64,000 nt of DNA, from positions 8,407,805 through 8,471,804 of the forward strand of contig JABAKD010000030.1 of NCBI GenBank assembly GCA_012845835.1, read 5' to 3'. The position numbers and the translations under genes are program-made. The notes beneath the pieces were generated by a model, which made no database searches, had not been told where the DNA came from, and saw only the letters and a list, made by a program, of their open reading frames with translations. Shown here piece after piece: positions 1-64,000 of the stretch; the first letter of the stretch is position 1; the number at the start of each line of letters is the position of its first letter. This DNA comes from Undaria pinnatifida. Taxonomy: Eukaryota > Sar > Phaeophyceae > Laminariales > Alariaceae.

Positions 1-95
1 AACGAAAATTGTTGTATATAATCGTGTTACGCCGTGCCAAAGGATAACGACAAAACGCGAAAGGAGCTGTTAATGTAATAGTGCGTGGCGCTTGC

Positions 96-155
96 CTTTT
101 CCCATGCCGTAGCCTGAAGTCGAACATCTGGGCCGTATTCGTTCCCTTCCAACAC
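96..155 (-). CDS. Possible exon near window edge (GC donor)
   Basis: A strong pyrimidine tract and CTGCAG acceptor precede VLEGNEYGPDVRLQATAWEK; the frame then meets AAG|GCAAGC, a GC donor context like three others here. Phase 0 fits the 5390 exon. The intron to that exon would be 5.2 kb, and the plus-strand exon at 0.95 kb lies within it, so this could belong to another gene. Confidence 0.45.
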
Positions 156-633
156 CTGCAGAGAGAAGGAGGAAAAAACGTTACAACCGACGAAGTCACC
201 GGGCTTGTTAACCGACAAAGTGGTTCGTTTGCGCGCCCGACACACGTTTATTTCCTCCAGCTCGATGTTTAACGTGGTCAACTCATTTCAACCTGAGTAT
301 GTGCGTGTTCTTGTGTCTTCGCAACAAAAGCTGTTTCCCCCGATCGACGTCGATTAATAGCACACCCAGTGTCCGTCGATGAACACAATTCTTTCTTTTC
401 ACATGATACCCACTCGCTGTCTGGCGTGTGGGGGTATATCATATCTAACTCGCCTGGATGCAACCCTCAGCCGTCCCCTCCGGCCAGCCCTCGGCGAATT
501 GGCCCGCTAGGCGCCACGAGAGGTCAGAGGATTCCTCCTCGTTGCTGCAGAGCGCACCAACAAAATGCATACCACCGTAGACTGAGAAAGATTGTTTTTT
601 TGCTTGGTGTACGTCGTATCGAGTTCATGAACA

Positions 634-712
634 AATAACGGTGCATCACGCAGCTTGCAAAGTTGAGTATCGATTCTAATTTCGTCGAACTCGCAGCTGG
701 TGTATTAGAGTA
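634..712. repeat. 65-bp dispersed element, copy A
   Basis: 'atcacgcagcttgcaaagtt' ... 'aactcgcagctggtgtatt'; other copies at 9300, 34591, 41131 and 49445. Confidence 0.6.
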
Positions 713-952
713 GTTTTATAAAATACAACTGTATGCATTCACAGGCCATGGAGGGTGACGAAGGGCCTTGTGTCTCCAGTGCACAAGAAAAGGCGTACAT
801 TCGTAGACGTGCACGTAGACCGAAAATAAAGAATGAACTTGCTTCGCATGATGACACAAAACACGGCAGTGCTTTGGTTCTTTGGTGGCTAAGTTTTAGC
901 AAGAAGGGCAGTTTGTCGGGATAACTTCATATACCAAGAAGCTTGACGGCAG

Positions 953-1074
953 CACCGGCGGCAGGGCTGAAGTTGGCGATCCTCAATCACAGCGGTAGCG
1001 TGTGGACGACCGTGGCAGGTGGTGGCGAGCCCGTGGTGTACGCTGACACCATCTCTGACTTCGGCTTCGGCAAG
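953..1074 (+). CDS. Isolated plus-strand exon of a second gene
   Basis: A GGCAG acceptor (phase 1) and a GTAGGG donor (phase 0) bound strongly GC3-biased codons: APAAGLKLAILNHSGSVWTT, VAGGGEPVVYADTISDFGFG, K. The codon choice (gtg, ctg, ggc, ttc, aag) matches the minus-strand exons. The start could be the AG at 940-941. No other plus-strand exon was found nearby. No domain recognised; it may belong to a neighbour gene overlapping the window edge or nested in an intron. Confidence 0.5.
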
Positions 1075-2347
1075 GTAGGGATCATATACTACGACAGCTC
1101 GATACTCGCATACGCTCAAAAAATTACACGCGCGGCACCAACACCGCGTAAAGTGTATGGAATAAATATGTGTGTACCGTCTAGGTGGCGTATACGAGTA
1201 CAGAAGTACTTACTTGTCTAGCCATAGCTGTGCTTCGGCTTTCCTTTCGTCTGACATGGCTTCGTTTGACACCGACAACAGCGCTTGGTAGGCTGCCTCG
1301 CCCTGCTTCAACGCGACGACGATGAGAGACAGGAGCACGAGAGACGCGTTACCACAAAAAACGTGGGTTCATCGGGGGGGGGGGGGGGTGCAATGGGTGG
1401 GGGGAAGGTCTGGCCACGAAAGAAAATGGTTTGCGCCAAGCGAGGGATAAGTCACCATCGAGCTATATACGTGTACGAGGTTTTGGGCGCGCTTGATGAA
1501 AAAAATCCTGGAGAAAAAATAAAGAGGGCTTACACTGACAGCAGTCCTCGGTCCATTGCCCCCCCCGTGCCGGCGTCGACGCAAAAGATAATCACCGCCT
1601 GCTGTGGGTTGGCTGACTACGAGTATCATAGGTTGGCAACTACTGGTATTAGTTGGATAGGTACTACTGTCAAATCGCTTCAGTACTGTCAAATCGCTCC
1701 AGGCCGCCGACAACAGGTACTTCAAAAAGAACCACGACGAAAAAATGGGCGCACGATTCGGGTGCACACACACGGGAAGGGTAGCTTCGATGAGATATGC
1801 ATGCACGATGGAAAGAAGCGTCACAACGCAAGCGCGGGTCCATCAGCAGGGCGCAAAGGGTGCATCGTAGCTTCGACGAGAGCCGCAGGCAAAGAGGGCA
1901 CAAATAATAAAAAAACAGGTCGGCTGTCAAGGTGCAGGGAGGGGGGGGAATTCGACGAGACGAGACAGACACGACGCAATGACAGCGGGGGTCCATCACC
2001 AACCATGGGATGCGAAAAAAATAAAACGGGAAAAAGTTTCGATGAGATGCCTACGGTAGGCATAGCATGAGAAGCTTCACTACGCAATAATGGCGGCCCC
2101 ATTTTGTTAAGACTCACAAAGGGGAAAACGTAATCTACCCCTAACTCTAATCTATGGGTCCCCTGACCCTAAACCTTAACCCAAGGGGGAAAGCGGTACT
2201 ATTATAGCCGACAGCCCGTTTTACAGCGTGCTCCCTGGGACGTTCCCCGCAACGTTCCCCGGCACTTACGGGCGGTAAGCTGTTTAGTTAGGATGCAAAG
2301 GGGAAAGGTTAGGGCTTTGATGAAGACAGCCAAGCCATGAAGAGCGC

Positions 2348-2368
2348 CACAACAACATCAACAACAGC

Positions 2369-2452
<84 letters not shown>

Positions 2453-2476
2453 AGCAACAACAACAGCAACAACAAA
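2348..2476. repeat. (CAA)n trinucleotide repeat, ~130 bp
   Basis: Almost perfect CAA units. Poly-Leu and poly-Thr frames here are not genes. Confidence 0.95.
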
Positions 2477-3299
2477 AGCGGGCCATTTAGGGTGCGAAGG
2501 GGTACCAAGCAGATTCGAGCCGACGAAAGCGGCCTTGGGTATACGCTGGGGACCATACTAATAGCAGGTTAGACGCGTACTACGATATATTTTAACGCTT
2601 TTGTAGGATTAATCGATTTGTAAATGATAGGGCTCCTCAACGCCTCGCGCTCACTACTGAAACCCCTTTTTGGAGGGATTTGGGGGCTCTAAAAAAACTT
2701 CCGAAATTCACTTTTTTCTTTCTTTAAAAAATGTTCTGTGTACACCCCCAGCCTAGAGGCGCCACGTGATTGTTCATCATGTACGAGCACGTGTATTTTT
2801 TTTGCCACAAAGCGTTTTTTTGAGGGGGGAAAAGGCATAGAGCTCGTCGGTGTGAGGAATTTCATAAACTGAATGGTGCTGCACGTCTCTACCCCAGCTA
2901 TTAGTTGGCTTAGATCATAGGCCTTACGACAGTTACTTAGTTTCTTGCGGTATTTTTGCGGATTTTTTACGCGTTTTCGCGGATTCTGACTGGCTCGTTC
3001 GTGACTCGGCGCGTGATGATTATTACCAAAATCACTACGCCAATTAGTAGTTAGTGTACGGTGGGAGGGTCATTTTTTTTTTTTTTTTTTGCGGCGGCGG
3101 CCCGGGGTCGCTCGCGCGAGTGATCTCCCCCTGTTCCCTTCTTGTGGCCTTAAGCATTTCGTGCTGTTTTATTTGTGCAAACTGGACTAATCCGCAATGG
3201 AAGGGAAAGGTATGCTGCGCCAAAACAAACGTCCTCGAGTATTTTTGCCACGTGAGAGACATAAGTCGCTTTTGCGCGTGATGATAACACGCTGGTTGA

Positions 3300-4078
3300 A
3301 AAGGGAGTATATCATAACATCATCATAACAGCATCATAACATCATCGTAACATCATCACAACATCATCACAACATCATCATAACATCATCATAACATTAT
3401 CATAACATCATCATAACATCATCATAACATCATCATAGCATCATCATAACATCATCATAACATCATCATAACATCATAACATCATCATAACATTATGTGA
3501 AGGAGTCGTGGTGCCGGATGTTGGGAGGGAAGGGACGCAGGGGTATCAGCTTCGCTTGGAGACAGCACCGGTTCTTCTTTGATGATTTCTTATTACTGGC
3601 GTTGAGCTATGAGAAGCTCGAAGGAGACAGGAAAGGGGAAGGAGTGAGAGCATGGGGGTGGGGTGAGGCTCACAGAGTTCGCTTCACCCTCCAGCATTGC
3701 TGCTGTGCTCTCTTCTGGACCTTTACCTATGGAACGTACAAGGAACGTTCTCCTAGGTGTGCTATATTCCCAAGAGCGCTTAACGCGCTTACTTCTACCT
3801 ATCTTGTCCAGAGGAGGACGTTCCATTACCGAGAACTTTCTTGTGGTATAAGCTAGCTATTCTCTACGGGTTATCCGCTTCACTAAGAATATTCCGTTCT
3901 AAGGGAATCTTCTTGTGGCCAATAGACCGTAACTCTGCGGACTATCTTACCGAATCTATTGCCCGCTATACCGACACTCTATTACAATTATCATAACATC
4001 ATCATAACATCATCATAACATCATCATAACATCATCATAACATCATCATCATAACATCATCATAACATCATAACATCC
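3300..4078. repeat. (CATCATAA)n satellite split by a dispersed element
   Basis: 9-11 bp 'catcatcataa' units at 3303-3496 and 3986-4075. Between them lie unique sequence and, at 3645-3990, copy 1 of the 350-bp element also at 16.27 kb. The element appears to have landed in the satellite. Confidence 0.8.
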
Positions 4079-4477
4079 CTACTAAAACCGTACCCTTGTT
4101 CTTAGCTGGCTTATTACCCCGCCACCCACCGAGCAACTACCACTAGCCTTGAAGCGCCGCCAACCGCCTGCCCTAGCCACAGCGCAAAATGGATCCATCA
4201 GGGTGCTAAATGGATAGATAGAGTCGAGGCCACGAAAAAAAAAAAGTGGTCTGGGCGAAGATTAATCTACTTGCATGGGCGCGGGCCTTACTAATGCCGT
4301 GTCTGCCTGTAGAACAAACAACAGTTTTTTTTAGGGGGGGGAGTCGGGAGAGAAGAACACAAGGGTGCCTCAGAAGAACAAAAGAAGACATCACCCCGTT
4401 GTCGAGCTACATTCGGAGAGGTAAGTAATCAATAATTTCTGCTTCAGCCTGCACAAGCCGTGGTTAAATCGTTTACA

Positions 4478-4770
4478 ATGAATGATGTGAATGATGTGAA
4501 TGATGTGAATGATGTGAATGATGTGAGTGATGTGAATGATGTGAGTGATGTGAATGATGTGAGTGATGTGAATGATGTGAATGATGGAATGATGTCAATG
4601 ATGTGAATGATGTCAATGATGTGAACGATGTGAATGGTGTGAACGATGTGAATGGTGTGAATGATGTGAATGATGTGAATGATGTGAACGATGTGAACGA
4701 TGTGAATGATGTGAACGATGTGAATGATGTGAATGATGTGAATGATGTGAACGATGTGAATGATGTGATA
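4478..4770. repeat. 9-bp satellite 'aatgatgtg'
   Basis: About 32 units with AAC/AGT variants. Open frames on both strands (DVNDVN, HIIHIV) are compositional. Confidence 0.95.
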
Positions 4771-4799
4771 CAAGCCTACAGATAGAGAAAATCTACAAC

Positions 4800-5375
4800 A
4801 TAGGAGAAACGTCTTACACACAGAGAACGTATACACACACGCAGAGTGGGAAATGTCTGCAGATGGAGAATGTCTGCAGATAGAAATTATCTTTAGATAT
4901 ATAATGCCTACATATTATAATGTCAACATATAATTCTACGTATAATGCCTACTCACAGAGAATGCCTAACATATAGAGAACGCCTAACATGCAGACAGAG
5001 AATGTCTGCAGATGATGGAGGACGTCTAAAGACAGAGAATTCCCGCATATAGAGAATGTCTACACACAAAGAACGTGTACATGCAGATAGAGAATGTCTG
5101 CAGATAGACGATGTCTACAGATAGCAATTGTCTATAGATAGAGAACGTCTACACATATAGAAAGTCTACATATAGAGAATGTCTACATGTATATAGAAAG
5201 TCTACATATAGAGATGTCTACATGTATATAGAAAGTCTACATATAGATAATGTCCACATGTAGAGAATGCCTATCACATAGAGAACGTCTAACATGCAGA
5301 TATAGAATATCTGCAGATACAGCATGTCTACATATAGAGAACGCCTGCATGCAGGTTGAGAACACCTACATGCAA
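4800..5375. repeat. Degenerate ~20-28 bp minisatellite
   Basis: Repeats of 'agagaa.gtctacatat' with variants (cctaacatgcag, tctgcagat). Confidence 0.85.
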
Positions 5376-5389
5376 ATAAAGAACGTCAC

Positions 5390-5476
5390 CTTTCCCGGAA
5401 AGGCTAGCGTCCAGTTGTTGACAGCCTCTTTCAAAGCTTTGCTCTTCAAGAGCGCTTCCCATTTTCCATCCAGTAG
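5390..5476 (-). CDS. Exon: C-terminal part
   Basis: GTGACG donor clear; acceptor TTAAG at 5477 is the best of several, so the start is uncertain. LLDGKWEALLKSKALKEAVN then NWTLAFPGK. No domain recognised. Confidence 0.55.
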
Positions 5477-6105
5477 CTTAATACGGGGCAAGACGTACAA
5501 CAGCGTCAGGGACGACGGCGACGGTGGAGGTGTCAAGGGAGGCCAAGGTGGGGAGGACAGAGAAAAAACAAGTTGAAAGGGTGAGGAAGCCGAGGGGACG
5601 GGGGCACTGCTGTTCGTTTGAAGGGTGGGAACGATGGCGAGGCAGAGGACATCATGTGTCGGAAGATACGACCCCGCAATAAAAATCACCACCGTGATTG
5701 TACAGATCGCCCTTCCTTGTGGTAGGCGTGAAAACGAAAAAGTCGAAGGAAAAATCCTGCGCTACGACGAGAGGGCGTCCACTCTTGGCGTCTTGCGAAG
5801 GGTTTTTTCGGAGGTTTGCTCGCCCCCGTTCATTTTGGCTCGCGGGTTGGCCGCTTCTGATTCAGCTGACTTTTGTTTGAGGAAAAGTAGGTTCTTCTAC
5901 AACGGCAGGCGGCGTGCTTTTGTGCCTGTGTCCGACGCAAGCACCAAAAAATCGAAAACGGAAATATGAACTCGATGTGGCGTCGGGGTTAAAGCAGTCT
6001 AATTTACTTAATAAAGGTCCAAGGCGAGAAGCAGGGAGAGACAAAATCGAGGCGCTTGTCCAAGCTTCGACCGGTATACCTTTTGCCTTTTTGTGCGTGG
6101 CTTAC

Positions 6106-6240
6106 CATTCCTAGGTGAGAAGCGTGCACTGTCCGTCCCTGTATCGACGCCCACTCGCCGTTCCCGGCAGAGTCGTCGTGCAGACAGGCGTTGATCAAGC
6201 GCTTACACTCGTCGACTATGTTCGACTTCAAAAGCGACAC
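6106..6240 (-). CDS. Exon: C-terminal part
   Basis: Forty-five codons, phase 0, ACCAG acceptor, GTAAGC donor. VSLLKSNIVDECKRLINACL, HDDSAGNGEWASIQGRTV. No domain recognised. Confidence 0.68.
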
Positions 6241-6919
6241 CTGGTGGAGTGATAAGAGAGGGTGGATGGTGTAGTGTGGTGTACACGCGACGGAAGCACG
6301 CACGAAGAGCAAAAAAAGGGGGATTCACTTGACGCGGTTATCACGTTGATCACGCACACCCTCAGCGCGACACCCGAAACAATCAGATGGAGCGGGCGAC
6401 GACGTGCACAACAAACGAAAGCACGCGCGAAGATAGAAAAAAAGGAGGGATTCATTCATGAAACTCAACCGTTCTCAGCATTAACCCTTTTACTGCCGGC
6501 AAAAATCAATCTACTCTAATTCCAAGGGGAATAAATATTCCACTCTAATTCCAAGTAGATTTCTCCCCTGAAAGCGCGGTTGCAGTTAGCTCCGACACGG
6601 GCTAAGCATGCCTTCCGAACAAAACAGGTCGTGCTGAAAGTGTGATGGCGCCGTCTGATTCCACCCACTTGCCAACGCAGGCCCGCATATCCAAAGACCC
6701 AACTAATTCATCGTCACCAACGTGGTGATGTCGGAAGGGCAAAAACCCGATGTATTGATCAGACAGCAGCAGGAGAAGCAGCAGCAGCAGTGTCCAGCAG
6801 CGTTCGACAGAGTATTTACGCAGGACAGAAAAGCGAAGGGGTCCACCAACACAACACGGGTGTGGACCTAGATTTCTGATCGGATTTTTTTCACCCCACA
6901 CATTATTGCAGCGTGCCTT

Positions 6920-7130
6920 GACGCCCCTCCCCCCCTCCCCCCCTCCCCTCCTCTTCTCTCCTTCCCCCCCCCCCCCTCCTCCCCTCTTCCCTCCTCCCCC
7001 CCCCCCCCTCCTCCCCTCTTCCCTCCTCCCCCCCCCTCCCCCCCCCCTCTTCCCTCTCCCCCCCCCCCCCCCCCCTTCCCCCCCCCCCTTCCCCCCCCCC
7101 CTTCCCCCACCTTTCCCTCCCTCCCCCCCG
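6920..7130. repeat. Poly-C rich tract, ~210 bp
   Basis: C-runs with CT and TT interruptions; potential G-quadruplex in the minus-strand transcript. Confidence 0.95.
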
Positions 7131-7729
7131 GCTCGGCCAAGTCAGAGATAGGGCTCACTCACTCGACAGGTCAAACAGATACGTCGCGTTAGTAAGGGGC
7201 TGTGAGATTCGGAAAATCTTTGTGCCGGAAACAGCGACCTAATTACGAAATCGAGATGTGCGTTTACTGTCGCCTTGTTTGTGATACCTCCGTGTCCGCC
7301 CTCTCCCAACCACCCTCTTCCAGCCGGTTTCCCTTCCCTTCCCTCCCCTCCCCTCATCCCTCGTCCCCACCCGTATCTATCTCACAGCTCGGCTCCCGTC
7401 CTTTCCCATTCCTCTTGAATACGTCGCTTTTGGTGCGCCTCTATTTTCTTCAACATCCTCCCCGTTTTTTTTCTGTGGTATTCCCTTCCGCTTTGTTAAT
7501 ACAAACAAAAATAAAAATCGAGGAATTCGTCGACCGCTTTTCTTGTTTGCAAGCTGCGCGTGTGTGATGTTTCGATCGCGCTTACTATATAATACAGTGC
7601 AGGCTTTGTCGCGTAGTGGATGATGTAATAGGATAATAGCTAGTAACTAATGATACCAATTTTCTATTTTTCCGTTCCACTGACTCGAAAAAGATCAAGC
7701 CGTCCTTCTGTGTGTGGTTTTCCACTCGC

Positions 7730-7837
7730 CTTGACGTCGTCGTGACACTGCACGCTGCCGGCTGCAAACGTGTAAGTGCCTCCCTCGACGGCTGCCGAGA
7801 CCTGCTCTTGTGTTTGACCAACAAGGAACGCCTCCAC
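7730..7837 (-). CDS. Exon: C-terminal part (GC donor, or terminal exon)
   Basis: CGCAG acceptor, phase 0. VEAFLVGQTQEQVSAAVEGG, TYTFAAGSVQCHDDVK. The coding frame could leave at AAG|GCGAGT (GC donor, phase 0), as annotated, or run on 22 more codons to a TAG at 7661-7663, which would make this the last exon. The next exon fits the GC reading. Confidence 0.6.
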
Positions 7838-8386
7838 CTGCGGCAATCCAGACCGAGATCAAATGGACAAGGGGGGGGGGGGGGGGGGGGGGGCAGAAAA
7901 AAGAATAACTAAATCTACGTAAACGCGCAAAAAAAAGAAGAACCGACTGTTCTTCGCGAATGGACAAGGAGGACAGAAAAAAGATGACCTAATCTGGAAT
8001 TAAAAAAAAGATGAAAACTTGAGCTACACACCAGTGCTTTGCGTTACTCGTACTCCAACAAAACGTTATCGGCCGACGGCCGCAAGCTCGTAGATAAGGG
8101 CTGTCGGTACAGGCTACCGTACCATTCAGAGGAAAGAGTCGGGACTAACCAGACTTTGGGCTTATGTTATGGTGTTGCCCTGGGAGCCAAACATGACAAA
8201 TAATCCAGGACACGGATACGACATAAAAAGGTTTTCACATGCCCTTGAAGGCATGTGCGTGTAGGAAGGTTGTATGCCCTTTGGGCTCTAAAGGTAAAAG
8301 CTAGCAAAAATATCAGCCAGACGGCCATAACGAAGAACGGGGAGCGGGGGGGGGAAGAGGTGGGGGGGGGCGGGGGTTGTACTCAC

Positions 8387-8533
8387 GTCGAACGGGGCAC
8401 CTTCCGTGGCAACCCCGATGAGGCGATCTTCGACTCCACGGACCGCTAGCTCCAGCACGACTTCTACCTCCGTCCTCGAAGGGTCTAGCTCGTGTTCCAT
8501 CTTCTCGTAAGTGTCAAGCTCATCCCTCGGTGC
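8387..8533 (-). CDS. Exon: C-terminal part
   Basis: Forty-nine codons, phase 0, TTGCAG acceptor, GTGAGT donor. APRDELDTYEKMEHELDPSR, VEVVLELAVRGVEDRLIGVA, TEGAPFD. No domain recognised. Confidence 0.72.
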
Positions 8534-8700
8534 CTGCAACGCGACGGCACGTCCTTTTAGTTAATGTTTCGCTTTCTTATTTAGGAATTCGCTTTCTTAT
8601 CCAAGAATCTGGGGGAAATTGAGAATACATTCGCTCGATGTTTGCGGCGCGAAGCATAAAGAGAATCAAATATTTTTAAAGCTATGAATGGGTCGCTCAG

Positions 8701-8770
8701 GCGTCTTCTTGCAGGTGTCGAGCTCGCTCGTCTCGCGGTGCCTGTAACGCGACTGCACTTTCATTTCTTA
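8701..8770 (-). pseudogene. Echo of the 5' edge of the 8.39 kb exon
   Basis: Both acceptor context (acgcgac.gcac) and first codons (gcaccg..ga.gag) are repeated; reads APRDERARHLQEDA then stop, against APRDELDTYEKM. Confidence 0.75.
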
Positions 8771-9109
8771 CATGAATAACTACGCTTTATTGTTTTAAGA
8801 GTTTGAATGTTCAAAAAAAAATTGGCTCGACCTATTTACGCGAAACGTTAATAACAAAATAATTGTTTTGTGCCAAACAAAACACGAGAAAAAATATTTG
8901 TTTTACGCCAAAACGAAACACCTTCAAGAAAAATCGTCATTTCATGATGAAATTATCATGGTGTGTAGGACACTCTTGCCCCACGGATACGTATCGTACT
9001 CGTTCGAGCCAGCCCCCCCCCCCCCCCCCCAAGAAAAAAAACGGCTTCTTAAGCAGACGTTGACCCAAATAACAAAAGGTCCTTAAGTGGTGTCGCGTGC
9101 CGCTGTGCT

Positions 9110-9237
9110 TAGCGCAGCGTTTGGACGTGAAGACAGCGAAGGGGAGACCGTGCCGACAAGGGCCGCACACCATTAGCGCAGCGTTTGGACGTGAAGACAG
9201 CGAAGGGGAGACCGTGCCGACAAGGGCCGCACACCAT
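9110..9237. repeat. Perfect ~64-bp tandem duplication
   Basis: 'agcgcagcgtttggacgtga...gggccgcacaccat' occurs twice head to tail without visible change; recent. Confidence 0.9.
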
Positions 9238-9299
9238 TGCGAGGCAGAGGACAAGATCCAAGGCGCGTCGATACCGATCACATTTTTTTTTACAAAAAT

Positions 9300-9372
9300 G
9301 TTCTTACAACGTCAGCTGTGAGTTTGACGAATTTAGAGCCGATACCAATCTTCGCAAGCTGCGTAAGACACC
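9300..9372. repeat. 65-bp dispersed element, copy C
   Basis: 'cagctgtgagtttgacgaat' then 'gcaagctgcgtaagacacc'. Same orientation at 41131 and 49445; reverse at 634 and 34591. Confidence 0.65.
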
Positions 9373-10704
9373 GGTTTTGCCCGCGAAAATCCCACGGACA
9401 TATAGACTAATATCTATAGTCATCAAAACATTTTTTAGTTGCACGTCGACGGCGAAGGATGGTTGTGCTTTCTTCCTTCAACAAGGATGCTTCAACAAGG
9501 ATGTTACGAACCGACAGGTTGTATGATACCATCACCGGCCCTCTCACAAGAAAAAGGAGCCCCTCACACACACCGCACACTGCCCGGCGGTCCTCTGATA
9601 GGGCAGGGCCCCCTACACCAAGAAAAAATGCCTTAATAAATAACTTCGGCAAAACAAGAAAATCGACAGCTAGCTGTCACACTGAAGTTTAGTAGAAGGA
9701 CACACCCGTTATTTCTCACTTCTAAGAAAGCTAACCTAAAAACCAAAATTTAGTTCGCATTTTCGATATACTATCGGAGGGCTGAGCCTGCCATGCAAGG
9801 CAGATGCAGCAGATCGATACGGCTCTTTCGGCTCTTTTGTTTCCCCCAGAAATATATATATATATTATATATATATGGGTCGCAGGTACACTTTCTACCG
9901 TTACGTAGGCAGATCTTCTCGTCGTGAAGATTTGTATGAACGGTAGCCGTTCCAGAGGTATTGGATATCGTGTCTTGTTGCACTAAAAGTGGTCGTGGAG
10001 TCTCCGTAGATTCTCATGACAGAGAGGAGGGTAATCACGTTTCCCGCTGACAAGTAATCACTGTCGACTCTCTGTTTCGCCTGCGAAGCACCTCTCGTTG
10101 CCTCGAGGCACTTCCATCGTTACCGTCGCTTGGTTCGCCGTCGAACCTTGATCCAACCTGGCGTGTCCTCCACGCTGCGAAGGACAAGAAGAGAAGTAGT
10201 TGCAAGTTGCGAGTCGAACCTGGGTTACCCCAAACCCTCATCTATATATATATGTACATATATATCATATTCCAGGAGTCGAGGTTTGTATCCAAAAATT
10301 ATTATTATCCTTAGCTACACTGATTCCGAAGTGCAGCGTTGTCGCTGCCGAAAGCGTGGGTGCATGGCTGAACTGGTTAAAACGCATCCCACCGCTGTTA
10401 CTTGTGGTATCCGACGCCATTTGTGTTAGGGCATTGTCCTGGGATTCCTAGCAAAGAGGCCTGCCGCGGTAGGATCTAGGATGTGGGATATATACGGAAT
10501 ATTGGGATAACAAAAAAGGTTTCACATGCCTTTAAAGGCGTGTACGTATAGGAAAAAGGGGATACTACAAACTGGCATCCCGCCAGCGATCCACTTCTGT
10601 CCGTGGATAGGTTGGATTATTGCAAGAGCTTTCTCCGAGACAAGTGAGTGACCAACTTGGAACCTGCCTATTTAATACTCCGGAGTAGTACAGAGACCTA
10701 CAAC

Positions 10705-11060
10705 AAGAGGTCCAGTGTATTGCTATCTGTGTCTTATCTTACTGTCCTCGGCCTTGTCGACAGTAGAGGGGTTTAGTCCGTTTTACTGTTGGTAAAAGGT
10801 TAACCAACAGTCTACCCCCAGGAGAAACCTACCGTAAGCCTTGCGCCGCCATAAAAAGATGAAAAAAGCGCTCTCGGGTAAAAAGGTCTAGTGTCTTGTA
10901 GTCTGCGTCTTATCTTACTATCCTCGGCCTTGTCGACACAGTAGAGGGGTTTTGTCTGTTTTACTATTGGTAAAAGGTTAACCAACTGTCTACCCCCAGG
11001 AGAAACCTACCGTAAGCCTTGCGCCACCACAAAAAGATGAAAGAAGCGCTCTCGCATAAA
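10705..11060. repeat. ~180-bp tandem duplication
   Basis: Two units (10705-10882, 10887-11060) share 'cttatcttact.tcctcggccttgtcgaca' and 'ctacccccaggagaaacctaccg'. Confidence 0.9.
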
Positions 11061-11427
11061 AGAACGGCATTCCCCTCCTTAATATCGCACAAGCTGGCAT
11101 GTCTTTTCGTACGAAACCGCTGGCTGGGAAACGTCGAGCGTCTACCACAAGCACATCACAAGGCTATCGACTCCACACAAACCAAGTAAAGCATGCACCT
11201 CTAACGCGAACCGATCAGAGCGCGTCAACGCAAGCAAGCAGACGTTTAGTTTGAACAAGAGAAGCAGCGTAAGCCTTGTGTGTGGTTGGTTTACGATTCC
11301 AGAGAATCAAAAAGCCTGAACCGCAGTTTGGCTGTTTCTGTGGTGATGTGAGCCTCGGCGCTGAAGATACCGCTGGTGACCTTTGGTATTTTATTTCGCG
11401 ACCGAAGTCTCCCGTGTATAATCTCAC

Positions 11428-11547
11428 CACATACACCGTAACGAGGGCACGGGCCTCCGCCAACAAAGCCCTGGCCTTGTCCAGGCGTATGCGCGCCTTT
11501 TCCACCGCCGCCTCGGCCTCTTCTCTCTTGGAAACCTTTTCTTCCAC
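11428..11547 (-). CDS. Exon: returning coiled coil, continued
   Basis: Forty codons, phase 0, AAAAG acceptor. [36 protein letters not shown]: a regular heptad coil. The donor GTGAGA at 11422-11427 was chosen because it keeps phase 0; an earlier weak GTTACG is possible. Confidence 0.75.
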
Positions 11548-11814
11548 CTTTTATGTTGGTAACGGTAAACGAATAGTGGGGTTAGGGGATCGACAATGAA
11601 AGGTGAGCTGTATGATACGTCAGAAATTCGCGATCAAAGCAAATATCACACTTCAGTAGCTTGCAATGATGAGTTTCGACAAGACCCGCGTTCTCAATGT
11701 GTTCAAAATATGCATTTCTTAATTACTTCATAAAAAAAAAGGTCGCCAATGCATGCGTGCGCTCTCGGTCTGCAGGTGTGGAAAGGTGTGTGCGCCTGCT
11801 ACTGCAGTATTGCG

Positions 11815-11888
11815 TGGGGTTTGGCTGCCTTCGCCTTCTTCTCTTCTTCATAAACTTTTTCTTCTCTTACCATGTTGCGTTGGTGACG
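11815..11888 (-). pseudogene. Echo of the 5' edge of the 11.43 kb exon
   Basis: Reads EEKVYEEEKKAKAAKPHAIL against [19 protein letters not shown], with matching 'gttggt.acgg' intron flank. Frame open but no donor follows. Confidence 0.65.
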
Positions 11889-12735
11889 GGGCAAAGTGAA
11901 AAACATTGGATCGGGGAAGACAAAGGTAAGCCTTACGAGTGTGATTTTTCTCATACTCAGCTTTTTAGGTGCAAGTGTAGAGTCTAATCTGAAGGCGCAC
12001 CCTGCCAACGCAGCATGCTGCGGGGGTATAAGGCGGTATGGAACCTACGCACGCGTGCTTTGACAGGGGAAACAACGTTTCGGCGAAAACAAAAGAAATC
12101 TGAACGAATTTCGAACGAGGCTGTCTTGACTCAAAATTCGTCTGAAAAAAAAAATCATCATTTTTCTTGGGGCGTTTTTCGTTGTTGCAAAAAAAGAAAA
12201 AATGTGTGTTTGTGTGTGTGTGTGTGTTTTTTTTTTTTTGTGATAATACCAGGATCACTCATGGGCTTTATTTGTTCATCCGATTGCGCTTTTCATTATT
12301 TTGCTCGAAAATCGGATGTTGTTGTTGTTTTTTTTAATAGAGGTTCTCTCGTCAAGAGCCTCCAGAAAAACAAAATGGTTGCACCGCTACCCTAGCCTAG
12401 CCTGTGTCCTATTACCAATAGTGCTATTTGTGCAGCGAGGTGTCTCTTGCCTCTGCGGGATGGCTGCTTGGATTTGGGGCGTCTTGTATCTCGCCCCTAT
12501 GGGGTGGCTGCTTGGATTTAGGGTGGTGTCTGGGGTATCGGTTTCTTGCCCGCCAAAACGCCTTCTGACCGGAGACGGGCGAGTTTCCCCCTCGTTCTGG
12601 CATGCGATAGCGCAGTAGGCCTGCCAGGTGAAATATGCGATGAGGGGGCACTTGCCACCAAATCGTAATGCCGACCCGGGGGGCGAGGGGGTACCCATAA
12701 CCACAATAATAATAATGATAATGTGTTGTTAATAC

Positions 12736-12825
12736 CTGTGCGGCAAGCAGAGCCTCCTCCTGGCGCTCCCGCTCGAGGCAGGTCGCCGTGTACTTCATGT
12801 TTCCTTCCACGCCAGTGATCGCCAT
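12736..12825 (-). CDS. Exon: returning coiled coil
   Basis: Thirty codons, phase 0, CCCAG acceptor, GTATTA donor. MAITGVEGNMKYTATCLERE then RQEEALLAAQ, corresponding in position to the second stalk helix after the MTBD. Confidence 0.75.
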
Positions 12826-13477
12826 CTGGGTTTTTTTCCCATCAAAGGTAAAAAAATAAGCAAACAAACGCCAAAACGTCCATAACACTTAGCTTAGCAA
12901 CCAGGAGAGGATGAAAACATGTAGGGGCGGTGGGTGGTGCGGTGGGGGCGCCAGAGTAACCGCAGCAGACCGGAACGGCAGCGGGGAAAAGTAGGAACCG
13001 ACAGTCGCCAAATTGTTCGCTCGGATCGCACCGTGAACGGTTACCGTATCCTGCACGTATCTAGTCTGGAGAATCAGGAGACGAGTTTTACAAGGCCAAC
13101 ACGAGAGGCGCGAACGGGAGGGAGGCCTCGAAACCATGCAATGAGTTCGCACATATATACATGCCAGGTACACATATATACACGTCCGCCCAGAAAAGCA
13201 AAAATAACTAACAGCCTCCATTCACCTTCTGTTTTTGTCTCCTGGCACCCCCCCTTGCCCCTCGAAAAGGGTAAAAACGCAATGATGGCTGCCTCCCCTT
13301 GCCCCTCACATGCGACTCGCCGAACCATCTCACGGAACCCCACGAGAGGCAGTTACATGTTATCTATTGGTTTTAAAGACTGCGGCCATGAAAAACAGTT
13401 AGTACCCCCCCCTTCCCCCCCCCTCCCAAACTCAAGGACTACCCAAAGGTTGGAGGGGTCTTTTTTTTTGGAGTAAG

Positions 13478-13615
13478 AACGATGCTCCGTCTCGGAAGGG
13501 ATGTGTGGTCAACAAATGGTCAAATGACTAAGGTAAGCAACAAAATGAGGTACGCCCCTCTTCCCCCCCCGCCCCCCCGCCCCCCCCCCCTCCCCTTCCC
13601 GCCCTCCCCCGCTCG
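13478..13615 (-). repeat. Dispersed family B copy plus C-run
   Basis: Reverse of 'gtactcatttgttgcttgcc' element, adjoining a 50-bp C-rich tract. Confidence 0.65.
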
Positions 13616-13646
13616 GCCAGCCGGAGTTAACCACGCCTCGTGTCAC

Positions 13647-13901
13647 CTTTTGAGGCTTGATTTCCGCCGCCTTGACAATATAGTTATACGCAGCTTTTAC
13701 CAAGTCCGCGAGGGGGCCCAGCGCGTCGCCGTACAGCTTGAGGAACAGGCTGGCCCCCTGAAACCTCGGATCGACGACAAAGGCCGCGAGCTTCAACATC
13801 ACGTCTTGGGCGTCGCAGCGGGTGTAAGGGGTGAACTCGGTCTCTAGCCGGTGGACCAACTTGCAGTCATACGATACCACCAGCGCTTCTTCGTCTCCTT
13901 C
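13647..13901 (-). CDS. Exon: dynein-type stalk head, second half
   Basis: Exactly 85 codons like its neighbour, phase 0, CCCAG acceptor, GTGACA donor. [20 protein letters not shown], then [20 protein letters not shown] and [19 protein letters not shown]. The end matches the dynein MTBD close 'a...lc.WV.am..Y..v...v.PKr'. Confidence 0.78.
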
Positions 13902-13934
13902 CTGGGATTGGTTACGGGTGGGGATATAAAACAA

Positions 13935-14120
13935 ATGGATGTTACGCCGGGGGGGAGGGGGGGGGGGGCGAGGGGGGGAAGGGGGCGAGGGGAGGGGGCG
14001 CCGAAGAACGGGAGGGGGAGAGGGGGGGAGGGGGAGGGAAGGGGGAAAGGGGAAGGGGGCGCGAGGAGGGAGGGGGGGCGCAGGAGGGGGGAGAGGAAGG
14101 GGGGGGGGGGGGTGGCTCTA
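13935..14120. repeat. Poly-G rich tract, ~180 bp
   Basis: Almost pure G/A with long G-runs, about 35 bp upstream of the 13.90 kb exon acceptor. Open frames of Gly/Arg here are compositional. Confidence 0.95.
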
Positions 14121-15177
14121 CGTGAGGTGTATTTTTTGGAAAAGGATAAGTGTGAAGGGGAGATTACCACCTGCTGTGGGGCTGGGTTGATGTGGCGAGA
14201 ACCGAGCGTTTCCGTGGTATGGTATCTGTGGCGACAGATAGAAAGCGGCTGAAACGGTTTGCGTGATTTTTGAAAATCGGGGCAATGCGGAAAAGTGTGT
14301 TGGTAACAACGACAAGCACGGGCGTGTGATGTCAACGTCAAAATGCGTAAAGCGCATGGGCGCGTGCAATATCGCAGCCCCCCGCCCCCCCCCCCCAAAA
14401 AAAGTCAAGTTTTGTCGAGCAGCGCTCTATAACAAGGTTTTCCGTAGAACTTCGTATACGCAACAAACAACTTCCAAGAGCTTCTTCTTCTTCTTCTTCT
14501 ACGTGTCTACATGCACACGTACAGGCTTTCGCTTGGTAGTCACACCTTGCGAGTGCCAACCCCCCCCCTCAGCAGATTCCAGTTGCAATATCGCTATATC
14601 GCCGGCTGTCTATCATATCAGTGCACACACAGCAAGCAGCACAGTAAAGTACAGGACACCTACCTGGTGCTACTATCAATAAGAAGAAACACGGATTGAA
14701 AAAAGGCAGGCTGATATTTATTTCGATTGAGGCATAAGAAATCCGAGATTCGTTGTGCTGAAGCTAGTGCGGGACGCTCCCGTCACGCTGAAGTTACCGT
14801 AGAACGCTCCCCCTTCCAAAATAAGAAACCCAGCCCGAAGTCAGTCAGTGTTCATGTTCTTAGTAGGCAAAAGTATAGGCTTTCCCCCTCCGGGATCCAT
14901 GATACCAGGTACGTCGTTTGGCATGAAACTCCGGAGGTGAGGTGTCGCAAGTGAGCAGGGCGTGCGTTCCTACTGTGAGCGATAGCAGGTACGACAACAC
15001 CCAAAAAAATCTTGAAAGCTTTCTAAATATGAAAAAAAAAGTGCAGTGTTAAACCACCGCGCAAGTTAGAGCGCAAGCGACGCCGACCACCCCAAACGAT
15101 CCTATAGTTTTACTCTATATACTGTGTTCCGCATGCCGCAAGATCGCCTCGGCTTTTCACGGATCAGGAGTTTTCAA

Positions 15178-15262
15178 AAATCTCGCGGGTCGGGTCGGGT
15201 CGGGTCAGGAGGTGGTCGAAGTGTCACGGGTCGGGTCGGGTCGGGTCGGGTCGGGAGGTTTT
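15178..15262. repeat. (GGGTC)n satellite, copy 1
   Basis: Lies just downstream of the stalk-head exon donor; same family as 53.74 and 61.98 kb. Confidence 0.8.
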
Positions 15263-15300
15263 CACGTATGGCTCGTGATAACGCGCTGGCAATCACCCAC

Positions 15301-15555
15301 CTCCATGTTTTGCACCGAAGACCCAACCAGATTCCGCGCGCTCTTCCAGCTGTCCCTCACGAGCATCAGCGTGCATACGGCGGAAAGGAGGGTGGCGAGC
15401 ACGGACGGTGGCTTATCGTAGTTGCGGACCATGAACCAGTCCGCTCCTGTGATGGTCTTGAGCCGCTTGACCGTGTCGAGGAACAGCTCCCGCGTCTTGC
15501 CGGCATCGTCGGCATAGAACTGCTCCACCTCGGCTTCCAGCTTGTCACGGTTTTC
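15301..15555 (-). CDS. Exon: dynein-type stalk head, first half
   Basis: Eighty-five codons, phase 0, GGCCAG acceptor, GTGGGT donor. A coiled helix ([20 protein letters not shown]) leads to [20 protein letters not shown] and [20 protein letters not shown]. This follows the dynein MTBD pattern '..eIrs..kPP..v..vm.AVc.lL.....W..Ak.llg'. In dyneins this unit binds tubulin at the tip of the stalk. The usual Asp-Lys-Asp-Asn after the '..FL..L..' helix is not seen. Confidence 0.75.
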
Positions 15556-18500
15556 CTGGCCAAATCAGAACGTCGGCGATTTTTTTTCCTTCGATCGGAT
15601 GCGGGTGTAATTTTTGGAAAACTAGACCGCATGCGATCGGAGTTGCGTGCTATACCGTACCAGGATCTGGCGGCGTTTTTATTTGCGAGATAAATCCGGA
15701 AACTAAAACCTCGGTTAGTTGGGTTTTTTACGTCGGCCGTGGGTTGAGGATACGATTCTTTCGTATAATAATTCGCTCTTTGCGAACGCGAGCCCGTTCG
15801 AGTTTTAACGGTTTTAAACACCTACGTATCTTCCTTTTGGAACTCTCTCTTATTTTTAGAAAAAATAGCTCAGATGCGTTCATTCCCCTGCGTTTATACC
15901 CTCGCCGGTATTTCGATCGCACCAAAAGAGGTAACAACAATAAACGGTGCGTCGTAAAAAGAAACACGCGATGGTGCGTGCTGGACTAAAATGAAACGTT
16001 GGGGTGGAGCGGGGGGGGGGGGGGGGGGTCCTGCCGACGACGCCAATTGTAGTGGTACTCCGAGTGGGGGATGCGTGGTTGGTCGGTGTTGGGAAGCGTG
16101 CTCCTCACGGGTTCCGGTGCCCTTGTTTGGTCTCTCCTCATGGCTCGCTGGATAGACTCAAAGCTTATACATTATTTCCTCTACATTGAACTCTAAAAGA
16201 CAGACAAAACAGGCCCTTGGCACATGGTAGCGCAGGGCAAGGCAAGTAGAGCAGGCAGAGCATGTAAAGCAGGTAGTGAGAGCGCGGGGGTGGGGTGAAG
16301 CTCACAGAGTTCGCGTCACCCCAGCATTGCTGCTGTGCTCTCTTCCGGACCTTTTCCTATGGAACGTACAAGGAACGTTCTCCTAGATGTTCTATATTCC
16401 CATGAGCGCCTAGCGCGCTTACTTCTATCTATTTTGTCCAGAGGAGGAGCGTTCCATTTCCGAAAACGCTCTCGTGGTACAAACTAGCTAGATTCTACGG
16501 GTTATCCGCTTCACTCAGAACATTCCGTTTAAGAGAACCTTCTTGTGGCCAATAGACCATGACTCTGCGGACTATCCTACCGAATCTATTGCCAGATATA
16601 CTGACACTCTGTTACAGGGGGGGGTTCGTCCCGCACAGAATGGCGCGGCAAAAGAGCTATTTTTTTCGGGGGCGCGGTGTGGCAAGGCGTTAAGGCCGTC
16701 GGGGGTTAACCTTGTTTCGGGCCCATGTACAAGGCGCGTGGCTACGTACGATCGAGGGGCGTTATAGCGCTTTTTTCGGCGTTTTTTGTTTTTCTTTTTT
16801 CGTTTTCTGGATGATGGACGGTTTCGGGCTAATGAAGCCTTTTTTTTTTTCGCCGCAGTCCCGACACGGGAACAAAATACTTGGAGTTAGTATTGACTGG
16901 GATAATTTTCAGGGCTTGTCCAAAGTATTAACCGCCAAAAATCATCGGAATGTCATTCTTGTTTTGCAGTATGGTATGATTATTTGTACATATGTGCGGT
17001 ATACATAAAGCTAGGCCATGGGGTTTGGTCATCGGGTCGCACTTAAAAACAAGAGTATACATAATACAGTATACACAAAAACGCGTTTCTTTGTCGTAGC
17101 GCGAGCATGCGACACACACGGTGGCCGGCGCAAGCTGTGCGCGTGTCTTACAGGCACTCCGCATTGGAGTTTGGACTGGAAAAGTCGTCGTCAACTGTTC
17201 CAGCAAAGATCCCGGGTTGCTTCGCGTGAAGGATGCTGCACAGGAGAAGACCGTTAGAGGTCGAGAACCGAACCAAGAGTGATCTGGCGTTTGTTGAGAG
17301 AGAGAGTTTCGTAGGGGTTTTGGTTCATTACTCTTTGGTTGAAAAATTGGCATTGATCGCATCGGCATGGCGGTAGTTTTGTTTGATCGCGCCAGTGGCT
17401 GTACCAGGTGGATACAGCACGGGACGGTGCTGGCAGACTGGCAGAACACGCTAACAGACAGTCGTGCTGTCGCTAGCAGCTGGCCGGCAGCTACTGGGCC
17501 AGGTATTCGTCATTTCTAGCTGTTTTGCCAGGTGTTCATGATTTTTTTCGTTCGGTTCGTGCGGTTTGTGACAACGTCTTCTGACAATGCATTCGGACAC
17601 TCGAGAGAGATGCGAGAAGAACGTCGGACAGACGAGGCACGGGCAACACAAAAAATCGTCAGTTTTGTCATTTCCAATTTGTATCCCAAGAATGTCCATT
17701 AAATAGAGTTTGCAGGTGAGTGGTGGCTCAGTTCATCTCCCACGGCAGCACCATAACGCTTACTCAAGTTTCGGGATGAAGACAGGTCGACGAAAGACTA
17801 AAAAATCGCCTTTTTCAAGGTAAGGCAAGAGAAGCGCGAAATGAAAAGAAAGTAAATGGTGTCAGGCCAAGCCAAGTTATACGTAGTACGTAGTCGGATT
17901 GAATGGACATATGAAGACGGTTGTTTGCCGGTCGAAACTTGTTTCGACGCGATTCGCCTGGGCCACCGTTCACGCAACTACTACTGCAGTTGCTGGTGTT
18001 GCTCTGCCTCTTGATAGTCTGAGATCTTAGCACACTAAACGATATCTTGATACTTCGAAGTATAATCATAAGTCATGGACATTTTATCGCGATACTCGCA
18101 AAATCTTTACACCTCACTGCATATACGTATATGTACATGGATTTTTCTTGTTCAACCGTCGCGAAGCCTAAACCTTCAGTGACCGTGTCGACTTCGTAGG
18201 CTCGACCTCCCCCCCATTTTACCCCGTATGCAGCGCTGTGATTGAACGCACATTGTGCACGAGACGAAAAGGACTAGATTTAAACACTGGTTGATTGGTT
18301 GATTGGGTTAGGGCTAGGGTTAGTGTTGATTGTGTGCTTAAACACGATACGTCCATCACGACGGTTGATTATAGTAGGGTTTCCAATGATAGGTTGGCTA
18401 CATAGCAGCGGGCTATCGGAACGGTGGAATAAATATTTTGCCCAATTAGCCACTTTTTTTTCTTCCGGTCGAGAGCGCACTCCACGCCGTGCCTTTGCAA

Positions 18501-18766
18501 AGAAGCAACCATAATTATAAAGACCATCCGGTTTTGAGTATTTTAAGACCGTAGTAAAGACAAGACAAGACCATACACCGGTATACGTCTTGTAGACGCT
18601 TGTCTGTCTACCGCTGACTCCACCACTCCACTCCCCCCACTACTGTTCGCTCAACGAGTAAGCCCCCCTGCGTTTCATATTATAAGGTTAGCGTTAGTGT
18701 CGTACACAATAGTGACCCGCAATCACAGTAATGGTTCCGTCAGTCTCGTCTCGGATTCCTTCTCAC
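15556..18766. other. Longest central intron
   Basis: Apart from the 16.27 kb element and a family F fragment in reverse (17330-17455) it holds a G-run (16011-16028) and unremarkable sequence. The phase-0 coiled-coil frame passes directly from 18767 to 15555, so no exon need be missing. Confidence 0.5.
16270..16620 (+). repeat. ~350-bp dispersed element, copy 2
   Basis: About 90% identical over its length to 3645-3990 ('ggggtga.gctcacagagttcgc' to 'gacactct.ttaca'). No coding potential seen; likely a non-autonomous mobile element. Confidence 0.8.
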
Positions 18767-18907
18767 CACGAGAGCCGCGTGCTTGCGCTCCAAGTTGTCC
18801 CCCAGCTCCTTCTTCTTGAGGTGCTCGTGTCGACACACACGCTCCAAGGCCTGCGTCGACTGAAGCCTGGACACCGTCGCGTCGTAGGGTGGTACAGCCT
18901 CGGCAAT
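18767..18907 (-). CDS. Exon: coiled coil before stalk head
   Basis: Forty-seven codons, phase 0, GCAG acceptor, GTGAGA donor. IAEAVPPYDATVSRLQSTQA then HLKKKELGDNLERKHAALV: heptad-like charged helix leading into the next exon, as in the first helix of a dynein stalk. Confidence 0.75.
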
Positions 18908-19255
18908 CTGCGGGTGTTTTTTTTTTACAAGCCGCGAAAAAAAAAAGTGTGCGTTTTCGAGGCGCTGAAGGTAGGCAGTCTAAGGCCTTCGATGTCAAGA
19001 GAGACTAGGGAAAACCCACGAGCGCGGTGGGAATGCTGAGCCTTCCTCTGCACCCCTAAAAATGGAGGCGTTTATCATATCGGGGTTTGTGAAGACAACG
19101 AGATCTGTGACCACGGCCTAGTCCAGAAGATGATATGTATAGGCGACATAGACAAGAACAAAAAGAGCGAGATGAGTATTAGGGGGAGAAGAGAATCCGA
19201 GCAGCCGTGGTTTTGTGCAGCCTCGTTATATGCCCAGAGGCGGAGGAAAACTTAA

Positions 19256-19600
19256 GGGGGGGGGGGGGGGGCTGCCCTCCCATCCAATTTGGCTAGATCC
19301 AATGCACCATTCACGCCGTTAATAACCGGCCTCCGGACGGCAAGGAAAAACAACAACTGTTTTTTTTTTGCATGATCGTCCTAAAGGCAGCCCTTACATC
19401 TTCCTCTGCTGTTGAAATTTTTTTCGAGCGTTGAGTGCCTACACACGCGCCCCACCTACCCGTTCCTCCAACAAACGACCAAAAACAGCACCCTGATGTT
19501 CGTTTTGTTTTTCTTTCCTCTTTTTAAACGGTGCGACACGATTTTTTTTTTCGCTTAAAAAACAAACAAACAAACAAACAAACAAACAAACAAAACAAAA
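19256..19600. repeat. G-run and (AAAC)n
   Basis: A G-run of 15-16 (19256-19272) and about nine AAAC units (19557-19595) within the intron. Confidence 0.8.
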
Positions 19601-19707
19601 AACGCGGATTCGTTTCCATCGTGTATCTACTGTGTCTCCCTCCCGCGTCCTCTTCGTACAGTAGCCGCGCTCCGGTTCCTCCCCACTACCTATTCTTTCG
19701 TATATAC

Positions 19708-19842
19708 CTGCTTCTTGGCGTCCTCGATACTGTCCGAGGCGCACAGTTCTCCCGCCTCGGCCGCGATACGACGAACGCAGGCCACGACCCTTGGGTTGTT
19801 CGGGTCGACACCGTGCGGCAGGTGGGGTAGCTTTTTCGCGAC
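19708..19842 (-). CDS. Exon: linker before coiled coil
   Basis: Forty-five codons, phase 0, CCCCAG acceptor, GTATAT donor. [20 protein letters not shown] then [20 protein letters not shown]. Helical, no domain recognised. Confidence 0.75.
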
Positions 19843-21233
19843 CTGGGGCGAGACAAGGCGGAAGCCAATCGGCAAAAATAAAAAAAACCGGGCGGACGGG
19901 TAAAGAGGGCGGGCCAACCTGCCAAGCGAGGGTGATGTAAGATGCGATACAAGTTAACCATTCGCCCAACGACCTACCTCACTCCTCATGTTTTGCCCCA
20001 GCTTTCCACACTGTCTTGCCGTTCTGAAACGGAAGTCCACTACTGCGGTCTTTTGAGGCTTGCGAAATCTCCTACTAGGTGAAGCGATGCTGCAGTATGC
20101 ACAGCTATGCTTTATACCAGGCACAAAGTATGCCAATGAAGTAGAAGTGTGGGGGTGGAATAATTAGAGTTGGGAGTCCGCAGGATCTCGCGACTGTAAA
20201 CTAATCGGTGGATTACGCTCAGCCAACTAAGTGACTATAATCGGCAATGTCGGCTGGTGAAATCAGCTGGCTGAGGGAGGGGAGGCGCCAAAAAAAGAAA
20301 AGAACGCACTCCGCATTGAATAATCCTTCCTACGAGTGTGGAAACCCAATAAATATCGGATAGTCGGCACCTCCGGAAAACGATTAACTATTAGTATGGC
20401 TAATTACTAGTCGGTAACTTGAGTCGTGACGACTCTCTGCTCTAGAAAAAAAAAAAAAAAAAAATCACATTCAAGGAAGACGACATAATTTTACATTCAA
20501 GGAAGACGACATGGACGACATAGAGCTTAATAATACCACCCTCCCTACGTATTAATTGGCCGTAAATAGGGAGAACAGGATTGATGGTCTTCTCCCCAGG
20601 CGTTATGGACGCCGGGGTCAGGGGAAAATGCTGAACACTTTTTCTGACGGGCGTTTTCCGATTCAAATCATTAGGGATTAGTATATACTGTATCGGTAGT
20701 AGCTCAAAAGGAAAAGTATGTGGGGAAAGGAAAGGAAACGGGGGAAATGGCTGGCCAGCAGAAGGTCATTGGAGAGAAATACTGCTGCTTTGTGGAAGGA
20801 TTTTCGATTTGTATCGGGACGATATCTACCCTACACTGTCGGAGGTAAAAAATACCAATAGTTACAATCATAATTACAATAATAATGATATGTCGGGGGG
20901 AGGGTGGTGAATTTTCATTCATTAATATGATACCATTAATGATATCAGTGCGTTAACGAAATTCTTCTTTTTGAGGGAGATGGCATAATTAGTTGATCTA
21001 TAGATGATGTAGGAGGCGACATAAAATCAAGACGAGCCTTTACTTTTCACACCTACCTGAAAGAACGCGATCAAGACGAAACCAAAAGGCACATATACAT
21101 GTGTCGGACACAAACTATAAAATACACGCAAGGCAACGCAAGGCGACGCAAGGCGGCAGCATTCCATCCGGCGCGCGAAGAAGAGTAGAAGAGGGGAAAA
21201 AAAAGTTAGGTCGCTGTTTCACTTTTCACTCAC
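19843..21233. other. Intron, nothing notable
   Basis: An A-run (20445-20464) and an imperfect short direct repeat ('acattcaaggaagacgacat' twice, 20468-20515). No exon seen. Confidence 0.5.
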
Positions 21234-21332
21234 GAGCATGGCGTAGACTCCGTCGTACTGGCTCTCGTCGTTCTCAAACATTTCGTAGAACTGCTTCGTG
21301 GCGTGAGGGTATACCGGCGGGGATATCCACTT
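21234..21332 (-). CDS. Exon: linker
   Basis: Thirty-three codons, phase 0, GTGAGT donor; acceptor CCGAG is weak. [20 protein letters not shown] then [13 protein letters not shown]. The start could be three bases away. No domain recognised. Confidence 0.65.
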
Positions 21333-21469
21333 CTCGGCAATTTCACCGCGTCAGATCACAGAGATTATTGCGTTTCGTGTTTCGTACGCGGAGAGTCCAA
21401 ATGGCCACAATAAAACGACACGTGAGGGTACGGGCGGCGGGGGACGGGGAGCGGAGGGAGGGTGTAAGT

Positions 21470-21610
21470 ATTGTCCATGCATGGCCGTAGTCCGTCATAC
21501 CATAGATTCTATTATAGCATTCCTGCAACGCCGGGACGGAGCACATAGGGTTTTCACCGACCAGGGAGGCATTGCTGGGGGAGGCGGGGGGGTGGGGAGG
21601 GGTACTCATT
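21470..21610 (+). repeat. Dispersed family A copy
   Basis: 'atggccgtagtccgtcatacc' then 'cgccgggacggagcacat'; a G-rich stretch and 'gtactca' follow. Confidence 0.6.
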
Positions 21611-21919
21611 CTCATGCATATCCACCGCAAGTTGCACGTAGTGTTATTATTCACGTTGCCGGTCCCGAGAAAATGCAGCATGAACGAGCTTTTACACGTC
21701 GATCACTCATAACAAATCCCCCGAAAGAAAAACAAGGCCAAGGTAACCCAACCATTCATCGATGCGGCTTTATTTTCCACGAAGCTTACAGAGCATCGCA
21801 TCGGCTCTTCTGAACGACGGACTTGCTTGGTGGTTGAAACAGCTGTCTATGTCGCTGTGCCACGTTTTTAAAAAAACGTTTTTAGACGGTTCAATCCGTT
21901 GTGTTATTAGCTAGCTGCT

Positions 21920-22556
21920 TGGGGTTTGGCACAGATGGCTAACGGAATACCCCCTGCCGTATCTCAAACCAGGTAGATCCCGAATGAAGTTGGACGTGGC
22001 GACGACCTTCAATAACATTGTGGGGTTTGTTTCCGTCGCGACAAGACGGAGCACGACGGAAGCCACGTCCATAGCACGTGCACTTAATTACGATCCCAAG
22101 TGATCCGGGGTACCCCGTCCGCTTGCATCAGGGTTTGGCACAGATGGCTAACGGAATTCCCCCTGCCGTATCTCAAACCAGGTAGATCCCGAATGAAGTT
22201 GGACGTGGCGGCGACCTTCAATAACATTGTGGGGTTTGTTTCCGTCGCGACAAGACGGAGCACGACGGAAGCCACGTCCATAGCACGTGTACTTAATTAC
22301 GATCCCAAGTTATCCGGGGTACCCCGTCCGCTTGCATCAGGGTTTGGCACAGATGGCTAACGGAATTCCCCCTGCCGTATCTCAAACCAGGTAGATCCCG
22401 AATGAAGTTGGACGTGGCGGCGACCTTCCATAACATTGTGGGGTTTACTTCCGTCGCGACAAGGCGGAACACGACGGAAGCCACGTCCATAGCGCATGTA
22501 CTTAATTACGATCCCAAGTGATGCGGGGTACCCCGTCGTCCGCTTGCATCAGCTTC
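21920..22556. repeat. ~210-bp tandem repeat, three units
   Basis: Three units start near 21922, 22132 and 22341 with high identity. Both strands remain open across single units (minus: ATSNFIRDLPGLRYGRGNSV). No homology recognised. Confidence 0.9.
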
Positions 22557-22639
22557 ACAACTAACCCCGTGCTGGGAGTGCTCGTCTTTTTTTCGGAAAC
22601 TATTATACCAACGACGAGGTCGAAATAAAAAGCACGGTT

Positions 22640-22765
22640 CACTTCCCCTCGCCCCTCCCCCGCCCCCCCGCCCCCCCCATTCTCCCCCCTCCCCCTCTTC
22701 TCCACCCTCTCCCGCTTCTCCCCCCTCCCCCTGTTCCCTCCCCCCCTCCCCCCCTTCTCTCTCCA
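22640..22765. repeat. C-rich tract
   Basis: CCCTCC/CCCCCC runs immediately downstream of the 22.78 kb exon donor; purine-rich in the transcript. Confidence 0.85.
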
Positions 22766-22776
22766 TTTTCACACAC

Positions 22777-22863
22777 CTCCACGAACTCCCCGGCTTCCCA
22801 CAACCCGATGCGAACTTCGTCTTGATGGTCGTCGAGCTCCGGGACGAACACCGGAGTTCGCAG
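22777..22863 (-). CDS. Exon: linker after MORN region
   Basis: Twenty-nine codons, phase 0, ACAG acceptor, GTGTGT donor. [20 protein letters not shown] then LWEAGEFVE. No domain recognised. Confidence 0.7.
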
Positions 22864-23229
22864 CTGTTCGTGCGCCGTTGTTGCCAATCAGTGTAATTGT
22901 TGATTTTTTTTTTCAATGTGCAGTCGTTGGTTTTTCGACATGGTTGCAACAAAAGAGGGTCGTCGAGCGTTGTTTGCCGCGTTGTTTTGAGAACGAACGT
23001 AAAAATCGTTGATGGCCGCGTTGTTGTCAACGTAGTCGTTGGTGGTGTTGGTGCGAATGTAGCCGTCGATATGTTTTGCGCCGTTGTCGCAAAAAGTTCG
23101 TCGTTGATGTCGCCACCGCAGCCGGTCGGTCATGCGCAACGCAATGTGCAGGAACGTACGGCAAGTTAGGGTGGATCGCAGGGCATACGCATGGCTCACG
23201 AGGCGAACAAGGGGAGGCGGGAGAGATGG

Positions 23230-23375
23230 GAGCGTACTCATTTGTTGCTTGCCTTAGTCATTTGACCGTTGACCACTCATCCCTTTCGATACAGAGGACT
23301 AATCCTCCCTCTAATAGAGGCACCTAGCTCATACATTTGGGCGATCAGTACGTTTCTTCCGCATACTTCGAAGTA
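23230..23375 (+). repeat. Dispersed family B copy
   Basis: 'gtactcatttgttgcttgcc...cctttcga.ac.gag' preceded by G-rich sequence; see 35.89 kb. Confidence 0.7.
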
Positions 23376-23492
23376 TTACATTAAAAAACTGTTTGGTTAT
23401 CTCATCTCCTTCCTGTTTGGCCGTCTGTGGCCGTCATCTATCTCCCAAGACAGCGATCGCTTTCTCGCTTCTATCTAATGTACCACATGGTG

Positions 23493-23760
23493 GGAGGGGG
23501 GGGGGGGGGGGGGGTGGTTATTATCACAATTATTATTTTTATTTTTTCCTCCCACAATATAGCTTAAACAGTCGCCGGTCCGACACAAATCGAACACCGT
23601 TGTTCCGTGAAGCAGTAGCACTTCTCTTACATAGGACCCCTCTGCCAATAATGTCCTAATTTCCCTTCCCCACATATTTTCATTTTTGCTATCGATATAA
23701 CCTTGCTCCTATTGCTCATCAATGTTCCATCCCAGGGGGAGGGGTTATTGAAACACAGGA
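23493..23760. repeat. G-run and dispersed family E copy 1
   Basis: A G-run of about 20 (23495-23514), then the element shared with 47.78-47.99 kb. Confidence 0.6.
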
Positions 23761-24133
23761 CAGCGACCTTCTCAAAGGTTGGGCCTAAACAAGTATCTAG
23801 CCACTGGATTTGAAGACGGCGTTTTTGCGGGTTGAAGTGAAAGGGCTGTCCAGGCCCCGGAAAAGCGCTGTGGTTTTGCCCTTGCCGAGACAGCCAGGTT
23901 TAGTCTTTTACGCAAATTGTCAGGTGATATCGATGGGCCACCCCACCGAAAGATGCTGTTGCACTGTACGTCACAGATGAATATTTTCGAACACGCACTT
24001 AAACATGCTCCATCGAATCCTCAAGTTGGATGCAATACCGAGACAACTGTACGTATAGTAAGTCTCACATCAAACAAATATAAAAAAACAAAAAAAAATA
24101 TCGAAAAAAACGCTACGCGGACGCGACACGCAC

Positions 24134-24322
24134 CTCGAATTCTCCGTCTCGCTTGTCCGACACCCACATGCCGGCGCTGCGCACCCCCTTGCTATCCGTG
24201 AGGGTCCCCCTCCCGTGACGCATTCCCCCTTGGAACTCCCCGTCGTAGAACGAGCCGTCGCAGTATCGCGCCAGGGCCTCGCCGTGGGGCTTGTTTCGGT
24301 GGAAGTTCCCGTAGACGGTGTC
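24134..24322 (-). CDS. Exon: MORN repeats 7-8
   Basis: Sixty-three codons, phase 0, CGCAG acceptor, GTGCGT donor. DTVYGNFHRNKPHGEALARY, DGSFYDGEFQGGMRHGRGTL: two canonical MORN units. Then GVRSAGMWVSDKRDGEFE, a degenerate last unit. Confidence 0.9.
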
Positions 24323-24561
24323 CTGCGATGTTGCGCCGACACCGCAGCGAGAGCGGGGAGGGGGGAGGACGCAGCAGAATAGAAAGTGAATATGTGGGTT
24401 TGTGGAATAAAAAAAGTTAGGCCATTCAGTAGGGGCGCCTCGCGGTAAGGCGAGGTGGTGTGTGCCAGAGCAACGTGAGACCGCGTCGTATTAGGGGAAG
24501 CAGCGTTGATTCGTTCCAGGTGTTGTGAGTGCAAGTTCCTCGGTCGCGCCCCCCTCAAAAA

Positions 24562-25135
24562 AGCGAATTTTGACCGCCTTATGTAGGGATGCCGCCTTAT
24601 TCAGACCGCCTTATCTCGCGCGAAAAAAGCGATTTTGACCGCCTTGTATCGGTATACTGCCTTGTTCAGACCGCCTTATCTCGCGCAAAAAAAGCGAGTT
24701 TGACCGCCTTATGTAGGGATACCGTCTTAATCAGACCGCCTTATCTCGCGCAAAAAAGCGATTTTGACCGCCTTATGTTGGTATACCGCCTTAATCAGAC
24801 CGCCTTATCTCGCGCAAAAAAACGATTTTGACCGCCTTATGTTGGGATACCGCCTTAATCAGACCGCCTTATCTCGCGCAAAAAAAGCGATTTTGACCGC
24901 CTTATATCGGTATACCGCCTTATTGAGACCGCCTTACCTCGCGCAAATAACTAATTTTGACCGCCTTATATCGGTATACCGCCTTAATCAAATCGCCTTA
25001 ACTCGCGCGAAAAAACGATTTTGACCGCCTTATATCGGTATACCGCCTTAATCAGACCGCCTTGTCTCGCGCAAAAAAGCGATTTCGACCGCTTTATATA
25101 GGAATACCGTCTTATTCAGACCGCCTTATCGGGGG
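24562..25135. repeat. ~60-bp satellite, about ten units
   Basis: Units contain 'gattttgaccgccttat' + 'ggtataccgccttaatcag' + 'accgccttatctcgcgc'. Well conserved, with nested 'accgcctta' half-units. Open frames on the plus strand repeat ALSRAKK.. and are not regarded as a gene. Confidence 0.9.
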
Positions 25136-25139
25136 ACCC

Positions 25140-26030
25140 CCTCCTATTGTACATGATGTGTGTCTGTGTTCGTCACATACACTCCAACTTTATTTTTGTC
25201 ATCCATCGGAATCCAGAAAAAGCAAGCGTCCAACGTCATTGGTGATTATTTCGTCCTGTTGCAAAAGAGGCCAAAAGCTGTCGTGGTGGGGCGGTGGTGG
25301 GGGACGGTACTGATGGAAGACGTGATATTGTTGGCCAAGTTGTTGTACAGGCTACACATTAGGATGAACCAATTAAATCCCCCCCCCCCCCCGGCCGTAC
25401 ATCAACCTCGTGGAGGTACACCTTTTTTTGGCCGGAGTTCCTCACTTGCTGAGCTCCATTTTTTATTATATACCAGGAATATTTTTACTCATTCCTTCTG
25501 TTGTCTTCGCAACTTTCTTTCTCCGTGTCCCTCCGTAGACGTGACTCAGGTCCGGGGGGCAGCAAGCAGGCTTTTCTCCCCTCTCCCCACTGCGGTACAC
25601 GCCTTCGTGTTCTATTGCGAGAAGGCTCCAGCCCTTTCTTCCCTCGTCCACTCGCATGGAATTGTGCCATACCCCCACCCAAATGGTTTTGATAGAAATG
25701 AAAAGTGCAATCCGATGAGCGCAAGCCTCGTGGGACAGGAGGTACTCTCCAAAACGGTCATCGTGTGAAAAAAGTAAATGAAATTTTCCGACAATTGAGG
25801 GTTAAGGAGCCCGGGCATTTCACAAAAAAAAAGACGAAAAGCGCTTCGTAATAATGTCTCTATCGTAGCGCTTGTTCCGCGTTGGACAGTTGTGTACAGC
25901 GTTATCCACTGGGCCACCCAGTCACTTGAAGGCCTGAATCTGGCTAAGTTTGTTGTACGGGTGCAAGGCGGTGTTGGCTTGGTTGGTTGTACACTGTAGC
26001 ACCTATCCACCTTAACCAGCCAGTCACAAC
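25140..26030. other. Intron without recognised exon
   Basis: C-run at 25379-25392; mixed sequence. A 202-codon plus-strand frame here lacks any coding signature. Confidence 0.4.
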
Positions 26031-26035
26031 TAGTG

Positions 26036-26460
26036 TCACAACTAGTGACTGGGTGGTCTAGTGAGTAGTGCTGCATAAACCAACAGGTAGAAAATGGCGC
26101 ATGGTGAGCGCGGCTGCGCCGTGAAGAGCCGCGCAAATGGTGGGAGTTGCAACTTTTGAGTAGGCCAATCGTTTCTCAACCAAGGGAGCTATGTCCACTC
26201 ACTGTGTTCGGATCCGATGCGCACGTTACTGCTGCCTATTGTGTCAAACACCTATATTAGGTATATCCCATGAGATTGCGCTCGGCATTGGGCTTAGCTT
26301 ATAAGCTCTGTTGGTTGTATAACACTACCCATTATTGATAGACCATTCAGTCATGGAGTGACTGAGCGGTCTAGCGGATAATCCTATACAACCAAAAATA
26401 AAAAAACTCAAAACAACCGAGAGACTCGAATCCCGGCCCCCGTTATGCTAGCTGAGCTAT
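26036..26460. repeat. tRNA-like SINE candidates
   Basis: A-box-like 'gtgactg.g.ggtctag.gga' occurs at 26040-26070 and 26350-26380, and in reverse at 25893-25923. At 26405-26460 the minus strand has tagctcagctag and gggattcgagtc 24 bases apart (A- and B-box spacing without an anticodon arm). Pol III promoter remnants, not intact tRNAs. Confidence 0.45.
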
Positions 26461-26827
26461 CAGTTTAAGCGGTTGAGAGCGCTGCTCAAAATACTGATGA
26501 TCCATGAGCCAACAAGGGGCAGTGGAGCTTTTTGCATGCATCTCGCACCAACCGAATCCTGCTGTAAAGAATCGCCACCCAATCAGATCGATCATAATTG
26601 TGGAACAAAGGTTGGAATCACGCCTTTTGATAAGACGCGCTGTGAAAATTTTTCAACAAGTACAGCCTGTTGTCTAGCAGCTCCCGCAAAAACAAACACG
26701 AGGGTCGAGCAAAGCAAACGCTTAAGATCGTCCCACCCACTCGCCGTATATCAAGAAATGTTGCTAGAAGTGTGTATACCGGTAGATGATGATTGCCATC
26801 ACTTCTAGCAGATGGAACAGAACTCAC

Positions 26828-26952
26828 CCTCATCTCGGAGGAGTACAGACCCTTCCCCTCGCGAAGGCCGTGCTTCGCCTCTCCGGCGTAGGACGAACCG
26901 TCGGGCCAGGTCCACAAACCTTCTCCGTGTATCATGTCGTGATCAAATTCTC
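26828..26952 (-). CDS. Exon: MORN repeats 5-6
   Basis: Phase 1 to 0, TTAG acceptor, GTGAGT donor. EFDHDMIHGEGLWTWPDGSS, YAGEAKHGLREGKGLYSSEM. Both units are canonical. The donor chosen leaves R at the end, giving MRDTVYGNF across the junction. Confidence 0.9.
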
Positions 26953-27050
26953 CTAACAGCAGCAATAAAAATCATCGACATCGACATCAACATCACCATC
27001 AACAAACGGAAAGCCGTGTCGTTATAGATATGTCTCGACAATCAAACGCC

Positions 27051-27118
27051 AACATCAACAACAACAACAACAACAGCAACAACAACAACAGCAACAGCAA
27101 CAACAACAATAACAACAA

Positions 27119-27150
<32 letters not shown>
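27051..27150. repeat. (CAA)n trinucleotide repeat
   Basis: CAA units with CAG and CAT interruptions; open frames here are compositional. A longer CAA tract lies at 2348-2476. Confidence 0.95.
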
Positions 27151-27154
<4 letters not shown>

Positions 27155-27444
27155 GTTTGCCGAGGACAACGCTTTTCAGTGGGGGAGGAGGGGGGGGGGG
27201 CAGGGTCAACAGTGCCTGCGTTTTATCGTGTCGTGGCCAACTTCTCCCGAGAAACAATTAAAGAGCTTCAGCAACAAACATACGAGGGATTGCCGAGGAA
27301 AATGTTTTCTGCTTCGAGGTGAAAGGGGCAACAATATGGGGTAAACATTGCCTGCAACTTACTGCAAGGCATGCTCAAGGGTAGGGACGATGGGTACGAC
27401 GACCGCAGCTGAGCGTCAGGTTCGTTGAAGTTGACAATCAATCG

Positions 27445-27570
27445 CAGGGTGGCCACGAAGTTCTACGAAGTACCGACCTCCCCCTGAAGATGCGCTCCGT
27501 CTCGAAAGAGATGCGTGGGTCAACGATCAAATGATCAAGGCAAGCACCAAGGAAGTACACCCTCCCCCCC
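27445..27570 (-). repeat. Dispersed family B copy plus C-run
   Basis: Reverse of the 23.23/35.89 kb element, adjoining a 13-base C-run. Confidence 0.6.
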
Positions 27571-27899
27571 CCCCTGACCTCCTCTAGAGCATGCCTAAGA
27601 AGGTAGATGTCTCCGATGAGTCGTTGAGTCGTTCTGCGGTAGCCGTCACAATCTTTCTTTAACGAAACAGGCGGTTGTGCAAAAACAGCTCCCGGCCGTA
27701 TCTTCTGAAATACGATACGGCTTGCCACCCCGACGTGATCGTTCGATAGTCCTTTACCAAAAAGAAAAATACGGGAAGAATTTTCGTTTCATAGCATCCA
27801 TCCTCGTGTCGAGCAGCCATGAAGCGTTCGCTAATGAAAATCGCTGGGTTTTTTTTTGTCAGGGGGGGGGGCTATCGTGGGGTCAGTCCGATTAGGTAC

Positions 27900-28047
27900 C
27901 TTCATACTCGGCACCGTCGAGGGATACCAGCTTCCCGAAGCCCTGCCGCTGCCCCCTGTGCCACTCCCCGCTGTACACGGTGCCGTCCGAGTAGCGGTGT
28001 TCTCCCAAGCCGTGCTTTTGTTCGTCCAACATGTCCCCTTCGTACAC
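27900..28047 (-). CDS. Exon: MORN repeats 3-4
   Basis: Phase 0 to 1, CCAG acceptor, GTACCT donor. [20 protein letters not shown], then [20 protein letters not shown]: two canonical MORN units (Y.G......G.G.....DG..Y.G.W..G...G.G). The overhang G plus the next exon gives YEGEF. Confidence 0.9.
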
Positions 28048-28285
28048 CTGGATAGATTGTTGATCGTACAATGAAACGATTTATTCAGTGGACAACTTTG
28101 TCGCGACCACAAAAAACAGTGACGCTGGAAGCAGTTTTGTGATGGACTGATGAGGAAGAAGGACACTTTTAATGTCCCTTTTAGAAAGTGTACCCAATTT
28201 TGTGGAGACAGTCTACGTATTTTTTAGTGTGATACTATGTTTGGAGCGGCATGGTAAAGTGGTTGAATTCCGCTTTTTTTTTTCC

Positions 28286-28550
28286 GTCTCACGAACACCT
28301 GGCCCAGCAGCTGCTGGCCAGCTACTAGCAACAAGCACACCGTATGTTCGAGTGTTCTACCGGTCTGCCAGCACCGTCCCGTGCTGTACCCACTCGGTAC
28401 TGCCGCTGACGCGATCATCCAAACCCTGTCTATGCTGCAATCAAAGTCGATTTTCCAACAACATAATATGAACCAAAATGCCTACGTAATGCTCTTTCGC
28501 GACAAAAGGCATATAATTCTTGCTTCGGTTCCCGAACCCTAATGCTCTTC
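28286..28550 (+). repeat. Dispersed family F, copy 1
   Basis: Matches 38.10-38.35 kb from 'cagcagctgctggccagc' to 'ggttcccgaaccctaat'. Confidence 0.65.
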
Positions 28551-28559
28551 TCCTTTTTT

Positions 28560-30160
28560 TTTCCCTTTTTTTACTTTTTGTAGACGACCACACCATTTTC
28601 ATCAGTTCCCATCTTCCAGAGAAGACGATGTGGCGTCGAGGCCGAGCGCTCAACAGGATAGCGTTCAATGAGTAAATATGGTGAGGGGGAAGAAGAAAAC
28701 ACCGGCGCATTTCGTGTACCACTGCCGGAACAACGTCTCCACACTAACACCAAGTGATACATGTGTGTGTGTCCCCTCAAGACGAGGAAAAAAAACACCA
28801 CGGCACTACCGGAACTGACAACATTTTGGGAAGGCCGAAGCTCGGAAGGCTTGCCATGTTCTATTAAACAGTAGCAGGGGTCCCCCGACAAGGCGGTATC
28901 TCGATATAAATTGAGGTGGGATCTCTATACAAGGCGGTCAAAATCGCCTGGCGCGACGACCAGGGAGAACTGCACTCGTAAGACCTGGAACGAACAAGGC
29001 AGCCTCCCCCTACAAGGCGTTCACAATGCTCTTTCACACACCGCCACCTTACCGGGGACCCCTTACAGTGCTGATCCTGTGCTCTACCTGTGCTATATCT
29101 GTCATTGCGCGGGAGTCTTTCTTGTGGGTGTATTCACCGCCTACGTGCCCGTTTCCACACACCTATACCCCCCCCCCCCCCCCCCCCGTGCACGACAGGC
29201 GGATCAGGCCAAAACATCCACAGCAACAAACAAGAAGGAGCACGAGATTCTAAGCGGTATACGTAAAGCGCGACGTACACCTTGGCCGCTCTTCGTCAAT
29301 CGCGAGGCGTGCAATCAGGGGGGAAAATACAACCCCTCTCCCCCCCCCCCCCCTACCAATCAATCAAGGGGACATGAATCGACGGGCGGTTTACAGCGCA
29401 AGCAAGCAAACACGATGCCCCGATCGTTGTCGTTGTTGTGGCTGCCATCCGAAAATGAGCAGCATGAGCTTCAACATAAATGACCCAGGGTGATCGTATG
29501 AGCAAACATTGCAAATAGTCTTTGGTGCGCTGGCTTGCATGTTTTCGGTTGTTTGCCCGCGGGCTCATTGTGACATTCCGAGGCCTATTGCAGCAGTTGG
29601 CATGTATGTGCATCCCTGTCTCGTAGTTTTTGACCGCAGAGCTCGTCTCTCGATGAGGCGCCAGCACGGACACTGGTTGTGCTGGATGGAGACGGGTGGA
29701 AACATCACTTTAATTTGAATAAAACACGCACACTGCCAGATAATAATAAGAAAACCAAGGGAAATCCATCAAAACAGGAAAATGCTCTCCTTGTTATTGT
29801 CAATCAAGAGGAACGCAATCAGAAGTGCAAGAAACGGTGGTTATACGGCGCAGCAACGAAACACAATGCCCCTCAATGCCAGTCCCGGATTCGTTCGCGT
29901 GCTTTGAACCCACACGCGACCGGCATCCACGGAATCCGCGCAATCCGCGCCTACTGTACCGCCTCCGCAACTCTTGAAGGGGAGGGACACATGCCTCGAC
30001 CGTTTGGTACACAAGGGTCACAAAATACAATTGCTCTTCATTCGCTCCTCAAGGGAGAATTCAGTAACCAGGAGAGTGACAAACAAATCGGTACACAACG
30101 TAGCAACAACAAACACAACGCCGCTTGCTTGCTGTCTAAAATGTTTAGAGTATGCAAATC
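28560..30160. other. Intron without recognised exon
   Basis: Includes a C-run (29168-29187), a second C-run (29340-29353), a fragment of the 24.56 kb satellite (28890-28935) and generic sequence. No exon seen. Confidence 0.45.
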
Positions 30161-30323
30161 GCCGAGGAGTGGGAATGCTGAATTATCCTCTCTGCGGGAT
30201 AAAAGTGAAGGAACGTTACCGGGGAGGGGAGAAGGAACGGCACCTATGACCACCGCTTGTCTTCAAGATGGAAGGTAAAAGTGATGTACAATACTGGTAT
30301 ATAAATGGAGGGGAGGGACACAC

Positions 30324-30457
30324 CTCTCCGCCCGGAGTCGTGAGACGGTAGAGCCCCGAGATGCAGTCTATGTCAAAGTGGTTGTCCACGAACGGCCCCT
30401 CGTATGTCCACCCGGTCTTCGTGATCCACGTGCCCCAGTGCCCAGGCATGCGCGCCT
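30324..30457 (-). CDS. Exon: MORN repeat 2
   Basis: Phase 1 to 0. [20 protein letters not shown] then [18 protein letters not shown]; 'GWTYEGPF' is a MORN core, ending TTPGGE, which runs into VYEGDML in the next exon. Confidence 0.8.
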
Positions 30458-31292
30458 CTGCACACAGATTAAAAAAAAAAAACATTCTTAGCCAAACATA
30501 CAGCAGCCGATATGTTTTTCGGGAGCAATTTTGGTCCACGGAAAACTGCCGGTGAGCAGCAGCGTTTGGACGTGGACGCACGAGCGCTGGCGAAAGAACG
30601 CCTACGCACAAATTGTAACCCCCGTTCGTTGGTGGCTATTAATTCAGTATATAATTTTCATTATGATTTTTAATGACCGTGGCCACGGCAGGTTGGGCAG
30701 GGGGTACCCTCTTCTCCTCTGCTGGTCTGACCCACTCGCCCGAGAGACTCTGTACCTCAACGAAACAAAATGAAATTCAGGCGATTTGTTTCGGCGCGAC
30801 GTAGTTGTAAGCTGTGACCGTTCCCTGATGGCTTCCATGTATGTGTCAAAACAACAACAAAAAAGAAAAAAAACAGCGCGAAAGCTTTTTTTCGGACCGC
30901 ACAAGGAATGGGGGGTGGGGGCACTCAGGCCCACACCGATGGTGTGGGGATGGAGCCTGGACGAGGCGTAAGGATTAACCCATTTAGCACCGCACTTCCG
31001 TCAAGGAAACAAAACACTTGGAGTTAGAATATGATTGTTTTTTAAAGTTAGGAATGGGTAAATAGTAGAAGGTAGATGAGCGTGTGATGAGAAGGTAAAG
31101 AAAAGTGGAAGCAAGGCTCAGCAGATGAATTAGAGCGATGCTGAGCCGAAAAAAGGGTACTGACGGAGGGAGGAGGTGGAGTCTCCCCCCATGCCACCCC
31201 CTCGAATCTCCTCCTCGCTTTCTTGTCTATTTCCTCAGCTGGAGCTTACTGTACAGTAGTCATTCAGTATCGATTATACTTGAATCGCTCAC
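30458..31292. other. Intron, nothing notable
   Basis: Short dispersed phrase at 30977-31030 (cccatttagcaccgcacttcc...cttggagttag; related to 60.42 and 16.86 kb). No exon seen. Confidence 0.5.
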
Positions 31293-31388
31293 CAGGAGGA
31301 ACGACCCCTTTCAAGTCCAAGCACGCCTCCACCACGTAAGGCCCATCGTACAGGGCTCCGTCGTGGTACTTTATCAGGATGTCGCCTC
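31293..31388 (-). CDS. Exon: MORN repeat 1
   Basis: Phase 1 both sides, CGCAG acceptor, GTGAGC donor. [20 protein letters not shown] has the DG..Y.G.. MORN core; then [11 protein letters not shown]. Junction phases fit both neighbours. Confidence 0.8.
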
Positions 31389-31869
31389 CTGCGGCGTGCG
31401 TACGCAAGGCCGCAGCGGCAGCAGCAAAAAAAAAAGACAGACGGCAACAACAGCAACAATTACAACAAGGCTCGTAAAAGTTTTTTTTTTTTATTTGTGT
31501 TTTTTTTCATTTTACTTGATAAGTACAGGGCGGGGCCTCGTCGTGATTTTTTTTCATATACATACGTATTGCAAGGGCGGCCGAAAAAAAAAGAAAAAAA
31601 GGCAGGTAACAAACCAACGGAGCTACTTCATAGCAGTTAGTTAAATATTAATTTAGCACCCAGCGAATGCGATACTACGTTTCAGACTGCGCCGAGGGCC
31701 ACCGCTGTCGAGCTGCCTGAAGCGCCCTTCGACCAACCGACGCACACAGCAAGCTGACGACAGCTACGGCAGTAGCACAGGATATCTGCTAATCAGGGAG
31801 AGTCCTCCCTCCACAATGCGATAGGAGATGCACTTTTGGGGTTAAACTTTTTTTTTATGACCTCTATAG

Positions 31870-32065
31870 TGCGGTTGAGCTCCTCCTCAACCGTGGAACT
31901 CCCGGTTAGTCCGATACTTTTACGAGTACAATGGTTGATTTTAGGACTAGCGCATAGAACGAAGTGTTGGTCGGATTGCGCGAGGAAAACGTCTTCGAAG
32001 CCATGCTTCGGGTGATGATGGATGATGATATTCAGCTCCTAAAGCTAGGAGCTCAGAAACTGACG
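31870..32065. repeat. Dispersed family C, copy 1
   Basis: Matches 45.53 and 63.46 kb ('ttttacgagtac', 'aggactagcgc', 'ggtcgg.ttgcgcga', 'gaagct.ggagctcag'). Confidence 0.6.
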
Positions 32066-32829
32066 CTTCGCCCGAATCGCGTGTTGACTCAAGAGACAAA
32101 AGTAAATATCAAAGTCAGGCAGAGATTTACAGGAAAAAATAGCAAGGTTCGAGAGCCCTCGTACTGAGTTTTAGTGTGGAACGCATGTGTTTTTCGAAAA
32201 TAAGAAGCCCAACCTGAACCAATGTTCCAGTTTTCTGATTTTGAAGGCCTGTACCATATTTTCCACCTACTACTCGATTGCTAGCATTTTTACGCGTGTG
32301 TGAGTGTTGCTGCTGCCGGCATTCTTGGTCGTTCACAAAGCGTTATCTACATAATAAGGTGTCGACATTATTTCTTCGCCACTGCTACTCGTACTTTTCT
32401 TTTTTTTCATGACCCGTACCTGGAAAACATCAGGTGGAACAAAAAAGGTCAACATAGATAGAACCCGGTTTCAACGTCGGCTTGACGAGCCGTGGTATCT
32501 ACATTAAATTGCAAAGGATGGCTTTGTCTGCACACGCAAGACATCAGGGAAACAGACAAATTGAGGTTTGTTGTGTTTGGTAGAGAGAATGACGCATGTC
32601 TGTGTCAGAAATCTGGGTCGTTGTGAATTGTAAAAAAAGTCGAACGAGCACCCCAGGACCAGCGTCGGGCGCAGCTCGTCGCGTGCAGGCTAGCAAGGGC
32701 GCGCCTAGCGCAAGCGGGATGGGTCTCTTGCTGACAACGTGTGCAGACATGAAGTGTTCCCTGGATTGGCCAGCCAAGCTAGGTATTTTGAGTGTTTTCT
32801 TTCCCACCCGCCCGCCCCTATTATTTATT

Positions 32830-32950
32830 TCGAATGGGGGAGGGGGGGCGGGGGGAAGGGGGGGGGGGGGAGGGGGGGGGGGGGAGGGGCGAGGGGGGGG
32901 AGGCGGGGGGGGGAGGGGGGGGGGGAGGGGGGGGGGGGGCGGGGGGGAGA
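32830..32950. repeat. Poly-G tract, ~120 bp
   Basis: Nearly pure G with single A/C interruptions; the longest G tract of the window together with 13.94-14.12 kb. Confidence 0.95.
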
Positions 32951-33602
32951 GCGGTACGGGTAGTCGGGATTCCGTACATTTATATACATATATATGCTGT
33001 GTTTTCGTTTTAGGTTAGGTTTGAGTTAGATCGAAGGAGTCTAATGGTACAGTACCATTCGGAGGCTTGGCTACCCGAGACGACTGCAGCCGGTAATATT
33101 GATAGTTATGAACCCGGCTGCTATCGTTATAGGGAGGGAGACACGGTGAATAAATGTGGTGGGCGAGAAACATACCTGGCAGGAGATTGAAAGAGGCTGC
33201 GACGGGTGTGTGTGGCCAAAGGGGAGAAATGTTTCTTCTCCCACCACCCAGAAAGCGAATGACAACAACGTAATTCAAAAAGATAAAACAACGGACTCGT
33301 TTGGGCTGGTCGGTGTTACTTGGACGGCGGCTGCTTGTTCTTTCTTTAGTTTTCTTCGGTGTTTATTTTTGATGTTGTCGTACCTAGTATCGCTCAAAGA
33401 AACGCCTACTTCGGCGTGTTCCGTCTGGGCGCTTGCGAGCGACACCCCCCGGATTTCAAGCGTAAAAGACACATCCCGAATGTACATATCATACTAATGT
33501 GCGTGTTGTCGGCACGGTGTATTTGGTCAACAACCAGAAGACGAAGATTAATGAATTGGGGGTTGGAGAATGAACCATATTCCGTGTGTTTGTTCTGCTC
33601 AC

Positions 33603-33696
33603 CCAATTTTCCATGCGTGAACCACCCGAAAGCCCACTCGTATTTCGGCCAGTAGCGCCTCCTTAGCTTCTCCTTCGGCACGTACTTCACCTTCAC
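33603..33696 (-). CDS. Exon: lead-in to MORN region
   Basis: Phase 0 to 1, GCCAG acceptor, GTGAGC donor. [20 protein letters not shown] then [12 protein letters not shown]; the glycine/aromatic pattern already resembles MORN-type hairpins. Confidence 0.75.
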
Positions 33697-34247
33697 CTGG
33701 CGTGTTTGTAGGTTGACCCCCGCCAAACGCGAATACGAGGAAACGACGGAATGATAACCATCAACGATGGAAAATGGCCCGTGCCACAGGTTTTTTTAGA
33801 AAGAAAGAAAGAAAGAGAAAGAGAGATAGAGAGAGAGGAGGCGGGGGAAGGAGAAACGAAACGTATACCAGGTACAAATTTTCGGGTCAGCTGATGATGC
33901 AAAATACCTTTCTCGTCTGGGGTCCCTTACGTAGCATGTTATGGTGCATCTGTATCGCTTCCAAGAGAGAAACAAAAACGCAAGCCGGCAGGCACCCTTG
34001 CAGCCGACACGACCAAGAGGAGGTTGAATAACGTTTTTCCGCATACGAAGCTTTTTTTTTTCTTGTCTAAAAGGGTTGAAAACGGGGCCAAACTACTTGA
34101 ATTTAGTGTGGGCATGTTTTGTAGCGCTTAATTAAAAGGGCGAAGGAAACAGACGAAGCCAAAGCCATGGTCCCTGGTGGCAGGTTGAGCGAGGAGACGC
34201 ACGAGGAGGAAGGTACAGAATACTGGTAGTGTTTTTCCTTTTCGTAC
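33697..34247. other. Intron, nothing notable
   Basis: GA-rich stretch at 33797-33840 and A/T runs only. Confidence 0.5.
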
Positions 34248-34376
34248 CTTGAGCCTCAGAGGCGGAGGGTCCCTTGCGAAGACGTAAATGGCGCGTGACG
34301 GTACCGTGCGCGAGATAGTGCCACCCCTGATGTTCGACAGATGGCACTCGTACACGCCCTCGAAGTCGTGAACGAT
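34248..34376 (-). CDS. Exon: second Ig-like half
   Basis: Forty-three codons, phase 0, GAAG acceptor, GTACGA donor. [16 protein letters not shown] shows the Ig 'D.G.Y.C...N..G' F-G hairpin, then [17 protein letters not shown] closes the strand. The first half of this Ig-like fold is not found immediately upstream. Confidence 0.75.
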
Positions 34377-35468
34377 CTTCGCACGCGCGTTAGCGGGTGG
34401 GGAACGTTATCGGAGAGGGAGAGGACAAAACAAAAAAACGACTGCACGATACCAGTAATACCGATTCATGGAACCGAAGACTCTCTCGAGAGAGGATAGA
34501 TCACCCCGGCACATACATCCACGGGCCTCATCATCATATATCTTTGAAGAAACAATACCAGTAATACATCTGGAGAAAAAAACGACTCCCCCCCGGTGTA
34601 TCACGCAGCTTGCAGAGATGGCTATCGACCCTTAAAACGTTAATGGTATCAAACTCACAGCTAGCTGGCGTATTTAAAGCACGAAGTGTTAGCAAATGAG
34701 GATTATTGCCGATGCCGGTCTAGGAGACCAAAGACCGGGATGGAAGATGAAACGAGCATTATCAATAGTACCACTCCCTGGAATCCACGTGGACTAAAGG
34801 GTCGCGGGTGGCTACTGTAGTGTTAATAGTATTAATAGCGGCGGTCGGTACATTTTTTCGAAATTCCGTGGCGTGCGCGGGTGTGGACTACGAATAATAA
34901 GGGTTCTCGTTCTTAACAAAAAACCAATTTTAAAAGAAAACGTTCGCGAAAAATCGTGACAATAAAAAAAAAAAAAAAACGTGTGGACAATTTTTCGCGA
35001 ATCGTGATACGATAGTCGTTGCGCATCTAAAACAATGAAACTTCTCGTGGACATTTTCGCGAACCGCAATTGACATTCGGCACCAATCTTAAGAGGTTGG
35101 GGAGCAAGGCACCTGATATTCTAAGGCGAACGTTAATTTTAAGCTTTGCCTCCCCTACGATATTCATGCCTCCACCCATTCGGAGACCCTCCCCCCCCCC
35201 CCCCCCGCCGGGGCAAAAAAATGCTCACGTACGTCGTCTATCATAAACAGGTTATATTATATCCGAACAAAAAAAGAAAATGGCACGATGCCTGACAAAA
35301 ACATGTTTATGCGTTTTCTATGCGACACTATCAATATGATTACGGCATTCTTCAAATATCACGATTAGTTCTGTATTTTAGTTGTAGTTTTTAAGGAATG
35401 AACGTAAACACCCGCGAAGGCCCCTCTGAGAAATGACCTCCGTTGTCGCAGTACCATAATAATATCAC
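34377..35468. other. AT-rich intron; may hide one exon
   Basis: Contains a copy of the 65-bp element (34591-34672) and a C-run (35185-35205). The next exon begins mid-Ig-like fold, so an exon with strands A-C could be missed here, but I see none. Confidence 0.4.
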
Positions 35469-35639
35469 CTTCAAGGGATCGCTGGAAGAGTTCTTCAGCA
35501 ATTCTTTGTGCTTTTCGTTCACCGCGTCTCGTGCGGTGTTCAGCTGTTCCAAAGCGCACTGTACCAGTTTTTCCTTGGTGCCGAGATCGATCTTTGCCAT
35601 TTCGGCCTTCTCCTTCCCCTCCGTGACGCAATATATCGC
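35469..35639 (-). CDS. Exon: coiled-coil segment
   Basis: Fifty-seven codons, phase 0, CGCAG acceptor, GTGATA donor. IYCVTEGKEKAEMAKIDLGT then QCALEQLNTARDAVNEKHKE has heptad-like hydrophobic spacing. It separates the two Ig-like parts. Confidence 0.75.
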
Positions 35640-35744
35640 CTGCGGCGGCCCGCATTCAGGTGGACGCGCATATATGTATACAGTTACAGGTGTCGGGAAA
35701 CGACAAGAGCCCGGTTAGCATATGCGCGTGTGTTTTGTTTTGGG

Positions 35745-35880
35745 GGGGTAAGGAGGGGGTGGTGAGGGGGGGGGGGGGGGGGGGGAAAGGTTGAGAAGGG
35801 GGTTGAGGTGGGGGGGGAGGGAGTGAGGGGAGGGGGGAGGTCGAGGAGGGGGTTGAGGTGGCGGGGGGGGGGGGGCATGT
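35745..35880. repeat. Poly-G rich tract
   Basis: Long G-runs with single A/T interruptions; potential G-quadruplex on the plus strand. Confidence 0.9.
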
Positions 35881-35887
35881 TAAGGGG

Positions 35888-36035
35888 GGCGTACTCATTT
35901 GTTGCTTGCCTTAGTCATTTTACCATTGACCACGCATCCCTTTCGAGACGGAGCACCGTTCCTGCTCCTAATAGAGACACCTTCAACATTTGGGCGCTCA
36001 TTACGTTTCTTCCATATATTACATGGCGGGGGGGG
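35888..36035 (+). repeat. Dispersed family B copy next to G-runs
   Basis: About 130 bp starting 'gtactcatttgttgcttgcc' match 23230-23375, and in reverse 13478-13555 and 27450-27560. All copies abut a G- or C-run. Confidence 0.7.
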
Positions 36036-36093
36036 GGGGGGGATATGAGCCCCGCCACCCACAAACATTTACGCTGTTTAAATGCCCATGTGC

Positions 36094-36128
36094 TTACTCG
36101 CTTCAAGGCGAGCTTTACCTACGTAAGG
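36094..36128 (-). pseudogene. Short echo of the 3' edge of the 36.28 kb exon
   Basis: 'cttactcgcttcaaggcgagctt' resembles 'ttactcacctcaagacgagctt' at the real border; the donor is destroyed. Short match, so only moderately sure. Confidence 0.45.
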
Positions 36129-36274
36129 CTCGTTTACTGGCAATGTGTGTGCCGTTGTGCAAGCGGGAGACAAGCCTATCGGCGCATTTTAAGCGTACGG
36201 TGAAAACAACAACAACAACAGCAGCAGCGTCAAAACCGACCCTGTTCTTTAGCTCGAAACCCGATTTTACTCAC

Positions 36275-36470
36275 CTCAAGACGAGCTTCATCTCGTTTCA
36301 CGATGGCCGCGTCGTAAACCCCTTCCGCCCTTTGAACGGCAGCGTCGAGAGCAGCAGCCTCTCCCTCCCAGGCAGAGCGTGCGACAACGGTGCTCTCGTA
36401 CTCTTTGAACATAAAAGGAGTGTCGCAATTGCCGCAGATCACGTGTGCAGCGTTACGGGGAACGGCTTGC
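36275..36470 (-). CDS. Exon: end of Ig-like fold into helical segment
   Basis: Sixty-five codons, phase 2 to 0, acceptor CCAG at 36471, donor GTGAGT. QAVPRNAAHVICGNCD closes the Ig-like part; EYESTVVARSAWEGEAAALD and VYDAAIVKRDEARLE are amphipathic helix. The start was chosen because only this acceptor gives the phase required by the previous exon. Confidence 0.75.
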
Positions 36471-36504
36471 CTGGTGCCCCACCATTGAGGGTGTGTTTTT
36501 AATT

Positions 36505-36835
36505 AAGTCCCGACGAAGTTCCAGAGAAGTCCCGACGAAGTTCCATAGGTCCCAACGAATTCCCAAGGAAGTCCCAATGAATCCCCAATGAAGTCGCAAT
36601 GAAGCCCCAAAGAAGTCCCAGAGAAATCCCAACGAAATCCAAACGAAGCCCCCATGAAGTCCCAACAAAATTCCGGAGAAGTCCCGACGAAGTCCCAACG
36701 AAGCCCCAACGAAGTCCCAACAAAGTTCCAGAGAAGTCCCGACGAAGTCCCAGCGAAGTCCCAACGAAGTCCCAATTAGGTGCCAATAAAGTTCCAATGA
36801 AGTTCCAAACGAAGTCCCAACGAAGTCCCAATGAC
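36505..36835. repeat. 15-bp minisatellite 'gaagtcccaacgaag'
   Basis: About 22 units of 15 bp. Because 15 is divisible by 3 and units lack stops, the minus strand shows long open frames of WDFVGTSLGLR type. Not a gene. Confidence 0.85.
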
Positions 36836-37424
36836 ACGCGGGTCGTTTTTTTTTTCCAACAGCATGTGCACACAGCACAGGGGAAAGGACAGAAAGGTTT
36901 GGAAGCCAGCAGTCAAGAAAAACGTTGCAGCCCGCGGTGAGACTCTAACGGAGAAAACTGCAATCGAACCCACAGTGTCGTGCCTCAAACAGTTGCTGTG
37001 GACTAAGCAATGAGCTCGTCGGGGCTGGTTCGTGTTACTTGTGCCGAATTCACTTGCTGTGCGGGCGATGGCTATTTATTTTTTTATAGTTTTCAAGAGA
37101 TTGCTGCCCCCTTCCCCCCCCCCCTCTCCCCCCCCTTCCCCCCCGGGGTTTCAAGCTAAACCACAACCCCGAATGAGAAGCATGTAGTTCATACCCGGGT
37201 ATTAAACATGGTTTGTCTCCCCGACGACGTGCATAATTCATGAGCTTTCATTGTCCACCGTTCACAAGCATTGCACAGTAAAAAAAAAAAGATCCAAAGG
37301 GGAAACAAAATAAGGAAGGATATGAGCGAACGTCTAACAACCGTTTATGTACCTAACTCCAGCTTATTGCCGCTGCACCACGATAGACTACTACTATATT
37401 GTGCACCGCATAATTTATCCAGAG

Positions 37425-37850
37425 AGACGACCGCGTGTTTTGCAATGAAGGGATCGGGAGGGTCGACATTCCTGAAGAAACGGTATACGGGAGAAAGAAA
37501 ACCAACGCAAATTTTTGACGCTGCATTTTTTACAGTATTAAACTATGCAGAGATATTGCGTTGAAATCTCATGCGGCGTGTTTGCAGTGAATGCATTGGA
37601 AGGGCCGGCATTCCTGCAAGACGGCGCTTACAATTGGCTCTGCATTTCGCTCTAAAATTTATGCAGAGAGAGAGAGCTAACGATTGTTATCGAATATCGT
37701 TGGCGCTGCATTACATCTATAATTCTACGAAAAGAAAGAGAGAGCTTGCGAGGCGTGTTTTACAGTGGATGCATTGGAAGGAGCGGCATTCCTGAACAAA
37801 CAGTACCATAAGGAACAACACACCACCGTATCTCGTTGGCGCTCCATTAC
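37425..37850 (-). repeat. Three decayed copies of the 3' edge of the Ig-like exon
   Basis: The phrase 'gaggcgtgtttgcagtggatgc' plus 'ggcggcattcc' (real at 37899-37945) recurs near 37745-37800, 37571-37620 and 37430-37480, each with the upstream 'ttggcgctgcattacat' flank. Donor GT has changed to GC or is lost in the copies. Confidence 0.75.
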
Positions 37851-37897
37851 ATTCCGGTTGTAATATCCGCAGAGAGGGAGGGATCGAGGAAACTTAC

Positions 37898-38023
37898 GAG
37901 GCGTGTTTGCAGTGGATGCATCGGAAGGGGCGGCATTCCGTCGATGGTGGCGTGTGGAGACGGATCTCCAGTCTTGGCAGCGTCTCACCCTCCAGCATTT
38001 GTCCGTTGTGATACCACTGATAC
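37898..38023 (-). CDS. Exon: Ig-like domain core
   Basis: Phase 2 both sides, GCAG acceptor, GTAAGT donor. YQWYHNGQMLEGETLPRLEI has the Ig C-strand Trp and the 'L.I' E-strand; PFRCIHCKHAS carries the F-strand Cys (Y/F.C). Ig-like folds are uncommon in protist cytoplasmic scaffolds. Confidence 0.75.
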
Positions 38024-38099
38024 CTGCATGGATGTATTGAAGTGCGATGAACCAGCCATTAAAGCTTTTTGAACCGAGATAAATCACGAATACCTGATC

Positions 38100-38580
38100 C
38101 AGCAGGAGCTGGTCAGCCACTAGCAATAATCACACTGTCTGCTCGAGTGTTCTACCAGTCTGCCAGCACCGTCCCGTGCTGTATCCACTTGGCATTACCA
38201 CTGACGTGATCAACTAAACACTACCATGCTGCTGCAAGCCATGTCAATTCTGCAACCACAGAATATAAACCAAAACGCCTACGTAGTTCTATCTCGCAAC
38301 AAAATACATGCCATTCTTGGCTCGGTTCCCGAACCCTAATCATCATCTCCATTTCGTGTGTGTGATTAGTACGCGTATGCAGTTGCAAGGCGAGAGACGA
38401 ACTCCCCGCGCAGTAGGCGACACAAAGCACGCTGATAGCAGGACAGATGCCATGCTACTGCAAGCCATGTCAATTGTTCAACCTCAGAATATGAACCAAA
38501 ACGCCTACGTAGTTCTATCTCGCAACAAAATGCATGCTATTATTCTTGGTTCGGTTCCCGAACCCTAATAATGCTCTCCA
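38100..38580 (+). repeat. Dispersed family F (cagcaccgtcccgtgctgta...), with internal duplication
   Basis: The block 'tctgccagcaccgtcccg' then 'aatat.aaccaaaacgcctacgtag...ggttcccgaaccctaat' also occurs at 28.34-28.55 kb, and its first part in reverse at 17.40-17.45 kb. The second half is repeated again at 38485-38575. Confidence 0.65.
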
Positions 38581-39100
38581 TTTCGTGTGTGTGTGGGATT
38601 AGTACGCGTACGCAGTTGCAAGGCGAGACGAATTCCCCACGCAGTAGGCGACACAAAGCAAGCTGATAGCAGGACAGGACAGGACAGGCGTATAGCGGGC
38701 GTTGGGATAAAATCCTGACTCTGATTACCCCCATATCATTGCGCACTTTTTGCACCTTATTTCGGCTGAAAGTATGCTATTTAGTTACAGAGTATGGCGG
38801 CACAGAACGCACGCACGAGGCAAGACGAGCCATGCCAGCCAACACAGAAATTAGCTCGCAACCTTCATTCGGCCAGTCCAGCATCCCTCGCTTGTCGTTG
38901 CAAGATCTGACGTACACACAGTGATTCGAAATTATTACCACTCAGCGAATGCAGTTAGATAGAGTATCTCTATGATGCATTTATTTCGTGTGGGGAGCAG
39001 CGAAAGCAACTTAAAAGCCTATCTACTAGGACGATTGTTGGATACATACTTCGAAGTATATATATATTGTATGCATATCTTGATTAAACAATGCTGTGTT

Positions 39101-39535
39101 TCAGCACCCCCCCCCCCGCGCCAACGCGCTTCGGAAATCTCGTAGAAACCCCGCCCACCAGCTCTTGTTGGTTAAATCTTCTCCATGGCTGTGCGTTCTC
39201 CCAACGCGTACTGGTATAGAATGCTTTGCGTAAATGGATAGTCTATAGATTCGGTCATGCTTGAGGCGAAGCCAGGTAATAGTAGATGTCAAAATCATGT
39301 CAAGGCCATCACAGATGGGCGAGGATGTAAGTAACGGTGATTGTTTGGGGAAGAGGTTCCCCACATCATTCATTGCCAGCCGTACACAAGTTCCTTACAG
39401 TAATGATGGTGTCAGCCATGTTGTGTCTGATCAGCAAGCCGAAGGAGAGACGACCGAACCGAACACCAGGAACCATGAGGAGAGCGCTTCCCAACACCGA
39501 CGACCCTGCGCCCCCCTCGGCGGTACTATGACAGT
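39101..39535 (-). repeat. Dispersed family D, copy 1
   Basis: Homologous in order to 49.5-49.98 kb; see that entry for the shared peptide. Open on the minus strand for about 90 codons but without splice context. Confidence 0.55.
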
Positions 39536-40056
39536 AGTATACTTTGAAGCACGACTGAAGGACAAGATTAATATTTTTTACCACCACGAAAACAATCCCA
39601 CACTAAAGCAAAAGAAGCTAGCATCAAAATTCGTGGGTGGGCGCGCGCCACGATGGAAGTAGCAGCACTTTTTTTGGCCAAAACGTTCTCGGAACGAGAC
39701 GGAGCTCCCTCACCCACAATCGTCGGGAAAAATAATTTCCCTTTTCCCCCCGTAACGTTTTCTCGTTGTTTTACCTAAGCCATGCGATTATTGTTTCATC
39801 GGTGGGAAGCACCTTTCTTTTTTTTTCATCCCCCAAAATCAGTTTGTTTTTTTTTGGGAGAAGTATACGAGTAGAGATCCTCATGTGAGGAACCTCAGAG
39901 AAAGAGAGAAAAAAAAAAGGTGAACCTGTGTCCGTAACGTGCGTTAGTGCTGTTCTTCAGGCGGGCTAAGGTTGCATCATATCAATTCAATCACACATGT
40001 TGTTTTTTAAAAATGTATTTTCGAGAGTAAACAAACAAACAAAAAGAAATACGCAC

Positions 40057-40190
40057 CGGTGAGGTGGCCATGCGGTTCCTTCCACGTTCAAAGCGAGGGC
40101 TACCGGATCGTTTCCCACGGGAGGAGGCGTTACAACCATGGAGTGCGACTGGGTCAACACCCGCGGTGACTCTTCCTTGGCAAGAAGAAA
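40057..40190 (-). CDS. Exon: end of discoidin-like / start of Ig-like domain
   Basis: Phase 0 to 2, TTGCAG acceptor, GTGCGT donor. FLLAKEESPRVLTQSHSMVV, then VALALNVEGTAWPPHR. The 'v.L.l.v.G' spacing followed by YQWYHNG in the next exon is the strand B-C pattern of an Ig-like fold. Confidence 0.75.
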
Positions 40191-40344
40191 CTGCAAGAGG
40201 GAATAAAAAGGGATGCGGAGGCAGTGGTTAGCGGTAGCGGATGGAAAGGGGTTCAGTGAAGCAACAAAAAGAGGCTGTGACTTATGTGAGTGGATGATTC
40301 GACGGGTGCTTCAAGCTTAGAAAAAAATGCAATGCGAGAGTTCC

Positions 40345-40432
40345 TGGTTTCACTTCCTCCGGGAGAAGGCGTTACAACCATGAAGTGCGACCGGGTCAAT
40401 ACCCGCGGTGGCTCCTCGTTGGCCAATAAAAA
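40345..40432 (-). pseudogene. Echo of the 5' half of the 40.06-40.19 kb exon, still open
   Basis: Reads FLLANEEPPRVLTRSHFMVV then TPSP, against FLLAKEESPRVLTQSHSMVV then TPPP. The AG acceptor (GCGCAAG) is intact, but no donor follows and similarity fades after about 30 codons. It may be a recent dead duplication or the relic of a mutually exclusive exon. Confidence 0.75.
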
Positions 40433-40539
40433 CTTGCGCGATTACACAAATGATGCAGAGGCAGGGATAGCAAATTGAAAATTGGCTTAGGTGGTGAGGT
40501 AATAAACAAGGCGTCCACATAAAGAAAGGAGGGTCCAAA

Positions 40540-42095
40540 GCGAAAAGAAAAGCCTTCGAAAGCGAAGCGGGTGATTTGACGAGATGTTTTGGAAGCTCAA
40601 TAATGGTCTGACAAGAGCGATTTTAACAGTGCGTCACGAGTGATGTCGAGCAAGCGAGTGGAGAGGGGTTCATCGAAGTGATTAGAAAAAAAGCATAATT
40701 CAAAGCGAAGCGAGCTATTTCACGGGGCTCTTGAAGCTCAACTACGGTAAACGCGAACAGCTTAGCTACGCGAGGAGCGAGTGATCTATAGAGGAAGCGA
40801 GTGCTAAGGCCCGCCCAGTGAACGAACAAAAAATAAGAATTCAAAGAGCAAAGTGAAAGATTTGCCGACCGCTTGAATGCTGTTAATGGTCGATGCGACG
40901 TGCTTTAACTGGCGGTTTCGAAGCTCAAATAAACGTCAACGAGAGTGATGCAAACAGTGCGTCTCGAATGACGCAGAGTGCGCGAGTGGAAAGAGGCTCA
41001 GTTTAATTGATTAAAAAAGAAGCCTTCAAAGCGAAGCAAGTGCTTCCATGTGTTGCATGAGGAGAAGGGATCGAACAGATATATTCGAAGTAGTCCCGGG
41101 GTGAGATAACCATTTTATAATTTTTTTTCCAATACAACGTCAGCTGTGAGTTCGAAAAATTTAGAGTCGATACTCATTTTTTGCAAGCTGCGTGCAATAC
41201 ACCAATCGCTCGTTCCCAGTAAGTTTTTCATGAGTCAAAATCTAATCAATAAGTAGTAATAACGGACGTTAACCTTGATGAAGACCTTGATGAAGACCTT
41301 GATGAAGACCTTGCCGTGAACCCTGATGAAGACGTTAATTATTGCATTCATAGTGTTTGACGACCTTGAATTGATGTCCAGTTTTGAAGGAGAAGGTGCG
41401 ACTGGGGTTGGAGCTCAATCATGGCCAACCGGAATGATTCGACGGACATTTGAACGCTCCACAGTAATCAACACGAGCGAGTGATGTTACTTGACGGTCT
41501 CTTTCAAGCTCAATACTGGTCAAAGCGAGTGATTGGTTTAGCGGGCGCTTGGAACTCAGTATTGGCCAAAAGCGAGCTATTGATTTGACGGGAGCTTTGA
41601 AGCTCAACAACGGCCAACGCCAAATGATCTGACAGTTGCTCCAAGCTCAGAAAAGTCAAAGCGGGTGATTGGTTTGAAGGGTGCTTGAAGCTCAACAAAA
41701 CCCAACGCCAGTGAATTTCCGCTCGTTAAGGCTCAATAACGGTCAACACAACTGACTGGTTTGACTGGCGCTCACAGCTCAACAATGGCGTTGATGAATG
41801 CGGGTATACCTGAGGAAAAGTCTCTGAGACTGGATAGGTAGGGGCCCAGTAACGTAAAGAAAAAGGTTCCAGAGCGAAGCGAGTGATTTAACGGGCGCTT
41901 GAACTTCAATGACCATCAACCGAGAGTGATTTGACGGGCGCGGGATTCAAAAGGGAGTTTTGAACTTCAACTATGGTCTAACGCGAGTGGTTTGAAGGGA
42001 GATTACTTGAAAAAACTAGACAAAAAATGGCTAAAAGCGAGCGAGCGACTTGACAGGCGTGAACGTTTTGAAGTCCAACAGTGGCGTTGATGAAA
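40540..42095. repeat. Large degenerate satellite, 45-70 bp units
   Basis: Many imperfect copies of 'gcgagtgatttgacgggcgcttgaagctcaa.aa.ggtcaac' occur from 40540 to 41040 and 41400 to 42090. The 65-bp element D copy (41131-41206) and a (gaagaccttgat)n run (41278-41330) interrupt it. Confidence 0.75.
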
Positions 42096-42711
42096 GTACC
42101 GCGGGGTGTCATACATGAAGAAACGCCGTCCGTGGCTCACAAGAATTGGGTTTTAGATAACTTCTTGTTTACTGGAAAAGTTACCTGGTAGCGCTTGGAC
42201 GCATGCTACGATCGGGTTAGCGCTTTTCTGGCCAACATAACGGAGCTCCTCGACCAAAGAACTGTCCAATCCTTGTGTCTTGTGTCCGACACATACCTTT
42301 GGTTTGTCTCATCGCGTTCCTTCAGATGTAGAAAGAACAACCAATGTTTTTGATTCTCACCATCTCCTAAAACAACGGATCAATGAATAATTCACCCCGG
42401 TGTGTATGTATACCAGTGTAGCTGGGATTGTTCACGTGTTTCAGACGTACATTACGTTATCAAAAAGTCCGGTTTTTGTTGAGGTAGGTGCATCCCTGAC
42501 GGTAGCTAGCATACGTCACGACTTTAACGGGTATCCGCAGTACCCGCACCCGGTTGGTGCCGGTTGTAACCTGGACCAATATCCCGCCTTTCGCATTCGC
42601 GTGGATATCGTGAACGGTTGATTGTCGTGCCATCGTACTACACTGCACTCTCTGCAAAAAATGGTACGTGACGAAACTGCACAACACGGCTTGCTCTCAA
42701 TATGGTATCAC

Positions 42712-42830
42712 CTGAATGCCGTTGACGGCGACCGCGGTGGTGTTTCCGTAGTTTGACACTATCGTGACCTTCCACCAGCGAGCGAAACCCGTGCCATCCA
42801 TTCGCCTGGTCACTTCGAACCTTTGCCAAG
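42712..42830 (-). CDS. Exon: discoidin-like domain, C-terminal strands
   Basis: Phase 1 to 0, TACAG acceptor, GTGATA donor. [20 protein letters not shown] then [19 protein letters not shown] matches the closing pattern 'aRyvri....n...va.n.i.f'; the next exon supplies FLL. Confidence 0.8.
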
Positions 42831-43667
42831 CTGTACAACAAGGCGGTCGGCGCGACGGTACAGACAGTGACGCACGTGGCGAATGGGGGGGGTACATGCG
42901 TATGTTTACAAATGCAACAGGGATGCCATATATACTCGTGTACAGAACGAGAGGTCCCTTAATAATGCCGTTTGAGTGGTGCCGGTTGCCCGCTATAGTG
43001 CCTGTGAAAATCGCTTGCTTGGGACAGACGAGAACTACCAGTGGTGGCAGTATGCGGAGTAGTGCCGGTTTCCGCTATAGTGCCGATATATCCGTCTATA
43101 GTGCTCATACCGACACTATAGAGGAACCCCTATTGCAGTAGACGAGCGCAACGAAAGCGTTCTACGACAACAGCCTAGGGTAGCGTTTCATCCAACGTGC
43201 GAGCATTCTCCTCTCCGTAGTTTTTTTTTTTCGCTGCACAAACAATGAAGAGTCACGTGTCCATCGTCCGTTTACACCAACCAACGGAGAGGGGCGGAAC
43301 AAGGTTTGAAGTAGCGCACAAACATTCTGAGCGGCCTCCTCCCGCCAGCCGTAGCCGAGAGATTTCATATGACGTCGCATTCACCCCCTCTACTTTTCAA
43401 TTTGCCGCGTTCTTGTTGCTTCCAGACTAACTGCGTCTACCTACCTACGAAAAAAAATGGCCATAAAATGTGCCTGCAGTCAGTGTCAAGGCTTCAACCA
43501 TAGCATCAGCACCAAAATGCAGTCAGTGTCATATTTTTCAACCATGGCATCTACACCAAAACGCTCTCTAAAAAAGAAACGGATTACGCTTTTTGGGTTC
43601 GGTTCCCACGCTCTTAATAAAGTTCCCCAACTTCTTCTTCGATAACAACTGAACCTTTTGTTCGTAC
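42831..43667. other. Intron, nothing notable
   Basis: Short 'tgccggtt.ccgctatagtgcc' units repeat three times (42975-43110). No exon seen. Confidence 0.5.
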
Positions 43668-43755
43668 CTGCTTGAAGTTTGACTCTGAACGAGCCTGCCA
43701 GCGTCCAGCCTCCGGCCTTCGCCTGCTTTTTCGTCCTGCAACACTCGACCCGCAG
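43668..43755 (-). CDS. Exon: discoidin-like domain, middle strands
   Basis: Phase 0 to 1, CAG acceptor and GTACGA donor. LRVECCRTKKQAKAGGWTLA then GSFRVKLQA fits the '...S.dg..W...' strand of F5/8C folds. The single-base overhang is completed by the next exon to give Ala, then WQRFEV. Confidence 0.75.
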
Positions 43756-43756
43756 C

Positions 43757-44035
43757 TGAAAAAAACAAATGTTTCAAAGAGGCGTCATTGCACAAAATGA
43801 GGGAAGTCAAGTTGTTGAAACAAATGCTCAAAAAGGGACATCATGGTCAAAAAGGGGGAAGTCAAGTTGATGACGCAAAATTTAAAAGGACGATCATGCG
43901 ATAAAGAGAGGGGATAATTCAATGTTGTTGAAGCACACGTCGCAAGGGAACATCTTGTGCAAAAAAATAAGGGAAAGTCAACTTGCTGAAACAAATGTTT
44001 CAAAAAGAACATTAGGCGTAAAGAAGGAATTATTC
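43757..44035. repeat. ~60-bp tandem repeat, about five units
   Basis: Units containing 'gggaagtcaagttg.tgaaacaaatg.t.aaaa' begin directly at the acceptor of the 43.67 kb exon and include its 'acaaatgtttcaaa' flank. The intron side of an exon border has been amplified here. Confidence 0.7.
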
Positions 44036-45001
44036 CGGCTATGTAGCCTAACTGGTCTCATTTCGAATTGCAACGGCAATGCCACGTCACGCATGCAGTG
44101 CGAGGTCAATCAGGAAGAATATTCACAAACAGGTGGACGAGGACTGCCTCCTCTATATCCTTTTAAGAACGTCACGCTAATAATCTCCTGCTAAACCTAT
44201 CCTGGCGCAAGCTTTTTGGGTCTCACAACAGCCGACACTCTGCTGAAACATTACGTTTCAAACGGACGTTATAAAGACAACAAGAAAACCAAAGAAGATG
44301 CTGAAGCAATGTTTAAAAAAAAAAAACAGCGCAAACAGGGAAACGCTCAAGGCGCGTAGTAACGGTCTCGTTTCTAATTCCAAAAAAATGTAACGTTAAC
44401 ACGTGCAGTGCAAGTGCACTCAGGAAAAGCGCGCTTACAGATGAGGCGGTAACTGACCGCACCCACGAGTTTTGGAGACAACCTTTTAAATTATGTGGAG
44501 TCATTTTTTTGGCAGGAGTAAAAGAGTTAAAATATATATATCGTATATATATATCCTGGTGAAAATGTCCTGGTTGCTAGTATGTGCGTAACTGCCCTTT
44601 TTTTTTCGAGCGCTAAGTCAGCTCGAGGCACACGCACATGAATATATTCGCAGGATGCGATGAAACAAGTTCGAAAGTTGACCTATAGTTGATGCAGCAC
44701 CTAATCGATGTTGCTTTTTTCACAACAAAATCTACGACACGCATGCGCATCGCGAGCATCTAAAGAACGTCGTGCACTGAAACCCGCGTGATACACGAGG
44801 TTGTCAACTCGAACTCGCGATATCGATAAATACAACCCCGTCAAAATCCGAGGCGCAAAACCTTATGTACACCTACGGGATGCCTATCGATATAGGCTAG
44901 GGCTTAATGGGGGGTGGGAGAAAACACAAGTACGGACGCAAGTTTTTTCTTTTTTTGTGGCACACCGTATGTGCTCCCTGGGTATCATCACAACGACTTG
45001 C

Positions 45002-45148
45002 CAGTTTGGGACACGTGGTGTTGCTCATGGCGAGGAGACGCAGGGCTCCAACGGGACAATCCCGGCCCAGGTCGAATGCAATCCACTGTTCGTTCACCTC
45101 TCCGTAGGGAGATGACCACAGGCTGCTCTCCTCCGAAGGGTCAAGCAC
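45002..45148 (-). CDS. Exon: discoidin (F5/8C)-like domain core (GC donor)
   Basis: Forty-nine codons, phase 0. [29 protein letters not shown] and [10 protein letters not shown] follow the F5/8C pattern (D...t.W.s....qWi.fDLG...v..l). The best donor is CTG then GCAAGT, a consensus GC-AG donor that keeps phase 0 into the next exon. Confidence 0.75.
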
Positions 45149-45238
45149 CTGAAACATCGTACCGAAGAAACAGAGAGGATATATATATACGATGTCGCTA
45201 GGAATCCCGGAACCAAAAGGCGGGGACGCAAGAATGGT

Positions 45239-45326
45239 GTCCCCGTCGAACGTAATCCACTGCACCGGTTTTACATTTCCGTGTATGGAGATGACCACAC
45301 GGTGCTCTCGTCCGAAGGGGCGACCA
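45239..45326 (-). pseudogene. Echo of the 5' part of the 45.00-45.15 kb discoidin exon
   Basis: Reads [18 protein letters not shown] then stop, against [18 protein letters not shown]. After a frameshift VQWITFDGD matches EQWIAFDLG. The AG acceptor is still present. The stop and frameshift indicate a dead copy. Confidence 0.8.
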
Positions 45327-45524
45327 CCTGATGAAGACGATGATATACTGGACTATAAAATAGCATGCTAGCTGATATTCCGAAACATTAAAAAGTATGG
45401 CTTTCGCTACGGAGTACGAACGCAGCCGGGAAAAAAATAGTTCGTAACTGTTCTCAAGTTGTGCGCCATTGTCGGTCTGTGGTTCGGCGATAGCAACAAC
45501 CACCATCCATAATCTTGACCGGTT

Positions 45525-45690
45525 TGAGCTCCTCAAGTGAGTGTGGAACCATGCGGTTAGCATGGTAAGCTTACGAACAATTGTTGTTCTGGTAGGTCGG
45601 GTTGCGCGAACGAATGCCTTCGATGTAATTTTTTTGTGGGGTGAAAATATTGAGCTTCCTCATGCCAGGAGATCAGAAAATTGTTAGAAT
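45525..45690. repeat. Dispersed family C copy (also 31.87 and 63.46 kb)
   Basis: Shared phrases are 'gcggttagcatg', 'ggtcgggttgcgcgaacgaatg' and 'ctcatgc.agga'. Same orientation in all three copies. Confidence 0.6.
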
Positions 45691-46307
45691 CTGCAGCACC
45701 CCTGGGGTGGGGTGACTCTACAGGGGGCGCTTTAAGACTTTCGAGCTATCTAATCGAAGCCGCAGGAACTACTGCAGTCAATACCGTCTGCTTTCGACGT
45801 CGGCAAAAAAAAATAAAAAAATCTTGAATTAGTATACATTAACTAAATTTGGGGCGCTGTATAGTCTATGCCCGCATTTTGTTATTCTCCGTTTCCATTT
45901 TTTCATTTTCTTTAAAACCTCCGGCGGATGGGCAAAATAAAGCTTTCTTCAACCCTAACACTGCTGCCAAAATGACTCCACACTAATTTCAAGTAGTTTG
46001 TCCCCCCAAAAAGCGAGGGTGCACTTCTAACGCTCACCACCGCAGTTCCACGTGGTATTGATGAGTGTCGTGTGTCAATCTAATACGATTTGCCGGAACA
46101 GCGGCGCTTAGCGGTGATAACGGCATCGCAAGCTAGCTGCCGCTGTACTTGATCGGTGAGTGTACAAACACCACAGTGGTACGTAACACAACGTTAAGGA
46201 TTATCCAGACTGGTATACACTTCATCAGTGTACCATGCACATGTCACTATCCCACGATTCGCTGACCATTTTTTTGTGCTCCCACCCAGCTACGCCGAGG
46301 TCCTTAC

Positions 46308-46371
46308 CACACAGTTCTCCGGTCCGTAAAGGGGGTCCGAGCAGCCCGAGCTCCCCGTGACTTTCACCGTC
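46308..46371 (-). CDS. Exon: start of discoidin (F5/8C)-like domain
   Basis: Twenty-one codons plus a split Arg, CTCAG acceptor, GTAAGG donor. TVKVTGSSGCSDPLYGPEN ends in CV and joins [11 protein letters not shown]; such a lead-in to 'D....LW.S' is typical of discoidin-family beta-sandwiches. Confidence 0.7.
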
Positions 46372-47775
46372 CTGAGGTGATTAAGACGGGAAGAAGGATT
46401 TTTTTTTCTTTTATCAGCGCGTGGCGGTAGAAGCGGCGGCTAAGTGACCCATCCATGCGTGTTTCTGAGTGCTCACAAGGGCCATCAGTAACGACCCCGC
46501 GTGCTGATTGCGCTTGGATGTGATGCAGCAATAGCAATCGATCATGATATATCAATGAGTTCCAATAGTAGATTGGCTTCATTGAAGTGGGAAACTCATA
46601 GCAGAATATCCCCGATTTAGCGGCGTTTTCTATGAAGATGGAGTACTCGAGCCCCCACTCTACTACTCTACTTTCTTGGTGTCTGCATTGTGGATGCCCG
46701 CGTGAGGCGCCTAATAGATACATGACGTATTTGACCATCGGCCGGTAACCCCGCCACCTCAACCCTGTCCGCACGACGGGTGAGCCCGCCACGCTTCCAG
46801 GATCAAGCAACACCATGCAACTATCTGTTTCATCTTCTTAAGCTTTGCTAAAAGACTTTTCATGTGAAACGACAGGGAAACAAATCTATAAAAATGCCAA
46901 CGAACGAATATCAACCCTTAAAATTATGTGGCAAACGTTCGCGTCATGTCTCATGCAGTCGGTGACCCCGATGGAGTAGTAGGTGAATATCGTCCTTAAT
47001 ACATTCAAGGTCGTGGGTTCAGGTCTCCCCGAGCGGCTACTCGTGCTCGTGGGGATTTTTTCCTGCACAAAAAAATGACTAGCGGAAAGCTCAAGAGCGT
47101 GAGTTAGCAAAATTCGATGGCCATCGACGAGCTTAAATAGCTGGCAAAACAGTGGGAACGCTGAACCCTATGCGCGATAAAGATGAAGGCACGTACCGCG
47201 GGGAAGAAAGGAGTACACCTGTGACCACGGAATAGGCTTGCCCAGAGGTTGCTGAGGGTAAAAAAACCTCTTACGTACGGCTTGAGCTGGAGGGTAAGAG
47301 TGATGACTGAAAAAAAATGCATGGAATTCCGGCCAGAACAGACTGTTAGTGCTTGCGCAACACGGCAAGAAGCAAGCACCAAACATATTTTTTTTTCTGT
47401 GGGTAGATGTTAATGGGTCCCCACGACCCCATTGGTGGGATCAACAATCTATTCGTACACCATCAAAACACGGGCCGGCCCCTCCCGTAACCACGATTTT
47501 CCGTGGACGGATCCGCAGACGCGGTAAACCTGCATTCACGGGGTCAAACAATGACAAAAAAAATGGTGTTCTACTCTACTCCGACCCACCTCCGTGGCCA
47601 AAAAAGCGGCTGCGGGCCCTGATCCCGTGTGATCACACTACATAGCCGCGTTGGACGGTTACTCTCCCGCAATAACAGCTGCTGTAAATCAGAAACGCCG
47701 CGACGGGAGAGAGGGGACACCACAACACTGCACACCTCTATTTACAGCCCCACCCTTGGCTCCGTCATCACTACT
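46372..47775. other. Intron, no exon seen
   Basis: It contains a copy of the 'gtgggaatgctga' / 'gtgaccac' dispersed phrase (47150-47240; also 19.03, 30.16, 52.22 kb) and a tRNA-like B-box phrase with a T-run (46960-47070). Confidence 0.45.
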
Positions 47776-47779
47776 CTTG

Positions 47780-47985
47780 CTGCCCTCCGACAATATAGCG
47801 TACATGCCGTTCCGGTAAAAAAACCGAATGTCCTTCCGTAAAGCAGTACTGTGGTATCTCTCCTATGGCCCTCTGCTAAGGTTTTTTTCCCCAATTTTCC
47901 TTCTCCACATATTTTCATTTCAGCTACCGGCGTGAGTCTATCCTATTCCTCATCAACGTTCCGCCCCCAGGTCATTGGCCACAGC
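47780..47985. repeat. Dispersed family E, copy 2 (also 23.55-23.76 kb)
   Basis: Shared blocks in order: 'acaatatagc', 'aagcagta', 'ccacatattttcattt', 'ctcatcaa.gttcc'. Function unknown. Confidence 0.6.
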
Positions 47986-48341
47986 CCTCCGGCTTCTGTC
48001 GTGAAGTTGTTAATGGTTCTGTTTCACGGAGTCACGGCGGTAAAAAAACGCTCTTCGGTATGCCTCACGAACCATCGACGCCCCGTTCACGTCCGGGGGG
48101 GCTTTATTGTATACCAGGTACCTGGTAACACTATTAATATTTTCATGTTTCGGAGAGAAAATAAAACATGGCCGTGCTTTGCGGTAAGTATATACAAGCA
48201 AATTGAACCATTCCCGACATCGCAAAGAAATGCAATCGATAATCGTGGTTAGTGAAGGGAATAAAGTTCCGAGCGCCGGTAGCATACAAGGAAAATAGCA
48301 AGCCATGGTTCGTGCTTTATACTTTAGCCCGCCCTTCTTAC

Positions 48342-48518
48342 CTAATGACGCGCTTGTAAGCGGCTGCAAGCCTGGCCGTGTGCGCACGATAAGCGCATTG
48401 GACGGCTATCACGCTGCGCTTCTCCCGCGCCTTCTTCCCGCTGCGGCGTTTAGCGAGATGGACCCGAGCGTGGTTTTGCACCTTCCTCAGCATGGACGTT
48501 TTCGTCCCATAGTACCGC
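48342..48518 (-). CDS. Exon: IQ motifs 8-10, very basic
   Basis: Phase 2 both sides, GTAAGA donor. Continues IQ motif 8 (RYYGTKTSMLRK), then VQNHARVHLAKRRSGKKARE and VIAVQCAYRAHTARLAAAYK. The last split codon gives Arg with the discoidin-like exon, so the IQ block runs straight into an F5/8C-like fold. Confidence 0.85.
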
Positions 48519-48540
48519 CTGTTCCCAGCAGCAACCAAGG

Positions 48541-48790
48541 GGGAAGGGAGGGGGGGGGGGGGGGGGGTACTCAGTTTGTGCATGGCCGTAGTCGCATGAC
48601 CATAGACCCTCGCATCCTTACTATGCCGGGACGGAGCACGTCGGGTTTTCACCAACCAGGCAGACATTGCTTGCACCAAGCGCGAAGCGCCGTGAGCTGT
48701 TCGGCGAGCCGCATGGAGGGTGAATTGCATCCTTCTAAGAACCGCTCGTAAGACGGACTCCTTGCTTATGGATGACAGCGCCAACGAGTT
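48541..48790 (+). repeat. G-run plus dispersed family A copy
   Basis: A G-run of about 18 (48550-48567) leads into 'gtactca' and the family A core, then the ILLRTAR-coding tail shared with 61.13 kb. Confidence 0.7.
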
Positions 48791-49444
48791 ACTTCGTTTT
48801 CGGGTGTGGTCACTCCAGAGACAGCAATGGGTATTACTATGTAACTGCCTCGTGGGTGCCTTACCATATTCACACTACGTGATGCGATCATTCCCCTTGT
48901 GCGGAGTTAGGGTTCTCCACCCCGCACAATATGACCTCACTCGATAACCATCCTGGTGACCGCCAAAACAGAAAAATAAAAAAACGGTACCCTGCGTGTC
49001 TAGCTCACGCAGTGATTGGCATGATTTCTATCGCCGTTGCCAACCAACGCCAACCCCAATATACATATAATGTTTCACAGCGTCGGTGTCAGCCGAGGCC
49101 AACTATTATATATTTATGGGGGGGGGGGTAGAAGCAATCGCAGTACAGAAGGCAGCAAAAGCGAGCTGCATTGTCCCCCACGACAGTGAGTGGGGCTTAT
49201 CTTTTTTTTTATTCCAAGAACATGGTTGAGACACACTAGTCTGTACGAGACGAAGGGAGATTGTTTCTACATTGGTTTGACGTCTTTGGTTGGCTTATAG
49301 AATAGGGTTGGACATGTTTTAAAAATAACTACTTCAAATACGCCAGCTGTATCGGTGATATAGCACTACCTAGTGAGCTACCGAGCCACGTGACTTGGAA
49401 TGTATTGCTTGGAGGTAAAACATGGTAGTGCTATCATGTATAAC

Positions 49445-49990
49445 CCACAAGCTGTGAGCCCAATGAATTTAAGGGTCGATCCTCTCATCTTTTGTAAGCT
49501 GCGTAAGTGTTGCGGCGCCTTGGTTTCAGGACACTAGTAATGCGATGATGTGTATAGCTGTCCGTGCCAAGCTCTATGCGGAGTGTACTGGAGTGCCCTC
49601 CGTAGAAGAATAGTGTATAGATTCGACGTGAAACCGTTTCATGGTTGAGGCGAAACCACGTGATATTAGATGTCACATTCTCGTCAAGGCCATCATAGTT
49701 GGGCGATAATGTAGGTGACGATGATGGGACAAGCAGGACGCCCCACATCTCATTACCGTGCACACTACCCTCCTCTACCCTGCGCTACCCGGCGCTATCC
49801 TGCAGCCCTGTCATGTCTGTCTTTTAGTATCCTCCTTAGGGAAATAATGCATAAGCTTTGAATCCATCCAGCGAGCCATGATAAGAGACCAACCAAAAAC
49901 ACCGGAACCCATGAGGAGCACGCTTCTCAACACCGACCAACCACGCATCCCCCACTCGGAGTACCACTACAATTGGCGTCGTCGGAGAAG
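49445..49990 (-). repeat. Dispersed family D, copy 2 (also 39.1-39.55 kb)
   Basis: Several blocks match 39101-39530 in order. Both copies code on the minus strand for a similar peptide (YDGLDENVTSNITWFRLNHE against CDGLDMILTSTITWLRLKHD). Its 5' part overlaps one copy of the 65-bp element. Likely remnant of a coding mobile element. Confidence 0.6.
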
Positions 49991-51135
49991 TGAACGTGTC
50001 GACCTTGGGCTTGCGCGACCTCCTCCCTGGTGCTCTTCTCTCCCCAAGACAAGCTCGTTTGGCCTTGCACAGCTTTGCATTTTACTTGTATTATTTATTT
50101 TTTTCAGGTAGTTTTTGTTTGGTTTTGGCCTTTCACCTTTTAACATACTTCCTTTCATCCAGTAGCGAGCTTGGTTATCCTTTTGTCTTCTGTCCGTAAA
50201 CCACGGGCCCCTTTGGGCCTCTACTTTGCGACTGACACGTTGAGTCTGCAGCTATCACGGCTTTGCGGCGGCAGCTTTCCGATATATATACTCCCCGTGC
50301 TCTCTTTGTTGGACACTACTATGACAATTGAACGAAGAAAGTGATCCCATATACCACCTGGTATATTTTTCTAGTGCTATACTTGTCTTTACCTCTGTTC
50401 CCGCTCCAAAAGCGTTCCTAGTCTAATTCCAAGTGGTTTGTGCCCATGTTGGGAGCACGGTGCTACAAGGGTAATGTAGCTTAGAACACCCCGCCAGGTT
50501 AATTGCGTGTGCTGGATGTATATTAGAAGTGTGGAATGACCGATATTATGCAAAGAACACACAGACACGGAAAAATCCTAAAATAACGCATGCACGCACG
50601 CACGCACTGGTGGTGGCGGACATTTACATAGCTGTCGTCAATTATGTACGTTGGTGGGAAAGCAGAAAAATGCTGCTACGAACGATGTAGACACACACAC
50701 CGATTCATTTTTTTTTTTCCCTGATAAGTTTTTTTCTTTTTGGGGGGGGGGGAATTGCGTATCGTTAGACGGAGACACGGGGGCATACATACATGGAGAT
50801 TCGGGGAGGTTGAGGCTGTAAAAAGGAGATCCTCCTCCTGCTGCTGTTGTTGTTTTTTGGCGCCTTGGTGTCGTAAAAATGGAAAAAAATGGAATCTCGC
50901 TTCGCTCGTGTAGACTAGGCTATGCACTCGTCTGGGCTTGGTCGGTGTTACGTGCTCAGTGACAAGGGCGGGGGCTAATAATAGCTGTTTTTTCATTCAG
51001 CTTTTACAACAGTGTTGTCCCTCTCTTCAAGCCTGTGACACACCCCCTGGGTTTCAAGCTAACCACATCCCCAAGGGAAACATCGTATATGTACCAAGTA
51101 TATAGACTATACATGTAAAACATGATATTCCTCGC

Positions 51136-51300
51136 CTGTAAGCCCGCTGAATCGTGACCGCGGCGAGCCGAGATCGGCTCTGCCACTGGCACACTCTCTT
51201 CGCAATCCACGTCCTGACCGAGCACTGCATCACCACCATGCGTCGAGCTACCGTACGGTCTGCAGGAACCGACGCCAGGTTGAGGAAACCCCGATAGCAG
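51136..51300 (-). CDS. Exon: IQ motifs 6-8 (GC donor)
   Basis: Phase 2 in and phase 2 out, 54 codons. CYRGFLNLASVPADRTV, VVMQCSVRTWIAKRV and VTIQRAYRR are IQ-like; the last is completed across the intron as IQRAYRRYYGTK. The 3' border is AG followed by GCGAGG, so this is a GC-AG intron. The phase and motif continuity make the border convincing despite the missing GT. Confidence 0.75.
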
Positions 51301-51489
51301 CTTTTGCCAACAGGGGAAACGGGGTGCAGTGTTGGGGTGGAGGAGGGGCGGGGGGGCGGGGGGGCGGGAAGGGGGGGGGGGGGTTAGGCTAGTGTAAGGT
51401 GGGGCGTGCACTAGCATGATGTACGAATACAAGTGCGAATTCCGATATTTTACACCCGTAGCTAATACTTCGTATCAACCTTGCGGACG

Positions 51490-51535
51490 AGTGTGTCTAC
51501 GCCAGCTCGAGGAAACGCCGATAAAATGGTTTACC
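51490..51535 (-). pseudogene. Echo of the 5' edge of the 51.30 kb exon
   Basis: The minus strand reads YRRFLELA then stop, against YRGFLNLAS in the real exon, and the surrounding 'cgaggaaacgccgat' matches 'tgaggaaaccccgat'. Upstream acceptor sequence has decayed. Confidence 0.6.
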
Positions 51536-51901
51536 AGCTGGGGGTAAGGAGTGCATTGTGGGCGGCGGGGCGGAGACAATGTGACCGGCATGTGGACGGG
51601 TTGGGTTTGCCACGCAATATGAGATATGCAAGTTTCAGGCCGGGGTAAGACGGAAGTTTGCAGTAGTATGAAGGCATGCAAGTGTCAGGCTGGGGTGAGG
51701 TGGGCGTGCAATAGTTCGAAGTTTTCAGCTGAGAATTACGGCACCTGATGTAAAAAAGCGGTTTGGGGACCCTTCCCGCGCCAGGTATGCAGTTGAGAGT
51801 GTTCCGTGCTGCGTGTTTGAGAAATAAATGGAATAGCTACATGGTCGGTCTTCGGTGTTGCCATCGACGTCAAAAGAAATATGATATGCCTGACTGCTCA
51901 C

Positions 51902-51975
51902 GTCGGCGCCTTTCTGAAGGCCTCTTCTCGCTCCTCTCGGGGCCAGCGCAGATCCGCGTGGGCTTTCCAGAGGAC
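51902..51975 (-). CDS. Exon: short helix before IQ cluster 2
   Basis: Seventy-four bases, AAAG acceptor, GTGAGC donor, phase 0 to 2. Reads VLWKAHADLRWPREEREEAF then RKAPT. The phase-2 end fits the 51300 exon only if that exon begins after the TTGGCAAAAG acceptor, which supports both calls. Confidence 0.65.
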
Positions 51976-52274
51976 CTTTAATTTTGTTGTTGCGTTTTTT
52001 CATCGAAAACAGCAGCGCATGCACCGTGCGCGAAAGGGGCAACAACGACGGCGGCGGCGGCGACGAAAACGCCTGTCAGATTGGTTTTGCTGCGGAGCCC
52101 TCGACACCGCAATCGCAGAGAGAGTCGGCCACGGCTTAGGCGATCGGTAACCGTGGCGGACACTATATAGTAGTCATGTGACGACAACAGCGAAAAACAA
52201 AAGGTCGATGAAATTCGACGAGCAGTGGGAATGCTGGACCGTGATTAATAGTTAGAAGCTTTCCCCGCTGAACT

Positions 52275-52350
52275 ACGTCAGTGACATGACTGAGTGGTCT
52301 AGTGGACAGCGTTGTAATACCAACAATATATATCGTTTCGGGGCTCGTGC
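52275..52350 (+). repeat. tRNA-like SINE candidate
   Basis: An A-box-like phrase 'tgactgagtggtctagtgga' is shared with 26.04 and 26.35 kb. No complete tRNA cloverleaf can be drawn, so it is called a tRNA-derived repeat at most. Confidence 0.4.
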
Positions 52351-52527
52351 ATAGCACCTGCATGAAACCTTGTGTGCGACAAAAATAAAGGCAAGTATTT
52401 GGGGGGGGGGGAGAAGGGACGACAACACCTGTGACCACAGCTTTTGTCCAGAAGACGGAAAAACTATCGTGAGAAATAATGGAACAAAAACAAAAAACAG
52501 CGTCAGTGCATATGCGCGGTAGCTCAC

Positions 52528-52671
52528 CTCGACGGTACGTTTCGAATCTCTCAACAGTGCGGCTTCTTCGCCGTCCTTCCTCATTTCGGACAGGCAGTCG
52601 TTTGCCGGGTAGCGTATAACGCTTGCAATGCCAAAGCGCGTCTCAAGAACGGAGCCCGGAACGCCCAAAAT
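52528..52671 (-). CDS. Exon: linker between IQ clusters
   Basis: Exactly 48 codons, phase 0 both sides, CTCAG acceptor and GTGAGC donor. [20 protein letters not shown] is followed by an acidic helix ([20 protein letters not shown]). No domain recognised. Confidence 0.75.
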
Positions 52672-53584
52672 CTGAGCCAGCAGCAAAAAGACAGAGGAAA
52701 AAAATATCACCCGGGGTGGTGGTTCCTCGCGTATTAAAGAAAACGGTATGTGATGATAAGAGAGAGAATCAACACTGACGCAGAGGGTACACGTCGCCTA
52801 TTTCGTAGTACTAGCTGGTAGGGATTGGGGTCGGTACCCTCCGCCCCAATGGCGTTCCGTCGTCGATATGGACCATCAGTTGTCTTAGCAAGCGTAACGA
52901 CGGTCGTCGCCGGCTGCACAGTTGAGCCTACACCCGTATCCCTCTCTCACGAGGTGTGCAACAGCGCGCCAACTCGAAGGCAAAGCAATCGAATAATCAG
53001 GCCTCAGGTTTTAGAAACCACGTGCTATGCATATGCTATGGTGATGATCTGAGTCGAAAATGGCGGGGAGACGGTGGGTGGTAGAATACACGGGAAGAGA
53101 GAGCCAGCACTATGGTCAAGCGTGGGGGGGGCAAACAACCAGCATCGAGGGACAAACAGAGCAAGCTTGTATGCAGACAGACACGTAGCATGGAGGGACA
53201 AAAACAAGCCACCAGTGTCGAGGGAGAAACAGAAGCGGGAGCTCGTAGATATATATAGTCTAGAGAGAGACGCGTCACACAACAGCAACTCCCCCCCCAA
53301 AATGGCTTCTTTCGATGGACGCGGAGGCACCCCACCACACCGGCCAAGGGCATACGTTACGGGTGCACGCACCGGTAAGTTTTTGAGGATCCTTGCTCAA
53401 GGAGCTCAATAAAAATAAAAATAAAAAACATGATTTTGAGAAATCAAAAACAGAAAAAAAATAAAAATCTCAACCCCACTGAATAATTGCACGACCTAGG
53501 TACATGAGGCGAATGATGTTGAAGAAATTCCCCCTTGGTTTGAGGAGCCGAGTAGTCAGTCATGGACGAGTTTTTCACCCAAAA

Positions 53585-53700
53585 AAAAGTGCCAGCACAC
53601 ACGTGTCCACCCATCCCCCCCCCCTCCAGGGCATTAGAGCAACCATCCGCTGGTACAAGCCCCAAACCTGGTTGAAACTCAGAGCTTTTGACGGGAGGGC
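53585..53700. repeat. Local duplication partner of 54.32 kb
   Basis: A plus-strand phrase after a C-run and CCAG reads IRATIRWYKPQTWLKLRAFD, slightly Ig-like, but without a credible splice context. Kept as a repeat. Confidence 0.4.
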
Positions 53701-53734
53701 CAGGTCGCTTCTTCTCATGGGTCGGGGAGAGGGT

Positions 53735-53995
53735 GACCCGTCCCGACCCGTGAGGTTTTGAAAACCTTCCGACCCGACCTCCACCCGTGAGGTTTCGAAC
53801 CACCTCCCGACACGACCCGACCCGACCCGACCCGCGACATTTTTTTCGAACCTGCGGATCCGACCCGCGGGACGGGTCATGACGGGTCATGACGGGTCAT
53901 GAAGGTTCATGGTAGGTCATGACGGGTCATGAAGACGGGTCATGAAGATTCATGACCCGTCATGACGCGTCATGATTCATGGCCCGTGAAAAGCC
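53735..53995. repeat. (GACCC)n / (GGGTCAT)n satellite, copy 2 of GGGTC family
   Basis: CCGACCCGACCC runs with 'gaggttt' spacers are followed by tandem 'gacgggtcat' units. Related to 15.18 and 61.98 kb, here in opposite orientation. Confidence 0.75.
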
Positions 53996-54319
53996 GTGAA
54001 AAAAAAGAGAGTGCAACCCCAATGGACCAACAATTCCACGGCCTACTGTAGGTATAAAATAAACAATATGTGAATGAGTGTATGAATGAGTCATCCCGCG
54101 TTACAAAGGGGTGCGGCAGACGTTTCTGAGCCCCCAAACACGCGGAAGCTCAACATCTCACCCGAAAAAAAAAAAACTATGACAACAGTCGAGTTGCATA
54201 CATTTCGTTCGCGCAGCCCGACCGACATTTTCTCGTGCGCTAGTAGTCCTAAACCAATTACTTTGAAGTACATACCTATGTATATGTGGTTTCTTTTTTT
54301 AAAAAATCACGCTTGAGAC

Positions 54320-54420
54320 GCGGAGTAAAGACAAAGTGCCGGCACGCGTCCCCCCTCCAGGGTATTGAAGAAACAATCCACCGGTACGAAAGCCCAAACC
54401 CGGTATGTGTTCCGCGGCTA
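54320..54420. repeat. Partner of local duplication at 53.59 kb
   Basis: The phrase 'ccctccagggtattgaagaa...ccggtacgaaagcccaaacc' matches 53590-53680 with moderate divergence. It could be an echo of an exon I cannot identify, or a simple dispersed repeat. Confidence 0.5.
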
Positions 54421-54756
54421 ACAAAGTCTCTCTTCTTACTTGCGAAGGGTGCTGATTGATGGGCGATCCGCGTAGAACATCATGCATGTGCTGCACGTTT
54501 GACGGGTGGAGAACATGGGAAAGATACCGCTGAAAGATACCTTCAGGGAACTCGCACCGGTAGATAGTCATTTTAGTAACTGCCGCCGACTGTGTGTGTC
54601 GGGTGGAAGGACGATGCAAAAGGAACAAAAATCAAGACCGTTCCTCGTTTTGGTTGGGGAGATTCCAGCCGCCGAACGGGACACACATACTGAGATTCGG
54701 GCGCGCGACGAGCCTGGACGTGATCCCCTGTTTATCGGCTTCGTCGCAAAATAGAC

Positions 54757-54955
54757 ACTCACTCACTCACTCACTCACTCACTCACTCACTCACTCACTC
54801 ACTCACTCGCTCACTCACTCACTCGCTCACTCACTCACTCACTCACTCACTCACTCACTCACTCACTCACTCACTCACTCACTCACTCACTCACTCACTC
54901 ACTCACTCACTCACTCACTCACTCACTCACTCACTCAATCACTCACTCACTCAAT
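54757..54955. repeat. (ACTC)n tetranucleotide microsatellite, ~200 bp
   Basis: About 48 near-perfect ACTC units with rare G or A substitutions. Its translated repeats (THSL) are not a gene. Confidence 0.95.
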
Positions 54956-55017
54956 CACGAATTAATTAAATATACTAACAATGGGAACAACAAGCAAGCG
55001 TAAAACTGCATTATCAC

Positions 55018-55249
55018 CTGAAAGTAGACCCTCTCCGTGATGCGCCTGATTCGTTTCGAAGGGTAGTACTGGTCGGTGCCGTAGTACGGGAGCCAATCGG
55101 CCACCGCCTGCTGCTGCTGCGGCTGCTGCTGCGGCTGCTGCTGCTGCTGCTGCTGCTGCTGCCGCTGGTCGTCCGTCGGTGTACTGCTGCGCCCTTCCTC
55201 CAAAATAATTTCTCGCAGTGCGGCGACGTACAGTCGCGCGAGCTTCACC
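55018..55249 (-). CDS. Exon: end of IQ motif, helix and polyglutamine tract
   Basis: Phase 2 in, phase 0 out (donor GTGATA). VKLARLYVAALREIILEEG continues the IQ helix. A polyglutamine tract then follows (nine Q, P, three Q, P, four Q) coded almost entirely by CAG, and then ADWLPYYGTDQYYPSKRIRR. The CAG run is a likely length-variable site within the protein. Confidence 0.8.
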
Positions 55250-55289
55250 CTGCCGAGAACGCAGAGATGCAAGCCACAAGACCGAAGTG

Positions 55290-55620
55290 TGTGGGGGGGG
55301 ACGGGGGGCGGGTGCACTCACTGTCATACATGACCGCAGGCTTAACACCATAGTCCCTATGATCCCTATGATCCCGATGCCGGGACGGAGTACGCCGGGT
55401 TTTCACCTACCAGGCAGGTAAGGTACTGGTTGCACCAAAGCGCCAAGCCAGACGGACTGGAGGGAGGGAGGGAGGGAGGGAGGGAGGGAGGGAGGGAGGG
55501 GGGTTACAGCGATTGTATCAGGCACGGCCGTAGTCCGTATGCCTACAGACTCTCTCGCATCCCTCGGACATCGCCGGGACGGAACGCGTTGGGCTTGCGC
55601 GAAGCGGAGGGGTGGGGAGG
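55290..55620 (+). repeat. Dispersed family A, two copies plus (GGGA)n
   Basis: Copies of the 'ccgtagtc...gccgggacggag' element at about 55330-55425 and 55525-55600 are separated by a perfect GGGA tetranucleotide run (55459-55500). Each copy follows a G-run, as other family members do. Confidence 0.65.
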
Positions 55621-55639
55621 GGAAACGGGAAATGAAGGG

Positions 55640-56400
55640 GGGGGGGGGGAGGTCAAGAACAGGCGATTAATACGGAACTGACACGGTGTGTTACGCCCTT
55701 CTGTTTAATCGAATGGAGGGGGGGGGAGGTAGGGTTAGCATGACAACCTCGAGGTGGCACGTTTCATTTTTCATCATGTTTTCGGGCGTGCCTATTCCTA
55801 CCTACCAGATGGCGCGTGGCAGTTCGTTCGTCTTTACGCCGTTTACGTTTTTCGCTACAAGCATTACCTTGAGAGATCGCCCGCCCGCATATTTCTATTC
55901 TAGTCTGGCTAGAAAAGAGTGTGTGAGGGAAGAAAGCTTGTTGTACGAGCGTGGTCCTTTCCATCTCCTCTTCTTGGACGCACAAGGAGCTTTAGACTGC
56001 TGTGAAGGTAACACAGGGCTAGAAACCTTTTACCAGCACCCCCGTAGACTACAGCAACTATCTCTGGCAGCACCTTAACCAATGAGGACGACGGCAAGAG
56101 GCCTATTTTTTCAACAGCGGTGACATCGAATCTCACCGTCCACCAAAACACAAAACTTTTTTAAAAAATGGGGAAAAAAAAAAAATCCCGTTCAAATACC
56201 CGCCACGCGCTTGAAACCGCAGCTTTTCACAAAAAATCCAGGACTAAGGTCGGTAACGGTTTTTTAGGCAGACTCAGGCGGGGCGGTATTTTTTTGCGGT
56301 AGGCGATATTTTTCAGTTTTTGGCGGAAACCACTTTGGCGGTAAGCGGTAATTTACCAAAAAATCATTACTTAGACGCGCGGCGATTCACCCGCTACTAG
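55640..56400. other. Intron without recognised exon
   Basis: A G-run at about 55638-55648 is followed by mixed sequence with T/A-runs and a degenerate 'ggcggtat' motif cluster (56280-56350). No exon seen. Confidence 0.45.
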
Positions 56401-56411
56401 TCTACACGTAC

Positions 56412-56575
56412 CTTGCTCTCGCCTGTATCCTCGTGGACATGTCCCTTTCCAGTATGCGTCTCTCTTCTCGTAGGCGAGCTAGCATTGCCCGGGAGAGGTG
56501 CTGACGAGCGAAGCACTGGATGATTGTGGCTTTGGCCTTGCACTTCCTCCGCCAAGCTGCTTCCATGAAAGCCAG
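56412..56575 (-). CDS. Exon: IQ motifs 4-5
   Basis: Phase 0 to phase 2 with CAG acceptor and GTACGT donor. IQ motif [19 protein letters not shown] is followed by STRIQARAR, whose last Arg codon is completed by the next exon (RVKLARLYV), so an IQ motif is split by the intron with matching phase. Confidence 0.8.
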
Positions 56576-56869
56576 CTGTTGGGGGGGGCGGTGGGGGTAT
56601 GATTCCGATTTCGAGATGATATAGGCAGCCACAACATGTGGCCACGTTTTCTCTAACGCACTACAAATAAACGCCATACCTTGTAATCAATAGAAAGTGA
56701 AAAAAAAACGATCCCGCGCACAGTTTTGTACGCCGAAGTTCTGCAACATGCAGGCGTTTCGGGAGGACGTTTTCATCGCAGCCGGAACCAAGGATCCTAA
56801 GTCGTTTCGGACGTTGTCATTCCAAACATTATAAGCGCTAAACAAAAGTTACAAGTACAAAAAAAGATG

Positions 56870-57835
56870 AGTTCAAACAGCCGGTAAACGCAAAACGATA
56901 AGTGTGAAGCTGAACGTCCTAAGCAATTGATAGCTGCAAAAATGATAAGTGCAAAGCAAAACTGCTAAGTAAGTGCAAAACCCATAGCTGTAAGTGCACA
57001 ACTGATAAGTACAAAAACGACAAATTGCCAAAAAAAACTGTAAGTAAGTCCAAAAACGGGTAAATGCAAAGCGAAACTGATAAGTGCAACAAAAACGATA
57101 ATTGCACAACCGACAAGTGCAAAAATGGAAAAGTCCAAATCTGATAAAAGGAAAAACCGATAGCTGCAAGTGCACAACTGAAAGCACGAAACCGATAAAG
57201 TGCAAAGCGAAATTGGTAAGGGCAAAAAAAAACGAAAAAACCCACACGGATAAGTGCATCAAAACCGATAGATGCAAAACCTATGAATGCAACGTGACCA
57301 GTGCAATTTCGATAGCCGCATGTGCACAAGTGATAATAATTAAAAAAACTGATCAATTGCAAAGCAAGACTGATAAGTGAAAAAACTTCACAAGTGCAGA
57401 AAACCAAGAAATGCAAAACCGACGAGGTGTACAACTGATGCGTGCAAAACGAGAACTCTGAGCGCACATCTGATGAGTACAAAAGAGAAAAGTTACAAAA
57501 CTTGTAAGTAAGTGCCGAAAAACAAAAATTAATTTCGCTCGCCTTTCTCCTGGCGAAGGAAGGTCTGCAATACACGGTCGTTGCGGCACCACATTTTTGT
57601 CTTAGCCGCAGCTGAGTGCAAAAAATGATTGGTGCAAAACCGATCGGTGCAAAACGGATAAGTACAAAACTGATAGCTGCCAAACCGGAAAAATGCGAAG
57701 CTAATAGCCTAAGTTACAAAACCGATAAGCACGAAACTGGTGAGGGCAAAACCGATGAGTGCAAAAGCTGAAGAAGTGCGAAAGCTGATGTAGTGCCAAA
57801 CTGATATAGGAGTGCAAAACTGAGCAGTGCTAAAA
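56870..57835. repeat. Degenerate minisatellite, units like 'ctgataagtgcaaaacc'
   Basis: Dozens of imperfect 12-30 bp units (gataagtgcaaaacc, gatagctgcaaaacc) fill nearly the whole intron, interrupted only by the exon echo at 57.54 kb. It keeps long open frames on the minus strand by composition; I do not regard those as genes. Confidence 0.75.
57543..57612 (-). pseudogene. Echo of the 3' edge of the 57.87 kb exon
   Basis: Seventy bases repeat the end of the exon: QLRLRQKCGAATT...FARRK against [11 protein letters not shown]...QTFARRK. The GT donor position reads GC (AAG then GCGAGC). It lies inside the 'gataagtgcaaaacc' minisatellite. Frame is open but there is no acceptor, so it is probably dead. 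Confidence 0.7.
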
Positions 57836-57866
57836 CAAAAAACAAGAATCAATCAATCTCTGGCAC

Positions 57867-58144
57867 CTTTCTCCTGGCGAAGGTCTGCACTATGCGAGCG
57901 TTGCGGTACCACTTCTTTCTCAGCCGCAGCTGCTCCCTCGCGCTGTGCCGGCGAAAGCTCATCTGAATCCTCAGCGTCATGGTGAACGCAAAGTTAGCCA
58001 TCACCGAGGCCTCCACGGCAGCCGCCGCCACGACCCGCCTGGCCACGATCACGCGCGCCCAGCACTGCAGGACGACGGCGGCCTTCGAGAGACGGATTCG
58101 AATGCTAACGTCATCCTCGGTAGCCTTGGGGAGCCATTGAAGCA
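57867..58144 (-). CDS. Exon: IQ motifs 1-3
   Basis: Ninety-two codons with a CTCAG acceptor (phase 1) and GTGCCA donor (phase 0). Three IQ-type calmodulin-binding sites are visible: [30 protein letters not shown] and [10 protein letters not shown], the last continuing into the next exon. IQ motifs form helices that bind calmodulin or light chains. Both edges of this exon have decayed copies in the adjacent introns. Confidence 0.8.
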
Positions 58145-58159
58145 CTGAGGTCCGTCCAT

Positions 58160-59095
58160 GAAATCAGGGAGTCGGAGGGAGGAATGACAAGAGGGAGGAG
58201 GTGATTTTCGGGTATCGAGCGAGAGGCGGGTTTGAAACGCTGACGTTGTTTTTCGCTGCCTTTCGGACTGCTTTCGAAGCCGCCATTGAAGCGCCGTGAC
58301 CCATGTAAAAGAGAGAGAGGAGGGTGAATGGATGGGTGGGTGGATGGGTGGATTGGGTATCGAGCGAGAGACGGATTCGAATACTAATATCGTTTCCCGT
58401 TACCTTGGGAAGCCATTGAAGAACCGCGACCCGTGCAAAGAGAGCGAGAAAATAGGTGGATGGGTGGGCGGGTGGGTGGGAGGAACGATATGGATAGACG
58501 GATTGGTCATCGAGCGAGAGACGGACTATGATGCTAAGGTCGTTATCCGCTGCCCTTCGGAAGCATTTGAAGCACTTTGGCCCATGCAAAGAGGGAGTAG
58601 GTGGGTGGATGGCATGTAATGGGTAGGCGGGAATGGACTTTGAGCGAGAGACGGAAGCGAATGGTGACATCGTTTACCGTTGCTTTGGTCAGCATATTGA
58701 AGCGCTACTGTGTGATCTATTGGAGGGGAGGGGTGGGTGAAATAGGCATCGAGCGAGAGACGGGTTCGAATGTTAATCTTGTTCTCCGTTGCCTCGGGCT
58801 GTCGTTGAAGAACTGTGGCCCTCGCAAATAAGGGAGCGTGGGTGGGTGGAATGGAAAGAAATTGGTAGGCGTAATGGGCATCAGGCGAGAGGTCGATTCG
58901 AATCCTGACGTCGTATCCATGGATTCGTCAGATCTTCAAGCACTGCCGCCCCATGCGGGGACAGAGCGGGTGGAATGGGCATCGAGCAAACTACGGATTC
59001 TAACGCTTACATTGTCCTGCGTTGCTTTTGGCAGCAGCCACATCAAACGGCACGGTCCCACGCGAGACGAGGGGGCGGTGGTGTTAAGATGACAA
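58160..59095 (-). repeat. Tandem array of about seven decayed copies of the 5' edge of the next exon
   Basis: Units of roughly 110-150 bp repeat the phrase 'cgagcgagagacgg..tcgaatgctaa', then a block equivalent to exon codons [18 protein letters not shown]. Clearest copies are near 58245, 58375, 58515, 58650, 58755, 58885 and 58995. Translated on the minus strand they read LQWLPKVTGNDISIRIRLSL and CFKCFRRAADNDLSIIVRLS, so exon-like sequence persists, but acceptors and donors are lost. Confidence 0.75.
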
Positions 59096-59099
59096 AGGC

Positions 59100-59725
59100 T
59101 GACGGTGGAAGGTTAACCGCTTAGCTACCCAGAACTATACCGTACAAAAAAATTGGCTAGCCGGTCGAACGAGTATCGAACCGGGATTGGTTGAAGGATA
59201 GGACAAAACAAGAACGATTTTCGTTTTTTTTTCTTTTTTATCCGCGGATCAGACGCGTGTTACGAACGACAGAGAGGTATTAATAGCGTTTTTTTTATTA
59301 TTCTGAATGAAGGGGCTCCTAAAAAAAATAAAATAAAACGTCGGAACGTCGTTCTTGTCTTTCCACCTGTTTTTTTTTTTGTTTGTTGGCATACGTAGGC
59401 AATGGATTTTTGGTTCATCACAAAGGGCACTTTCAGTTTGACCTGCCACGGACAAACAGTTTTTTTTCGTTTGGGGTGAGGGTTCAGATCTCCTCAAGCC
59501 ATCAATCAACCTTGCAGGGAAAAAAAAAAAAAAAAAGTATGGCTGGTGCGCACCTCTATCCTGCAGCTTGTGTCGTTATTCGTTTTGGTCAAAAACGATG
59601 GATTTGACGAGATTGAACGGCCAAAACGTGCTGAGAATGTTAGAAGGAGGGCTGTGGGGGGCGGCGGGCGGTACGGTTCAGGAAAGTCTTCGCTTTTCTG
59701 TTTTCGTCACCTAGGGAATACTCAC
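59100..59725. other. Intron, AT-rich
   Basis: It holds T-runs, a poly-A run (59519-59536) and a tRNA B-box-like phrase (gggttcagatctcc near 59480) resembling that at 47.01 kb. No exon seen. Confidence 0.5.
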
Positions 59726-59895
59726 GCGTACCCTCGTACCTGTAGTATAACTGGTAGGTTTCCGCGAGGCTCTTTCCGGGATACTTGTAGGGGTCTTCAA
59801 TATATCTGCTGTGCCTGAAACATATCTCTCTAAACACGCCGGGGGGAAGAGCATCCACTCCGAGACCATAGCGAACTATTTGGAAGGCTTCGACG
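59726..59895 (-). CDS. Exon: N-terminal globular segment before IQ region
   Basis: An open segment of 56 codons with split codons at both ends lies between a CAG acceptor and a GTGAGT donor. It includes VEAFQIVRYGLGVDALPPGV, HSRYIEDPYKYPGKSLAET and YQLYYRYEGT. The donor phase (1) fits the next exon exactly, giving ...YRYEGT-L-LQWLPKA. An internal CAG at about 59817 offers a shorter alternative start in the same frame. No domain recognised. Confidence 0.7.
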
Positions 59896-61120
59896 CTGCT
59901 ACTCGGTCCTCCGGGTGGCGTGGGTCAAAACCAGGCCGTAGATGTTTGTGCCAGATGCGTTGGAGGTCTTGCGCCGACAAACTGTTGGTTTCTGCGGTCA
60001 GAAGCCTTAAAAGAACGTTCATTCGCTGTGTTATCTTTGTCTGTATTGCGCGTGCTGCGCAGAAAAGAAACGGATATTTTGCTCTCGTGCAACAGCGGGA
60101 GGGAGAAGATCACGAACATCGCTCCCTCAGATATGCTTTCCCCCTTTTTATTTGAAGCATATATCTAAAAGTGCCGTTATTTTCGTCATGACTCAGGCTT
60201 GGTCGGTTGGGGCTCAACTTTAGAAGAAGAAGAAGAGGGAAAAAACGAGAAGAACTAAAATTCGAGCGAAACAAAACAAAACAAAAAACAAGAACAAAAC
60301 GCTGTTGGGGTCCCCCTGCCACACCCCTGAGACGGCAGCAGCATGCCACTAGGTCTCTCGACCGCTGACGGGTGCTACGATACAGGTAGAGTAAAAAAAC
60401 AAAAGGTGCTACTAACCCTTTTAGCGCCGCACTCCCGACATGGAAACGAAAGACTTGGAGTCAGACTAAAATATGTTCAGGTATTGGAAACAGGTTTAAA
60501 CGCGAAGCGTGCTACGACAGAGGTAGCCACTGTTTTTTGGCCAAACCAAACTTGCGACCGGTGGGACCTCTTTCCTTAAACTAAGGAAGCTCTATCCACT
60601 CTGCCTGTCTGTCTGTCTGTCGTTGGAAAGATAGTTTTAAACCATCGTTTTGTTGTGTGTACCTACCTTCGTAGGGTCCGCGGACTTTTGCTCGTCATCA
60701 TCAGGGTTTGCATTTTATTTCGGCTTTTTTTATGCAGCAGTCATGTCAGTCAGTTAGTCCTCCCTGCCTTTTTGGGTTCGGTTTTTGGAAAAAAAAAAAA
60801 AAAATCGGACCCGGTCACTGTTTTGTTTGGCAGTAGCTCGGGGTCACTCGCTCGAGTGACCCTCCCCCCCCCCCGCCCCCCCCGCCGCCGGTTCCTTTGC
60901 AGTCTAAACCACTCACACTGTTTGAGTTTAGCGATATTAAAAGCCGCTATGGAAGGGTAAGCTATCATACCCTGGCTGCGGCGAAGAAATCGCCTGAAGT
61001 TTTTTTTTTTTTTTTCAACCTGGTATTGAGAATGTGGGGTGCATCATAACATCATCATCGTATCACATCTTTCCTGCCGCAGTCCCATTGCTGTCTCTGG
61101 AAATGGCCATGCCGGAAATT
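59896..61120. other. Intron without recognised exon
   Basis: It holds poly-T/poly-A runs, a short dispersed element (60416-60475: cccttttagcgccgcactcc), a CTGT microsatellite (60606-60621) and a C-run near 60865. A DDEQKSADPTK-coding stretch ending in a good donor at 60667 has no phase-compatible acceptor. Confidence 0.5.
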
Positions 61121-61124
61121 AAAT

Positions 61125-61365
61125 CAACTCACTGAGGCTGCCATCCACCAGAGGCAAGTCCGCCTCACGAGCGGTTCTTAGTAGGATGTGTACCTCAACC
61201 TTCATGCGACTCGCCGAACACCTACCCCCCACGGCGCGCTTTGCGATTGGTGCAAGCAATACCTGCCTCTGGTCGGTGAACACCCGACATATATGCTCCG
61301 TCCCGGCACTGTAGGAATGCGAGGGTCGTACCACTATGGTCATGCGACTACGACCATGCATGAAT
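61125..61365 (-). repeat. Dispersed family A, longest copy (antisense to 48.58 kb copy)
   Basis: About 215 bp match the reverse complement of 48575-48790, including the core 'gggacggagca' and a tail coding in both copies for ILLRTAR..D..L.D.S..EL. This is probably a mobile-element remnant. Confidence 0.65.
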
Positions 61366-61397
61366 ATCGAATATCGAATATCGAATATCGAATATCG
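61365..61397. repeat. (ATATCGA)n short tandem repeat
   Basis: Four to five perfect 7-bp units directly abut family A copy 61.13-61.37 kb. Confidence 0.8.
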
Positions 61398-61494
61398 TAG
61401 TGGCGGTTCAAGATAGGGGTGTCCTCCTATCGTAGCACGGCGCGTCTATCGCAAGCGTATGCGGCTAGTGATGATGCGAGTCTCAGGGACTCAC

Positions 61495-61582
61495 CAAGTT
61501 CGACGTCGCCCCTCTTCTTTTCCCTCTTGGCTAGCTTAGGCCTCCGAAACTTCCCATCTTTGAGAGAGATGAAGCTGCGAAC
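61495..61582 (-). CDS. Exon: basic linker
   Basis: TGCAG acceptor and a strong GTGAGT donor bound 29 codons plus one base (phase 0 to 1). The peptide VRSFISLKDGKFRRPKLAK is followed by REKKRGDVEL and is strongly basic. The next detected exon (59895) needs phase 2, so either a short exon between 61.4 and 59.9 kb is missing or one border is misplaced. Confidence 0.6.
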
Positions 61583-61982
61583 CTGCAAGCGAAAACACGG
61601 AAGAAAGGAAAAAACGAATATATATACGTAAATATTTAAGCCAAAGCTTTTAAAGAAACTCTCCTCCCCCCAACAAAAAGGATGAAATAAGGCGTGCGCT
61701 CGCTCGCTCGCTCGCTGCGTATGATAAGAAATATCAATTTGCACTTCTTTGTTTCAAAAACGTAAGGCTCTCCTCAACTGCTGGAATCCCGTTTTGTGCG
61801 TGTTTCAAGGATGTCTGTTTGACAGTCACATGCTGCGGTAGATAGAGATGCACCGCCTTCAATCTCTATGGGCTCCTGCCTCGCTTGAGGAGCTGTATAC
61901 GCCTCGCTTGAGGAGCTATATACGAGGGCCTTCCAAGGGCCATTACCCGACCCGTGGGCCGGTTCAGAGGTTTTCTAAGCTC

Positions 61983-62115
61983 TCGTGAGTCGAGCCGGGT
62001 CGGGTCGGGTCAGGAGGTATCACGGGGGGGGTCGGGTCGGATGAGGAAGGTTGCCGAATCGCACGGGACGGATTAGATCGGGTTGGGTCGTCATCCTGAC
62101 GACCCGATCCGCGAA
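61983..62115. repeat. (GGGTC)n dispersed pentanucleotide satellite, copy 3
   Basis: Runs of GGGTC interrupted by 'aggaggt' on the plus strand. Flanking phrases (gaggtttt, cacggg) are shared with the copies at 15.18 and 53.74 kb, so it is a dispersed element rather than an independent microsatellite. Confidence 0.7.
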
Positions 62116-62940
62116 AAGCCCTATTCTGTGTACATGTGAAGTACATCACCCAACAGACTAATCACGAGGCAGAAAAAAAAAGAAAAAAAATCCCCCATTG
62201 TTGAGACAATCCGATGGCCTGTATACCATAGGCAGCATATCCGACGAAACATATAACATAAAAGCCCCCCAAAAAAATGACAGAAAAAAACAATCACAAA
62301 AATTCTGACGATTCGGAGTTGAGGAGCCAGCCCCCCGTCCTTCAGACAAAGCTTAAGCCACGCTGAGAACTTAGGTCCCGATTGCTGAGAAATTGCACGG
62401 CGAGATATCATACCAAATAGTTCTCTTTCGAGACGAGCAACCCGGCGAGGACAGGATCAATTGCAGACGTTCCCTCCCACCCTACAAGCGTACCATGGTA
62501 TATTAGTAGTATTTTTCCCGCACGGACGGCTCGTTTCCATCCCTGGCACGGGCACCGCGCTGATAACGCACGCAATTTGCGGGTTTTTATCCTGGACGAG
62601 GCCTCTCTCGCTCGGGGCAGGAGGCCTCATCTAATCCAACACTTGCATTGAAGTGATCGATGCCAGCGGAAAATAACGGCACTGCAGGAAAAAAAAAACT
62701 TGGCGAACCACAAAATGGATCCATCGACGTCTATACTATTAATACCCGTGATTGGTAAAAAAATTGTTGACATTTTGTTTTTTTAGTCATCATCTTTGCT
62801 CTCCAGTTTAACTCGTAAGAGGTGACACTCAGCGACGTTCTGGATAATGGCTAGATGATAGCACCGTCCACTAATAATTGGCCAGTGGGTTAGCGGCTAG
62901 TTAGTGCCATATAAATAACATTTAGTGCAATATAACCAAC

Positions 62941-63067
62941 AAAGTATATATATATGCTTTCGAGTTCATCGAAAATCCCGGCGGCTTCGCTAGCGGTGAT
63001 GATCTCCTGGGTTAACCGCTTGCCACGGACCGCCCCAGGGATATCAAGAACCTTCGAGTCCTTTTTT
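62941..63067 (-). CDS. Exon: N-terminal basic region
   Basis: The peptide includes DSKVLDIPGAVRGKRLTQEI then ITASEAAGIFDELES, with acceptor AG at 63068-63069 (or seven bases further in). The 3' border is uncertain: no GTRAGT is present, so a GTTGGT after ...IYIYF at 62940 is the best phase-0 option. That would lead in frame into the exon at 61582. No domain recognised. Confidence 0.5.
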
Positions 63068-63099
63068 CTTGTGCCCAGAAAAAATGAACGATGATGCCG

Positions 63100-63790
63100 G
63101 GGCTTGAATCCGCGCACACCAAGCTCAGCACCGGACGATGTATGTACCCACCACAAACCATAACCACGTGCTATGTATGCAACCAAAAGGTTGCATTGGT
63201 ATTATAGTCAATGAAAATGTTTCGTTAATGACTCTGCACGGTGGGATTATCCGCCCATGGCACGCACTGGCGCGGATGATGGACGGTGTGCCGCGTATTA
63301 CGTCGTAAAAAAGCTCTTAGCTTTACTCGTACAGCCACACAACCCCCGCAGTAACTTGGAAGTGTTACCTTAATTGTTAACCTTTCTTAACTCCTTCGGA
63401 AGAGGGCTTGCACTTTTGTGGCGAAACGTTTCTCAACATGTTTCTGACCGATCTGACCGATTGTTTCTTTGAGGCACTCCTCAAGCGTGGAGGAGCTATG
63501 CGGTTAGCATGATAATTGTTTTACGAGTACGTTTGCCTTAGGACTAGCGCTTAAGAAACGCTTGGTCGGGCTTGCGCGAACGAATGTCTTCCAAGTTATG
63601 TTTTTTCCGGGTGAGATAGTTGAGCGCCTCATGCTAGAAGCTCAGAAAAAGCTCAGAAAAAGCTCAGAAGAGGCTCAGAAAAAGCTCAGAAAAAGCTAAA
63701 CTCCTAGCGTGGGATGTCTGACTCCCCAACGTTTTTGTTTGGGGGCGGGGGCGGGGGCGGGGGCGGGGGGGCAAAAAAACACGAAGAATT
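63100..63790. other. Intergenic/intronic stretch with a dispersed-repeat copy
   Basis: No convincing exon. It contains a third copy of the ~190-bp dispersed family also at 31.87 and 45.53 kb, a small run of 'aaaagctcag' units (63640-63700) and a GGGGGC run near 63740-63770. Confidence 0.5.
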
Positions 63791-63793
63791 AGA

Positions 63794-63905
63794 GATGGCT
63801 TCGTTCATGAAGCAGTATTGGAAGGTTGGAGGACCCGTGATTCGGTAGAGGTGCCGGCAGAAATTTCTGGCCCAACCATTGTCCCACCGACGCCGGGGCT
63901 CCTTC
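63794..63905 (-). CDS. Possible upstream exon (tentative)
   Basis: An open frame follows an acceptor-like tract (pyrimidines then TTTAG before 63905). The peptide is basic and aromatic (KEPRRRWDNGWARNFC, then RHLYRITGPP) and looks more protein-like than its surroundings. No good GT donor is visible; the frame runs on into a poly-G/C tract. It may be the previous exon of the giant gene or chance. No domain recognised. Confidence 0.3.
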
Positions 63906-64000
63906 CTAAACAGAGGAACCGTCACCCATGGATATCCAGTGTCGTCATTACATGTGTTAAAAAACAAAAAGCATCATACCAGGTACATTCGCTGTACTCG

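Follow-up and report, generated by a model that had tools for sequence, protein, structure and literature searches.

The window, a stretch of 64,000 nucleotides from the kelp Undaria pinnatifida, lies within one minus-strand gene of a brown-algal genome of 511 Mb. Using the proteins of relatives in tblastn searches together with junction calls, we mapped 37 exons in it, and the host is a very large brown-algal gene. An Rfam scan of the window gave no match, and none of ten single open reading frames from the window rose above the Pfam cut-off. The exons of concern here, all on the minus strand, are x1, an IQ-like part (57867–58144; tblastn with P0007; junctions GACCTCAG/ and /GTGCCA); x6 (51136–51300; P0002/P0004; acceptor GGCAAAAG, with a GC donor inferred by eye from the frame); x9 (45002–45148; P0001/P0002/P0004; acceptor TGTTTCAG and GC donor GCAAGT, the second-ranked candidate, picked for its agreement with relatives); x12 (40057–40190; P0001–P0004 and junctions); x13, an Ig-like part (37898–38023; P0001–P0004; junctions CCATGCAG/ and /GTAAGT); x14 (36275–36470; tblastn and junctions); and x31 (8387–8533; P0003; splice sites CGTTGCAG and GTGAGT).

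The initial annotation had claimed that introns of this gene carry, at nine or more loci, decayed copies (echoes) of the exon edge that faces them. We compared the 72 exon sides in the window with their own introns after masking of low-complexity sequence, and matches with E<1e-5 were called strong. The 1122 non-adjacent control pairs left out introns within two of the exon. Additional sets comprised 13 exons that this gene has beyond the window (26 sides) and 10 kinesin exons (20 sides), one of two near-identical kinesin copies being omitted. The results showed strong matches at 7/72 adjacent exon sides and in 0/1122 non-adjacent pairs; the corresponding counts were 9 and 0 at E<1e-3, and 12 and 9 at E<1e-2. 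The strong similarities are above the controls, and the observation was partly confirmed.

Seven of the nine named loci held strong echoes, all on the minus strand and each crossing the facing exon edge. Copies of the 5' edge lie upstream of x31 at 8.70 kb (8704–8766, with 25 bp of intron border; E=1.3e-7, 47/63), of x12 at 40.35 kb (40354–40434; E=1.0e-21, 68/81; also matched by relatives' proteins in tblastn), of x9 at 45.24 kb (45245–45331; E=1.9e-14, 67/87) and of x6 at 51.49 kb (51499–51555, with 28 bp of intron border; E=1.2e-6, 42/57). Copies of the 3' edge lie downstream of x1 at 57.54 kb (57518–57614, with 25 aligned bp of intron border; E=4.9e-15, 77/101) and of x13, where self-BLAST found three decayed copies within 37433–37792 (approximately 37792–37745, 37621–37575 and 37478–37433), the nearest of which gave E=7.0e-14 and 43/48 in the exon-intron scan. 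Exon x1 is also the source of an upstream array of decayed 5'-edge copies with intron border (58145–59025; self-BLAST 58086–59025); its clearest unit, 58437–58365, gave E=1.2e-11 and 56/73 in the exon-intron scan, and P0007 matches the array at 80% over 58424–58365 (tblastn). The 58–59 kb and 37.4–37.9 kb loci are multi-copy arrays of at least three diverged units, and the other strong loci have one clear extra copy. At 36.1 kb, a 3'-edge match to x14 (36094–36115, minus strand) is a weak candidate (E=5.8e-4, 19/22 identical), which was reached by 0/1000 Markov shuffles and lacked spacer homology. The 11.82 kb locus had to be dropped, as it is a purine-rich gapped match with a score of 25, outside the best 26 of 72 in the low-complexity-masked scan; this score was reached by 0/300 Markov shuffles, so shuffles alone would have passed it.

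It had further been claimed that an echo always copies the edge on its own side. The facing edge was copied in 7/7 strong echoes in the window, in both of those found in the same gene outside it and in the single one among the kinesin exons, that is, in all 10 strong exon-bearing echoes. However, this rule is weaker evidence than it appears: placed at random, the same repeat pairs already agree in 73% of cases. Inverted echoes occurred at 0/74 exon sides, against seven direct ones, which rules out an inverted origin. Intron border was aligned in 8/9 strong pairs (2 to 44 bp), ruling out a retrocopied spliced mRNA, and the 0/1122 non-adjacent pairs at E<1e-5 rule out the spread of exon edges as dispersed repeats. 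A whole exon with both edges was copied in none of the nine strong alignments (window and same-gene exons). Several side observations were also made: a weak 19-bp match inside exon h2 (E=1.8e-4), reaching no edge, runs counter to the edge rule; strong or fairly strong intron-only repeats lie beside edges upstream of x10 and h2 and downstream of h3 and h8; and splice signals at inner echo ends were noticed for x13 and kinesin, by inspection only.

In the nine strong pairs, exon and echo differed at 21/170 first, 22/167 second and 41/169 third codon positions, and at 37/147 positions of the aligned intron border. The rate was 12.8% for positions 1 and 2 and 24.3% for position 3 (ratio 1.9; Fisher P=0.0015), with 25.2% for the intron border, the codon-position test being pooled over pairs, so that single echoes could differ. 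The echoes decay like neutral DNA, the divergence pattern being that of one held and one free copy. The exonic part carried indels in 6/9 strong pairs, and a stop was present in the x13 copy. Ortholog data were available for 44 amino-acid differences, and an ortholog matched only the exon at 28 of them, only the echo at 4, both at 5 and neither at 7; in the x9 echo, older amino-acid states may still be showing. On the grounds of codon-position differences, indels and the amino-acid comparison with orthologs, we rejected the echoes as coding second exons.

It is very unlikely that the echoes function, or functioned until recently, as alternative exons, or that they regulate splicing as decoy splice sites. 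Such a role would agree with the x12 echo reading open beside the exon's protein, with the acceptor AG retained in the x9, x12, x31 and h13 echoes, with the GTAAGA that follows the kinesin copy and with the CAG that precedes three x13 copies. However, the third-position differences do not go beyond the expectation for one free copy, the exonic indels and the x13 stop speak against use, the donor is lost in 3/3 three-prime-edge echoes (one being the weak x14), and the matching predicted proteins of relatives, read by eye, hold a single copy of these segments. Chance or low-complexity similarity applies to 11.82 kb and possibly to 36.1 kb, but the excess of adjacent over non-adjacent matches at E<1e-3 refutes it for the seven strong loci, and its probability as an account of the pattern is negligible.

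The initial annotation had attributed the echoes to tandem duplications with one end in the intron and one in the exon. The exclusively direct orientation agrees with this, and in 6/9 strong pairs the spacer was closer to the DNA beyond the echo than any of 44–49 position-matched controls, as predicted for head-to-tail duplication. For x6, x9 and h6, however, spacer homology was not above the position-matched controls. All nine spacers were more diverged than copies simulated with 25% substitutions and 4% indels, and 5/9 were compatible (P>0.05) with 35% substitutions and 6% indels. The kinesin echo, a fresh one, is a 56-bp copy (54/56 identical); beyond these 56 bp the +136 diagonal shows no homology, and the spacer of approximately 80 bp is unrelated. 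Thus, since three spacers lack support, the spacers are overly diverged and the kinesin copies enclose filler, plain tandem duplication does not account for everything. A break leaving long overhangs close to the exon edge, filled in and joined round filler to leave edge, filler and edge, is a possible but rather unlikely usual route; this is a sub-question of the explanation favored below, and the two are not mutually exclusive. The kinesin copy and the x6, x9 and h6 spacers argue for it, as do 47 bp near the x9 echo (45245–45199), in the only region searched for recurrence of inserted sequence, which match four other genome places at 88–95%. Against it stand the homologous spacers of the other six pairs and the two multi-copy arrays, and later insertions could equally mask spacer homology.

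Local direct repeats were found in 49/431 intron tiles (tiles touching exons or mostly masked being skipped) and at 7/74 exon sides. When local repeats were clustered after masking of arrays with a period of 20 bp or less, there were 24 clusters in the 86-kb gene and 15 in 38 kb of flank, and random stretches of the genome held 54 clusters in 199.5 kb compared with 40 in 117.5 kb at the locus; inverted repeats were relatively commoner in the random stretches (15 vs 1 at the locus), and the backgrounds are thus not identical. The earlier suggestion that echoes reveal how these introns grew holds only in part, since local duplications are equally frequent in intron interiors, in the gene's flanks and in random stretches of the genome. 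The possibility has to be considered that breaks or template switches prefer exon borders, with bound splicing factors, R-loops, paused replication or nucleosome edges as candidate causes, which would make the echoes a class of their own. Edge clusters numbered 10/24 (8/24 by automatic label) against 2.2 expected on the right side under random placement; after correction for twofold visibility, P was 0.0099 for 10 and 0.076 for 8. Any exon contact under random placement had a mean of 5.9, with P(10 or more)=0.047, and the 10/10 side agreement differed from the 73% null at P=0.04. These figures favor a preference for borders, but repeats at exon sides are matched by those in intron tiles, the value for eight clusters points the other way, and the window was picked because the pattern had been noticed there (7/15 clusters at an edge inside it, 3/9 outside). 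An excess of duplications at exon edges remains unproven, and we consider it improbable that there is a border preference beyond visibility, under which introns would lengthen preferentially at their ends and keep a one-sided, datable record of earlier exon sequence.

The pattern is largely real and mostly ordinary: the echoes are probably relics of the ordinary local duplications found all over the genome. A piece of tens to a few hundred bases would be duplicated, the two copies being either joined head to tail or separated by other DNA. If it started in the intron and ended in the exon, one whole exon with its splice border would remain, and the surplus edge would be left in the same-side intron. 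Duplications confined to an exon, or taking in all of it, would mostly upset the message and disappear. The surplus edge would drift neutrally while selection held the exon, and since only one copy drifts, an edge duplication would be recognisable for roughly twice the lifetime of an intron one. The echoes are present beside their exons, on the facing side and in direct orientation, and they decay in a neutral-like manner amid a genome-wide background of repeats; we infer that an event of repair or replication produced them and that selection removed the harmful outcomes. Ordinary duplication is favored by repeats being as frequent in intron tiles as at exon sides, and counting against it are the edge clusters above random placement, the lack of homology in three spacers out of nine and in the kinesin one, and the relatively more numerous inverted repeats in random stretches. 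Old intron duplications vanish because both copies drift; exon edges are usable as fixed reference points for the rate of intron-lengthening duplications and for neutral decay inside a single genome. Counting echoes across the whole genome by side and edge would allow the contributions of duplication, of transposon insertion and of other processes to intron growth to be compared directly, and a preference for exon borders, if real, would amount to a new bias in the way gene structure evolves.

Literature searches yielded related mechanisms, and the exact exon-edge echo pattern was not among the results. In rice, patch-mediated or staggered break repair reportedly leaves short tandem duplications and filler (Vaughn and Bennetzen); compared by the spacer alone, this is like the kinesin echo, both being a short direct duplication around unrelated DNA. 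The 58–59 kb and 37.4–37.9 kb loci are like minisatellite arrays in having several diverged units, whereas the other strong loci have a single clear additional copy, and a used exon edge is part of the first unit. The Rogers model of intron gain by tandem duplication needs a purely exonic AGGT piece, and here 8/9 strong pairs include intron border.

Unannotated tandem exon duplications have been described in the introns of genes from human, fly and worm (PMC9013439). Like these, the kelp echoes are direct, nearby exon copies within introns that came to light when exons were compared with the gene containing them, and they are mostly unannotated (seven direct and no inverted copies at 74 sides), but none of the nine strong ones copies both borders. 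In that study the copies are mainly treated as possible extra exons, whereas those of kelp are one-sided edge pieces in neutral decay. For mutually exclusive exons, duplications that take in an exon together with some of the neighbouring intron have been proposed (PMC6071210), and there, as here, one duplication across exon and intron leaves intron similarity beside the copies. Both exons stay in use in the cases that this source describes, whereas in kelp both edges were covered in 0/9 strong pairs and the copy carries no coding constraint of its own, the 12.8% at positions 1 and 2 being half of the rate at position 3. In a potato RdRp gene, a tandem duplication across an intron-exon border within the gene gave rise to a new intron (PMC4974935), whereas in kelp the duplication lengthens the intron already present on that side.

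The analyzed DNA corresponds to C38:8407805-8471804 in a search of its own genome assembly (511,146,479 bases, 68 contigs). When the minus-strand exon pieces were joined to a protein, nine protein matches with E<=0.001 were obtained, including those from Ectocarpus sp., Discosporangium mesarthrocarpum, Choristocarpus tenellus, and Hapterophycus canaliculatus. Exons were mapped by tblastn with relatives' proteins and by choosing the junctions that best restored the relatives' sequence. The results showed 37 exons (x0–x36) and 36 introns (mean 1556 bp) in the window, with the gene extending past each end; the edges of six exons (x0, x7, x29, x30, x32, x36) are of lower certainty, as are the x6 and x9 GC donors. 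From the reading frame, two GC-AG introns are probably present, at 51135 and 45001, with the donors GCGAGG and GCAAGT. Only MORN repeats passed the curated Pfam cut-off; the Ig-like, F5/8-like, and IQ-like labels are putative and come from sub-cut-off Pfam matches, and the coiled-coil label was given by appearance alone.

The initial annotation described nine intronic loci carrying decayed copies (echoes) of the edge of the neighboring exon. Exons extended by 40 bp of flank were compared by alignment with the two introns beside them, after masking of low-complexity sequence and the junction; non-adjacent introns served as the control. Matches were found in 7/72 adjacent tests vs 0/1122 control pairs at E<1e-5, in 9/72 vs 0/1122 at E<1e-3, and in 12/72 vs 9/1122 at E<1e-2. 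The seven strong echoes (x1 up, x1 down, x6 up, x9 up, x12 up, x13 down, and x31 up, where up and down denote the intron 5' and 3' of the exon) all span the exon edge facing them. The eighth match, x10 up (E=8.5e-5), is an intron-only repeat adjoining the exon. Seven of the nine described loci were thus recovered as strong echoes, whereas the 36.1 kb locus (x14 down) was the ninth match with only E=5.8e-4, and the 11.82 kb locus gave no stand-out signal in the adjacent exon-intron alignment scan.

Thirteen exons of the same gene outside the window (26 sides; 28 with x0 retested) were examined with tblastn match ends taken as exon ends. Two strong exon-bearing echoes were found among them: h6 up, which starts at the first base of the exon, and h13 up, in which 44 bp of intron are aligned. 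Intron-only repeats adjoined an edge (E<1e-4) at h2 up, h3 down, and h8 down, and exon h2 gave one internal 19-bp match (E=1.8e-4) clear of both edges. A kinesin sample (11 of 130 Pfam kinesin matches, in four regions, merged into 10 exons with 20 sides) contained one exon-bearing echo, at C33:2480997-2481053, where a 5' edge was copied on the upstream side with 54/56 identical positions; two more matches, with E-values of 2.2e-6 and 6.3e-9, fall where the Pfam match ends on its 3' side or past that point, and may be exonic or intronic. Strong exon-bearing echoes therefore occurred at 7/72 sides in the window, 2/26 in the same gene outside it, and 1/20 in the kinesin sample.

As the initial annotation proposed, echoes copy the edge on their own side of the exon: the agreement was 10/10 among the strong echoes (P=0.001 vs even odds), though random placement already gives a mean agreement of 73% among edge contacts, against which P=0.04. 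A duplication ending once in the intron and once in the exon would leave the exon intact with a spare edge on that side, and one within the exon or of the whole exon would usually damage the message. We infer that geometry and selection could produce the edge rule and that no exon-aware process is needed.

Whether exons are favored at all is a separate matter. By the same local test, 7/74 exon sides and 49/431 intron-tile tests (216 tiles) gave matches (Fisher P=0.84), and, since the tile count takes both copies and counts arrays repeatedly, a fair background would be lower and exons possibly somewhat richer. There were 24 local direct-repeat clusters in the 86-kb gene and 15 in 38 kb of flank, which may include genes. 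Eight of the 24 were automatically labeled as exon-edge, and two further clusters, at 71.8 and 76.1 kb, were placed at edges by inspection, the latter with only ~12 bp of exon. When the 24 pairs were placed at random, edge contacts averaged 2.2 on the correct side and 0.8 on the wrong side, and exon contacts of every type together averaged 5.9 (at least 10 of any type, P=0.047). With the edge fraction of 10.7% expected in viable placements, P was 9e-5 for 10/24 and 0.0026 for 8/24; allowing twofold visibility, it was 0.0099 and 0.076, respectively. Edge clusters made up 7/15 in the window, which was chosen because the pattern had been noticed there, vs 3/9 outside (P=0.68). A modest real edge excess is possible but not established.

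In the genome sample, 199.5 kb read as twenty regularly spaced 10-kb stretches from three contigs, there were 54 direct and 15 inverted clusters; this region, taken as twelve 10-kb pieces (117.5 kb), had 40 and 1. The ratio of direct-cluster rates was 1.26 (P=0.16). Local direct duplication is therefore general in this genome; inverted repeats were less common here than in the sample. The window also holds a dispersed repeat in both orientations (17242-17510, 28289-28557, and 38081-38677; 77-80%), locally duplicated at 38224-38677 (90%), and, within an intron, a perfect 64-bp tandem duplication at 9109-9238, apparently very recent. Two intron arrays have no exon contact: 21922-22552 (209-bp unit, 3 copies, 96%) and 24556-25130 (64-bp unit, about 9 copies, 87%). 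Long C- or G-rich intronic runs lie at 6925-7129, 22648-22759, 32836-32947, 35752-35875, and 51334-51380.

A head-to-tail origin would make the spacer the intronic portion of the second copy, so that it should be similar to the sequence past the echo. When each pair was compared with 44-49 position-matched controls, such homology was seen for x1 up, x1 down, x12, x13, x31, and h13 and was not found for x6, x9, and h6; random intron pairs gave the same outcome, and against these the weak x14 echo showed no spacer homology. All nine spacers scored under simulated copies at 25% substitutions and 4% indels (P<=0.007), and at 35% and 6% five were compatible (P>0.05), whereas x6, x31, h6, and h13 were not. 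The kinesin echo is a clear case: with 54/56 positions identical, homology was absent from the rest of its 136-bp offset, so it is a copy plus filler. Tandem duplication, the proposed mechanism, is accordingly supported by the spacers of six of the nine pairs but not by x6, x9, h6, or the kinesin spacer. The 58 kb and 37 kb arrays are clearly tandem, and overall we favor a mixed class of tandem duplications and copies separated by other DNA, as break repair can leave. A 47-bp stretch at 45245-45199, straddling the boundary between the x9 echo and its spacer, matches four other genome places (88-95%) and is perhaps a small dispersed element.

Comparison of a drifting copy with a held one predicts divergence d at sites under constraint in the exon, rising to 2d at sites free in both. 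In the nine strong pairs of the gene, exon and echo differed at 21/170, 22/167, and 41/169 sites of codon positions 1, 2, and 3 (12.8% for positions 1 and 2 vs 24.3% for position 3, Fisher P=0.0015). Position 3 equaled the aligned intron border (37/147, 25.2%; P=0.90), a figure flattered by the aligner, as alignments end where identity fails. Ortholog data were available for 44 amino-acid differences: only the exon matched an ortholog at 28, only the echo at 4, both did at 5, and neither did at 7. In the x9 echo (45331-45245), 4/9 differing residues match the Ectocarpus protein, and at 3 of those 4 the exon residue matches P0004, one of the relatives' proteins; by this small, post hoc count the echo may retain older states and predate exon changes.

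The donor GT is gone in 3/3 three-prime-edge echoes (57614-57518, 37792-37745, and the weak x14 echo, 36115-36094), and the acceptor AG is preserved in 4/7 five-prime-edge echoes. If dinucleotide survival were 0.76, four or fewer kept of 10 would have P=0.016 (post hoc), and selection may act against decoy splice sites. The kinesin copy has AG just before it and GTAAGA directly after, making it a possible nascent pseudo-exon, and CAG precedes every one of the three x13-edge copies in the intron (37792-37433) but is absent from the real exon there. These copies thus resemble small exons, perhaps by chance.

The suggestion that the introns grew in this way holds for only a small share of their length: the seven edge loci add about 2.5 kb of 56 kb of intron (our estimate, from summed offsets). 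One-sided decayed exon edges as a regular feature were not found in the literature searched, at the level of titles and abstracts and with few subscription journals. Intronic copies of neighboring exons have already been described in animals (PMC9013439), a proposal for mutually exclusive exons invokes duplications that span exon and intron (PMC6071210), and introns can arise by tandem duplication (PMC4974935).
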